Under the pieces are notes generated by a model. It searched no databases and had not been told where the DNA came from. It saw only the letters and a program-made list of their open reading frames with translations. From Tragulus kanchil (Eukaryota; Chordata; Mammalia; Artiodactyla; Tragulidae), in the NCBI GenBank assembly GCA_022376925.1, contig JAIOJX010000005.1, positions 9,886,501 to 9,950,500 on the forward strand: 64,000 nt of DNA, in the 5' to 3' direction. Shown here piece by piece: positions 1-64,000 of this stretch. A program made the position numbers and the translations under genes. Within the stretch, counting starts at the first letter, position 1. Every line of letters begins with the position of its first letter.

Positions 1-2022
1 TATAAAGTGACAGGAGCAAACAAACCACTGGTCAGAATAAGTGCCCATTGATAGATATTCATACATACTATTTAATACTGACAAAAAATGTTTTAAAGTT
101 ACTTATGATGTTTTCCTTTGATATATGCAATTTCAATTCATCATATTAATTGTACAAGCAAAACAACTAAAATTCAAGTCGAAGTGGGAAGAGATGACAA
201 GTTATAGAGCCATTTTTCCTCTTTGACTTAATAAGGTGAAAAAGGAGACATACATTATAGCCTGTGAAAGAGGGCCTGAAGGAACAAATAATAGATACAA
301 GTTCTTCCTTACTGCGTGATACAAGAAAATTTCTAGAAATTTTGTATTTTGTTTTATAACTCTCCCCATCCACTTTAGTCAGTGACACGATGAGAGGGAG
401 TGTGGGCCATCTTGACATTTTAATTGCTTTAATTTACAAGTCTTTTATATAATGAAGGATGGTTAAAATCAAAGACAAAATCAATTTTATGGCCTTATTG
501 AATGATGATGGATTCATTTGCATGACTGTCGACTCAGGTTATCAAAGGACACAAGCAGTCATCTCATGCTTGTAGTTTAACATTTATGAAGGCCAGTGTG
601 GTGTAAAACCCTGTATGTTTCCTATTGATCTTTTCACATTTGTATACCTTCTACTAACAACACAGAATCTTTGCATAGTAAAAACCTGGGCTGTACCTGT
701 AGACATGAGGATTCGTGTAGAGCTGACCATTTGGACGCATGGTCCAGCATCTAATGGATTCAAGCAACTATGCGTGTGGAGGGCCAGCTGCAGTAGGCAG
801 CACACATGAAGGGTTAGAACAGCTGTGGGGTTTGGTGTCTGTGGGGTCCTGGAGCCCATCCTCCGGAGCCCTATACCAGTTGGCATTTTGTCCTGTAGCC
901 TGTTCTTTAATTAAAGTAAGTGAGTATACCTATAAGATCTGTATTTTCCCTTGATCCTTTTAAATTACCAGGAAAGGGAAATATATATGCAGACTAGCTC
1001 CATGACAGGATTCAGTCAAGCTGAAATGTACCCTTTGGGAATTCACAAATGGAGTATTTCTAACTTCTTCCTCGGCACAGTTGTAAAATCTGACCATGAA
1101 CTACAAAGAAATTTGTTTTCTTTTTCTTCACAGGTATATAAAGTGACAGGAGCAAACAAACCACTGGTCAGAATAAGTGCCCATTGATAGATATTCATAC
1201 ATACTATTTAATACTGACAAAAAATGTTTTAAAGTTACTTATGATGTTTTCCTTTGATATATGCAATTTCAATTCATCATATTAATTGTACAAGCAAAAC
1301 AACTAAAATTCAAGTCGAAGTGGGAAGAGATGACAAGTTATAGAGCCATTTTTCCTCTTTGACTTAATAAGGTGAAAAAGGAGACATACATTATAGCCTG
1401 TGAAAGAGGGCCTGAAGGAACAAATAATAGATACAAGTTCTTCCTTACTGCGTGATACAAGAAAATTTCTAGAAATTTTGTATTTTGTTTTATAACTCTC
1501 CCCATCCACTTTAGTCAGTGACACGATGAGAGGGAGTGTGGGCCATCTTGACATTTTAATTGCTTTAATTTACAAGTCTTTTATATAATGAAGGATGGTT
1601 AAAATCAAAGACAAAATCAATTTTATGGCCTTATTGAATGATGATGGATTCATTTGCATGACTGTCGACTCAGGTTATCAAAGGACACAAGCAGTCATCT
1701 CATGCTTGTAGTTTAACATTTATGAAGGCCAGTGTGGTGTAAAACCCTGTATGTTTCCTATTGATCTTTTCACATTTGTATACCTTCTACTAACAACACA
1801 GAATCTTTGCATAGTAAAAACCTGGGCTGTACCTGTAGACATGAGGATTCGGTGTAGAGCTGACCATTTGGACGCATGGTCCAGCATCTAATGGATTCAA
1901 GCAACTATGCGTGTGGAGGGCCAGCTGCAGTAGGCAGCACACATGAAGGGTTAGAACAGCTGTGGGGTTTGGTGTCTGTGGGGGTCCTGGAGCCCATCCT
2001 CCAAGAATCCTGAGCCCTATAC
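1..2022. repeat. Direct duplication 1 (copies 1-877 and 1137-2022)
   Basis: Sequence from the window start to about 877 recurs from 1137 to about 2022, offset 1136. The first copy probably begins upstream of the window. Differences seen are a one-base insertion near 1851 and loss of about nine bases close to the end of the first copy (near 864), just before homology stops. The 259 bases between the copies (878-1136) have no second copy here. The duplicated sequence itself holds no repeat or gene that I recognise. Judged an unmerged assembly overlap rather than biology. Confidence 0.95.
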
Positions 2023-3898
2023 ATTTTGCTTTTGAAATGATGCTTTGTTTATCCATATGATTACTTGCCATGTACAGACATAGAGAGCTCATTGTTTCTG
2101 GGTATCATTCAAAGGGAAACAAGTTGGTTTAATACTCCATCATGGTTTAATCAGAAATATAGATAAAGCTTTGCTCTGTTTGAATTTATCCTTTATTCCA
2201 TCTGAGCCCTATTTTAGAGGTGGGGGGAGAATGGAGGAAGGTGAGATGACATAATAATATATACTATTCATTTATTCAGCAGATACTTATTTAGAAATTA
2301 AGACAGTTTTTAGATCCTTGGGGTACATCATTGATCAAAACAAAAACACCTTCACCGTCATGAACTTTAATTTCTTAAAGCGGGTAATGGACAATAAACA
2401 GTACAATAGCTAAGTACATTGTATAGCATTTCATAGGTTAAGCGTTAAGGCAAAAATAAGTAAAGCAAACTAAGAGCATATGGGGGCCAAGAAAGGGGTG
2501 GGTTGCAGGATAGATAACACTGAAAAGAGGAAGTGTGAACAACGTTCTGTAAAGTAGGGGGGGCGTGAGCAGTGTCCGCGTGGGGTGGAGGACAAGGCAG
2601 AGTGCGCGGAAGGGCAGCCAGCATTCAGGCCCTGAGTCAGGTGTGTTTAGGAGCTGGCAAGGAGCCCCGGGTGGCTGGAGAGGAGCGAATCAAGTAGCAG
2701 GAGGGAACAAACGATGGCTGGCTTGCAGAGGGTCCCGTGGCCACTGCCCACTCTTGGTGAAACGGGTGCAGGGCATTCCTGCGAAGGAGGAGTAACTGCA
2801 TGTTATCAAAGGACACAAGCAGTCATCTCATGCTTGTAGTTTAACATTTATGAAGGCGGGTGTAAAACCCTGTATGTTTCCTATTGATCTTTTCACATTT
2901 GTATACCTTCTACTAACAACACAGAATCTTTGCATAGTAAAAACCTGGGCTGTACCTGTAGACATGAGGATTCGTGTAGAGCTGACCATTTGGACGCATG
3001 GTCCAGCATCTAATGGATTCAAGCAACTATGCGTGTGGAGGGCCAGCTGCAGTAGGCAGCACACATGAAGGGTTAGAACAGCTGTGGGGTTTGGTGTCTG
3101 TGGGGGTCCTGGAGCCCATCCTCCAAGAATCCTGAGCCCTATACATTTTGCTTTTGAAATGATGCTTTGTTTATCCATATGATTACTTGCCATGTACAGA
3201 CATAGAGAGCTCATTGTTTCTGGGTATCATTCAAAGGGAAACAAGTTGGTTTAATACTCCATCATGGTTTAATCAGAAATATAGATAAAGCTTTGCTCTG
3301 TTTGAATTTATCCTTTATTCCATCTGAGCCCTATTTTAGAGGTGGGGGGAGAATGGAGGAAGGTGAGATGACATAATAATATATACTATTCATTTATTCA
3401 GCAGATACTTATTTAGAAATTAAGACAGTTTTTAGATCCTTGGGGTACATCATTGATCAAAACAAAAACACCTTCACCGTCATGAACTTTAATTTCTTAA
3501 AGCGGGTAATGGACAATAAACAGTACAATAGCTAAGTACATTGTATAGCATTTCATAGGTTAAGCGTTAAGGCAAAAATAAGTAAAGCAAACTAAGAGCA
3601 TATGGGGGCCAAGAAAGGGGTGGGTTGCAGGATAGATAACACTGAAAAGAGGAAGTGTGAACAACGTTCTGTAAAGTAGGGGGGGCGTGAGCAGTGTCCG
3701 CGTGGGGTGGAGGACAAGGCAGAGTGCGCGGAAGGGCAGCCAGCATTCAGGCCCTGAGTCAGGTGTGTTTAGGAGCTGGCAAGGAGCCCCGGGTGGCTGG
3801 AGAGGAGCGAATCAAGTAGCAGGAGGGAACAAACGATGGCTGGCTTGCAGAGGGTCCCGTGGCCACTGCCCACTCTTGGTGAAACGGGGTGCAGGGCA
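1674..3898. repeat. Direct duplication 2 (copies 1674-2774 and 2802-3898)
   Basis: The right part of the previous duplication continues and is copied again at offset 1128, so the segment near 540-877 exists three times (about 540-877, 1674-2022, 2802-3150). The 27-base spacer 2775-2801 vaguely resembles a damaged reading of what follows the second copy near 3899. A chain of overlapping copies is what successive unmerged pieces would give. The duplicated DNA includes a minus-strand L2 fragment. Confidence 0.95.
2255..2774 (-). mobile_element. L2 LINE 3' region fragment (first copy)
   Basis: It begins with the reverse complement of the L2 3' end (a run like cattcattcag followed by a dacay of the usual 'gagcacctactatgtgcc' text) and continues into the purine-rich body typical of reversed L2. 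Old and diverged. It belongs to duplication 2, and this copy is cut at its right end. Confidence 0.65.
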
Positions 3899-4180
3899 GG
3901 GATTTGGCCACAAGAGTGACATGATCTGACATAGATTTTAAAAGGGTCCTTGGGGCTGCTGTGTTAAGGACAAGTTGCAACAGGGCCAGGAGGATGCCAG
4001 GAGCTGGGCTGGAAGCTCTGCGCTGATCCAGAGAGATGGTGCCAGCTCAGCAGGAGCAGCGAGAAGCCCTCAGAGGCTGTATGCAGTTGAAGGTGTAGCC
4101 TGTAGGCTTCTGTGGTGGCTCAAGTGTGGATTGTGGGAGGAGAGGCACAAAGAGGTTTGGCCTGAGCCGCCAGAAGGATA
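3385..4180 (-). mobile_element. L2 LINE fragment (longer copy)
   Basis: Same element as at 2255-2774, here continuing past the duplication boundary. Text such as 'gagtgacatgatctgacat' near 3914 matches the well-known reversed L2 body that includes 'agtgacatgatcagatt'. Non-coding and ancient. The following segment at 4188 looks like the same L2 continuing. Confidence 0.65.
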
Positions 4181-4189
4181 GAAGGACCA

Positions 4190-4370
4190 TTTAGGGACAT
4201 GGGCGGGGGCACGGTGATCAAGAGTGCAGAGAGAGACCTGGCAAATGTGAGAGGTCAACCAGACATCCGAGTGGAGGAATCCAGTAAGCAGGCATACAAG
4301 TCTAAGGTTAAAATGAGGTCTAGTCCAGGAACAAATATTTGAGTTGCCAACATATACAGAGAGAGGGCCC
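4190..4370 (-). mobile_element. L2 fragment
   Basis: 'gacatccgagtggaggaatc' near 4263 corresponds to the reversed L2 text about a peptide-less region ('gacatccaagtggagatgtc'). It is a continuation of the L2 at 3385-4180. A second copy lies at about 5293-5473. Confidence 0.6.
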
Positions 4371-4374
4371 TTGT

Positions 4375-4595
4375 AGAGGACTTTATCAGTTTTTGCTCAT
4401 TTATGTTTCATAATAACCCTATGATGTTGGCATGGTTATTCCTCTCTTTATTTTATCCATACGGGAACTAAGCCACAAAGAGACTACGTAATTTACCAAA
4501 GGCAATGAAGCAATGAAGCTAGCAAGGGGACAAAGAGGAAGAACTGGAATTCAGATCCTGGCATTACAATCTATGTTTTAATGCCCATGGTTTAT
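4375..4595 (-). mobile_element. MIR SINE
   Basis: The reversed MIR core is readable: 'ataaccctatgatgttggca', then 'gggaactaagccacaaagag', then 'ggaattcagatcctggcatt'. This matches the usual order of MIR in minus orientation. Diverged, as expected for an old mammalian SINE. Duplicated at 5478-5698. Confidence 0.75.
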
Positions 4596-5292
4596 TACAA
4601 GAGCGCAAGCTTGTGTTATCAGCTTTGCTTTGAGGTTATGTTGGAAGCGGAACATGGCTAAGGGAAAGAAAGAAGCAGAACCGCGTACATCTTAACTCAG
4701 TATTTTAAAAATTATTTGGCTTGGATTCACTCTACCACCTCACATAAATATCAGAAATTAGAATAAAATGTTCCTCGAAGTACCTTATACATCACACGTG
4801 TTCTCTGATGTTTTCTGTCGTATCCTATTCCATCGCTTCCGACGCCTTTTTATTCTAAAATATTTTGGCTATAAAAATGCTCATTTTAATCCATCTAAAT
4901 GATTATATAATAAAACCCTCAGCTGACAAAAATTCCTTGATTGATAGTTTTACAGGAGGGATTTCTGAACTCAGAAAAAGCTTTTGCAAGGAAATCCCTC
5001 TTCGGTACACCCAACAACCCCGTTAAGAGTATGGGCAATTCATTCTCTTACCTGGGGGTGAATCAAGGTAAATGAGAAAACACACAAGGTCAGGGCCAAC
5101 TTAGCTACTGGACACTGTAGACACAGAGCCCAGACTCGCCATACATTTAGAGGCCCATGAGAATACTTTAATTTCTTTTAAACTCAGAAGTAAAGATAAA
5201 TATAATCCAGCCTGTTTTACATGAAAAAAAATCTAAACTATAGAGAAGTGAGCTGTCGCAGGCTTTTGGTGGCCAAAAAATGAGCAAAAACA

Positions 5293-5473
5293 TTTAGGGA
5301 CATGGGCGGGGGCACGGTGATCAAGAGTGCAGAGAGAGACCTGGCAAATGTGAGAGGTCAACCAGACATCCGAGTGGAGGAATCCAGTAAGCAGGCATAC
5401 AAGTCTAAGGTTAAAATGAGGTCTAGTCCAGGAACAAATATTTGAGTTGCCAACATATACAGAGAGAGGCCCT
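5293..5473 (-). mobile_element. L2 fragment (duplicate copy)
   Basis: Second copy of the L2 piece at 4190-4370, produced by duplication 3. Confidence 0.6.
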
Positions 5474-5477
5474 TGTA

Positions 5478-5698
5478 GAGGCCTTTATCAGTTTTTGCTC
5501 ATTTATGTTTCATAATAACCCTATGATGTTGGCATGGTTATTCCTCTCTTTATTTTATCCATACGGGAACTAAGCCACAAAGAGACTACGTAATTTACCA
5601 AAGGCAATGAAGCAATGAAGCTAGAAAGGGGGACAAAGAGGAAGAACTGGAATTCAGATCCTGGCATTACAATCTATGTTTTAATGCCCATGGTTTAT
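5478..5698 (-). mobile_element. MIR SINE (duplicate copy)
   Basis: Copy of the MIR at 4375-4595 inside duplication 3, nearly identical to it. An independent MIR insertion would not match this closely. Confidence 0.75.
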
Positions 5699-6499
5699 TA
5701 CAAGAGCGCAAGCTTGTGTTATCAGCTTTGCTTTGAGGTTATGTTGGAAGCGGAATATGGCTAAGGGAAAGAAAGAAGCACCACCGCGTACATCTTAACT
5801 CAGTATTTTAAAAATTATTTGGCTTGGATTCACTCTACCACCTCACATAAATATCAGAAATTAGAATAAAATGTTCCTCGAAGTACCTTATACATCACAC
5901 GTGTTCTCTGATGTTTTCTGTCGTATCCTATTCCATCGCTTCCGACGCCTTTTTATTCTAAAATATTTTGGCTATAAAAATGCTCATTTTAATCCATCTA
6001 AATGATTATATAATAAAACCCTCAGCTGACAAAAATTCCTTGATTGATAGTTTTACAGGAGGGATTTCTGAACTCAGAAAAAGCTTTTGCAAGGAAATCC
6101 CTCTTCGGTACACCCAACAACCCCGTTAAGAGTATGGGCAATTCATTCTCTTACCTGGGGGTGAATCAAGGTAAATGAGAAAACACACAAGGTCAGGGCC
6201 AACTTAGCTACTGGACACTGTAGACACAGAGCCCAGACTCGCCATACATTTAGAGGCCCATGAGAATACTTTAATTTCTTTTAAACTCAGAAGAAAAAAT
6301 AAATATAATCCAGCCTGTTTTACATGTCTTTATAACAACACATATAAATATTTTATAATAGTTGCTAAACTATAGCTTAAAATTTTTTGTGGTAAAGGAG
6401 CTCACAAAAACAAACATGCTTAGAACCCACAAAAGTCATAATGAAGCTCTGTAAAGAGTGGAGAGAGAAGCAGTGATAAAAAAAAATATTTTTCAGTGC

Positions 6500-6665
6500 A
6501 GGATGGTACCTCTAGGGATATATTCTGGAGCTAGGCTTTTGAGATTCAAATCCCTACGTAATCACTTAGTAGTTGTGTGGCCTTCGGCAAGACCTTTAAA
6601 CTCATCTTGCCTCAGTTTTCTCACCTGTAAAATGGGACTGATAATGGTCACCTTAGAGGTTTGTT
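6500..6665 (+). mobile_element. MIR SINE, split by a younger SINE
   Basis: Reads through the MIR landmarks 'tagttgtgtggccttcggca', 'ctcagttttctcacctgtaa' and 'aatgggactgataatggtca'. It is interrupted by the Bov-A-type SINE at 6670-6866. The short MIR tail resumes after it ('attcctgccacgtag', near 6890). Confidence 0.85.
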
Positions 6666-6669
6666 TTAA

Positions 6670-6866
6670 AGTCTCTTTGAGACCCTGTGGACTGTAGTCT
6701 TCGAGGCTCCTCTGTCGATGGGATTCTCCAGGCAAGAATATTTTGCAGTGGGTAGCCATTTCCTTCTCCAGGAGATCTTCCCAACTCAGGGAAGACAGAA
6801 ACTCTTGTCTCCTCTGTCCTCTGCATTGCAGTCAGATTCTTTACAACTGAGCCACCAGGGACTTAT
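6670..6866 (-). mobile_element. Bov-A/Bov-tA-type SINE
   Basis: Minus orientation: the body 'ctgtggactgtagtcttcga' through 'ctccaggagatcttcccaac' ends in the reversed tRNA-like head 'ctgagccaccagggact'. Inserted into the MIR at 6500-6665, which makes it the younger element. Confidence 0.85.
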
Positions 6867-8169
6867 TAAACTTGGAAAAACTTAGACTAATTCCTGCCAC
6901 GTAGTCTGTAGTCACTAGAGAAGTGAAGAATGAACTCTTTTATTCCACAGTGTCTCTCTGTTCTGCCTCACATTTGTTCTATTCTTCTAAGATGCCACCA
7001 AAAAAAAAAAAAAAGATGCCCCTCTAGGTACCACATCCTACAAGTCCAGAGCTACAGCTTCAGAAAGTCTCACATCAGGAACAAATTTTCTCAACTAAAC
7101 TTTAATTCCATTCAGTTCTTCTTGCTTTTACTACTGAATGAATGGGACTTGCCCCAGATGAGATAGTCACCCTCAAACTCTGAAAGTTAAGGAAATTTGC
7201 ATTGGCAATAGTCTATCTTCTGACTAGAGTTTGAGTGGATCATCTTTGAAAGGGTCTTTTGCAAATGGCCACGTGGAAATGGCCATCTGAGGAAACACAT
7301 GCTGGACTTTCCAGAAATCCTCTGAACTTGGAGATGTTGTGAAGGAAAGAGAAAAAGAAGAGCAGAGCAAATGTAAATGGAGAAAAAAAGAGTGAAACAG
7401 AGAGAGAAAAAACAAAACTCAGTTTGAAAAGACCATTCATATATGTCAGGGGAGTACATCAAAAATCATAGAATCTTGACTTTTAAGAGTCAAGAGGATT
7501 ACCTTCTTGTTTCTGAATAATCAACACCAGGATTTTGTGATGGTTTTGGAGATTTGTTTGTGTCAGTATCTGAGCCTGCTGCTTATGAGCTGAACTGTCA
7601 AAACTTCTAAGTCAGGGAGAACACTCTCTGCCTAATCTTCATTGTTACTTTGAGCACCAAATGGGAAAATGCCTTGCCGAGAGCTAAGTGCTATAAAAAG
7701 GCAAGAAACAGATGAAGTCTGGGTGAATGGGACAGCTTAAATGTCTAGCTCTAGCACAGGAATAGAAATGCAAAAAATAGACTAATTCTAGTCTAAAATG
7801 TTGCTTCTGTCATGGCCAAATATTCAATACAGCCTAGTAGTCTCGAAAGACTGAAAACAGCACCTACCTGTTTGTAGGCTTAGGCTATGTTCACACCTTC
7901 ACTGCCAGTCTCATTATTGTATGAAATGTGATCACGCTTGGATAGTATTGTCCATCTGTAAGAAGCAAAGTGCTGGAATTTTTCCAAGCGTTTGTGAACT
8001 GCAGGACTTTTTCACATCTTAGTGTAGTCCCAGGCTACCTTCAGCTTTCCATTTGACCATAACCCTTGAGAAAGTACCTGCCATATTCAAGCTACAAGTA
8101 AGATGTGCTTCACTGCACACTAGATCTACTAGCCAGTGCCTTGCGGGGTATTCAACAGACTCAGCCTTC
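6867..8169. other. Unassigned non-coding stretch
   Basis: It contains the end of the split MIR (to about 6910), an A14 run at about 7001-7014 and otherwise AT-rich unique sequence. I see no repeat, exon or regulatory site I can support. The open frames at 7187-7462 overlap each other and show no recognisable protein. Confidence 0.5.
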
Positions 8170-8396
8170 AGCAGTTGTTGTTGTTTAGTTGCTAAGTCGT
8201 GTCCGACTCTTTGTGACCCCATGGACTGCACCAGACTTCTCTGGCAAGAAAGCTGGAGTGGCGGCAGTTCCCTGGCAAGAAAGCTGGAGTGGATTGCCAT
8301 TCTCTCCTCCAGGGGATCTTCCCGATTCAGGGATCAAACCCACGTCTCCAGCAGTGGCAGGTGGATTCTTCACCACTGATCCTCCGGGGAAGCCCT
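8170..8396 (-). mobile_element. Bov-A/Bov-tA-type SINE with internal 31-bp repeat
   Basis: Runs from 'ttgttgttgtttagttgcta' through the BovB-derived body to the reversed tRNA-like head at 'cctccggggaagccc'. The segment at 8241-8261 recurs at 8272-8292 (period 31), an internal tandem duplication that is not part of the normal element. The reading frame 8189-8929 starts inside this SINE. Confidence 0.85.
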
Positions 8397-10300
8397 GGCC
8401 TTCCGCAGACTCTCTGTCAAATAGTTCTTCTTTCACAGTCTCCTCTCTCCTCTTCTTCCTACTCTCTCTCTTCCCCTCAGTTGAATGTCCTACTTATGTA
8501 TTTGACCTTAAAAAACAGGAGCCGAGGTTTCAAGGCAGAACCTTCATCTCAGAGAAAGAGTGGGTTAAGTGTCCTCAGCGTATCTGCGGAAGTCCAGCGC
8601 CGCTGGTCCCCTCCCACTCCAACCATAGAATTACGTTTGCACAGCTGTGGAGCCGGCTGCCCCGTGTTCACTGCAGATCTCACAGCACACTGCTTTCCAG
8701 CAGCATCCTTGCTATATCTGGTCGGGACGCTGGCAGTAATCAGCTAAGAAGAAAGGATTTCAATAAAAAAATTGACGTCTACCAGCAGTTTTGGGATAGG
8801 GCTCAGAACGGCCCTACATATAAGGAAACTTCTCAAATTGTTCTGGAAAAAATTTCTCCCTGTTCAATTTGCTCAGTAGAAACAGAACAGGCAGAAACAC
8901 AATTAGGAGTGACAAGGGGGTTATTTTGATTCTTTTCTTTTTTGTCTTTGACTTGGACAGCTTGGAGGCTCCCTCTGAACTATGGATTTTATTTATGTAA
9001 CAGAAACATTTTTCAGCCAATATCTGGGTCTGGAGCTTTGATGGAGCTATAGATCACACCAAATTTTGGTTGATCGTAGATTTCCCTTTTACATAATTTA
9101 TTTTGCCACAGAACTTTCACGAGTGTATTTTACTGCATTTTGACATCAAAAGATTAGCTAGTAGACTTTAAGCAAATTAAATGCTTGATACATTATTACA
9201 ATTTTGTAAAACCTCACAGTGACTGAATCTTTCTTCAAGTTGTAAAATGCCTGAGGTAGTTTTCTTTTATCCATTCATGGAAGAAATTCATTCTAAATAT
9301 GCAGGAATAAATCATTAGTGTGGTTTCTGACATTTCAGCCCAAGATGGGCCTTATTACCCCATGTATCACTCAGTTCTCACCACAGAAATCCTCCCTATT
9401 TTATGAACAAAACAAACAGCTTGATCAATGGTCACTGTAATTTATGCTTGGTTTGTTTGTTAGTTAATTCAAAAATTCTTCTTTGTTTTTCAACGTATAT
9501 TTATATGTTTGCATCTGTTGTTCAGATCATATTCCCTTCAGGTAACTCAAGAACACTTACATTTCTCAAAATAGAAAAGATGCTCCTATTTCACTTGCCC
9601 ACCAGGTCTGGGTCAAACCACGTCCTCCCTTGTCTCATGAGTGGCAGCCACATAAATGGAAGAGTGTGGTAAGTCTCAGACCACCTGAACCATCCATAAA
9701 AATAACACCAGGTCAACCCAAAGTAAGCCAAGATCAGCCTTCAACTCACTTCATTGGCCTCTTGGTTCCAGCTCATATAATATGATCTGTATGAACAATT
9801 TCTGCTGTATAGTTACCTCGTAAAGAAATACATCATCTGCTGAGTCCTTTCATAAACCCAATTACTGGAACAATTCAACAGAGTTATAGCTACTAGGATC
9901 TGCATCCTCTCTTCTTCTGATTCTACTTATTAAAGACACTGAATTGGAAATACTGCAGTGGAAAGAAACAGTGACTGAATTTAGCCAACATAGAGAAGAC
10001 GGGTGTCATCACTCACCCAGGCATAATGTTAGTTCTCTCTTACTGCTGTGCCATCAGCTTCATTTATTATAGGTGATTTGTCTAAAGAAAAACTTATAAG
10101 CAGGCACTTTGTACACAAATATGAATATATTTTCAATATCTCACTGACTTATTTCTGAAAAATTATACATGATTCATTCAAAAGTATTAGTTGGCTATTT
10201 CATTTAAATTCAACCATCACAGTACTTTGATGGCTAAAATCTTTGGTGGCAAGTCTCAGAGAGTGAAAAAAAAAAAAAAACAGTTCATAAAATATATCAT
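8397..10300. other. Unassigned non-coding stretch
   Basis: 8500-8740 is GC-richer than its surroundings, with several CpGs. The rest is AT-rich, with an A14 run near 10267. I recognise no element or exon. The long frame 8189-8929 (246 codons) is partly reversed SINE and shows no known domain, so I do not call it a gene. Confidence 0.45.
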
Positions 10301-10595
10301 TAATTCAGTTCAGTCGCTCAAGTCATGTCCAACTCTTTGCAACCCCATGGACTTCCCTGTCCTTCACCATCTCCTGGAGCTTGCTCAGACTCATGCCATT
10401 GACTCAATGATGCCATCCACCCATCTTGTCCTCTGTCCTCCCTCTCTCCTTCTACCATTTATTTTTCCCAGCATCAAAGTCTTTTCCAGTGAGTCATCTC
10501 TTCCCATTAGGTGGCCAAGGTATTGGAGCTTCAGCTTCAGCATTAATCCTTCTAGTGAATATTCAGGGTTAATTGCCTTTAGAATTATCATTAAT
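10300..10595 (-). mobile_element. 5'-truncated BovB (RTE) LINE fragment
   Basis: The plus strand shows the reversed BovB 3' part: 'agttcagtcgctcaagtcat' near 10308, then 'atgatgccatccacccatct'. On the minus strand the frame 10391-10591 still reads the C-terminal end of the BovB reverse-transcriptase protein, with 'INPEYSLEGLMLKLKLQYLG' followed by 'DSLEKTLMLGKI'. It is a short dead fragment lacking the endonuclease and most of the RT. Followed by an AT-rich tail near 10590-10630. Confidence 0.9.
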
Positions 10596-10677
10596 TAATA
10601 TTATTAATTAATAATAGATAAAAATATGTTATTGGGGGAAAAATTCAAGTTGTGAAAGATGCAATGCCTTTTAGCTT

Positions 10678-10890
10678 CATGTGTGTGTACTAAGTCATGT
10701 CCGACTCTTTTGACCCCATGGACTGTAGCCCATCAGGCTTATCATGGAATTTCCCAGGCAGGGATACTGGGGTGGGCTGCCATTTCCTTCTCCAGGGGAT
10801 CTTCCCGACCCAGGGATCAAACCTGTGTCACCTGCAGCTCCTGCACTGGCAGGTGGATTCTTTACCACTGAGCCACCTTGGAAGCCCTTT
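10678..10890 (-). mobile_element. Bov-A/Bov-tA-type SINE
   Basis: Full-length-looking minus-oriented element, from 'taagtcatgtccgactcttt' to 'ctgagccaccttggaagccc'. An extra 'cctgcagctc' segment lies before the tRNA-like head. Confidence 0.88.
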
Positions 10891-11762
10891 AACTTCATAC
10901 AAGGCTCAGGCCAGTAGGGATTCATATTAAATTTATTATCTCAGGCAGAGTTCAAGTGGTGATACTGGTTTTGAGAAGAAATCATATGTTATAATAAAAG
11001 CTAGAAAGAGGCCAAGTAGAGAAGCAGATGCGGTGTTCCAATGAAAGCCTTCCTGTAACCACAGCCCATCATTCAGAACTGGGGAAGAATGAGAATCTGC
11101 TAGTACATTGAATCAAAAATTAATATTTAGTGCATTCACTGCAACTGGGTAAAAACACTCCACTCTGGTGCGTGTGAAAGCTTGTGTGATTCTCTTTCCA
11201 GTTGGTAATTCTCAGTGGACTTCGTTCTCTTTCAGTCTCTAGAAACCTCAATTCCTGTCCAATAACACCAGTGAATCTTGAATGCATGCGGGTGTCTTTT
11301 TTAAAATTATAACTCCTTTCATCTCCCTTGTATTTGCTCTTCAGTGGCCTAAGGAAAAACCATTGTGTTATTACGTGAGCTCATAAAAACATACATTTTT
11401 TTTTTCCCACATAAGACCTCAGTTTCCTTCCATAAATCTGTTGCTGGGATTCATCAGTTTCTTCTTCCCCTGAGGAAAACAGCTTCAAGCCTTAGGTTCA
11501 CATAATTCCTCCCATTGCATTCCTACCTCTGCCTAGTGTTAAGATAAAATGCCGCACTGGGAGGCAGGTCTAGAGGTCATGTAGTTAGCAACAGATAAAG
11601 AAATATGGAGGCAAGGCAAAGGTAAAACTCTGATCTTCCTAGGGATAAATCAACTACTGATTTGTAGTACATCATCAAACAGGAGAAAAATGCCTGAGGA
11701 CCATTGGTTCCTGTGGGGTCAGATGTACCGACCCTTCTGACTGCTCTGGAAACACTGTGTGT
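10891..11762. other. Unassigned non-coding stretch
   Basis: Ordinary AT-rich sequence with a T run near 11397-11405. Nothing recognised. Confidence 0.5.
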
Positions 11763-11769
11763 AGAGGAA

Positions 11770-12110
11770 TAACTATGGACTTGTGTCAGACAGCCCTGGG
11801 CGTGAATTCAGACTCCACTGGGCAATTTCAGGGCGCATTTACTATGTTACAAACTTCAGCTTGCTTAACTGTTGTTGTTTAGTCGCTAAGTTGTATCTGA
11901 CTCTATGATCCTATGGACTGTAGCCCCCCCAGGCTCATCCATCCATGGGGCTTCCCAGACAAGAACGCTGCAGTGGGTTGCCATGTCCACCTGAAACAGG
12001 AACACTCATTTCTTAGGATGGCTGTGAAAATTACATGAAAGGGGGATATAAAGCAACATACCTGGCATAGTAGCTGCTCAGTAAGCAGCTTTCAAACATT
12101 TCAAGCAAGA
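11770..12110 (+). mobile_element. MIR SINE split by a SINE (first copy)
   Basis: The left half (11770-11867) reads 'agccctgggcgtgaattcag' and 'gggcaatttcagggcgc'. The right half (11990-12110) has 'acctggcatagtagctgctc'. The Bov-type SINE lies between them. Old element, duplicated at 12852-13192. Confidence 0.7.
11868..11988 (-). mobile_element. Truncated Bov-A/BovB-type SINE (first copy)
   Basis: 'ttgttgtttagtcgctaagt' through 'gcagtgggttgccatgtcca'; the tRNA-like head is missing. Nested in the MIR. Confidence 0.8.
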
Positions 12111-12329
12111 AACGTGATCAGTTTATTTTATTAACATAGAATCTCAATGTTGTATCACAGTGATAAATACTTTATTAGATTTACAAAGCTCCCTTCTCAA
12201 ACCTGGATGACATTTTAGAAAAAGAAGCGATAACTTGTTATGGTTTATTATAACTTATTTCACTAAATAACAGTATAACAAACATTCATCACAGGCTCAA
12301 TATAGATTGAACAGTTTCATTAACAGCTC

Positions 12330-12455
12330 AGTCCATCAGTAGAAACACTGGTATCCACTGGACTGCAAGCTCCCTGAGAGGATAAACTGTGTTTGCCTCA
12401 TATGCTCCTGAATCCTCAGTGCTTAGCGTTGGGCTCATTGTAGAGATTCTCTGTT
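12330..12455 (+). mobile_element. L2 3' end (first copy)
   Basis: 'gactgcaagctccctgagag', 'cctcagtgcttagcgttggg' and 'gctcattgtag' follow the L2 3'-end text in plus orientation. Copy at about 13412-13537. Confidence 0.75.
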
Positions 12456-12851
12456 TCAACGAACGTATCTTGCAGGTGGAGAAATTATGTCACAGAGAAT
12501 TCTGTGGTCTCTAAGAAGACAGAAAAAAAAAAAAAGACAGAAAGGGAAATTCCCCAGAACCTAGACATTTAAAACTAGTAGCTTAGTTCCAGGAGTGAGT
12601 TGGAGCCCAGCTCATATAGGGTCGTAAGGGCCAACCAAACCTTCTCAACTGTATGTTCAATGACATCACATCTGTAGTTTGAAATCAACCTTGGAGGGAG
12701 TATTGGAAATCCGCAAGCATTGCTACAAGTTCATAAGGTTATTAATTAAGAAAGAGTTCTCTCTAAAGAACTTTCTTTAGAGCTCAGCACACCATGCCTA
12801 CAGAGTTGAGCCTAATATTTTATAGGCATACTTTAAGCACCATCAGAGGAA

Positions 12852-13192
12852 TAACTATGGACTTGTGTCAGACAGCCCTGGGCGTGAATTCAGACTCCAC
12901 TGGGCAATTTCAGGGCGCATTTACTATGTTACAAACTTCAGCTTGCTTAACTGTTGTTGTTTAGTCGCTAAGTTGTATCTGACTCTATGATCCTATGGAC
13001 TGTAGCCCCCCCAGGCTCATCCATCCATGGGGCTTCCCAGACAAGAACGCTGCAGTGGGTTGCCATGTCCACCTGAAACAGGAACACTCATTTCTTAGGA
13101 TGGCTGTGAAAATTACATGAAAGGGGGATATAAAGCAACATACCTGGCATAGTAGCTGCTCAGTAAGCAGCTTTCAAACATTTCAAGCAAGA
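12852..13192 (+). mobile_element. MIR with nested SINE (duplicate copy)
   Basis: Second copy of 11770-12110, including the nested truncated SINE at 12950-13070. Confidence 0.7.
12950..13070 (-). mobile_element. Truncated Bov-A/BovB-type SINE (duplicate copy)
   Basis: Identical by eye to 11868-11988. Created by duplication 4, not by a separate insertion. Confidence 0.8.
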
Positions 13193-13411
13193 AACGTGAT
13201 CAGTTTATTTTATTAACATAGAATCTCAATGTTGTATCACAGTGATAAATACTTTATTAGATTTACAAAGCTCCCTTCTCAAACCTGGATGACATTTTAG
13301 AAAAAGAAGCGATAACTTGTTATGGTTTATTATAACTTATTTCACTAAATAACAGTATAACAAACATTCATCACAGGCTCAATATAGATTGAACAGTTTC
13401 ATTAACAGCTC

Positions 13412-13537
13412 AGTCCATCAGTAGAAACACTGGTATCCACTGGACTGCAAGCTCCCTGAGAGGATAAACTGTGTTTGCCTCATATGCTCCTGAATCCTCA
13501 GTGCTTAGCGTTGGGCTCATTGTAGAGATTCTCTGTT
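13412..13537 (+). mobile_element. L2 3' end (duplicate copy)
   Basis: Second copy of the L2 end at 12330-12455. Confidence 0.75.
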
Positions 13538-13934
13538 TCAACGAACGTATCTTGCAGGTGGAGAAATTATGTCACAGAGAATTCTGTGGTCTCTAAGAAG
13601 ACAGAAAAAAAAAAAAAGACAGAAAGGGAAATTCCCCAGAACCTAGACATTTAAAACTAGTAGCTTAGTTCCAGGAGTGAGTTGGAGCCCAGCTCATATA
13701 GGGTCGTAAGGGCCAACCAAACCTTCTCAACTGTATGTTCAATGACATCACATCTGTAGTTTGAAATCAACCTTGGAGGGAGTATTGGAAATCCGCAAGC
13801 ATTGCTACAAGTTCATAAGGTTATTAATTAAGAAAGAGTTCTCTCTAAAGAACTTTCTTTAGAGAGCTCAGCACACCACTGGTCAACTCACAGAGTTGAG
13901 CCTAATATTTTATAGGCATACTTTAAGCACCATC

Positions 13935-14881
13935 GAAGTATTATATATAAGTGGTTGAGACATGTTTGATTAGATGTGAAAAATATCAAAGGAGAAGTAT
14001 CAGGCTGGTTTTCCTGGATCAATTTAATCTGACAACTAAACATTCAGATGTTTATTTACTGCAGTGGCTCCAGGAACATGTTGACAGGTGAAATGACTAT
14101 ATTATTGCTTTACTGTTATTTTAATATAGAAAAATCAATATGTCTAAGATGAGGGCTATAGGTATGTCTACTGAAAATATGCTTTCATCTTTAAAATAAA
14201 TATGTATGATACAATTTAACAGTCTTTCATAGAAAATATTTTATCAGTTTGCCCTGTTGTTTGAACACTCGTGAAGAGGAAAGTGGATTTCTTTTTGCAG
14301 TTCATTTAAGAGTAAAATCAAGTGATCAGCAATGAAGCATTTTCACATTTCTTAACTACTGTAATACATTAACTAGGTTTGGAATCCAATTTCAGTCAAA
14401 TTAATGGTTAGTGTCCTCTAGTAGCCTTGCCAACTGAAGAGGTCCACCTTGAAGCAAGAGGCAACAGCGATTTAGAAGTTTCCCAGATTTTCTGTTCTTA
14501 GCACAAATGCTAGACTGCATCAGTTGTTTTTTTTTTTTTTCAAATCATCACATACAGGCTTTCCAAAGAGACACTTCTAAAATTATATCTAGGTTTCTGC
14601 AGCTTACAAATATCTTTTAAGCAGTGGGGAGAAAGTGTTTTTGTTGTTTTTAGAATAGTTGTTAATGGATAGTAAGTGCAGCTCTCAATGAAATGAGCAT
14701 CCCAGAGGAGCACCTGTCTTGTGGCAGGGAATTTGAGCAATCCCCTTTACATTCTTCTTCCTTTTTAAAGTACGACTCAGTGACAGTCATAGGGAATATG
14801 TGAACATACACTAAGCAACCAAGTCAGAACCTTGGAACTTGTGCATAATGGTAGTATATGGTAATAAGTGAGAATATTTGC
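13935..14881. other. Unassigned non-coding stretch
   Basis: AT-rich, with a T16 run near 14526-14541. No repeat family or exon recognised. Confidence 0.5.
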
Positions 14882-15489
14882 TCTCTTGGGTGTTTTAAGG
14901 CTCTCTGGGTCATTTCTGAGCATTCTGATATTTCGAGAAAAGGATATACAGGGATTTGGAATGAAAGATCATTAATTAAGAAAATGGCCAAAGGATGGAG
15001 GATTCCAGGGAAAATGACAGGGCAAACTTAAAAGGCATTAAGAAGCCCTGTTTGAATTAGTTGAACATATTCTAGTTGAGTACATAAATCAAGCAGAAAA
15101 TGTGAGCATTGTGTGGACAAAAATTATGAGATAATGGACTTAGCATTTTTCTTTGATATGAAGAGGGAGACCTGGTGGGTGTGAACAATATGTACATCAA
15201 GTGGAAACTGTAATTACCTGATTTTGATTTTATGTGACTTGGTACAACAGAGTTTCTTTCTATAGGGATAAATTACTTAGACTGCTATCAAACCCCCTTG
15301 GGGAACAGATCCTGGGGAGAACAATGATCACCCTCAAACCCTGTTGGGAAAAAGATCCTGAGAAGAGACTGGATATTTCTGTGTTTAAGATTTGGTAGGA
15401 TGAATCTGTATGGATGACCAAAAGATTTCTTTTTGAGAAAGCAGTTCCTTCCTACCTTGGTCTCTGTTGGCATCAGTGGCTTAGATCAT

Positions 15490-15925
15490 CGGTTGTAGTG
15501 TGGGATGCCTGAGGTGAGCCTTCCATTCCAGTCCCCACTGAGTATGGGACCTTGAGGTAGCCAGGGCTTCCTGGTGGCTCAGATGGTAAACAATCTGCCT
15601 GCAATACAGAAGACTTGGGCTCTACCCCTGGGTTGGCAAGATCCTGAGGAGAAGGAAATGGCAACCCATTCCAGTATTCTTGCCTGGAGAATTCCACGGA
15701 CAGAGGAGCCTGGCGGGCTACAATCCTTGGGGTCGCAAGGACACGATGGAGTGATTAACACTTGAGCTAGTTGCTGGACCCGTCTATGCCTTTCTTGCTT
15801 TTCAGTAAACCAGAGATAATAATAACATCTATTTTACAGTTGTGAGAATCAGATAACGCAATAGGAGTCAGGTTCTGAAAGAGTTTCTGATGCCTAGTAA
15901 GCATTTGGCAAATATTCCCTGGTAT
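15490..15925 (+). mobile_element. MIR SINE split by a Bov-type SINE (first copy)
   Basis: The left piece ends at 'gtatgggaccttgaggtag' (near 15560). The right piece runs 'gtaaaccagagataataata' to 'cctagtaagcatttggcaaa'. The SINE at 15567-15765 lies between them. Confidence 0.75.
15567..15765 (+). mobile_element. Bov-A/Bov-tA-type SINE (first copy)
   Basis: Plus orientation from 'agggcttcctggtggctcag' to 'gtcgcaaggacacgatggag'. Nested in the MIR. Confidence 0.9.
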
Positions 15926-16574
15926 TATTAGTAGAAACCACAGGCCCAGTCAGCCCAGGATGCAAATCTCTTGGGTGTTTTAAGGCTCTCTGGGTCATTT
16001 CTGAGCATTCTGATATTTCGAGAAAAGGATATACAGGGATTTGGAATGAAAGATCATTAATTAAGAAAATGGCCAAAGGATGGAGGATTCCAGGGAAAAT
16101 GACAGGGCAAACTTAAAAGGCATTAAGAAGCCCTGTTTGAATTAGTTGAACATATTCTAGTTGAGTACATAAATCAAGCAGAAAATGTGAGCATTGTGTG
16201 GACAAAAATTATGAGATAATGGACTTAGCATTTTTCTTTGATATGAAGAGGGAGACCTGGTGGGTGTGAACAATATGTACATCAAGTGGAAACTGTAATT
16301 ACCTGATTTTGATTTTATGTGACTTGGTACAACAGAGTTTCTTTCTATAGGGATAAATTACTTAGACTGCTATCAAACCCCCTTGGGGAACAGATCCTGG
16401 GGAGAACAATGATCACCCTCAAACCCTGTTGGGAAAAAGATCCTGAGAAGAGACTGGATATTTCTGTGTTTAAGATTTGGTAGGATGAATCTGTATGGAT
16501 GACCAAAAGATTTCTTTTTGAGAAAGCAGTTCCTTCCTACCTTGGTCTCTGTTGGCATCAGTGGCTTAGATCAT

Positions 16575-17010
16575 CGGTTGTAGTGTGGGATGCCTGAGGT
16601 GAGCCTTCCATTCCAGTCCCCACTGAGTATGGGACCTTGAGGTAGCCAGGGCTTCCTGGTGGCTCAGATGGTAAACAATCTGCCTGCAATACAGAAGACT
16701 TGGGCTCTACCCCTGGGTTGGCAAGATCCTGAGGAGAAGGAAATGGCAACCCATTCCAGTATTCTTGCCTGGAGAATTCCACGGACAGAGGAGCCTGGCG
16801 GGCTACAATCCTTGGGGTCGCAAGGACACGATGGAGTGATTAACACTTGAGCTAGTTGCTGGACCCGTCTATGCCTTTCTTGCTTTTCAGTAAACCAGAG
16901 ATAATAATAACATCTATTTTACAGTTGTGAGAATCAGATAACGCAATAGGAGTCAGGTTCTGAAAGAGTTTCTGATGCCTAGTAAGCATTTGGCAAATAT
17001 TCCCTGGTAT
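16575..17010 (+). mobile_element. MIR split by SINE (duplicate copy)
   Basis: Second copy of 15490-15925 within duplication 5. Confidence 0.75.
16652..16850 (+). mobile_element. Bov-A/Bov-tA-type SINE (duplicate copy)
   Basis: Second copy of the SINE at 15567-15765, indistinguishable by eye. Confidence 0.9.
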
Positions 17011-17051
17011 TATTAGTAGAAACCACAGGCCCAGTCAGCCCAGGATGCAAA

Positions 17052-17507
17052 TAAGCTTGAGACTCAGCACCTGCTGGGAGAGGCTCACAGAGCCAGCTGG
17101 CTCAGCTGCAAGATCCCTCTGTGAGTCGCTGCTTTTGCTTCGCTCCTTGTTCTGCACAGATCTGCTTAGAGGCTCAGAGGCAAACCTCTTTAACCCCCTA
17201 GTTTGCGTCTTGGCTGTGGCAACCTGCCCCAAGCCATTGTGCAGACTGTGACTAAGCAGATTCAAGAGTCAAGCCTCTTTTAGGTAACTTGGATGATTTC
17301 TGGGGCTAAGTATTTAACTCAGTAGGTAGGTAAAAGATGTATTTAGTCACTTATGAATTCTAACTGCTTGAGATGATTAGGCAATTTGAAATGCCATAAG
17401 ACGTGGGAAGCAGAGCGTGAGTCAGGGATGCCTTAGTCCTCTTGCTTTTTCATTTGGAAAGCCTCCCTGGGGGGTCCTCCCACTGTGGAGACTCAAACTT
17501 GGATTCA
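17052..17507. other. Unassigned non-coding stretch
   Basis: Moderately GC-rich unique sequence. Overlapping frames on both strands at 17035-17265 show no known protein. Confidence 0.5.
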
Positions 17508-17799
17508 CAATTATCCCCTAGAGGGTGAGGAGGGCGAGGCCAGGGTCCCAGGTGTTAACACAGCTATTTCACACCCTACCTCTGTTTAGCTCCACCACCC
17601 CCAGACTCTGGGCTGAACTCTTAGAACAGAAAGAAGGATAGACAAACCCCTAGCTCTTAGGAGCTCAAGTCTTCTTGGGTAGAGGAGCAGTAAACGGATG
17701 GTTCCAAATGCCATGGGCAGTGTCGTGGTCTAGGCACAGAGAAAGCACCATTGGAACAATGAAGACCAGCCCTGCCTGGCAGAGTTGCAGAATCCTTAT

Positions 17800-18112
17800 T
17801 TCTTTTTATTTATTTATTTATTTGGGGGCTATTCTGGGTTTTTTAAATTTTCTCCGGCCGCTTCTATTGGTCTTTCATTTATCTATTTTCATCCATCTTT
17901 GTTCTTTGGCCTGTCTGGGCCTCCCATCGCAGTGGCCTCTCTTGTCACAGAGCACCGGCTCTGGGCGCATGCGCCCCAGAGCTCTGGCTCAGTAGTTGGA
18001 CACATTGGTCCAGCTGCTCTGCAGCACTTGGGATCCTCCCAGGCCAGGGATCGAACCAGCACCCCCCCGCACTGCAAGGCAGTGTCCTTACCACTGGACC
18101 ACAAGGGAAGCA
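17800..18112 (-). mobile_element. CHR-type tRNA-derived SINE (first copy)
   Basis: The tail end at left has a TTTA repeat and 'ctattggtctttcatttatc'. The tRNA-like head is at right, with 'ggccagggatcgaaccagca' (reversed B box) and 'ggaccacaagggaagc'. It shares a distinctive tail with other copies in the window (see findings). Confidence 0.85.
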
Positions 18113-18113
18113 C

Positions 18114-18426
18114 TATGGGTTTTCACTGCTGCCACAGGCTCTTCTCTAGTTACAGGGAGTGGTGGCTACTCTCTAGTTGAGGTGAGTAGGCTTGTTGTGG
18201 TGACTTCTCTTCTTGTGTAACTTGGGCTCTAGGGCACACAGTCTTCAGTAGTTGTGGCATGTGGGCTCCATCGTTGCGGCTCTGAGGCTCTAGAGCACAG
18301 GCTCCATAGTTGTGGCTCATAGGCTTAGTTGCTCAGCAGCATGTGGATCCTCCCGGACCAGGGATCAAACCCATGTCTCCTGCACTGGCAGATGAATTCT
18401 TTACCACTGAGCTACCAAGGAAGCCC
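18114..18426 (-). mobile_element. CHR-type tRNA-derived SINE, second type (first copy)
   Basis: 'gtagttgtggcatgtgggct', 'catagttgtggctcataggc' and the reversed head 'ctgagctaccaaggaagccc'. This is the common cetartiodactyl tRNA-SINE body, different in sequence from its neighbour at 17800-18112. The two lie head to tail. Confidence 0.85.
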
Positions 18427-18868
18427 GGGGAATCCTTATTGATGATACCACTAGGGCTGATCCTCGGAGGATGAAAAGGACTTTCTCATGGATGAAGCCC
18501 TGTGTGAAGGCATTTGGGAAAGGTTTCAGGAATTGAAGAGCATTCAGTTCATTTATCTGAAAAGTCTGTCAAACGACCAATTATCCCTAGAGGGTGAGGA
18601 GGGCGAGGCCAGGGTCCCAGGTGTTAACACAGCTATTTCACACCCTACCTCTGTTTAGCTCCACCACCCCCAGACTCTGGGCTGAACTCTTAGAACAGAA
18701 AGAAGGATAGACAAACCCCTAGCTCTTAGGAGCTCAAGTCTTCTTGGGTAGAGGAGCAGTAAACGGATGGTTCCAAATGCCATGGGCAGTGTCGTGGTCT
18801 AGGCACAGAGAAAGCACCATTGGAACAATGAAGACCAGCCCTGCCTGGCAGAGTTGCAGAATCCTTAT

Positions 18869-19179
18869 TTCTATTTATTTATTTATTTATTTGGGGGCTA
18901 TTCTGGGTTTTTTAAATTTTCTCCGGCCGCTTCTATTGGTCTTTCATTTATCTATTTTCATCCATCTTTGTTCTTTGGCCTGTCTGGGCCTCCCATCGCA
19001 GTGGCCTCTCTTGTCACAGAGCACCGGCTCTGGGCGCATGCGCCCCAGAGCTCTGGCTCAGTAGTTGGACACATTGGTCCAGCTGCTCTGCAGCACTTGG
19101 GATCCTCCCAGGCCAGGGATCGAACCAGCACCCCCGCACTGCAAGGCAGTGTCCTTACCACTGGACCACAAGGGAAGCA
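18869..19179 (-). mobile_element. CHR-type SINE (duplicate copy)
   Basis: Second copy of 17800-18112. One base near its TTTA tail and two C bases differ. Confidence 0.85.
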
Positions 19180-19180
19180 C

Positions 19181-19493
19181 TATGGGTTTTCACTGCTGCC
19201 ACAGGCTCTTCTCTAGTTACAGGGAGTGGTGGCTACTCTCTAGTTGAGGTGAGTAGGCTTGTTGTGGTGACTTCTCTTCTTGTGTAACTTGGGCTCTAGG
19301 GCACACAGTCTTCAGTAGTTGTGGCATGTGGGCTCCATCGTTGCGGCTCTGAGGCTCTAGAGCACAGGCTCCATAGTTGTGGCTCATAGGCTTAGTTGCT
19401 CAGCAGCATGTGGATCCTCCCGGACCAGGGATCAAACCCATGTCTCCTGCACTGGCAGATGAATTCTTTACCACTGAGCTACCAAGGAAGCCC
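19181..19493 (-). mobile_element. CHR-type SINE, second type (duplicate copy)
   Basis: Second copy of 18114-18426. Confidence 0.85.
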
Positions 19494-19644
19494 GGGGAAT
19501 CCTTATTGATGATACCACTAGGGCTGATCCTCGGAGGATGAAAAGGACTTTCTCATGGATGAAGCCCTGTGTGAAGGCATTTGGGAAAGGTTTCAGGAAT
19601 TGAAGAGCATTCAGTTCATTTATCTGAAAAGTCTGTCAAAACAT

Positions 19645-19790
19645 GATAGAGACCTGAGCCTCACCAACTCAATGGACATGAATTTGAGTAAACTCTAGGA
19701 AATAGTGGAGGACAGAAAGGCCTGGCGTGCTGCAGTCCATGGGGTCACAGGGCGCTGGACACAACTGAGTGACTGAACAACAACTCCAGT
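19645..19790 (+). mobile_element. BovB LINE 3' end
   Basis: 'caactcaatggacatgaatt' followed by 'gtgctgcagtccatggggtc' and a tail 'gactgaacaacaac': the 3' end of BovB in plus orientation. Severely 5'-truncated. Confidence 0.85.
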
Positions 19791-19791
19791 G

Positions 19792-19905
19792 TATTAGGTT
19801 TAGGTGTACAGTGTAATGATTTGATGCATGTATATATTGTGAAATGATCAGCACCATGCATTTGGTTAGCATCCATCGCCCATCCTTTTCTGTTTTTACC
19901 ATGAT
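19792..19905 (-). mobile_element. L1 3' fragment
   Basis: 'taggtttaggtgtacagtgt' and 'gtgaaatgatcagcaccatg' resemble the reversed L1 3' region ('tttcaggtgtacaatatagt'). Diverged. Confidence 0.55.
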
Positions 19906-20340
19906 CTGGTAGGACATTAGGAAGGTTTATGCTAGGGACAAAAGAAAATTGGCAACACCCTCATGAGGAGCATCCATTTTCAAAGGGGTTTAGAGAGAGT
20001 AGGAGCCAGCACTCGCACCCGAGGAGGATCGAAGGACCTAGGCAGAGGGAAGTCAAGAGAAAGCAGGGGAGAGAGGGTTTTCTAGGGAAATACAATGGCC
20101 ACAGGTTCACAAGCAGCAGTGGAGAGATCCAGAGAGGACCGACTGGAGTCCTTTCCTTGGGTGCCTTTATCAGGGATGGTTGATCACGTGGTAGAAGCCC
20201 ATTGCTGCATCTAAGAGTGGACAGGGTGAAAATCTGGAGCCACTAGGCACTGGTCCATCATTCAAGGACGTTAGCTCAGAAATAAAGGTGAGAACCAGTG
20301 CTCTAGCTGGCTAGAGTGGGATGAGCGTCACTCAGGTTTA
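19906..20340. other. Purine-rich unassigned stretch
   Basis: Unique sequence rich in A and G (19930-20180), without an element I recognise. The 84-codon frame at 19929-20183 is low-complexity in residues and unconvincing. Confidence 0.45.
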
Positions 20341-20379
20341 GTTTCGTTTTCCAGTTGTGCACAGAGGCGTAGCTAACCT

Positions 20380-20475
20380 GATTTCCCTGGTTAGGTTACA
20401 AGCTCCCCAAAGAAGCAGCTCTGTTCCCACAGTGCTGGGCACGGTCCAGATGCTTATTCAGGATATGCAGGTTCA
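20380..20475 (+). mobile_element. Possible L2 3' end
   Basis: 'ttacaagctccccaaagaag' and 'cacagtgctgggcacggtcc' follow the L2 3'-end order weakly. Confidence 0.4.
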
Positions 20476-20547
20476 TGTGCTCATTTTTGTCACAGAATTA
20501 TTCAAACAACATCAATTATGTGTGCATCAATTTCAGATCTAATTTCT

Positions 20548-22782
20548 GAAAATATGTACAAATATGCATATAGACACATTTCCTAAGGGGAGGAGGCAGA
20601 TGTTATGAAGTTCGTCTAACAATAATGAATCTATTAAAAAGCTTGTGATTCAATAAATATCTTCTTTCTCTTCTTTTATCTGAATTGACTTGAAAGTGTA
20701 ACAAGTATTTTATGCCCGCTTTTCTCTGCTCATTGGCCTTTCTCCTACATTCCTCTGTTAAGTAACATTTCTCTATCCTAGTACTTGGACCATATGCTCT
20801 CCTTCTGTGGTGTTTTGACTTGCTTTCAGAGGAGTAAATGGTGCTTAGGGGTGGTCTCATCATTCTCAAATAGCAAGCAAATAGATTAATTAGGCTTAAG
20901 CATGAAATCAGCTCTTCCCAGGTAACAATTTGTTGATCAAAAATAGTCCCTAACTTCACTCTTAAATTAAAAGATATATATTGGCTTATACTGGACAAAG
21001 CCTATGCCCCCCAAAACATCTTTAAAGCTTCTGTTTGTGCTCGTATGTGTCGCTGAAATTCAGAAAAGTGTTAGGACTGCTTATAGATCATAGCAAATGG
21101 ACTCAAGTCCCATTTTTAATTTAAACTTGTACCAAGCCTGGTAGGATTTCCAGACATATATATAAAGATATAATATGGGCATGATAAGAAAGAGACCTTT
21201 AAGGAAGAAAATATGCCCTTTAAAGGAATAAAAGGAGCTTTAAAATCTGCTGAACTGATTGAGTACAGAGGAAACCACTCAGAAGGAAGCCTCTTGTTAG
21301 TAGACATTTGAAAGTACGTAGTCATTAGTACGTGGTGGTTTCTGTTTGCTTTTTTCTGAAATGAACCTGAGGGTAGATATTAAAAGGTGCTTAAATCTGC
21401 AAAGAAAAAGACTGGTTATTTTTGTCAAATTCCATTTTATGCTAAGATTTCTTCATGGTGTTCTGGACCTGGAAGTTGACTCTTATATGTGCATTTGTAT
21501 ATTTTGCACCTGCTAATATTCAAGCACTGGGAAAAATGGTTTTACTTTCCTCCGTTGACTCCTCGTTAGTATAACTTGTGCCATTTAGGCTCATTTGAAT
21601 TACTAGTGTATTTTTTCAGACTTACACAGTTTTATCACCTGTTTTAGAGGGACAGGAAATTTGAATTTCGAAAATATGTACAAATATGCATATAGACACA
21701 TTTCCTAAGGGGAGGAGGCAGATGTTATGAAGTTCGTCTAACAATAATGAATCTATTAAAAAGCTTGTGATTCAATAAATATCTTCTTTCTCTTCTTTTA
21801 TCTGAATTGACTTGAAAGTGTAACAAGTATTTTATGCCCGCTTTTCTCTGCTCATTGGCCTTTCTCCTACATTCCTCTGTTAAGTAACATTTCTCTATCC
21901 TAGTACTTGGACCATATGCTCTCCTTCTGTGGTGTTTTGACTTGCTTTCAGAGGAGTAAATGGTGCTTAGGGGTGGTCTCATCATTCTCAAATAGCAAGC
22001 AAATAGATTAATTAGGCTTAAGCATGAAATCAGCTCTTCCCAGGTAACAATTTGTTGATCAAAAATAGTCCCTAACTTCACTCTTAAATTAAAAGATATA
22101 TATTGGCTTATACTGGACAAAGCCTATGCCCCCCAAAACATCTTTAAAGCTTCTGTTTGTGCTCGTATGTGTCGCTGAAATTCAGAAAAGTGTTAGGACT
22201 GCTTATAGATCATAGCAAATGGACTCAAGTCCCATTTTTAATTTAAACTTGTACCAAGCCTGGTAGGATTTCCAGACATATATATAAAGATATAATATGG
22301 GCATGATAAGAAAGAGACCTTTAAGGAAGAAAATATGCCCTTTAAAGGAATAAAAGGAGCTTTAAAATCTGCTGAACTGATTGAGTACAGAGGAAACCAC
22401 TCAGAAGGAAGCCTCTTGTTAGTAGACATTTGAAAGTACGTAGTCATTAGTACGTGGTGGTTTCTGTTTGCTTTTTTCTGAAATGAACCTGAGGGTAGAT
22501 ATTAAAAGGTGCTTAAATCTGCAAAGAAAAAGACTGGTTATTTTTGTCAAATTCCATTTTATGCTAAGATTTCTTCATGGTGTTCTGGACCTGGAAGTTG
22601 ACTCTTATATGTGCATTTGTATATTTTGCACCTGCTAATATTCAAGCACTGGGAAAAATGGTTTTACTTTCCTCCGTTGACTCCTCGTTAGTATAACTTG
22701 TGCCATTTAGGCTCATTTGAATTACTAGTGTATTTTTTCAGACTTACACAGTTTTATCACCTGTTTTTAGAGGGACAGGAAA
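20548..22782. repeat. Direct duplication 7 (20548-21659 and 21670-22782)
   Basis: Offset 1122 with a ten-base spacer. The copies differ only in a run of T near the end (four versus five, near 21641/22764). No repeat element or gene recognised inside. The 131-codon minus frame at 20603-20998 recurs unchanged at 21725-22120; this reflects the duplication, not conservation. Confidence 0.96.
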
Positions 22783-22797
22783 CACAATTTTATTAAT

Positions 22798-22970
22798 TCT
22801 ATTGTTGTCTAGTTGCTACATTTGTCTGACTCTTTCTCAACCCCATGAACTATTGGGCTCCAGGCTCCTCTGTTCATGGAATTTCCCAGGTAAGAATACT
22901 GGAGTGCGTGGCCATTTCCTTCTGCAGCAAATCTTCCTGACTAAGGGATTCATTCTATTGCCTATTTTTA
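22798..22970 (-). mobile_element. Bov-A-type SINE, truncated (first copy)
   Basis: 'attgttgtctagttgctaca' through 'gccatttccttctgcagcaa' to 'cttcctgactaagggattca'; the tRNA-like head is lost. Confidence 0.8.
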
Positions 22971-23887
22971 AATCAGATACTGGAAAAACAGTACATTACA
23001 AACTAGCCCGAAGAATCATGTGCAGTAGAACCAGAAGGCTGTCAGTTAAAGTCATGTCTCAATTCTAATATAAAACCTCAGAATTCACAGACCTCATAAT
23101 ATCTGAGCCATGAATATTTGCTTCAGGCATCAGCTTGACATTTAAAAAAATCTTTAAGACCACACGGACATTTCACTTTGTCAGAATATCTCCTTGTCAT
23201 ACAATGGTTAAAAATATCCAACTTTAACTAAAATATCCAACTTTATCCCATTCTGAGAGTCTGATCTCTTTTTGTTTGGGGAAGATATTTTTCTTCTTTC
23301 CATGTCTAGGCTAGAACAAACCTGTCATTCATTTTGCACTGATTGGTTAATTGCATGCTATACACAAAAAAGCACTTTTCTCTTAGAATTTTTGCTCAAG
23401 ACTTTTCACTACTCTGTAAAAGAGTACAGATAGAAGTAAAGGACAAGAGAAAGCAGTGGTGGATAAAAAGGAAGAGATTCAGCTGGAAGGTGAGAGAATT
23501 CATAAAATTTAGTATGTGAGACAGCAGCCTTTCTTCCGGATGTGGTGGATACATGTTTTTGTATTGGAAATACCCTGTGTCTTATATCTCCCAATATTTT
23601 GGGCATTATTAGCTGTCTTTGTATGGAATATTCGTGATGAGTGTCAGCAGACCCCCCCTACACTTTAGAAAACACTGTCAGATCTGATCCTGTCTTATTC
23701 TGTCATTTGTATATTTTGCACCTGCTAATATTCAAGCACTGGGAAAAATGGTTTTACTTTCCTCCGTTGACTCCTCGTTAGTATAACTTGTGCCATTTAG
23801 GCTCATTTGAATTACTAGTGTATTTTTTCAGACTTACACAGTTTTATCACCTGTTTTTAGAGGGACAGGAAACACAATTTTATTAAT

Positions 23888-24060
23888 TCTATTGTTGTCT
23901 AGTTGCTACATTTGTCTGACTCTTTCTCAACCCCATGAACTATTGGGCTCCAGGCTCCTCTGTTCATGGAATTTCCCAGGTAAGAATACTGGAGTGCGTG
24001 GCCATTTCCTTCTGCAGCAAATCTTCCTGACTAAGGGATTCATTCTATTGCCTATTTTTA
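23888..24060 (-). mobile_element. Bov-A-type SINE, truncated (duplicate copy)
   Basis: Second copy of 22798-22970. Confidence 0.8.
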
Positions 24061-25076
24061 AATCAGATACTGGAAAAACAGTACATTACAAACTAGCCGA
24101 AGAATCATGTGCAGTAGAACCAGAAGGCTGTCAGTTAAAGTCATGTCTCAATTCTAATATAAAACCTCAGAATTCACAGACCTCATAATATCTGAGCCAT
24201 GAATATTTGCTTCAGGCATCAGCTTGACATTTAAAAAAATCTTTAAGACCACACGGACATTTCACTTTGTCAGAATATCTCCTTGTCATACAATGGTTAA
24301 AAATATCCAACTTTAACTAAAATATCCAACTTTATCCCATTCTGAGAGTCTGATCTCTTTTTGTTTGGGGAAGATATTTTTCTTCTTTCCATGTCTAGGC
24401 TAGAACAAACCTGTCATTCATTTTGCACTGATTGGTTAATTGCATGCTATACACAAAAAAGCACTTTTCTCTTAGAATTTTTGCTCAAGACTTTTCACTA
24501 CTCTGTAAAAGAGTACAGATAGAAGTAAAGGACAAGAGAAAGCAGTGGTGGATAAAAAGGAAGAGATTCAGCTGGAAGGTGAGAGAATTCATAAAATTTA
24601 GTATGTGAGACAGCAGCCTTTCTTCCGGATGTGGTGGATACATGTTTTTGTATTGGAAATACCCTGTGTCTTATATCTCCCAATATTTTGGGCATTATTA
24701 GCTGTCTTTGTATGGAATATTCGTGATGAGTGTCAGCAGACCCCCCCTACACTTTAGAAAACACTGTCAGATCTGATCCTGTCTTATTCTGTCATTTATC
24801 TACGGCTCTGTAAACTCCTGGAGCTCCCAGGGCCTGTCTGAGATTCCCTGACTCTTCACAGAGATTTAATATAATCAAACTGACAATTCTTTGAGCCATT
24901 AGGTGTCTATGGTGTATTTGAATGCAAAATCTCACCTGAAGACACAAATAGCTTTAGTGGAGGCAGCTAGAAGGAGGTGCTGGCCTTGACATCAAAAGCG
25001 AAGTCATTTCCCAGTAAAGTGAGGGCAGATATTGCTAAGAAATTCTTGAGCTAGAGTCTGTCTATAACTGAAGGTG

Positions 25077-25270
25077 GGGCTTCTCAGGCAGCTGGAGATT
25101 TAAGAGACGGGGTTTCAATCCCTGGGTTGGGAAGATTCTCTAGAGGACAACATGGCAGCCCACTCTAGTGTTCTTGCCTGAAGAATCCTGTGGACAGAGG
25201 AGCCTGGCGGGCCATGGTCCATAGGGTCGCAAAGAGTCAGAAACAACTGAAATGACTTAGCACGCATGCA
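25077..25270 (+). mobile_element. Bov-A/Bov-tA-type SINE
   Basis: 'ggggcttctcaggcagctgg' to 'gggtcgcaaagagtcagaaa' and 'aactgaaatgacttagcacg'. The preceding stretch 24798-25076 is unassigned; about 24803-24850 faintly resembles an L2 3' end. Confidence 0.85.
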
Positions 25271-25407
25271 CAACTGAAGGGCCCCTGACTTCCTGCTCTG
25301 TCTCCAAGGAGACTTTTCACATAGGAAGTGATGAGGGATAAGGGATGAGGGTGCTAAGAAAGAGCCTCCAGGACCTCACTAGCAGGCAAGCAGCCTGTTA
25401 AAAAGCT

Positions 25408-25680
25408 GAGTAGGGCTTCCCTGGTGTTTCAGTGGGTAGAGAGTCCACCATGCCCTGCAAGGGGCACCGGTTTGATCCCTGGCCTGGGAAGATCCCACGT
25501 GCCGTGGAGCGGCTGGATCTGTGTGTCCAATGACAAGCCAGTGCTCTGGAGTGCATGCGCCCAGAGCCAGTGCTCTGCAACCAGAGAAGTCACTGCGATG
25601 GGAGGCCCACACAGGCCAAAGAATAAAGATGGAGGAAAATAAATAAATAAAAAACCAATAAAAGAGGCCAAAATTTACAA
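25408..25680 (+). mobile_element. CHR-type SINE, distinctive-tail group
   Basis: Head 'gggcttccctggtgtttcag', B-box-like 'ggtttgatccctggcctggg', then 'ggaggcccacacaggccaaa' and an AAATAAAT tail with 'accaataaaagaggcc'. Confidence 0.85.
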
Positions 25681-25703
25681 AAAGAAAAAGATGAGCAAGA
25701 GGG

Positions 25704-25775
25704 AATTTCCTGGCAGTCTGGTGGTTAGGATTCTGCGTTGGTGTGGCCCCACCCCCCACCCCCCCAGAAAAGGCA
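25704..25775 (+). mobile_element. Short tRNA-like SINE head
   Basis: 'gggaatttcctggcagtctg' then 'gtggttaggattctgcgttg' matches the head of the CHR-type SINE that starts 'gggaattccctggc'. Cut off after about 45 bases by a C-rich stretch. Confidence 0.6.
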
Positions 25776-25847
25776 CTGATGAGCAAGTGATGTGCTCAGG
25801 GAGGTCCCAATCTTGTCTCTCCAGGATAAGCCTACTCTCTTTTTTTT

Positions 25848-26168
25848 TTTAAGATTTATTTATTTATTTATTTTGGTGTGAGTGGGGTGGGGAGGGAGGG
25901 GAGCAGGCGGGCCACTTCTATTGGTCTTTCATTTGTCCATTTTCATCTCTCTTTGTTCTTTGGCCCGTGTGGGCCTCCCATCGCGGTGGCCTCTGTTGTC
26001 GCAGAGCACCAGCTCTGGGCGCATGCACGCCAGAGCTCAGGCTCGGTGATTGGACACATCAGTCCAGCCGCTCCGCGGCACGTGGGCTCTTCCCAGGCCA
26101 GGGATCGAACCGGCACCCCTTGCACTGCAAGGCGGTGTCCTTACCCACTGCGCCACCAGGGAAGCCCA
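25848..26168 (-). mobile_element. CHR-type SINE, distinctive-tail group
   Basis: Left: TTTA repeat, then 'ctattggtctttcatttgtc' and 'ttggcccgtgtgggcctccc'. Right: reversed head 'gcgccaccagggaagcccaa'. Minus orientation. Confidence 0.88.
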
Positions 26169-26439
26169 AGCCTACTCTAACTTTCTGAAACCTTAATTAC
26201 TCAGGAACTCTCATACTATCATATATCACATCTTACTCAGTTTTTCAAAAACCGATTTCCTGATGCTTGTAACTCTAGGGTAAAATCAACATTTTACTCC
26301 CACAAAATACCCCGTAATGAAATGATGCTTTCTATTTTAAGAAGTTACAATAAATATCTTAAATTTTAAAACTTTTAAAAAGTTTAATTTTTGTTTTGTT
26401 TTTCTTTTTAAACAGTTTAAATTTTTATATGATTTTTAG

Positions 26440-26895
26440 AAGTTACTTTTCATTTACAGTTATCACAAAATGTTCACTGATTCCCGTGTCATCCAGCACA
26501 TCCCTAAGCCTACCTTACATCTGGTAGTTTATACCTCCCGCTCTCCCCCGATCTTGTTCCCCATCTCCCACTGGTAGCACTAGATTTTCCTCCATATCAG
26601 TGAGTCTGCTTTTCTTCAGTTATATTCACTAATTTGTTGTATTTTTTAGATTCCACATGTAAATGATATCATGCATTATTTTTTCTTCTTTGACTTATCT
26701 TACTTAGCATAATACATTCCAGGTCCATCCATGTTTCTGTCAGTGACAAAACTTCTTTCTTTTTTATGGCTGAGTAGTATTCCAGTGTGTGTGTACATAT
26801 CTTCTTTATCCATTTATCCTTTGAGAGACACTTAATTTATTTCTTTATCTCGACAATTGTAAATAATGCTGCTATCAATGTTGGAGTACACAGAA
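26440..26895 (-). mobile_element. L1 LINE 3' fragment (first copy)
   Basis: Reversed L1 landmarks occur in order: 'gattccacatgtaaatgata', 'atggctgagtagtattccag', 'ttctttatccatttatcctt' and 'caattgtaaataatgctgct'. No open frame. Confidence 0.88.
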
Positions 26896-27545
26896 TCTTT
26901 TAAATTAGTGGTCTTGTGTTAATATTTTTTTAAAAATATTTATTTAGAGGAAGTTGGTGCTGGCCATCTGTTGCCACATAGCTAACTAGTAATGTAGTAA
27001 GTACAATTTGAGGACAAAAATCTATTTCTTTTCACTGAATTTGTTAATCATGGATCCCAATGTGACTGCCGAGGACCACTTACAGTGTGAATTTGCATTG
27101 TGATGCTAAAGGCTAGTTTTGGGATATGTTACTTATTTGTGTTTCCAAATGAAAAATTAAAATTCAATGTGTAGGGTTTTTTAATCCAATGTGGTGGAGA
27201 AAATATGCATCTTTGTGTGAGATACAAAGTGGGATATAATGCAGAACCCTACTCAGCTTTTACCACTCCAGGGAACCAATCTCTAACTTTCTGAAACCTT
27301 AATTACTCAGGAACTCTCATACTATCATATATCACATCTTACTCAGTTTTTCAAAAACCGATTTCCTGATGCTTGTAACTCTAGGGTAAAATCAACATTT
27401 TACTCCCACAAAATACCCCGTAATGAAATGATGCTTTCTATTTTAAGAAGTTACAATAAATATCTTAAATTTTAAAACTTTTAAAAAGTTTAATTTTTGT
27501 TTTGTTTTTCTTTTTAAACAGTTTAAATTTTTATATGATTTTTAG

Positions 27546-28001
27546 AAGTTACTTTTCATTTACAGTTATCACAAAATGTTCACTGATTCCCGTGTCATCC
27601 AGCACATCCCTAAGCCTACCTTACATCTGGTAGTTTATACCTCCCGCTCTCCCCCGATCTTGTTCCCCATCTCCCACTGGTAGCACTAGATTTTCCTCCA
27701 TATCAGTGAGTCTGCTTTTCTTCAGTTATATTCACTAATTTGTTGTATTTTTTAGATTCCACATGTAAATGATATCATGCATTATTTTTTCTTCTTTGAC
27801 TTATCTTACTTAGCATAATACATTCCAGGTCCATCCATGTTTCTGTCAGTGACAAAACTTCTTTCTTTTTTATGGCTGAGTAGTATTCCAGTGTGTGTGT
27901 ACATATCTTCTTTATCCATTTATCCTTTGAGAGACACTTAATTTATTTCTTTATCTCGACAATTGTAAATAATGCTGCTATCAATGTTGGAGTACACAGA
28001 A
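27546..28001 (-). mobile_element. L1 LINE 3' fragment (duplicate copy)
   Basis: Second copy of 26440-26895. Confidence 0.88.
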
Positions 28002-28614
28002 TCTTTTAAATTAGTGGTCTTGTGTTAATATTTTTTTAAAAATATTTATTTAGAGGAAGTTGGTGCTGGCCATCTGTTGCCACATAGCTAACTAGTAATG
28101 TAGTAAGTACAATTTGAGGACAAAAATCTATTTCTTTTCACTGAATTTGTTAATCATGGATCCCAATGTGACTGCCGAGGACCACTTACAGTGTGAATTT
28201 GCATTGTGATGCTAAAGGCTAGTTTTGGGATATGTTACTTATTTGTGTTTCCAAATGAAAAATTAAAATTCAATGTGTAGGGTTTTTTAATCCAATGTGG
28301 TGGAGAAAATATGCATCTTTGTGTGAGATACAAAGTGGGATATAATGCAGCATGTGCATATGGGAATTCAGGAGCATGTGGTTTTCTTCTGCTCTTACTC
28401 TAGCAGATTTTTTAGAAGCTTGGTATTTTAAGATCTAAGATTCTAAGATTAAAGTTTAAGATCTCAGAGTCTAAGATTCTCTCTTGCCAATAGTTTTGAC
28501 TAGAATATACTGTATCACCAGGCTGACCTACCTCCAGATCTGATAGAAAGCAAGAGATTTTCAAGTCTTTTCATAGATTCTTGGGACAAGAAGACATTCA
28601 TCAATTTTTATGTT

Positions 28615-28745
28615 AAATCAATTAAAACTAAATAATTACTTCAACTGTTATTTACTGCATGCTCAGTCTACGCCAGGTGTTATTTTAGGAGGTAGAGAAA
28701 CAGTCATAGTCTCTGTTCTAGTGGCTCTTACAATCTTAAAGGTCA
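28615..28745 (-). mobile_element. L2 fragment
   Basis: 'gttatttactgcatgctcag' then 'gttctagtggctcttacaat': a reversed L2 3' end, diverged. The flanking sequence 28351-28614 is AT-rich and unassigned. Confidence 0.6.
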
Positions 28746-28834
28746 GCTTAGTCAAAACACTAGAATGATGTATGTAGATTGTTTTTTAAAAAGGGCTGTT
28801 ACCTAAAGATCGTCCTTCTTAAAAATGCATGTAC

Positions 28835-29150
28835 AGGGGCTTTCCTGGTGGTCCAGTGGGTAAGGACACCGCCTTTCAGTGCAAGGGGAGCCAGTTCGAT
28901 CCCTAGCCTGGGAAGATCCCACGTGCCGCGGAGCAGCTGGACCGATGTGTCCAATTACCGAGCTGGAGCTCTGGAGCGCATGCACCCAGAGCCAGTGCTC
29001 TGCGACAAGAGAGGCCACTGCAATGGGAGGCCCACAAGGTCCAAAGAACAAAGATGGATGAAAATAGATAAATGAAAGACCAATAGAAGTGGCCAGCCCG
29101 CCCCCCTTCCTCCCTCCAAAACCCGCCCCCCCCCAAAAAGAAGAATTTTT
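28835..29150 (+). mobile_element. CHR-type SINE, distinctive-tail group
   Basis: The clearest member: head 'ggggctttcctggtggtcca', B-box-like 'gttcgatccctagcctggga', central 'ctggagcgcatgcacccaga', tail 'gaacaaagatggatgaaaat' and 'gaaagaccaatagaagtggc'. It ends in a C-rich then A-rich run. Confidence 0.88.
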
Positions 29151-30651
29151 TAAAAATGCATACACACTATTTTAACCAAAAAGGAGTATTTTTCTCCATC
29201 TTTTGGCTATAAGCATTTACATTTTTTTTTTACCATATACATATTCTCATCAGCAGAAGAAAGTATTGGTTGTAGAGCCAACACTGTCTTTATTTTCCTT
29301 TTCCTGTTTACTTATAGATGGAAGGAAAAAGTGAGAATTTCTTCTGTTGTCTTAACAAATACCTCATTATCATTTTACAGATTTAAGTTAGTTCGAAATG
29401 AGAAAACCATCTTTCTGCTTCAGCGAAAAAGCTCACTCTGGAAAACCTGAATCACTGCTTCCAGGAGCCTCTGAGCAAGCCTCTGCTGCTGGACCATGTC
29501 CGCCTGGCCCTCCAGTGGTCCTGGCGCACACACACACCCGTCCTGCAAAGGTTCCCTCTGAGCCTTGAAAAGCATCAAATAGCAGTAGTCACTGGGCAGA
29601 TGTTGACTCTGCATCTAGGGAAAATCAGAGATGCTTCGTGTATATGACAATCCGTTCTTTACTCTGTTTTCACACAGTCTGAATCAAATCCCGCCCAACC
29701 ATTAAATACAGTTGTTTAAACAAAATAAGCATATTATTAGAAACTTTGTTTTTCTTTTCATTAGTCATTCATATTGTCTTCTCTATCTTAAGAGTGTAAG
29801 AAATGTCAAGTACTACCCATGTCATCAAATTGGTCTTTACCTCCTTCCTGCTCACTCATAGGTTGAGGAAGTAAGATGTTGGACTGTAGACTAATACCAA
29901 AGACTCTTCAGCTCTTTAGAAAAGGAAGAAAACCAGGTATGGTCCTTTACATTATACAGCCTGGTGGAAAATATTGCCTTTATTGGAAAATAAGAAGTTA
30001 TGATCCATTCTCTCTCCACAAAATAGCTAATGGGCTCCCATAGTGATAGTTTTCATTTTATAAATAAAAACACTCATGTTTAAAGTTAGAGATTTTCAAA
30101 CACTCTCCCCTGCCCCCACTGTAAAGATACATATAGGCTTGGTATTCAATATCCCTTGATCAGGGGGAAATGATGAAACACTGAGTAATATTCAGATGTG
30201 TTTGTACTTCATTTAAAACATTAATATCTGCACACATCTGAAGAATTAATCACAGGATGTCTTTGAGATCTATTCAGGTCACGATTAATGACTGATATAT
30301 CCACATGGATGGAATAGCTTCTGTAATAACCCTGTGCTCCCATTAGGAGGAGTATGGAATGGGTTTCTCCAGGTTGAATAATGTATAGATCATTTTAAAA
30401 GAAAAAAATATTACTGGACCCCAGGAGCTGACTTAAAAATTTTTTTTTATGTACACATGCAACATAATACCATGTTAAACCTGTACACATGCAAACCTCA
30501 TTATAAAGTCCTTACCCTCAAAACTCTTGTCTAACTATAAAATCAAAACAAATTAACAATCAAGTAAAGGTGACAAAATCAATTAAAAGCAGATTAACAG
30601 AACTAATTTAATGTGGCAAAACATGTTGTTGGGCTGAAATTAAATTACCAC
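29151..30651. other. Mostly unassigned stretch around the candidate exon
   Basis: Apart from the minus-strand candidate exon at 29437-29614 this is AT-rich, with T runs near 29222 and 30441. No interspersed repeat recognised. Confidence 0.5.
29437..29614 (-). CDS. Candidate internal coding exon, gene unknown
   Basis: On the minus strand a 178-base segment is open and bounded by good splice signals. The acceptor is 'tgattttccctag', ending at 29615; the donor is 'gtgagc', starting at 29436, directly after 'ttccaga'. The frame begins at a methionine codon that coincides with the acceptor and reads 'SDYCYLMLFKAQREPLQDG', then 'QADMVQQQRLAQRLLEAVIQ'. This is an amphipathic, protein-like composition outside any repeat I see. 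The frame stops at 29420 if the donor is not used. I do not recognise the protein. Alternatives are a chance frame, a dead exon or a fragment of an old pseudogene. No partner exon is visible, which fits an exon within large introns. The segment is single-copy in the window. Confidence 0.35.
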
Positions 30652-30884
30652 TCAAAATGTGAATATGGTGTCAATTGTTACAGCAATGGGAATTTTGATT
30701 TCAGATTGCCTAGGTAAGCCAGTGCCTGGTGATAGTTTTCTGATAGACCAGAGCCTTCATTTCTTCTTTGGATTTACTTGGTGCCGATTAACCATTACTT
30801 TATTAGGTCCATCTCATAGTCCTCTTATTACTTATTCTTATTGCAAAAAAGATTATATTATTTTTTAGACTATTGCTTGAGTGA

Positions 30885-31092
30885 AAGTGAAAATGTCAGT
30901 CTCTCAGTCATGTCCGATGCTTTGTGATTCCATAGACTGTAGCCCACCAGGCTCCTCTGTCCATGGGTTTTCTAGACAAGAATACTTGAGTGGGTTGCCA
31001 TTTCCTTCTCCAGGGCATCTTCCTGATCCATGAATCAGCCCCAGCTCTCCTGCTTTGAAGACAGATTCCTTACCATCTGAGCCACCAAAGCA
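30885..31092 (-). mobile_element. Bov-A/Bov-tA-type SINE (first copy)
   Basis: 'agtctctcagtcatgtccga' to 'ccatctgagccaccaaag', minus orientation. The preceding 'gtgaaagtgaaaatg' is the usual flanking text of this family. Confidence 0.88.
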
Positions 31093-31589
31093 TCAAATCA
31101 AACCAGTTCCTGCAAAAAATTTACAGCATCTTAAAAACATGTCCAAGAGCTCCCTCACTCCCATTTCCTATGACCACAGACACCTGACTGAAACCAGTAA
31201 CCTAGAAGAGCGTGTTAAAAATGCAAAAATCCAACTGAGTAAATTTGAGGATCTAATTGGCTTCATTCAGCAATACATGAGTTAGGCACATTCCATCTAG
31301 CAAACAAAAGGAGCTCTAAAAAGCTATATAAAAATGGAGACTTTTAGGGGCAGAAAGGGGCAGGGAAAGAGTAGAGTACCTCATCATTCTTTGGTGAAAT
31401 GAAAGTGGGGTCTGTCGAGCAGGTTACCTTACTAGTGAAGACCAGAAAACTCCAGATTGCCTGGTTAAAGCTTACATTCTTGGGAGAGATTGAAACTGTA
31501 CTGAAGTTAGATGTTAAATCTTGGTTTGCTGACCTGGGACTTAGCACAGTGACTGCACTTTGGACCCGTTGTCTTGTTTTTTTGTGTGT

Positions 31590-31613
31590 TTGCTTGTTTG
31601 TTTGTTTGTTTAA
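31590..31613 (+). repeat. TTTG microsatellite
   Basis: Short run of TTTG units ('gtttgtttgtttgttt'). A second copy lies at about 32675-32698. Confidence 0.8.
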
Positions 31614-31969
31614 TAGACTTGTTTGAACCTATAATGTATGGAAGGGTAGTGTCTGTAAAAATAGCATAAAAGTTTGAAACTCAATGCCAGAAAGCATTTA
31701 AGTACAGTTTGATTTTTCTGCATAGTATATTGCAGGTTCAAAATGTAATATGGTGTCAATTGTTACAGCAATGGGAATTTTGATTTCAGATTGCCTAGGT
31801 AAGCCAGTGCCTGGTGATAGTTTTCTGATAGACCAGAGCCTTCATTTCTTCTTTGGATTTACTTGGTGCCGATTAACCATTACTTTATTAGGTCCATCTC
31901 ATAGTCCTCTTATTACTTATTCTTATTGCAAAAAAGATTATATTATTTTTTAGACTATTGCTTGAGTGA

Positions 31970-32177
31970 AAGTGAAAATGTCAGTCTCTCAGTCATGTCC
32001 GATGCTTTGTGATTCCATAGACTGTAGCCCACCAGGCTCCTCTGTCCATGGGTTTTCTAGACAAGAATACTTGAGTGGGTTGCCATTTCCTTCTCCAGGG
32101 CATCTTCCTGATCCATGAATCAGCCCCAGCTCTCCTGCTTTGAAGACAGATTCCTTACCATCTGAGCCACCAAAGCA
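31970..32177 (-). mobile_element. Bov-A/Bov-tA-type SINE (duplicate copy)
   Basis: Second copy of 30885-31092. Confidence 0.88.
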
Positions 32178-32825
32178 TCAAATCAAACCAGTTCCTGCAA
32201 AAAATTTACAGCATCTTAAAAACATGTCCAAGAGCTCCCTCACTCCCATTTCCTATGACCACAGACACCTGACTGAAACCAGTAACCTAGAAGAGCGTGT
32301 TAAAAATGCAAAAATCCAACTGAGTAAATTTGAGGATCTAATTGGCTTCATTCAGCAATACATGAGTTAGGCACATTCCATCTAGCAAACAAAAGGAGCT
32401 CTAAAAAGCTATATAAAAATGGAGACTTTTAGGGGCAGAAAGGGGCAGGGAAAGAGTAGAGTACCTCATCATTCTTTGGTGAAATGAAAGTGGGGTCTGT
32501 CGAGCAGGTTACCTTACTAGTGAAGACCAGAAAACTCCAGATTGCCTGGTTAAAGCTTACATTCTTGGGAGAGATTGAAACTGTACTGAAGTTAGATGTT
32601 AAATCTTGGTTTGCTGACCTGGGACTTAGCACAGTGACTGCACTTTGGACCCGTTGTCTTGTTTTTTTGTGTGTTTGCTTGTTTGTTTGTTTGTTTAATA
32701 GACTTGTTTGAACCTATAATGTATGGAAGGGTAGTGTCTGTAAAAATAGCATAAAAGTTTGAAACTCAATGCCAGAAAGCATTTAAGTACAGTTTGATTT
32801 TTCTGCATAGTATATTGCAGGTTCA

Positions 32826-33289
32826 CTACTAACCCATATTGTTCCTTTGTGCAGATTAGCACTAGATGCCCCTCCCAGCTGACGAAGCCCCAAGCAGGGC
32901 CTTAGCCCTGCTTAGCCTTAGGTAGGATTTCACCAGGATCTGCCCCCTGGTTCCATGCCTTCATCCTCTAACAACCTGCGTAACTGTACATGGTAGACCC
33001 AGTGTATTAAAAACCCAAGGAAGCAGGAATTCTCTTCATCAATTTCTTTTCCAAAGTAAGAAATCCTGACTCTCATTGTAATATCATATTTACTTCAGTT
33101 AATTAAAGTAAATGCACTGGGAGATACTCCATGAAGTTTCCCTCAGGAAATTATTCCTCATAACCTCATCTTAAATAAAAACCATCTCTACCCAGGAGTT
33201 CCATTTTCACTAGTTTCCCTAATTTCATTGCATTGCTCCCATTTTTTTCCCTTTGATATAATTGACCAAGGACTGAAACCCTAATTTTA
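32826..33289. other. Unassigned non-coding stretch
   Basis: No repeat or exon recognised. The C-rich patch 32868-32960 has no ORF of interest. Confidence 0.5.
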
Positions 33290-33409
33290 AGTCCCTCACA
33301 TCTTTTTATTTGCTTTTTATTTATTGGAGAGACTATTTCCTTGTTATCTGTTACACTGCAATTTATAAGAAGTATATATTCAGCCATTCAGATGGCCAAA
33401 ATATATTTC

Positions 33410-34490
33410 TCATATGTATTTGGTCATTGTTCAGGGTTTCTAGTTCATAGCTAATAAAACCCTTGGGATTTCCTGTTATAAAATCAATAAAGGTATTTTT
33501 TTGCTATATTAATTAGGTGACTCTAGGAAAATCTTTAGGTAACCTAAGAGTGGGGGCTGCTTGCCAAGAGAAACATATAATTAAAGGGTTGGAGCTTTCA
33601 GTCTCATTTCTGGGTAGGGGAGAGGGCTCAGAGATGGATTAAATCCATCAATGGCCAATAATTTAGTCAATCAAGCCGGTGCAATGAAGCCTCCATAAAA
33701 CTCAAAAGGATAGCCCCTTAGGTTCTTATGACTGCTGTGCTTCCTTGCTAGCCCACTTGTATCTCTCACAAGCATGCTATTCTAATAAACTCACTCTTTG
33801 CCTTTCAGAAAAAAAATACTCAAAAGGGAGAGAGGTCAGAGAGCTTCCAGATTGGAGGTGACTTGGGGAGGGTGGAGCGCTGGGAAGAGTGGCAGACTCA
33901 GAGAGAGCAGGAGAGAGCTCACCCTTTCCCACATACCTTGCCCATTAATTCCTTCCATATGAGTGTTAGACCTGTATCCCTTTTTATAATTTTATTTCGT
34001 TATTTCTGGCTGTGCTGCGTCTTTGTTGCTGTGTGGGCTATTCTCTAGTTGCATTAGCAGGGCTACTCTTTGTTGCAGCGTGCAGGCTTCTCATTCCAGT
34101 GGCTTCTCTTGCAGAGCATGGGCTCTAGGACACACAGGCTTCGGTAGTTGCAGTTCCTGGGCTCTAGAGCACAGGCTCAGTAGTTGTGCACAGGCATGTG
34201 CCATCTTCCCGGATAAGGGATCGAACCTGTGTCTTCTGCATTGGCAGGCAGATTCTTTACCACTGAGCCACCAGGAAGGCCCTATCACATCCTTTTATGA
34301 TAAAATGGTAATCCAGTACATAAAATACTCCTGAGTTCTGTGACCCACTCTAGCAAATTAATTGAATCCAAGGAGGAACGTGTCAGACTCTCCAATGTAT
34401 AGCTAGTCGGCCAGGCACACAGGTGACAACCTGGGCTTGTGACTCCGCTGAAGTTGGTGGGACACAGGAAGGGGACAGTCTTGTAGGACT
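33410..34490 (+). mobile_element. Old retroviral-type LTR with nested SINE (first copy)
   Basis: 'gaagcctccataaaactcaa', 'agagagcttccagattggag', 'ccacataccttgcccattaa', 'ctgagttctgtgacccactc', 'gtgacaacctgggcttgtga' and 'agtcttgtaggact' follow the order of an old mammalian solo-LTR type. The family name is not certain. No internal genes. Interrupted by the SINE at 33968-34285, whose flanks 'tatcccttttta' and 'tatcacatccttttat' look like an imperfect target-site repeat. Confidence 0.65.
33968..34285 (-). mobile_element. CHR-2-like tRNA SINE in LTR (first copy)
   Basis: 'ttatttctggctgtgctgcg', 'gcagggctactctttgttgc' and reversed head 'ctgagccaccaggaaggccc'. Confidence 0.85.
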
Positions 34491-34609
34491 TTTTAGTCCC
34501 TCACATCTTGTATTTGCTTTTTATTTATTGGAGAGACTATTTCCTTGTTATCTGTTACACTGCAATTTATAAGAAGTATATATTCAGCCATTCAGATGGC
34601 CAAAATATA

Positions 34610-35815
34610 TTTCTCATATGTATTTGGTCATTGTTCAGGGTTTCTAGTTCATAGCTAATAAAACCCTTGGGATTTCCTGTTATAAAATCAATAAAGGTAT
34701 TTTTTTGCTATATTAATTAGGTGACTCTAGGAAAATCTTTAGGTAACCTAAGAGGGGGGGCTGCTTGCCAAGAGAAACATATAATTAAAGGGTTGGAGCT
34801 TTCAGTCTCATTTCTGGGTAGGGGAGAGGGCTCAGAGATGGATTAAATCCATCAATGGCCAATAATTTAGTCAATCAAGCCGGTGCAATGAAGCCTCCAT
34901 AAAACTCAAAAGGATAGCCCCTTAGGTTCTTATGACTGCTGTGCTTCCTTGCTAGCCCACTTGTATCTCTCACAAGCATGCTATTCTAATAAACTCACTC
35001 TTTGCCTTTCAGAAAAAAAATACTCAAAAGGAGAGAGGTCAGAGAGCTTCCAGATTGGAGGTGACTTGGGGAGGGTGGGCGCTGGGAAGAGTGGCAGACT
35101 CAGAGAGAGCAGGAGAGAGCTCACCCTTTCCCACATACCTTGCCCATTAATTCCTTCCATATGAGTGTTAGACCTGTATCCCTTTTTATAATTTTATTTC
35201 GTTATTTCTGGCTGTGCTGCGTCTTTGTTGCTGTGTGGGCTATTCTCTAGTTGCATTAGCAGGGCTACTCTTTGTTGCAGCGTGCAGGCTTCTCATTCCA
35301 GTGGCTTCTCTTGCAGAGCATGGGCTCTAGGACACACAGGCTTCGGTAGTTGCAGTTCCTGGGCTCTAGAGCACAGGCTCAGTAGTTGTGCACAGGCATG
35401 TGCCATCTTCCCGGATAAGGGATCGAACCTGTGTCTTCTGCATTGGCAGGCAGATTCTTTACCACTGAGCCACCAGGAAGGCCCTATCACATCCTTTTAT
35501 GATAAAATGGTAATCCAGTACATAAAATACTCCTGAGTTCTGTGACCCACTCTAGCAAATTAATTGAATCCAAGGAGGAACGTGTCAGACTCTCCAATGT
35601 ATAGCTAGTCGGCCAGGCACACAGGTGACAACCTGGGCTTGTGACTCCCGCTGAAGTTGGTGGGACACAGGGAAGGGGGACAGTCTTGTAGGACTGAGCC
35701 CTTAGCTTGTGGGATTTGATGTTTCCCAGGATAGATAGTAAATGATTAAATTGTAGGACACGCAGCTGGTGTCCAAGCATCGCTTGTTGGTGTGGGAACT
35801 TCCTTCTCCACATTG
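34610..35815 (+). mobile_element. Old LTR with nested SINE (second copy, complete at right)
   Basis: Same LTR as 33410-34490. Beyond the duplication end it continues to 'gtaggacacgcagctggtgt' and 'ttggtgtgggaacttccttc', so this copy carries the true right end. Only one LTR insertion need exist in the real genome. Confidence 0.65.
35170..35487 (-). mobile_element. CHR-2-like tRNA SINE in LTR (duplicate copy)
   Basis: Second copy of 33968-34285, nested at the same LTR position. Confidence 0.85.
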
Positions 35816-35947
35816 AAACAGGTCATCAGACACTGATTTACTATATAATAGGGTCTAAAAACAAATGTTTTTACTATCTTCTATGAAAATAGAAGCAATA
35901 CAGGAATATATATTTTTCTCTCATTTGCTCTCTCTTGCTCTCTGTCT

Positions 35948-35949
<2 letters not shown>

Positions 35950-35986
<37 letters not shown>

Positions 35987-35992
35987 TGTGTA
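35950..35992 (+). repeat. GT microsatellite
   Basis: Sixteen GT units, then 'tttgtgtgtacgtg'. It abuts the left (tail) end of the SINE at 35993 and is likely grown from its tail. Confidence 0.95.
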
Positions 35993-36210
35993 CGTGCTCA
36001 GTCACTTAAGTCGTGTCTAACTCTTTGCAGCCCCATGGACGACAACATGCCAGGCTCCTATGTCCATGGAGCTTTTCCAGCAAAAATATTAGAGAAGATT
36101 GCCATGCCCTCCTCCAGAAGATGTTCCTGACCCAGAGATTTAATGTGTATCTCTTCTCTCTCCTGCATTGCAGGCAGATTCTTTACCTGCTGAGCTATCT
36201 GGAAATTTAA
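35993..36210 (-). mobile_element. Bov-A/Bov-tA-type SINE
   Basis: 'gctcagtcacttaagtcgtg' to 'cattgcaggcagattcttta' and 'ctgctgagctatctggaaat'. Diverged copy. Confidence 0.85.
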
Positions 36211-36227
36211 AGTCCTTTTTATACAAC

Positions 36228-36438
36228 TGTGCTGTGCTCAGTCACTCAGCTGTGTCTGACTCTCTGAGACGCTATGGACCATAGCCTACCAGGCTCCACT
36301 GTCCATGAGATTCTCTTGGCAAGAGTACTGAGTGGATTACCACTACATCTCCAGGGGATCTTCCTGACCCAGGGATTGAACCCATGTCTCCTGAATTGGC
36401 AGGCAGGTTCTTTTTTCACTGAGCCACCTGGGAAGCAG
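36228..36438 (-). mobile_element. Bov-A/Bov-tA-type SINE
   Basis: 'gtgctcagtcactcagctgt' to 'cactgagccacctgggaagc'. Lies directly after another SINE in the same orientation, separated by about 17 bases. Confidence 0.88.
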
Positions 36439-36896
36439 CATTTCAAACAGGAAAGCTTCATGGAGAATTATGTAATACTGTTATCTTGACTGTTACCACT
36501 GAGCTTTACAGTGATGTTTACAGCTCAGTTCTCCATGTGCAAGCCCACTGGAGTTCCTACCCTGCTCTCACCCAGAGAAGAGGGAGGGGAGAAATGTATT
36601 GAAGAACTATGGTAAATAGTGAAAAGTTGAAAAAACAAACAAAAAAACTATGGTAGAGAACCTTCCAATGACACCTGGAGGTAGAAGTCAGGAAACTTAG
36701 GAAGATTTAGGATTTCAAGAAGTTGACTGTAAAAATATTTTTTAATATTAAAAATGATAAAAATTATTGTTATTTAAGTATGTTAAATCTTTGATAGGTA
36801 TATTCCTAAGAAGAGCCCAATGTATAGTAGATAGAGCAATGGAAGCATTCCATTTTGTATGGGGAAGGGGTTGTGGAGAGAGAGAGGAGTCATTCT
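36439..36896. other. Unassigned non-coding stretch
   Basis: AT-rich; nothing recognised. Confidence 0.5.
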
Positions 36897-39095
36897 GTTT
36901 TGTGTGTGTGTGAATGCACGTACGTAAACATTCTGCAGTGGCAACTTTATATATGAACAGCAGCGCCTGATATACAGAAACAGATAATTGCTGTTATGTG
37001 ATTGTGAATTTATATAGTAAATCCTCTCTCCTCTAAGCTTCAAACCCAGCTGAATTATGTGGACTCAATTTTACTTAGTGGATTATAGCCAGTTATCACA
37101 GAGTAAATCTTTGCCAGATCCCTGCAAAAGCATAGAGCACCGGGAGCTGCCTTCTGCTGAGAGTCAGAGCCTTGAATATATCCTGAATACTTTCAGTTTC
37201 ATGCATCATGACTTGCTTGGGTCAGGCAAATAGACAAGTGCATACTCCTGTACACTCAAGGCAGGTACTTTTACGTGCTGCCTTCCTGGTGTTTGCATAC
37301 ATTCGTTTAAGCTATCTGAAGGTCTTCTAAACAATAAAGCAGAAGTTTTGGAAAGGGATTTCCAAGACTCATGCCTCTATGTGGTCTAGTTCACTAAATC
37401 TGGAGGTTTGAAACACGGCACAGAACATGGACCCCCTTCATAGGATATGGCCTAAGATTGCTTTCCCCAGCAGGGCAGGGGAGCAACTGACATCCTCAGA
37501 AAGCCCATTCGATGTGGCAAGTACCATGACTGATCCTTCCAGTAAGACGTCAAGCCAGATGACTATATTCATAAGGACAAAATACACTGTGTATCTAGTC
37601 CAGGTTCTAAGAACATTTCTAGCGTGTGCATAGCGATTTGTGATATTGAGGATATGGCTAAGGTTTTTTCGAAAAAATATTGACTGACATAAATTTTTTC
37701 CACCTGAGTCTGGAAGCCTAGCATATGTTGATTTCATGAGCTTGGACCGTGATGCATGTGGGGTAATTACAGGAAAAGCAGTAATAACCATTTACTAGAA
37801 CTGAGAGATGTGTGTAGCCTTTAGGGAATGTTCCAGAAGGCTGGAGAGTGGCCAGCAGTAGAATTTACAAAGAGAAGTACTATTAATTAGAAAGGCAGAG
37901 TAACAGAAAAGAGAAAATAATGATTCTGGATGGCACCCTGATGATAGGAAATGAGGCCGTGCAGCAATCAAGAAGAATAGTAGTGTTTTTGCCTTAAATT
38001 AGTGATCAGTTTTGTGTGTGTGTGAATGCACGTACGTAAACATTCTGCAGTGGCAACTTTATATATGAACAGCAGCGCCTGATATACAGAAACAGATAAT
38101 TGCTGTTATGTGATTGTGAATTTATATAGTAAATCCTCTCTCCTCTAAGCTTCAAACCCAGCTGAATTATGTGGACTCAATTTTACTTAGTGGATTATAG
38201 CCAGTTATCACAGAGTAAATCTTTGCCAGATCCCTGCAAAAGCATAGAGCACCGGGAGCTGCCTTCTGCTGAGAGTCAGAGCCTTGAATATATCCTGAAT
38301 ACTTTCAGTTTCATGCATCATGACTTGCTTGGGTCAGGCAAATAGACAAGTGCATACTCCTGTACACTCAAGGCAGGTACTTTTACGTGCTGCCTTCCTG
38401 GTGTTTGCATACATTCGTTTAAGCTATCTGAAGGTCTTCTAAACAATAAAGCAGAAGTTTTGGAAAGGGATTTCCAAGACTCATGCCTCTATGTGGTCTA
38501 GTTCACTAAATCTGGAGGTTTGAAACACGGCACAGAACATGGACCCCTTCATAGGATATGGCCTAAGATTGCTTTCCCCAGCAGGGCAGGGGAGCAACTG
38601 ACATCCTCAGAAAGCCCATTCGATGTGGCAAGTACCATGACTGATCCTTCCAGTAAGACGTCAAGCCAGATGACTATATTCATAAGGACAAAATACACTG
38701 TGTATCTAGTCCAGGTTCTAAGAACATTTCTAGCGTGTGCATAGCGATTTGTGATATTGAGGATATGGCTAAGGTTTTTTCGAAAAAATATTGACTGACA
38801 TAAATTTTTTCCACCTGAGTCTGGAAGCCTAGCATATGTTGATTTCATGAGCTTGGACCGTGATGCATGTGGGGTAATTACAGGAAAAGCAGTAATAACC
38901 ATTTACTAGAACTGAGAGATGTGTGTAGCCTTTAGGGAATGTTCCAGAAGGCTGGAGAGTGGCCAGCAGTAGAATTTACAAAGAGAAGTACTATTAATTA
39001 GAAAGGCAGAGTAACAGAAAAACAGAAAATAATGATTCTGGATGGCACCCTGATGATAGGAAATGAGGGGCCGTGCAGCAATCAAAAAGAAGAAT
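36897..39095. repeat. Direct duplication 12 (36897-37978 and 38009-39095)
   Basis: Offset 1112. The 30-base spacer is 37979-38008. Differences: one C near 37434/38546, and clustered changes close to the end (37909-37975 versus 39019-39090: extra A and G bases). The 117-codon minus frame at 37438-37791 recurs at 38549-38902 only because of the duplication. No repeat element recognised inside. Confidence 0.96.
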
Positions 39096-39944
39096 TATTC
39101 AGTAGACATAGTAATTATCTTAGTGCCTTTTCTTTTATGAGATATGTAGCCAGCTGGAAACTCAATCAGGAGATAGAGGGAAAAAATAAATATTTGTGCT
39201 CAACTTGTTTCATTTTTGGAGTCAAGTCATAGTAAATATTTGAAAAAAGTCATCTCTGAGTGTCTCATGAACTGTGGCCCCCCATACTTACTGTAGCCAT
39301 GTTTCAGGGGAAGTAAATGCAATACTGAGTTTACATGAGTTATGAGGACATCTGAGCTGGGGACTGAAAAGCAAAGGCTGTCAATGCCTGTTGTTTCGCT
39401 TGTATATTATTAATACTTGTGAAATATCAGCAGCCCTGGTTTCAGGTCATGGTGTTGTCTTGTCGGCTCTTTGCATCCACTGCTCTGGTGGGGGTTGCAC
39501 CAAATGCAGATACTTTTGTGTCGTGCAGCCTGGCAGCTAATTAGGAAGACTATTAGACTATTCTGATCAGAATATTGACAGAAATCAAATTCACCTTGGT
39601 TTAGTGTAGGCTCAAAGTGTGAGAATTATATGTAGTAACAAGAATTTTTCAGTGTGCTTCTTAAAAGGCATATTCATTTACTCTCCTTGTGTTCAGAAAA
39701 TGCAAAGGTGAGACAGCAGAGGTGTGGAGAAAGGAAGTGGGCTTTGCTTATGTTCTTAGGACAGTTAGAGGATTTTTGCTTTATCTTTAGGCTTAATACA
39801 CACACACTTACAGAGAGCCATCGTGCGCTTGCTGCTTTGGTAAACAAATCCATGGTGGATTTCAGAGTTGCATTTTTTAGCTTCCAGGAGCTTTTGATCA
39901 AATTGTGGAGAAAGGCAATCATAAAAACACAGTTGTGGTGACCT
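39096..39944. other. Unassigned non-coding stretch
   Basis: Unique sequence. Frames on both strands at 39654-39941 and 39674-39922 overlap and show no recognisable protein. Confidence 0.5.
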
Positions 39945-40080
39945 GGAGGTGTGGGCTAGGGAGGGGCGTGGGAGGGAGGTTCAGCGGAGGGGAACGTAAG
40001 TAGAGCTATGGCAGATTCAGGTTGATGTGTGGTAGTAAACAACAAAACTGTAGAAAATAATAATAAAAGTGAGAAAGAAC
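39945..40080 (+). mobile_element. L1 3' end fragment
   Basis: 'ctatggcagattcaggttga' then 'tgtgtggtagtaaacaacaa' and an A-rich end match the ruminant L1 3' end order ('ctatggctgattcatgttga'). Confidence 0.7.
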
Positions 40081-40124
40081 ATCGGTAGCTCAAGAAAGAA
40101 AAAAAAACACAGTTGTCATCACAA

Positions 40125-40312
40125 TGGACATTTATTACATGCTAAATGCTGTACATGTATTTCTAACTGTATACAAACATATTGTAAGTTACAATCTCAT
40201 TTTTCACCAAGGAAGGAATTAGTCAGCAAGACTTAATGACAAGCCCAAGAACCAGATATAGGACTCAAGTTCAGGTTATATGACTTTAAGCCCACCTTTT
40301 TCTACTATATCA
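40125..40312 (-). mobile_element. MIR SINE
   Basis: 'gacatttattacatgctaaa', 'acaagcccaagaaccagata' and 'ggactcaagttcaggttata': reversed MIR order, diverged. Its right part (from 40232) is duplicated at 41297. Confidence 0.65.
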
Positions 40313-40469
40313 TGTTCAATAAAGAAAATAGTTGAATAATAACTAGCAGGTGTATGGGTAATTACTCTAGAAACTCAGAGAAAGGAGAGATTAATATAGA
40401 GATCAATTAGTCCTATACTTGCTTGATAGCTTCTATAGGCAATAATGCTAGAAGACATAACACAAACTC

Positions 40470-40620
40470 ACACAAGCCTATATATACACAATCACATATA
40501 CATATATACACACATACACATGCACATGACACATACATTGCCGATCATGATGATGTAAACATACACACATATAAATGATATATATATATGGAATATATAT
40601 ATGATATATATATATTATAA
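40470..40620. repeat. AC/AT simple repeat with AT palindromes
   Basis: Imperfect (CA)n passing into alternating AT ('atatatatatggaatatata', then 'gatatatatatatta'). It could fold back on itself. Copy at about 41535-41685. Confidence 0.85.
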
Positions 40621-40669
40621 AGAGAAAAATAAAACAAAAATTAAATTTCTCCTAGAGTTTGTGTTCAAA

Positions 40670-41135
40670 GAAGAAATATAGTCCATACCCATGAAAAAAA
40701 TGTATTTTACCGGAGCTGACACACAGACAAGTACTGCCTCACTAACTGAACTGAATACGCTGCCATTAGATAGCAGAGGCTGCATGGCCACCCCTCCCTC
40801 TGTCTCAGCTGCTGTTCCTAGACAGCCGTCACACAGCGCAAGGTGATCACAGGTGTGATTAGGCTGACCTACAAGAGCAGCTTTTTCTATGTTTTTCTCT
40901 GAGGAGCAAAATCTCAGCTTGCAGTTATGTGTTATTCCTGGCTGTCTCAAAGCAGCAGACAGGAGTAGAGCAGGGCTGCCCAGGTCACTGCAGACCTGCC
41001 GGGCTGGTCTCTGGATGCAGCGGAAAGATAGGAGGGAAAAGTCAAGTTTCCTCCCCTGTGCCTGAAACAACGGTCCGTTTATATTGCCTTGAGCCCAAAC
41101 TCTGTGGCATTGTAAAACTCACAGTTTTCTAGGAT
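40670..41135. other. GC-richer unassigned block (two copies)
   Basis: Unique, less AT-rich sequence between a simple repeat and AT-rich DNA. A 151-codon minus frame spans 40615-41070, and again 41680-42135 in the duplicate, differing only at the C-terminal residues where the homopolymer change falls. No domain is recognised and there is no convincing codon bias, so I do not call a gene. Could be a non-coding conserved element. Confidence 0.35.
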
Positions 41136-42414
41136 CTGGATGTCATCAAGAAAATGTCCTTCAAGAGGCCTAATCTCCCAGGTCTTAATACACTTCTTTT
41201 TTTTTTAGAATAAATTGTTTTACCTGTGCCAATATTGTTTTATTCATTTATTTTCATTATAGGACATCTAAGTTCAGGTAAATCTTTTAAAAAAACCTTA
41301 ATGACAAGCCCAAGAACCAGATATAGGACTCAAGTTCAGGTTATATGACTTTAAGCCCACCTTTTTCTACTATATCATGTTCAATAAAGAAAATAGTTGA
41401 ATAATAACTAGCAGGTGTATGGGTAATTACTCTAGAAACTCAGAGAAAGGAGAGATTAATATAGAGATCAATTAGTCCTATACTTGCTTGATAGCTTCTA
41501 TAGGCAATAATGCTAGAAGACATAACACAAACTCACACAAGCCTATATATACACAATCACATATACATATATACACACATACACATGCACATGACACATA
41601 CATTGCCGATCATGATGATGTAAACATACACACATATAAATGATATATATATATGGAATATATATATGATATATATATATTATAAAGAGAAAAAAAAAAA
41701 AAAAAATAAATTTCTCCTAGAGTTTGTGTTCAAAGAAGAAATATAGTCCATACCCATGAAAAAAATGTATTTTACCGGAGCTGACACACAGACAAGTACT
41801 GCCTCACTAACTGAACTGAATACGCTGCCATTAGATAGCAGAGGCTGCATGGCCACCCCTCCCTCTGTCTCAGCTGCTGTTCCTAGACAGCCGTCACACA
41901 GCGCAAGGTGATCACAGGTGTGATTAGGCTGACCTACAAGAGCAGCTTTTTCTATGTTTTTCTCTGAGGAGCAAAATCTCAGCTTGCAGTTATGTGTTAT
42001 TCCTGGCTGTCTCAAAGCAGCAGACAGGAGTAGAGCAGGGCTGCCCAGGTCACTGCAGACCTGCCGGGCTGGTCTCTGGATGCAGCGGAAAGATAGGAGG
42101 GAAAAGTCAAGTTTCCTCCCCTGTGCCTGAAACAACGGTCCGTTTATATTGCCTTGAGCCCAAACTCTGTGGCATTGTAAAACTCACAGTTTTCTAGGAT
42201 CTGGATGTCATCAAGAAAATGTCCTTCAAGAGGCCTAATCTCCCAGGTCTTAATACACTTCTTTTTTTTTTAGAATAAATTGTTTTTACCTGTGCCAATA
42301 TTGTTTTATTCATTTATTTTCATTATGTTTTATATGCATATATGTGTACATAACCTATATTATTGATACCATTTTCATTTATGTTTTTTGACCCATTAAT
42401 CACTCCTCATGGCT

Positions 42415-42485
42415 TTCCTTATTGACTCATTCATTCAACATGTATCTGTTGAGCTTCTCCTCTGTAGAAGGCAGCAGGGCCTATT
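42415..42485 (-). mobile_element. L2 3' fragment (first copy)
   Basis: 'ttgactcattcattcaacat' then 'gtatctgttgagcttctcct': reversed L2 3' terminus. Copy at about 43503-43573. Confidence 0.65.
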
Positions 42486-42964
42486 TCACTGATGGTACTT
42501 CTCTATTACTGATGTCTGTTTTCATGTTCCTGAATGTAATTCTTTCTTGACAAAACAGCCCTTCAAAAATCAAGGGTTTTGTTGTGCTCCTAATGGCACA
42601 GTAGTTTTGAGATTTAAAAAAAAATAAAAAAGAAACCATTAGTTGAAGGGCAATTATAACCTTTTCTTCTTAATGCATTTTTCCCTCTTCCTGTGGGAAC
42701 TCAAAACATTAATGTATCAACATGGTGATAAAAGAGACTGCATATTCTTCCAATAAATAAGACCTTTGTTATAGGGCTCTGGGCACATAGCCTTTAGTGT
42801 CTTGACTATACCCCAAAGTTAGATCATAAAGGAATGTGACTGATTTTCTTAAGCTACCCATAGCTGGTGGCCATCCAAAACCAAGAGCTTCTGTTTTGCA
42901 TGTGTGTGTGTGTTTGTCAGTATTATGTGTTTGACACCTTTCTAAGGTGTCTCTTTGTTCCACA

Positions 42965-43045
42965 AATATACTTTATTGATATCTTTTAATTTAAGTATAG
43001 TTGATGTACAGTCTTACACAAGTTACAGGTTAAAGTGACTCCTGA
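42965..43045 (-). mobile_element. L1 3' fragment (first copy)
   Basis: 'taagtatagttgatgtacag' and 'cacaagttacaggtt' resemble the reversed L1 text around 'gaagtatagttgatttacaa'. Copy at about 44053-44133. Confidence 0.6.
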
Positions 43046-43184
43046 ATAATAAAAATAATTCTTACTATAAATTCTGGTATTTGCCAACAATCAATTTCAA
43101 AGCATCAAATATAAGGCTTGAAACAGTCCAGAGTGTGAGTCTGCTACGTGATTGAGTCTAAGGTTGAGAAATCAGTATTCAAGT

Positions 43185-43245
43185 AAGGAGAGGACCTGTG
43201 ACTTAACAGTAAACACTCCTCCTGCAATGCAGGAGACATGGGTTC
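43185..43245 (+). mobile_element. SINE head cut by a duplication join
   Basis: The Bov-tA-type head 'gaggacctgtgacttaacag' through 'aggagacatgggttc' is cut exactly at the duplication junction. The intact version is at 44273-44475. Confidence 0.85.
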
Positions 43246-44272
43246 GAGCCCAAACTCTGTGGCATTGTAAAACTCACAGTTTTCTAGGATCTGGATGTCA
43301 TCAAGAAAATGTCCTTCAAGAGGCCTAATCTCCCAGGTCTTAATACACTTCTTTTTTTAGAATAAATTTTTTTTACCTGTGCCAATATTGTTTTATTCAT
43401 TTATTTTCATTATGTTTTATATGCATATATGTGTACATAACCTATATTATTGATACCATTTTCATTTATGTTTTTTGACCCATTAATCACTCCTCATGGC
43501 TTTCCTTATTGACTCATTCATTCAACATGTATCTGTTGAGCTTCTCCTCTGTAGAAGGCAGCAGGGCCTATTTCACTGATGGTACTTCTCTATTACTGAT
43601 GTCTGTTTTCATGTTCCTGAATGTAATTCTTTCTTGACAAAACAGCCCTTCAAAAATCAAGGGTTTTGTTGTGCTCCTAATGGCACAGTAGTTTTGAGAT
43701 TTAAAAAAAAATAAAAAAGAAACCATTAGTTGAAGGGCAATTATAACCTTTTCTTCTTAATGCTTTTTTCCCCTCTTCCTGTGGGAACTCAACACATTAA
43801 TGTATCAACATGGTGATAAAAGAGACTGCATATTCTTCCAATAAATAAGACCTTTGTTATAGGGCTCTGGGCACATAGCCTTTAGTGTCTTGACTATACC
43901 CCAAAGTTAGATCATAAAGGAATGTGACTGATTTTCTTAAGCTACCCATAGCTGGTGGCCATCCAAAACCAAGAGCTTCTGTTTTGCATGTGTGTGTGTG
44001 TTTGTCAGTATTATGTGTTTGACACCTTTCTAAGGTGTCTCTTTGTTCCACAAATATACTTTATTGATATCTTTTAATTTAAGTATAGTTGATGTACAGT
44101 CTTACACAAGTTACAGGTTAAAGTGACTCCTGAATAATAAAAATAATTCTTACTATAAATTCTGGTATTTGCCAACAATCAATTTCAAAGCATCAAATAT
44201 AAGGCTTGAAACAGTCCAGAGTGTGAGTCTGCTACGTGATTGAGTCTAAGGTTGAGAAATCAGTATTCAAGT

Positions 44273-44475
44273 AAGGAGAGGACCTGTGACTTAACAGTAA
44301 ACACTCCTCCTGCAATGCAGGAGACATGGGTTCGACCTCTGGGTCAGGAAGATCCCCTGGAGGAGGAAATGACAACCCATGCCAGCATTCCTGCTTGGGA
44401 AATCCCATGGACAGAAGAGCCTGGCGAGCTACAGTCCACGAGGTCCGAAACAGCCGGACAGGACCAGGTGACTGA
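44273..44475 (+). mobile_element. Bov-A/Bov-tA-type SINE (intact copy)
   Basis: Complete plus-oriented element: head, 'ggaggaggaaatgacaaccc', 'gcctggcgagctacagtcca', then 'ggaccaggtgactgagcaca'. Confidence 0.88.
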
Positions 44476-45204
44476 GCACAAAGGAGTAGAAAGAGGGGAA
44501 AAAAACAACTCCCTGTTTCTGGAAAGTGTCAGTTGGTGGTGGTTGTGCATGTGTGCTTCCGATTTGCCTTGGACTGGTGTTAGCTGTCAGACTCCCTTAC
44601 CGCGAGATTTGGAGTACTGAAACATCAAGGAAGCTACCGATCTGGAAACTGCTTTCCTTAAGCTGAGGTCAACGTGACAGCTGATTCCGGAGCAGAAGAG
44701 CAAACCACTCAGTGCCCACCCTCATCAGTCTTGATAAAAGTAGTCATTTTGTTTTGTTTTTCTCCTCCTTTAGAAGCACTTAGCTAAGCTCCAGTGACAG
44801 AAGGCACACTAGAAATGATCGTCATGTTGAAAAATAGTCCATCTATGAAATTACATGTTTTGAAATTGCCAAGTTGAATCACCCATGGCAGTGAGTCTGG
44901 GGAGAAAGGATGGGACAGACACCATGTCCTAACTTCTATAACTGCAGGAAGATGATGCATTTTATATAAATTCAGAGAGGTTAGGAAGTCCGGAGTTAAG
45001 GTATGAGCAAAGTACCACCACCAAGGACACTAGCTCCATTAGTGAAGCCATTGAAAATCAGGACGATTTTTCAACTGATTGAAAAAGAGGCAATTTGATG
45101 GACAGTTCTTATAAATGATTAGCATAGAAGGGAGCTTAGAGACCGCCCCTTCATTTTACCGTTGAGGAGAATTGTGATACAAGAAACATAAGGCTGAATC
45201 AAGA
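44476..45204. other. Mostly unassigned stretch
   Basis: About 45095-45180 ('ggagcttagagaccgcccct', 'tcattttaccgttgaggaga') resembles an old mammalian repeat of the type 'gaccttagagatcatctagt'. The rest is unique. Confidence 0.45.
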
Positions 45205-45367
45205 GTTTATGTATGTGTGCCTCTTCTGTCCATGGGCTTTTCCAGGCAAGAATACCAGAGTGGACTGCCGTTTCTTCCTCCAGGGGATCTTCCCGATCCA
45301 GGCATCGAACCTACATCTCCTTCATTGGCAGGCAGATTCTTTACCAATGAGCCATCTGGGAAGCCCT
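45205..45367 (-). mobile_element. Bov-A-type SINE, truncated at its tail end
   Basis: 'gtccatgggcttttccaggc' to 'ccaatgagccatctgggaag'; the usual 'gtgtccgactcttt' part is missing. Confidence 0.85.
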
Positions 45368-45569
45368 GAATCAAGGGTTCAGCCAACTGTAGATGCAAGA
45401 CTGGAGCAATTTGTCAGGTTCATTTTGCTCATGACATCAACGTTTTAAGTTAGAACTTATTAGTGTTGTTATAATTTAGAACTGAGGCTTGAGATTCAAA
45501 GCAGTTATAAAGTGTGAGAATTTTGAATTTTGATTTCAACACAGTTAAACTTTGTAGGAAAAGGCTTTC

Positions 45570-45682
45570 ATTTTTTTGGCTGCACGGTGCAGCATGCGGG
45601 ACCTTAGTTCCCTAAAATCCATGCATTGGGCAGTGGAGGTGCTGAGTCTTAACCACTGGACTCCCAGGGAAATCCCCAGAAA
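45570..45682 (-). mobile_element. Short CHR-type SINE
   Basis: 'tttttttggctgcacggtgc', 'accttagttccctaaaatcc' and reversed head 'ggactcccagggaaatcccc'. Confidence 0.8.
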
Positions 45683-46095
45683 GATTTCCTTTGCAAAAGA
45701 CACCACTGTGCTCCCATAATTTGCATGTGAAAAGTGAAAGGGTCTTGGGCAGAGCAAATCTTAAGTATCTAAGGCAAAGATGGGAAAGATCGAATATTTC
45801 CTGAGTAAAGAGTTTCCCCGAATACTGATGCAAAGAACAGAGATATATTTGGAGAGTTTATACCAACTTGCCTTTGCACAAAGGTTAAGGCAGTGAGCAA
45901 AAGCTCCGTTTGTTTGTAATCTAGAGCCAGGCCAGCAGATGCTGCTCAGAATCAATTGCTCATCAGGCTAGGGGGTCAGATGCGAAACCACAGCAGGAAC
46001 AAAGCTGGGTTGTTGCTTCTTTGGGGGGTCCCGGGGCTTTCATCAATTGTGCTGCTCTGCCCAGAGTGGGCTTTCTAGACCAGAACCAGCACGGT
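45683..46095. other. Unassigned stretch
   Basis: Unique sequence. Overlapping open frames on both strands at 45963-46338 are GC-rich chance frames with no recognised domain. Confidence 0.45.
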
Positions 46096-46421
46096 GGAGT
46101 GAGTAAGGGAGCAGACTCTGGAGCCCACAGCTGCTCTCTCAGCCCTGGCCTAGCCTGGGGTTTCAAGAGGGTATTTGGGTCCATGAGCAGCAGATTCAGG
46201 CGAAACAAACAAGAGAAACGCCACACGGCCACAGCCAACGCTTTTCTCCCCACTTCCCCCGCTACCTCCACTGGTGTAAGTCCTGGTGATTTTTTTAAAT
46301 TTGCACCGTTTCACAAGGTGTGGACTTTGCAGGAATGAAGCCCCTTCTATTGTTTGCAAAAGAAAAATTTAGAAAGGATGGGAAAGAGAGGAATATTATC
46401 TTATCATAGTTACTGTTAGGG

Positions 46422-46654
46422 AGCGTGTGTGTGTGTGTGTGTGTGCACATGTGTGCATGTGTAAATGCTCAGTCCTGTCCCATTCTCTGTGGACTGCAGC
46501 CCGCCAGACTCCTCTGTCCTTGGAATTCTCCAAATAAGAAAACTGGAGTGGGTTGCAATTTCCTCCTCCAGGGGATCTTCCCGATCTAGGCATCAAACCT
46601 GCGTCTCCGCATTGGCAGGCAGATTCTTTACCACTGAGCCATTTGGAAGACCCT
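46422..46654 (-). mobile_element. Bov-A/Bov-tA-type SINE with GT run (first copy)
   Basis: GT run at 46425-46445, then 'tgctcagtcctgtcccattc' to 'cactgagccatttggaagac'. Confidence 0.87.
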
Positions 46655-46740
46655 TGATGACCAGCAATGATGTATGAAATTTCATATGTATATATATATA
46701 TTTTTCAAGTTTGGCCTCTTTACAATAAACAATAAAATTG

Positions 46741-46987
46741 TTTTTTTTTTTAATTCACTTGTTTACATCCATCTTTATTCTTCGGCCTCTGTGGGCCTCC
46801 CATAGCATTGGCCTCTCTCCTTGCAGAGCACCGGGTCTGGGCGCATGTGCTCCAGAGCACTGACTCGTAACTGGACACAGCAGTCCAGCTGCTCCGTGGC
46901 ACGCGGGATCTTCCCGGGCCAGGGATCGAACCAGTGCCCCTTGCACTGCAAGACAGACTCTTTACCCACTGGACCACCGGGGAAGCT
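46741..46987 (-). mobile_element. CHR-type SINE, distinctive-tail group (first copy)
   Basis: T run, 'catccatctttattcttcgg', 'ctgtgggcctcccatagcat', 'gggccagggatcgaaccagt' and reversed head 'ggaccaccggggaagc'. Confidence 0.87.
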
Positions 46988-47528
46988 CCGAAATTTCATA
47001 TTTTTGATGAGAACTTCATGGTCAAAGAGAAAGAAAGTATAACAAATGAGAGAATTTCATCAAGACACTGAGGTTTTGTCAGGCTCTGACTCTTTATGAA
47101 ATTTGACTTGATATGCTGTTCTGATTTTGACATGGAATAATATACCAATATTAATTTTGTACTTATTATTCTTACCTTTTTAAAGCCCTGGGGCCTACCC
47201 CCGGGAGTGAGTAAGGAGCAGACTCTGGAGCCCACAGCTGCTCTCTCAGCCCTGGCCTAGCCTGGGGTTTCAAGAGGGTATTTGGGTCCATGAGCAGCAG
47301 ATTCAGGCGAAACAAACAAGAGAAACGCCACACGGCCACAGCCAACGCTTTTCTCCCCACTTCCCCCGCTACCTCCACTGGTGTAAGTCCTGGTGATTTT
47401 TTTAAATTTGCACCGTTTCACAAGGTGTGGACTTTGCAGAAATGAAGCCCCTTCTATTGTTTGCAAAAGAAAAATTTAGAAAGGATGGGAAAGAGAGGAA
47501 TATTATCTTATCATAGTTACTGTTAGGG

Positions 47529-47761
47529 AGCGTGTGTGTGTGTGTGTGTGTGCACATGTGTGCATGTGTAAATGCTCAGTCCTGTCCCATTCTCTGTGGA
47601 CTGCAGCCCGCCAGACTCCTCTGTCCTTGGAATTCTCCAAATAAGAAAACTGGAGTGGGTTGCAATTTCCTCCTCCAGGGGATCTTCCCGATCTAGGCAT
47701 CAAACCTGCGTCTCCGCATTGGCAGGCAGATTCTTTACCACTGAGCCATTTGGAAGACCCT
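47529..47761 (-). mobile_element. Bov-A/Bov-tA-type SINE with GT run (duplicate copy)
   Basis: Second copy of 46422-46654. Confidence 0.87.
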
Positions 47762-47847
47762 TGATGACCAGCAATGATGTATGAAATTTCATATGTATAT
47801 ATATATATTTTTCAAGTTTGGCCTCTTTACAATAAACAATAAAATTG

Positions 47848-48096
47848 TTTTTTTTTTTAATTCACTTGTTTACATCCATCTTTATTCTTCGGCCTCTGTG
47901 GGCCTCCCATAGCATTGGCCTCTCTCCTTGCAGAGCACCGGGTCTGGGCGCATGTGCTCCAGAGCACTGACTCGTAACTGGACACAGCAGTCCAGCTGCT
48001 CCGTGGCACGCGGGATCTTCCCGGGCCAGGGATCGAACCAGTGCCCCTTGCACTGCAAGACAGACTCTTTACCCACTGGACCACCGGGGAAGCTCC
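47848..48096 (-). mobile_element. CHR-type SINE, distinctive-tail group (duplicate copy)
   Basis: Second copy of 46741-46987. Confidence 0.87.
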
Positions 48097-48439
48097 GAAA
48101 TTTCATATTTTTGATGAGAACTTCATGGTCAAAGAGAGAAAGAAAGTATAACAAATGAGAGAATTTCATCAAGACACTGAGGTTTTGTCAGGCTCTGACT
48201 CTTTATGAAATTTGACTTGATATGCTGTTCTGATTTTGACATGGAATAATATACCAATATTAATTTTGTACTTATTATTCTTACCTATAAAAATATTAAT
48301 AAAGTGAGGAATTAGTGGACTTACCAGGGAATATAAATGAGTGTGACAGAGAACAGCAGGAAAGGCCTCATCAGTTTCTCAATTTGTTGGTACTATTCTA
48401 ATACTCATTTATAAGAACATCAAAGCCACTTAAACATGG

Positions 48440-48620
48440 CTTCAGTCTTTCAGGAGCTAATAATTTTGGAGACAGATAAGACGTAGGAGAAAAGAGTAAA
48501 AGAACGATGGTGAGGTAGAATTTGATTAAATGCTGCATTGCAGGCAGAGGAAGAAAATGCAAAAACATGTCTTCAGGGACAAGAGGGGCAACGTGAGTTG
48601 GCTTTTGAAAAAAGATAGAA
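48440..48620 (-). mobile_element. L2 fragment
   Basis: 'tcaggagctaataattttgg', 'agacagataagacgtaggag' and 'gcaggcagaggaagaaaatg' follow reversed L2 order. Diverged. Confidence 0.5.
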
Positions 48621-48686
48621 GCTGGAGACACAAGAGTATATGTTTTTTCTAATTTTTTTTTTTTTTTTTTTACTAAATACTTATAT

Positions 48687-49015
48687 CTTGGGCTTCTCCT
48701 GGTGGTCCAGTGGGTAAGGACACCACCTTGCAGTGCAAAGGGGTGCCAGTTTGATCCCTGGCCTGGGAAGATCCCATGTGCTGCAGAGCGGCTGGACCGG
48801 TGTGTCCAACTACCAAGCTGGAGCTCTGGAGCGCATGCGCCCAGAGCCGGTGCTCTGCGACAACAGAGGCCACCGCGATGGGAGGCCCACACGGGCCAAA
48901 GAACAAAGATGGATGAAAATAGATAAATGAAAGACCAACAGAAGTTGCCTGCCTACCCGCTTCTCTCCCCTACCCGACCTCCGCCCAAAATAAATAAATA
49001 AATAAATCTTAAAAA
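48687..49015 (+). mobile_element. CHR-type SINE, distinctive-tail group, full length
   Basis: Head 'gggcttctcctggtggtcca', central 'ggagcgcatgcgcccagagc', 'gaggcccacacgggccaaag', 'agatggatgaaaatagataa', and a tail of AAAT units then A10. A T17 run precedes it (48653-48670). Confidence 0.9.
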
Positions 49016-49105
49016 AAAAACACTTTTATCTTTATTTCCTGAGAACAAGAAAATGTACTCACATGATCACAATGTTGTGATCAAAATCCAGACAATGTAA
49101 CATCG

Positions 49106-49136
49106 CTACTATACTATAGTATACTATACTATACTC
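49106..49136. repeat. ACTAT simple repeat
   Basis: Imperfect pentanucleotide ('tactatactatagtatacta' and onward), self-complementary in part. Confidence 0.85.
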
Positions 49137-49598
49137 TTTTCCTAATCTAGACTGCACGTGCAAATGTGGCCAGGCACCCTGATACTGTCACTTACAGCTG
49201 TTTGTTTTTTGTTGTTGTTTAGCATTCAACCCAGAATCAGATATTTTTAGTTTTGTATCTGTAGTCTCCTTTAATCTGAGTTTTTCTTCTTTTCCTTGGC
49301 TTTCTTGATCTTAGTATTTTGGATCCACATAGAACAATTATTTTTATATAGTTCTTTGGATTTCTAGACATATGGCAATCAAACTTTGTTCTTAATCCTC
49401 ACAAAATGAGTGATGTTGACTTTCATATCATTTTCTTACCTACATTCAATTACACACCCTTGAATGCCGGGCCTGCCTTAGAGCTAAGCGTTTTTCACCA
49501 GCAGGAGCATCTCTGCTTTCATTAGTAAGAACAGAGCAGATGTTTAGCTTTTAAATGCCATGTGGATAGTTAAGGCTCATACTTTTTTTTGCTTTTTT
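49137..49598. other. Unassigned stretch
   Basis: AT-rich unique sequence. Nothing recognised. Confidence 0.5.
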
Positions 49599-49599
49599 T

Positions 49600-49865
49600 T
49601 TTACGGGGTCAGACTTAACTGAGGTATAATTTATATGCAATAAAACTCACAATTTGAAGTGTACAAGGGAGTATTTGAAGTAGAAATGAAGAAGTCAAGA
49701 ATGGAATGCTGTGTTACATTTCTGTCTGTTGATGTTCTCCATAATGCACTCATTCCTTGGTACTCCTTTGTTAATACTCACAGTCCCCAATTCCTCCGTT
49801 CTCCTTTCCCCCCAAGTCACCTGGGTAAACACTTTTGCCTTCACGTCTCCTAGAGTCTGCTTTTG
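49600..49865 (-). mobile_element. L1 3' fragment
   Basis: 'taactgaggtataatttata', 'gcaataaaactcacaatttg', 'aagtgtacaagg' and later 'ctcctagagtctgcttttgc' match the reversed L1M-type 3' region. Confidence 0.65.
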
Positions 49866-50330
49866 CTGAGACCACGGAGAACTTCCATCTTATTGAATCT
49901 ACATAAAGGCTAGTTCCCACTCTAGTTTTTCTAGACCTGGGGTCAGCATCATCTGAGATACTAAGATGCCACCTTCGTCCACCTCCCAGCCCTCCATTGG
50001 CCAACTCTCCCCAGGTGCCTGGCCTCCAGGAGCGTCTCCTATGGCTTCCCTCCAGAGTTGCTGATGACTAACCCCAGTCTCCTTTCATAGCCCTCATCCT
50101 TTCACATTGAAGGTACATGTAAGGTGACCAGCACAGGGACAGAGGGAGGACGCAGAAGAGTTAAGTGGTTGAATGCCCTGGCCAGTGGGATGCGCTTGAG
50201 AATGTTCCTTCATCTCTTTTTATCATAACCATGTGCCAAGATCATAATCTTTTCAGAAGTTTTAAATGAGACCATAATATATGTAGAACAACTAGCATAA
50301 CGTCACACACAAAGTAAGCAGTGTCCTGTT
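49866..50330. other. Unassigned stretch
   Basis: Moderately GC-rich near 49930-50060. No repeat or exon recognised. Confidence 0.5.
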
Positions 50331-50334
50331 TATT

Positions 50335-50800
50335 TGAGTCACTCTTTCAGTGGCTGTTTGTTGAAGACCTCTAGGTCCAGCTTGTGTTCTAGATGTAGCC
50401 ATGACCAACACCAAAAAAATCGCTCTTCTCCTGGGAGTTACATCACAATAGGAAAAGCACAGTAAGTTTCATATTGTGCTGGTGGTGACAGGTGTCATGA
50501 AAAGTTACATAAGTAAATAAGCAAAGCAATAGGTATAGAAAGGAAGGGGGCAGATGTACATATAACTGATTACTATTGTGTACAGCAGAAACCAACACAA
50601 TGCTGTTAGTCGACTATACTCCAGTAAAAATTTTTTTAAAATCATGGTGTGCTTTTCTATTGAAGTAAAGATTTCTCCTGCTGAAAAAAAGAAAAAGTAA
50701 TTGGGTAGAAATGTGTAATATTTAATGAGCAAGGGGTCCAAAGAAGGCCTTTCTGGTAATGTGACATTTGAAGAGAGATCCAGAGGAGGTATTAATTTAC
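50335..50800 (-). mobile_element. L2 fragment split by an L1 end
   Basis: Reversed L2: 'tgttctagatgtagccatga', 'ctcctgggagttacatcaca', 'gctggtggtgacaggtgtca', then after the L1 insertion 'agaaggcctttctggtaatg', 'tgacatttgaagagagatcc'. Confidence 0.75.
50545..50690 (+). mobile_element. L1 3' end nested in L2
   Basis: 'gtacagcagaaaccaacaca', 'gactatactccagtaaaaat', then A/T-rich to 'aaaaaaagaaaaagtaa'. Typical ruminant L1 3' terminus, younger than the L2 around it. Confidence 0.8.
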
Positions 50801-52330
50801 ATATGTACATGAGTATATGCATATGGAAGTAGAGGTGGGCATATGTATAAATGTATATATTTACATATGTAAGTATAAATATGAATATATTTGCATCTTA
50901 GGTTATAATTAGAAATAAAAGAATGAAGAGTTCTGCCATCATCCTGAAAAAATTTAAATCTACATAATCATTTTTATTACCAAGAAAACTGAAATACAAT
51001 GCCGCAGGCACCTATGCCCCCATATTTCAAGCTGTCTCTATGGCTGTGAAAATGTCAGTGTTTCTGTGTCTTAGGAATTAGTCTCTTGTGATTATCCTCT
51101 TCCAGTTTCTGTTCAGTATCCTGAAAATGTAACTCAAGCAAGGATTCTTTTGGACTCTGAGGCTTTTTAGACTTCATTAAGATGGAATTCAAGAATTAGG
51201 AATGTTAAATAGAGCTGTACATTCCCGAAGCTTGATATTCCCACTATACTTGTATCTTACAAGTGCTTATTTTTCAAGGAGTAATTAAAGTAATTCTGTA
51301 GCTTTTCTATCTTTACACCTACATGTTTGCTATGTTTGGCAAGCTCCCTCGTAGTCAAAGATGTTGCTTAGATTTTAGGTCTTTCTTGCTCCTGAACAAA
51401 TTTATAAGATTTATCATTTTAATTTTATCTTCAAACATGACTTTCTACCCTGAGGTCATTATCAAGGTCATTATCAACTCTTTCTTCATAATAAAAAAAA
51501 AAAAAAAGAAAGAAAGGGCAATCATTAGGGATTATACACATGGGGTGCTTCATTCTTTGCTGCACTATTTCTCAAGCACTCTGGCAAGAGATTATTAATC
51601 AGTATTTCATGAGTGTTTTAGAATCAAAGTTGAACATATGTCAAGTATTTCCTTATGCAAGAGTTGGCAGCCTTTCCTACCAGTACTGACTGTAGAATTT
51701 TGTTGAATTACAAAATCTTGTAACTGCAAGGCTTTGTATGTAATTTTTCCATTGTTCAGATTTTTTATTTTTTCATACCATTGGTATTTTGTAAAGAAAG
51801 CTATTTGGTAAGGGACAAGGCTTACCTGAGTGAGCTATTGTAGGGTTTTGGTTCCTGTGTCTTTTGCTCTATCCTTTATGTATATCAAGTGAACACAAGG
51901 CATATTCAATATAATGCTGTTTTTATGCTTCAGGATGTAAAAAAAAGGAAAATCACAGAAAAAATAAAATTTTTAGGAACCTTTGGCTGGAAGATACCTA
52001 GTGCTCCAAACTCTGATTGTATCATGTAAGAACTCAGACCCTGAGGGTGGAGGGCCTCTGGGTGATTAGTAGCTGTGATTGCCAACGCAGTGGTGTTTCA
52101 CCCAGAACACTCTCTTTTCCAAAAACAAAGCAAAAATAAGTGAATAGTGTAAATCAGCTTTTCTGAGGTATACTCACATTTCTGTTTCCTCTGATGAGTC
52201 GTCCAATTTCCCGTATCATCAATATCAGTTTCCTAAAACTTCCTCAAAAACTAACCTGTGGTCATTAGTAATTCAGGTAAGGGTATAATATGTGAATTCA
52301 TGTGAACTAGAAATAAACTTAACCCAAGAA
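50801..52330. other. Unassigned stretch
   Basis: AT-rich unique DNA with alternating 'acatatgtaagtataaat'-like text near 50800-50890 and an A15 then GAAA run near 51494-51516. The 91-codon frame 51323-51598 crosses the A run and is not convincing. Confidence 0.5.
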
Positions 52331-52334
52331 GTGT

Positions 52335-52400
52335 TTTTTGTGCACCAACAAAATGCCAGACATTGTGCTCAGCCCTGGAGATACAAAGAGAAATAAGATG
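52335..52400 (-). mobile_element. L2 3' fragment
   Basis: 'gtgcaccaacaaaatgccag' then 'tgctcagccctggagataca': reversed L2 terminus. Confidence 0.65.
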
Positions 52401-52625
52401 GAAAGAGTACAGTCTAAATTCAGAGAGCCTTGGTCTTGAGTCTTGGTTCAACCTCTTAGCAGCTATGTAACCTTAGAAAAATAGCTTAACCTCTCTGAAC
52501 CCCTAGTCCACTTAGCCTACTTGTGAGGATACAATGGAACATGACACTTGTAGACTGCCTAGTTCACGTCACACTTAGTAGGGCTTCAGATATGAGATAC
52601 TCTTCTCTGTCAATTCAGAAATTGA
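52401..52625 (+). mobile_element. MIR SINE
   Basis: 'agagagccttggtcttgagt', 'cttagcagctatgtaacctt', 'aacctctctgaacccctagt' and 'acttgtgaggatacaatgga' follow MIR plus order. Confidence 0.75.
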
Positions 52626-52870
52626 ATCAGTCTGGTAAGAGAAATCAAACTGTGAAGAATGTCAGTGATACTATACAACTCGATAACCCTCCAGTGAGTT
52701 ACTGCAGAAGCGCTGAGTGCATCCTTGCTTTATCCTGAAACGAAGCATCAGGGAGCTCAGAAGAGTATTTAAACAGGAAAACATTTCCCAGGCAGACAAG
52801 GTAAAGGGAGAAATTCCAAACCAGGAGAATTGTCTGCACAGATCAGAAGCCTGCATGGGCTTGGCATAGA

Positions 52871-53132
52871 GCAGCACTGTTTAGTAGAAATGAGTGACAT
52901 TTGAAACCAAAAGGAACAGTGGAAATTAATTTTGATGCTGAATTTTATGCAGACATGTATCTACAGTGGCATCACGTCGACATGTCATGAATGTAAATGT
53001 TTAGAGCGATATTTCACGCTGTTGTCCCTATCCTAAGCTTTTGAAGTCAGCATGTATCTCTCTTTCAGCACGTCTCATTTTGCACTGGTGCTCAGTAGCT
53101 GCACATGACTGGTGGCTACTGCAGTGGACACT
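52871..53132. mobile_element. hAT-type (MER20-like) DNA transposon fossil
   Basis: 'gcagcactgtttagtagaaa' at the left and 'ctggtggctactgcagtgga' at the right resemble the inverted ends of MER20-like non-autonomous hAT elements ('agcactgtccaatagaa' and its complement). The interior 'gtggaaattaattttgatgc' and 'cagcacgtctcattttgcac' also fit. No transposase. Confidence 0.6.
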
Positions 53133-53580
53133 AAGAGTGTTGGGTGTGTGGGTGTGAGGGAGGGAGAGAGGAAGGATAAGAAGGAAGGCAGGAACCAGGC
53201 GTGCGACCAGGCTATGGAAACGGACTTGGCATGTTTGAGGAGGAGAATTATGTAACCAGGTCTGTAATTTACAAGGATGGCTGTGCAGGAGGCTTGCGAA
53301 GGAAGGGCCATCACTTGGGAGGCTGTCACAAGCGCTCTGGGTAGACTGTCGCTTCTGAAACTTCCATGAGAACACAGATCTTGTTTAAGTACAGATTCTA
53401 ACTTTCCAGGTCTGGCATTAGCCTGAGATTCTTCATGTCCAGCCAGCTCTATGAGATGTTAACGCCCCTGGTCCATGAACATCCTCCTTTGAGTAGCTAG
53501 GATTGAGAATAAAACCTAGAAAACAATGTAAAGGATTATGTTACTTAGAAGGGAGAAACCCTAGTTAACAATCAAAATGT
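53133..53580. other. Unassigned stretch
   Basis: Starts with a G/A-rich block (53133-53190), then unique DNA. Minus frames at 53028-53375 cover the transposon fossil and the purine block, so they are chance frames. Confidence 0.5.
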
Positions 53581-53581
53581 A

Positions 53582-53705
53582 GGAACTTCCCTGGTCGTCC
53601 AGTGGTTAAGACTTAGCTATCTCATGCAGAGCATATGGGGTCAATCCCTGGTTGAGGAGCTAGGATCCCATATGCCTCTTTGGCCAAAAAGACCAAAACA
53701 TGAAA
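53582..53705 (+). mobile_element. Short CHR-type SINE
   Basis: 'ggaacttccctggtcgtcca', 'gtggttaagacttagctatc', 'gagctaggatcccatatgcc' and 'tttggccaaaaagacc'. Confidence 0.85.
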
Positions 53706-54329
53706 CAGAAGCAATATTGTAACAAATTCAACAAAGACTTTAAAAATGGTCACGTTAAAAAAAAATCTTTAAAAAATTAATCAAAATGTAAACAAATGAC
53801 ACTAGTACTTTACAGTCCAGAACTAACTACTTGGCGCTGATCTCCAATCCCAAGTAACAAGCTGTGTCAGTGAAGGATGCTAATGCCAACCGTGGTCTTG
53901 CATTTCAATTTTCTTAACCTTCCAGGAAACTCGTTAATTCATGTTAAAAGGATAAAGGCATGTTAAGCACAAACTGCCTGTGATTTAGTGCACTTGGGGC
54001 AGGACAGTTTGATCCACCCATGAATTGCAAACCACAGGACTGTAACAGAATTGCCCATGCAGAGGTAGGAAGTGTGATGACTGGGTCCTCATATTTGATG
54101 TGGGTGATGAGGGGGAAGATAATCACATAACTTGCGAATTTATTTTTGCTGTTTTCCTATAGATTAAATAATTGAGAAGATCACTTGAGCCATATGGAGA
54201 GTTACATCATGACTTTTGAAATTTATTTTATATATTTTTATTCCATTTTAAAAAGGACAAAGTAAATTAGCCCATTGTGGGTTTTTTTTTTTTCCTCTTT
54301 ATTTCAGTAGAAGAGTGAGATTTTTTTTT
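53706..54329. other. Unassigned stretch
   Basis: AT-rich with A and T runs near 53760 and 54280-54330. Nothing recognised. Confidence 0.5.
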
Positions 54330-54593
54330 TAATTTTTGGCCTCTTTTATTGACTTTTTGTTTATTTATTTTCATCCATCTTTATTCTTCAGCCTGTGTGG
54401 GCCTCACATTGCAGTGGCCACTCTCTTGCAGAGCTCAGTCTTTAGGCACGTGCACTTCAGAGTGGCTGCTCTCAATTGGACTCACCAGTCCAGCCACTCC
54501 TCAGCATGTGGGATCGTCCTGGGCCAGGGATTGAACCAGCGCCCCTTGCATTGCAAGGCAGACTCTTTACCTACCGGACCACCAGGGAAGCCC
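54330..54593 (-). mobile_element. CHR-type SINE, distinctive-tail group
   Basis: 'ggcctcttttattgactttt', 'catccatctttattcttcag', 'tgtgtgggcctcacattgca', 'ggccagggattgaaccagcg' and reversed head 'ggaccaccagggaagcccag'. More diverged than the other members. Confidence 0.85.
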
Positions 54594-55135
54594 AGGAGTG
54601 AGAATTTTCTACAGAGAAAATTCTTGATGGAAAACTTGTCTTCTCTTAGCCAGAACTCATATTTTGGGAAAATAAGTCTTCAAGTTTATGAAGACAGATA
54701 AATGATTGTTTTTAAAATTCATTAACGATTTCCAAATGCTTCTTGGCCATTTTATGAAGTCAAGTGAATAAATAATTAGTATTTTAAATTAGAAGAATTC
54801 CAATATATACATATGTTCCTTGGGAATCTAAAGATTGAAAATGTATAGTTTACTTTGCGCATCTTCAGTGGATATTTTTTTGAATAAAGCAAGCAAGAGG
54901 AATGAGAGAACTGCCATACAGAATGGATGCAAGTCATATAATGAAGTAGATGAAGGTGATGTTTCTATCTGAGAAGCATGCATTTCTATTGTAATTTCAG
55001 CTTCTTTTCACTGTAAAATTTTTCCATCCTGGTCAGGTAACTGAGATCCCTCATGCCAGCAGTGTGTCCAAAACAAACAACAAAAAAAGTTGGGGATTTT
55101 TGGAAAGGCATTCTAGGCTTGGGTCACCCTCCAGA
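54594..55135. other. Unassigned stretch
   Basis: AT-rich unique DNA; nothing recognised. Confidence 0.5.
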
Positions 55136-55343
55136 TTGTTGTTGTTGTTTAGTTGCTAATTCGTGTCTGACTGTTTGTGACCCCATGAACTGTAGCCCAC
55201 CAGGCTCCTCTGTCTATGGGATTCTCCAGGCAAGAATACTGGAGTGGGTTGCCATTTCCTCTTCTAGGGGATCCTTCCAATCAAACCCAGTGACTTTTGA
55301 GTTGGCAGATGGGTTCTTTACCACTGAACTACTAGGGAAGCGT
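55136..55343 (-). mobile_element. Bov-A/Bov-tA-type SINE
   Basis: 'ttgttgttgtttagttgcta', 'ggctcctctgtctatgggat' and reversed head 'ccactgaactactagggaag'. Confidence 0.88.
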
Positions 55344-56334
55344 ATCACTCCTTAACTCTTAATAAATAATGCATTATATCGAGTAACAAATGACCAATTT
55401 AAAGCCACCACTTAGGTAACCATACCAACTGTTGTCCTCTCAAGGTTTTTCATAAAGACTATATATCCTGCTTTCTAATTAAGGGAGTAAGTGACTTGCC
55501 CTATATACTCTGGATGTTCAAGATCAGAGTATCACTGACAAAGATATTTTTAATGCTGGACTAATTTCCAAAGCATACCTTTCTATTGTAACTTCTGATG
55601 CATAATTAGCACATGTGCCACACACCGTGTTCAGAACAAATTCACGTGTCCTCAGAATGTCAACCATTTATGATCCTTTCCTGAATCTGTAGAGTGGCAG
55701 CCTTTGGTCTCATCATTCCTTTATTCTGGTTGGTTCCACTCCCCCAAAAAACATTCCACCAGTCCCGCTCAGAAGAATATTCAAATTCATTCTGCTCTAA
55801 AATTGTTCTCTTTCTTTCCTTTGGAAAGATCTCCTGGTAGAAACTTGAAGCACTTCATTGATTTAAGATTGTGTCAACTTGTAAAAAGGCTGTGTGACAC
55901 TTTCTAAATGTCATATTCTACCATAGTTACTTTGGGAAAAGCAATTTCCATTTTTAAATTTGACCTTTCTTGGGAACATGTTTGGTACATGTGATTTACT
56001 TCATTAAGTCAGTGGCATAAAAGATTTATAAAAGGATCTCCACTAGTGTGATAGTTCATCATCATGTATGGAAATCATGTTTGCCAGATGCTAGAGGGTG
56101 ATGAAAGGTGAGGGCAAGCATTAAGCTGAAGGCACATGGTAGATGACACTCATCTGGAAAGAGTTCACCTTCATATTTTTTCATGTGATATCTTGTGTAA
56201 TGCCACCAAATCAGAACACAGATATAAATGAGACACTGTCCGCTTTCAAAGCTAGAACCAGTTACTAAATATACAAAACAGTGGATTTTTTCACAGTTTT
56301 TTTCTGGGTGAAAAATAACTATGTTGTCTTTTTG
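55344..56334. other. Unassigned stretch
   Basis: Unique AT-rich DNA without recognised repeats or exons. Confidence 0.5.
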
Positions 56335-56550
56335 TGCTTAGTTGCTCCATTGTGTTTAATTCTTTGAGACCCCATGGACTGTTACCTGCCAGATTCCTCT
56401 ATCCAAGGAATTTTCCAGGTAGAAATACTGGAGTGAGTCGCCATTTCCTATTCCAGGCAGTCTTCCAGATCTAGGGATTGAGCTTGTGTCTTTTGAGTCT
56501 CCTGCACTGGCAGGCAGATTCTTTGTCACTGGTGCCACTTGGGAAGCCCT
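56335..56550 (-). mobile_element. Bov-A/Bov-tA-type SINE
   Basis: 'gtgcttagttgctccattgt' to 'ggtgccacttgggaagccct'. Diverged copy with an insertion near 56490. Confidence 0.85.
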
Positions 56551-57004
56551 GTTGTCTTCTTGCTATAATAAAAAAAGGCATCTAGGTGCCCTAATACCAA
56601 TACTCTGTGGGATTCCACAGGAAGTGAAGAAGCCCATCTGTATTTCTTCTGGGAGTGGAAAAGAGACCTGTAAGGAAGGCACTTATGACTTGTAACTCAG
56701 ATTCATTACTAGAAACTGACACGTTACACATTTCTGACATGTCAGTTATCTTGATGGTCCTGACCAAGCCGTATAGCTGTGCAGTTTATGACCATCTGAT
56801 GTCCATGTTGTTGTCATCAGGTGATCTGAAGTTAATATGACCTTGAAAATAATAAAGGAAAGGGAATGTTGATAGACTTGCTCGTGGGAAGACTTCTATC
56901 CAAGTGGCCATGTATAGTCAAAGACACAAAAGAAAGGTCTCTGAAGATGATTCTAGGAATAACAGTAGTAATAACTCAGAACTCGTTATGTGCTAATGCT
57001 ATAG

Positions 57005-57225
57005 AGCACAGTAAACTATTTTTCAGTTGACCCGAATTTTTCATAAGCAGTATTTCCTTTAGTATTTCTATCAACACTGTGTGCAAGTTATAAAATAATC
57101 TTATTTCCATTTAATTGATGAAGACATTGGTGCCAAAATAAATAAACAATAGACGCAGCACTAGCACCGAGGTTTCTGATTTCCGACGTGTGTTCTTTCC
57201 ATTATTCCATCGAGAAGGAAGCAAG
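57005..57225 (-). mobile_element. MIR SINE (first copy)
   Basis: 'tttccatttaattgatgaag', 'acattggtgccaaaataaat', then 'cgaggtttctgatttccgac': reversed MIR order, diverged. Copy at about 58087-58307. Confidence 0.6.
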
Positions 57226-57437
57226 AAGCAGTGACAAAGAAAAAAATCTAAACTCCTGAACTTTACCATCTCCAGGCTGCTGATTTGTTCCTTTTCTTGT
57301 TTAGAATGAATTTTGGGGGATATAAATCCCTGGAGTTAATTTTTTAAAATCCAGAGATCATCATTCAGTGTGTATAAGAGGAAAACCTCATAGTCTGGGC
57401 ATCTCGGCAAAAGGCTACAGCCTAAGAAGAAGAAGAA

Positions 57438-57515
57438 GGATGTTGTTGGTGGTCAGTCACTAAGGTGACTCTTTGTGACCCCATGGACTGCAGCGTGCCT
57501 GGTTTGCCTGTCAAG
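57438..57515 (-). mobile_element. Bov-A/BovB-type fragment (first copy)
   Basis: 'gtggtcagtcactaaggtga' then 'tgtgaccccatggactgcag': short end of a Bov-type element. Copy at about 58520-58597. Confidence 0.75.
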
Positions 57516-58086
57516 TGGGTAATATGTGCAGGGAGACCGACCTAACCCTTTTGGTATTTTGTGCAAACATTTCTTAGGCTCAAGATAAACACATTGATTT
57601 TTATGTCTCATTGTATGCCATTTTGTTCTTTTAACATCAGCAGAATGATCCCTAATTTTAATACATGTAACTTATTTGGCCATTCATAATCAAGAGAGGG
57701 AGTTTTTCGATCTAGAAAATACTGAGTTGAAGTTTCAAAGTCAAGTTGAGTCATTCATTTCCCAGATCCCTTCCACCACAGTTCAGTGGTGAACTGTGTC
57801 AATAAAGTTTTGAGTATGATAGTTTTAAAAAATCAGATGAAACTACTGGGAAGATAATGAATATTGGGATTCGTTAGGGCCTTTGGATTTTGTAGTCATC
57901 AGGTGATCTGAAGTTAATATGACCTTGAAAATAATAAAGGAAAGGGAATGTTGATAGACTTGCTCGTGGGAAGACTTCTATCCAAGTGGCCATGTATAGT
58001 CAAAGACACAAAAGAAAGGTCTCTGAAGATGATTCTAGGAATAACAGTAGTAATAACTCAGAACTCGTTATGTGCTAATGCTATAG

Positions 58087-58307
58087 AGCACAGTAAACTA
58101 TTTTTCAGTTGACCCGAATTTTTCATAAGCAGTATTTCCTTTAGTATTTCTATCAACACTGTGTGCAAGTTATAAAATAATCTTATTTCCATTTAATTGA
58201 TGAAGACATTGGTGCCAAAATAAATAAACAATAGACGCAGCACTAGCACCGAGGTTTCTGATTTCCGACGTGTGTTCTTTCCATTATTCCATCGAGAAGG
58301 AAGCAAG
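58087..58307 (-). mobile_element. MIR SINE (duplicate copy)
   Basis: Second copy of 57005-57225. Confidence 0.6.
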
Positions 58308-58991
58308 AAGCAGTGACAAAGAAAAAAATCTAAACTCCTGAACTTTACCATCTCCAGGCTGCTGATTTGTTCCTTTTCTTGTTTAGAATGAATTTTGGGG
58401 GATATAAATCCCTGGAGTTAATTTTTTAAAATCCAGAGATCATCATTCAGTGTGTATAAGAGGAAAACCTCATAGTCTGGGCATCTCGGCAAAAGGCTAC
58501 AGCCTAAGAAGAAGAAGAAGGATGTTGTTGGTGGTCAGTCACTAAGGTGACTCTTTGTGACCCCATGGACTGCAGCGTGCCTGGTTTGCCTGTCAAGTGG
58601 GTAATATGTGCAGGGAGACCGACCTAACCCTTTTGGTATTTTGTGCAAACATTTCTTAGGCTCAAGATAAACACATTGATTTTTATGTCTCATTGTATGC
58701 CATTTTGTTCTTTTAACATCAGCAGAATGATCCCTAATTTTAATACATGTAACTTATTTGGCCATTCATAATCAAGAGAGGGAGTTTTTCGATCTAGAAA
58801 ATACTGAGTTGAAGTTTCAAAGTCAAGTTGAGTCATTCATTTCCCAGATCCCTTCCACCACAGTTCAGTGGTGAACTGTGTCAATAAAGTTTTGAGTATG
58901 ATAGTTTTAAAAAATCAGATGAAACTACTGGGAAGATAATAAACAGTAATTATGTATTGGGATTCGTTAGGGCCTTTGGATTTTGTAGTCA

Positions 58992-59637
58992 AGGTACTGA
59001 AGCCAATGACAAGTGTACTGGTATGAGTTAAATTAATAATTGGTACTGATAAAGTAATTTGGAGAAAGGTTTTGAGCATATTAATATATTCTGATGATAG
59101 TCTAGAGGGGAGAATATACAAAACCCCCCAAAGATGGGTCCACATGCATCACAGGAAAACACAGTGTAGTTTGATGATGAAACTCAGTTGTGCCTATCAT
59201 ATTCGTGAGATGGTCATCAAGGCTGTGGAACTGATGGTCTCATTTGCAGGGCTGGAGCCACAGACCCTCTTGGACTAGATGTTGGCAGATTTCACCTTCC
59301 CAGGTGTGTGTGGGAATGTACACAGAGGAGAATGAGCTAAGAACAAGGCCACAACAGTACTTCTAGGGGTTCACACGTGAGAATAAAAATGAAAAAGAAC
59401 AGGAAACCCACACTACTTGGCTGACAGCTGTGCCAGGGCATGGCTGGCAGGAGGGGGAGGAATTAATTGCAAAAAAGGAGCTAAGAAGTCTGTAGAAGTT
59501 TAGGAAGGAAGCATTTAGCAGAATCCTGGAATTTTAAAAGTGCAAGGCATCCTCAAGATCATCTGGAGATTCCGTTGGAATTAATGAGGCTAAATTAAGT
59601 TGGGGAAACTTGAGAAAAAAGGCAAAAAAAAAAAAAA
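58992..59637. other. Mostly unassigned stretch
   Basis: Unique. About 59520-59600 ('gcatcctcaagatcatctgg') resembles the same kind of old mammalian repeat as near 45100. Ends in an A17 run (about 59623-59640), where duplication 17 begins. Confidence 0.45.
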
Positions 59638-60025
59638 AAAACCCACCCTCTGAATGAGACTATTTAATAAAGCTTTATTGAACAAATAGAAACAGCATTG
59701 GTTCTATCCCAGTATCCTAAAGTGCTAGACTAGGAGTCCTCTTGCAACGTTTAAGCCAAGATCTTCTATGAATCAAGAACTAAGCTTCTGAGAAGTGACT
59801 TCATAAATTGTCTTTTGATAGCCTAGCTCAGCATTACTTATACCATATTGGTAGCCTCATTGGATTCAAATTGATGAAATTGCATAAAATAGTATCATTT
59901 TTAGGTTCTGATATGACTTTAATCTGATGCAGCTCTTTGGATTTATACAGCCCTTAAAATCATGGGAAAATTGAGTTATGCGTTGTTTTATATAATTATG
60001 GTAAAATGTATATAGCCAGTTAATG

Positions 60026-60232
60026 AGATTCCCTGGTGGCTTCGAGACAAAAGGCACACCTGCCAATGCAAGAGATGTGGGTTCAGTGCCCAGATCTGGA
60101 AGATATTTGGAGAAGAAAATGGTAACCCACTCCAATATTGTTGCCTGGAAAATCCATGCACATAAGGATCCTGGTGGACTACAGTCCATGGGTCCATAGA
60201 AGAGTCAAACATGACTTAGCGCCTAAACAATA
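60026..60232 (+). mobile_element. Bov-A/Bov-tA-type SINE (first copy)
   Basis: 'gagattccctggtggcttcg' to 'aacatgacttagcgcctaaa' and a 'caataacaac' tail. The tRNA-like head is altered ('cttcgagacaaaag'). Confidence 0.87.
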
Positions 60233-61122
60233 ACAACACCGATGTTGGTGAGCAGATACATGCTTCTGTGTCTACTCTTCTATTTCCAGACAACTGATTT
60301 ACTGACAAACAAATATTTTCATTGCTCATTGGTTTATAGTCCTTCTTAGCAATTTATGACAATATAATGAAAACGCGATCTTAGGAACAAAAAGCACACA
60401 TAAAATTCTTCATTTTTATGTGCTGGAAAGTGGAGTGTATAACTAGGCTAAAACAGAAGCTGACCAAGAAGCACATTTTTAAAAAAGAGATGGACATACA
60501 AGCATCAAGAAAAGTAACAGTATTAGAGGTGACCTGCCTGATGCAAATAATTCCAGCAAACCTGGAAAACGTTTGCCTTGTTTTGCTCAATCTACAATGC
60601 CACCAGCTGTAGGATGTACCAGTATTTTATCTGCCACCAAAAAGAACAACCCAATTAAACTATGACAGAACGCATTTGAATCAGCTCAATTGTAAGATGC
60701 ATCCTATTTTCTCAAGTGTTAAAATGTTGTTTGTAAAACCCACCCTCTGAATGAGACTATTTAATAAAGCTTTATTGAACAAATAGAAACAGCATTGGTT
60801 CTATCCCAGTATCCTAAAGTGCTAGACTAGGAGTCCTCTTGCAACGTTTAAGCCAAGATCTTCTATGAATCAAGAACTAAGCTTCTGAGAAGTGACTTCA
60901 TAAATTGTCTTTTGATAGCCTAGCTCAGCATTACTTATACCATATTGGTAGCCTCATTGGATTCAAATTGATGAAATTGCATAAAATAGTATCATTTTTA
61001 GGTTCTGATATGACTTTAATCTGATGCAGCTCTTTGGATTTATACAGCCCTTAAAATCATGGGAAAATTGAGTTATGCGTTGTTTTATATAATTATGGTA
61101 AAATGTATATAGCCAGTTAATG

Positions 61123-61329
61123 AGATTCCCTGGTGGCTTCGAGACAAAAGGCACACCTGCCAATGCAAGAGATGTGGGTTCAGTGCCCAGATCTGGAAGA
61201 TATTTGGAGAAGAAAATGGTAACCCACTCCAATATTGTTGCCTGGAAAATCCATGCACATAAGGATCCTGGTGGACTACAGTCCATGGGTCCATAGAAGA
61301 GTCAAACATGACTTAGCGCCTAAACAATA
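61123..61329 (+). mobile_element. Bov-A/Bov-tA-type SINE (duplicate copy)
   Basis: Second copy of 60026-60232. Confidence 0.87.
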
Positions 61330-62064
61330 ACAACACCGATGTTGGTGAGCAGATACATGCTTCTGTGTCTACTCTTCTATTTCCAGACAACTGATTTACT
61401 GACAAACAAATATTTTCATTGCTCATTGGTTTATAGTCCTTCTTAGCAATTTATGACAATATAATGAAAACGCGATCTTAGGAACAAAAAGCACACATAA
61501 AATTCTTCATTTTTATGTGCTGGAAAGTGGAGTGTATAACTAGGCTAAAACAGAAGCTGACCAAGAAGCACATTTTTAAAAAAGAGATGGACATACAAGC
61601 ATCAAGAAAAGTAACAGTATTAGAGGTGACCTGCCTGATGCAAATAATTCCAGCAAACCTGGAAAACGTTTGCCTTGTTTTGCTCAATCTACAATGCCAC
61701 CAGCTGTAGGATGTACCAGTATTTTATCTGCCACCAAAAAGAACAACCCAATTAAACTATGACAGAACGCATTTGAATCAGCTCAATTGTAAGATGCATC
61801 CTATTTTCTCAAGTGTTAAAATGTTGTTTGTAAACTGCATGTCGTGAAATTAATGAAATACGATATTTCAAGTTTAACCACACAAGAATTGACTACCTCT
61901 CTAACCTTGATGATCTTCCCAGTGAGAGGCCCTCCCATCTGAGATCTTCACCTCTTATTCTCAGAGGAGAGCTATTTAAAGTGACCTCAAGTTTATTTGT
62001 TTTTTTCCCTTGCAAAAAGAAAGTCCGTTAAATCCATTCTCTGCTCTTGGATGATAAGAACGGC

Positions 62065-64000
62065 AAAATAAAAATCACATGTGAAGATATCTTATATATG
62101 CAGCTCTTTTTTTTAGGGAGGAGGAGACATTCCATAGTGTTACAAAGACGAGCTCACATATTGAAATATCAGGCCGCCCTTTCAATGCTTATGTTTCAAA
62201 TTGTGAGCTGTTGACGAGCTGCACTGTCTTTTCTATGCTCTGTTGAGCTCGATTCTGTTGGGTCCCCTTATTTGATCACTTCTTGGGGTGTTCTCTTATT
62301 TGAAAGTTGTCTGTGTCAACCCTGCCACACGCAATAATTCTCGGAACTCTGGTCCCTGGAGCCAGGAGTGGAGCCCCAGAGCTGGGATGGGTGTAGGGAT
62401 TTACCGGGCTGGCGTCTCCTTCCCATGTCTTCCCTTCCTCCCCTGCACCTGCACTACTGACCAGGCCCACCACCTTTCCAGGAACTTTGTTAAAAAATAT
62501 TATCCTAATTTACATGGTGATTGCTTAAGCATTGGGCATAAGAACAGTCACTATTTCATATGCTCTTCATAGTGTCACCCCTGTTATCCTCAACGTATGT
62601 ATCAAAAAATAATTTTTCTTTTTGGGTATATTTATGGTTATTCAGATTTTGGCTTTTTAACATCTGGGGGTTAATTTGAGCGTAAATCTATTAAGTTCTC
62701 TTGTTAAGTCAGAAAATTTTACCTTGGAGGAAATGACTCATCTGTGCTCTTGAAATCACACTTGGAATTCCTCAATTAACACGTTAGATGGAAGTTATGT
62801 AACAATGCTTTGAGGGGGTGTCCAACTCTTCAACTTCTTTTCTAAATGCGTCTCATCTTAGGTGATCTGGTCAAAGGGCCTCAAATGTTTCCCTTTTCTA
62901 AAAGCACGAAACACTTGTGTGGCTTGAAATTTGGGCTCGCATGCTCTCAAGCAACCGTGGCCGGCCCCCCGCCGCAGCCTCTTGGTCCGCCTTCCATTCA
63001 TACCTCAATCCCCAGCTTGTGCCCCATGGGGTCATTCTCTGAAAGACACCAGTGACTTACCGTCAAATCTTCTTTTCTCTCCTCTAAGCTCAGTACCATT
63101 TGTTGGCTACAGTTCCATCCTTTTCATCATACTGCAAAAAAATAAAAATCACATGTGAAGATATCTTATATATGCAGCTCTTTTTTTTAGGGAGGAGGAG
63201 ACATTCCATAGTGTTACAAAGACGAGCTCACATATTGAAATATCAGGCCGCCCTTTCAATGCTTATGTTTCAAATTGTGAGCTGTTGACGAGCTGCACTG
63301 TCTTTTCTATGCTCTGTTGAGCTCGATTCTGTTGGGTCCCCTTATTTGATCACTTCTTGGGGTGTTCTCTTATTTGAAAGTTGTCTGTGTCAACCCTGCC
63401 ACACGCAATAATTCTCGGAACTCTGGTCCCTGGAGCCAGGAGTGGAGCCCCAGAGCTGGGATGGGTGTAGGGGATTTACCGGGCTGGCGTCTCCTTCCCA
63501 TGTCTTCCCTTCCTCCCCTGCACCTGCACTACTGACCAGGCCCACCACCTTTCCAGGAACTTTGTTAAAAAATATTATCCTAATTTACATGGTGATTGCT
63601 TAAGCATTGGGCATAAGAACAGTCACTATTTCATATGCTCTTCATAGTGTCACCCCTGTTATCCTCAACGTATGTATCAAAAAATAATTTTTCTTTTTGG
63701 GTATATTTATGGTTATTCAGATTTTGGCTTTTTAACATCTGGGGGTTAATTTGAGCGTAAATCTATTAAGTTCTCTTGTTAAGTCAGAAAATTTTACCTT
63801 GGAGGAAATGACTCATCTGTGCTCTTGAAATCACACTTGGAATTCCTCAATTAACACGTTAGATGGAAGTTATGTAACAATGCTTTGAGGGGGTGTCCAA
63901 CTCTTCAACTTCTTTTCTAAATGCGTCTCATCTTAGGTGATCTGGTCAAAGGGCCTCAAATGTTTCCCTTTTCTAAAAGCACGAAACACTTGTGTGGCTT
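62065..64000. repeat. Direct duplication 18 (62065 onward and 63139-64000, cut by window)
   Basis: Offset 1074-1075. The second copy runs off the window at a point matching about 62925. The text just before it (63124-63138, 'ttcatcatactgc') looks like a damaged form of the genuine left flank at 62050-62064 ('gatgataagaacggc'). One G differs near 62396/63471. No repeat element or gene recognised in the unit. Confidence 0.96.

Follow-up and report, generated by a model that had tools for sequence, protein, structure and literature searches.

The window, by which we mean the whole stretch of 64,000 nt that was analyzed, contains 18 neighboring pairs of near-identical sequence in direct orientation, whose offsets in a self-BLAST range from 1065 to 1205 bp. 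The offsets have a mean of 1102 (standard deviation, 32; coefficient of variation [CV], 0.03; median, 1093.5), or a mean of 1096 and a standard deviation of 20 when the outlier of 1205 (pair 11) is set aside; the copies are 98.73 to 100% identical, and in 3 of the 18 pairs (pairs 5, 9, and 17) the aligned part is free of differences. With a minimum length of 150 bp and a minimum identity of 94%, the self-BLAST returned 21 direct matches in total, the three further ones (offsets 2155, 2212, and 2264) being one segment met across two successive pairs. An earlier reading of the window, made from the sequence only, had claimed 18 near-identical direct duplications of about 1.1 kb, and this is borne out both by self-BLAST and, independently, by exact 31-mers, which form 18,098 direct pairs: 17,609 with offsets of 1050 to 1249, 463 in the bins from 2150 to 2299, and 26 elsewhere. 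Its description of the copies as almost identical also holds, at 98.7 to 100% versus at most 89.3% for the best internal match outside the 18-pair set (matches of more than 100 bp with an E value of at most 1e-10), and its estimate of 19 to 20 kb of false sequence agrees with the summed offsets of the 18 pairs, which come to 19,842 bp. There are no Ns in the window. Separately, 116 31-mers are common to the window and its reverse strand and represent inverted repeats.

The junction between the two copies is fully visible for 16 pairs (pairs 1 and 18 aside), and 8 of these junctions carry 4 to 67 extra bases. Such residues separate the copies of pair 2 (left copy at 1671-2775 and right copy at 2799-3898; 23-bp residue, 99.2% identity, offset 1128), pair 3 (4188-5223 and 5291-6326; 67 bp, 99.1%, offset 1103), pair 6 (17508-18573 and 18578-19640; 4 bp, 99.6%, offset 1070), pair 7 (20541-21659 and 21664-22782; 4 bp, 99.8%, offset 1123), pair 9 (26175-27244 and 27281-28350; 36 bp, 100%, offset 1106), pair 12 (36894-37977 and 38006-39091; 28 bp, 99.4%, offset 1112), pair 13 (40232-41260 and 41297-42326; 36 bp, 99.6%, offset 1065), and pair 15 (46096-47177 and 47204-48286; 26 bp, 99.6%, offset 1108). 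One junction, that of pair 4 (11763-12844 and 12845-13934; 99.1%, offset 1082), has no extra bases, and at the other seven the copies overlap by 1 to 16 bases. Five of these overlaps measure 1 to 3 bp, in pair 5 (14882-15967 and 15967-17052; 100%, offset 1085), pair 10 (30652-31740 and 31738-32825; 99.9%, offset 1086), pair 11, the longest (33285-34490 and 34490-35695; 99.2%, offset 1205), pair 14 (42156-43247 and 43246-44335; 99.4%, offset 1090), and pair 17 (59638-60737 and 60735-61834; 100%, offset 1097); the remaining two, in which the copies join at an imperfect similarity, measure 16 bp in pair 8 (22603-23708 and 23693-24797; 99.6%, offset 1090) and 12 bp in pair 16 (56805-57898 and 57887-58991; 98.7%, offset 1082). 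Pairs 1 and 18 appear incomplete, with apparent spacers of 272 and 213, because the window edge cuts one copy of each. The left copy of pair 1 (99.8%, offset 1136) starts before the window and occupies 1-864, with the right copy at about 865-2002 (matching part, 1137-2002), and the left copy of pair 18 (99.9%, offset 1074) runs from 62065 to about 63138, with the right copy extending from 63139 to beyond the window end; their junctions would thus lie at about 865 and 63139. No strand is assigned to the pairs. Where successive pairs overlap, there are three-fold direct repeats, at 535-3124 (about 330 bases), 21481-23872 (about 180 bases), and 41091-43413 (about 170 bases), and the longest stretches without duplicated copies are 6327-11762 and 48287-56804.

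Of the 36 stop-to-stop frames with 110 or more amino acids, 20 were searched against Pfam and yielded no match at the cutoff and three weak ones below it, and neither an Rfam search at gathering scores nor a tRNA scan found anything in the window. Two SINE motifs, which we take to be ruminant or cetartiodactyl, had 17 and 10 matches with up to three mismatches, versus 0.03 and 0 by chance, and several of these matches lie inside duplicated copies; going by these motifs, the window would come from a ruminant-like genome. A SINE-like family is present at 17839-18111, 25413-25686, 25890-26167, 28837-29114, 48690-48969, and 54325-54591, its copies being about 75 to 89% alike, and many of the other internal matches of more than 100 bp are SINE-like. 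These comparisons suggest that the SINE-like insertions would be much older than the 18 pairs, were the latter real.

The differences between copies are concentrated at the ends of the copies and have a direction. The 18 alignments contain 62 difference events (25 substitutions and 37 indels, 24 of the latter changing the length of a single-base run), and the outer 130 bp of the copies hold 38 of the 62, or 8.6 per kb versus 1.6 per kb in the interior (binomial P of about 1e-10, with events treated as independent). Near the start of the copies it is the right copy that lacks bases in 9 of 10 indels, and near the end it is the left copy in 15 of 15 (Fisher P of about 5e-6); indels in the middle are split 7 to 5. 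Since events within one pair are not independent, we also counted by pair end, and all 15 untied ends agree in direction, with one tie at pair 8 (two-sided P of 6e-5). The 130-base zone was picked after the alignments had been viewed; the direction of the indels persists with end zones of 20, 70, 100, 130, and 200 bases. The left copy of pair 4 has five deletion events within its final 66 bases, and that of pair 16 has an 11-bp deletion near its end. Judged from the missing bases, which fall where right copies begin and where left copies finish, the two copies differ in consensus quality; if the pairs are untrimmed overlaps, those two places are exactly where one piece stops and the next one starts. 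Mutations beside the junction could likewise come from error-prone joining of a real duplication, because both faulty ends face it. In pair 13, three substitutions (40630-40641 and 41695-41706) leave the right copy with a nearly pure A run in place of an interrupted A-rich one, a change that resembles a consensus error.

Retention of both haplotypes of a diploid animal at each site would be a heterotype false duplication, a common assembly error according to published work (PMC8081667, PMC9516828), and some pairs do contain interior substitutions. These are found chiefly in pair 3 (4188-6326), which has the most interior substitution events, four, at copy positions 192 to 490; they resemble variation between haplotypes or paralogues more than errors in run length. 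Haplotype differences should, however, be spread along the copies and directionless, whereas those observed sit at the seam-facing ends with a direction: beyond the 38 events in the outer 130 bp, several interior substitutions in one pair occur in pair 3 alone. Given also that the length is about 1.1 kb at all 18 sites and that 3 of the 18 pairs are identical, we consider heterotype retention highly improbable as the source of the pairs.

The junctions themselves carry further traces of the ends of pieces. Overlaps of 1 to 3 bp are near chance, and overlaps of at least 10 bp were seen in 0.4% of random placements; the 16- and 12-bp similarities of pairs 8 and 16 are imperfect against the start of the left copy, and at both seams the sequence follows the left piece's version before continuing into the right one, as though a brief, spurious match between the ends had been taken as genuine. 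Under ordinary alignment scoring, seven of the eight residues were not like the flanks beyond chance, and one of the eight fell below 0.05. Under a deletion-tolerant scoring, which was devised after the junctions had been viewed, the residue of pair 9 (27245-27280, plus strand) is a version, with bases missing, of the 60 bases before the left copy: 35 of its 36 bases are readable in order through those 60 bases, and a match as good was found in 0 of 200 random loci in a first test and in 0 of 150 loci and 0 of 150 shuffles in a second. The residue of pair 3 (5224-5290, plus strand) is deletion rich and consists of the sequence after the right copy followed by the sequence before the left copy (as good in 1 of 100 random loci in the first test and in 0 of 150 loci and 0 of 150 shuffles in the second). 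Next came the residue of pair 15 (0 and 1 of 150 in the two nulls); the residues of pairs 12 (as good in 10 of 150 random loci and 17 of 150 shuffles) and 13 (6 of 150 and 12 of 150, respectively) are weak, that of pair 2 gave a null result (38 of 150 random loci and 69 of 150 shuffles), and the two 4-bp residues (pairs 6 and 7) had no flank match under this scoring. Taken together, the six residues measuring 23 bp or more resemble the true flanks once missing bases are allowed for, with a summed score that none of 20,000 resampled sums equaled; the sums were resampled from 150 nulls each, for random loci and for shuffled residues, and this test took six of the eight residues, both 4-bp ones being left out as too short after they had first shown nothing. 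In the two clearest cases, pairs 3 and 9, the residue repeats the true sequence lying outside the copies but with many bases deleted, and the residues are what a thinly supported, deletion-prone end of a consensus would look like.

Seams occur at a frequency of about one per 3.7 kb, and they avoid each other: the smallest junction advance, with offsets removed, is 806 bp versus a null median of 98 for 18 random positions (P = 0.0014), as is expected of shared anchors of fixed length. They are not periodic (advance CV, 0.88), and no pattern of 256-base steps was seen by eye in the piece lengths; the latter inspection took 1137 as the first junction, and the spacing statistics took 865. This irregularity bears on the idea that the duplications were inserted by a polishing or gap-filling program working in fixed windows. 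Such a program would account for the fixed overlap size, but fixed windows would space the seams regularly, and the pieces between seams range from 1,934 to 10,683 bases; we regard this origin as improbable.

The same junctions and spacing can be set against the idea that the tandem duplications are real and very recent, the product of a replication-linked mechanism that favors a span of about 1.1 kb and joins ends by microhomology or templated insertion. The small insertions at eight junctions and the imperfect similarity of 12 to 16 bp at two resemble error-prone end joining. Within roughly 44 kb of underlying sequence, however, 18 such events would be required, with no two junctions less than 806 bp apart once offsets are removed, and, if the density held, about a million events genome-wide (an extrapolation from one window with an approximate genome size). 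The clearest residues reproduce the flanks with many deletions, and we know of no repair product of that kind; nor, to our knowledge, does any known tandem duplication process yield 1.1-kb duplications at such density. Many direct duplications of similar span are also characteristic of the tandem duplicator phenotype (Menghi et al. 2018, as cited in PMC10663159). Processes with a preferred span do exist, and in one report the duplications of a transmissible clam cancer have a mode near 11 kb and are likened to what follows when TP53 and BRCA1 are lost in human cancers (PMC10663159). There the phenotype is somatic in a cancer and its span is about 10 times larger, whereas the duplications in the window are 1.1 kb long and dense, with errors directed to the seams. 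We consider real duplication exceedingly improbable. The corresponding biological claim would be a germline process in a ruminant-like lineage that makes tandem duplications of about 1.1 kb, at dozens per 100 kb, with error-prone, deletion-biased synthesis flanking the new junctions, and we find it scarcely credible.

Taken from the sequence evidence, the pairs are very probably false duplications made by the assembly; we would put the probability at roughly 96%, whatever the step and including the haplotype, scaffolding or gap-closing, and polishing variants. The sequence-only reading had proposed that the assembly process kept both versions of the overlaps between neighboring pieces, and this finds support in the anatomy of the sequence alone, namely, the directed end errors, the degraded residues, the spacing, the absence of Ns, and the uniform size. 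Published descriptions place the origin of homotype false duplications at the boundaries of contigs, with copies that differ in consensus quality (Rhie et al. 2021, Vertebrate Genomes Project; PMC8081667), and add that their depth is low and that gaps are frequent (Ko et al. 2022; PMC9516828). Like these, the pairs in the window are near-identical direct copies of one locus, as left by uncollapsed overlapping ends, with unequal consensus quality. The published cases are often about as long as a read and often have a gap between the copies (which is not stated to be required), whereas in the window each copy measures about 1.1 kb, no seam contains Ns, and seams recur about every 3.7 kb. The end-directed errors, the degraded residues, and the minimum spacing point to boundaries between pieces, which we infer, and the window would fit the homotype class except for the absent gaps and the fixed size.

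Overlapping ends of separate contigs may instead have been scaffolded and the gaps closed later, with each overlap left twice. Such steps are a published origin of homotype duplications, whose copies are then separated by a gap (PMC8081667), and incorrect gap filling has also been named as a cause (PMC9516828). Plain contig scaffolding is disfavored because the window is without Ns; the pieces are, moreover, as short as 1.9 kb, and there is one overlap size throughout. We consider this route unlikely; it is the same class of error, made at a different step.

The best explanation would be a stitching failure within the contig itself. A long-read assembler would have made the contig as a chain of consensus pieces of about 1.9 to 10.7 kb, each having a fixed anchor of about 1.1 kb in common with the next. 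At 18 seams, stitching would have missed the true overlap, and the next piece would have been added in full or attached where the ends matched trivially or by a short, spurious similarity; with the overlap not collapsed, both consensus versions of the anchor would stand in tandem, and the seam would carry the final bases of one piece and the opening bases of the next, both with poor support. Both the existence of such pieces and the stitching failure are what we infer from the seams. If such pieces compose the entire contig, the joins inside 6327-11762 and 48287-56804 would presumably be correct.

As a guess, the assembler was of the wtdbg2 type and its input was nanopore-like reads prone to deletions; we are much surer of the class of error than of the program. 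In wtdbg2, graph nodes of 1024 raw bases are common to neighboring edge consensuses, and the stitching of edge consensuses by wtdbg2/wtpoa-cns is reportedly described by Ruan and Li 2020. The fixed-length node (1024 bases) that neighboring consensus units have in common resembles the uniform overlap in the window, and a failed join would therefore leave about 1.1 kb twice. As reads of this kind lack some bases, the true sequence covered by a node of 1024 raw bases would be slightly longer, in line with 1065 to 1205; the observed offsets exceed 1024 by 4 to 18%, which is compatible with deletion-prone reads but not diagnostic. The two-step design of wtdbg2, with layout followed by consensus, is set out in the available part of a published account (PMC9915519). 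In the excerpts of one benchmark, the nanopore wtdbg2 assembly leaned to collapses relative to other read types and was not named among those with expansions, and 84.8% of the structural errors were under 500 bp (PMC8590762), so the guess of wtdbg2 is not favored by that source as far as those excerpts go. Within the portions of the literature covered, such a stitching failure of wtdbg2/wtpoa-cns is not reported, and among the matches listed there is no description of tandem pairs of about 1.1 kb in long-read assemblies, which does not in itself prove their absence from print.

Our results have consequences for the use of the assembly. The directed end errors provide a signature by which such seams may be recognized in finished sequence without reads. 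If the whole assembly behaves like the window, roughly 45% would have been added to its true length (19.8 kb on 44.2 kb), and repeat counts, gene models, the dating of duplications, and variant calls made on the assembly would be wrong. The 18 pairs are almost certainly untrimmed overlaps, about a third of the window looks false, and the pattern of duplications, which most likely holds no new biological information, should not be taken for biology.
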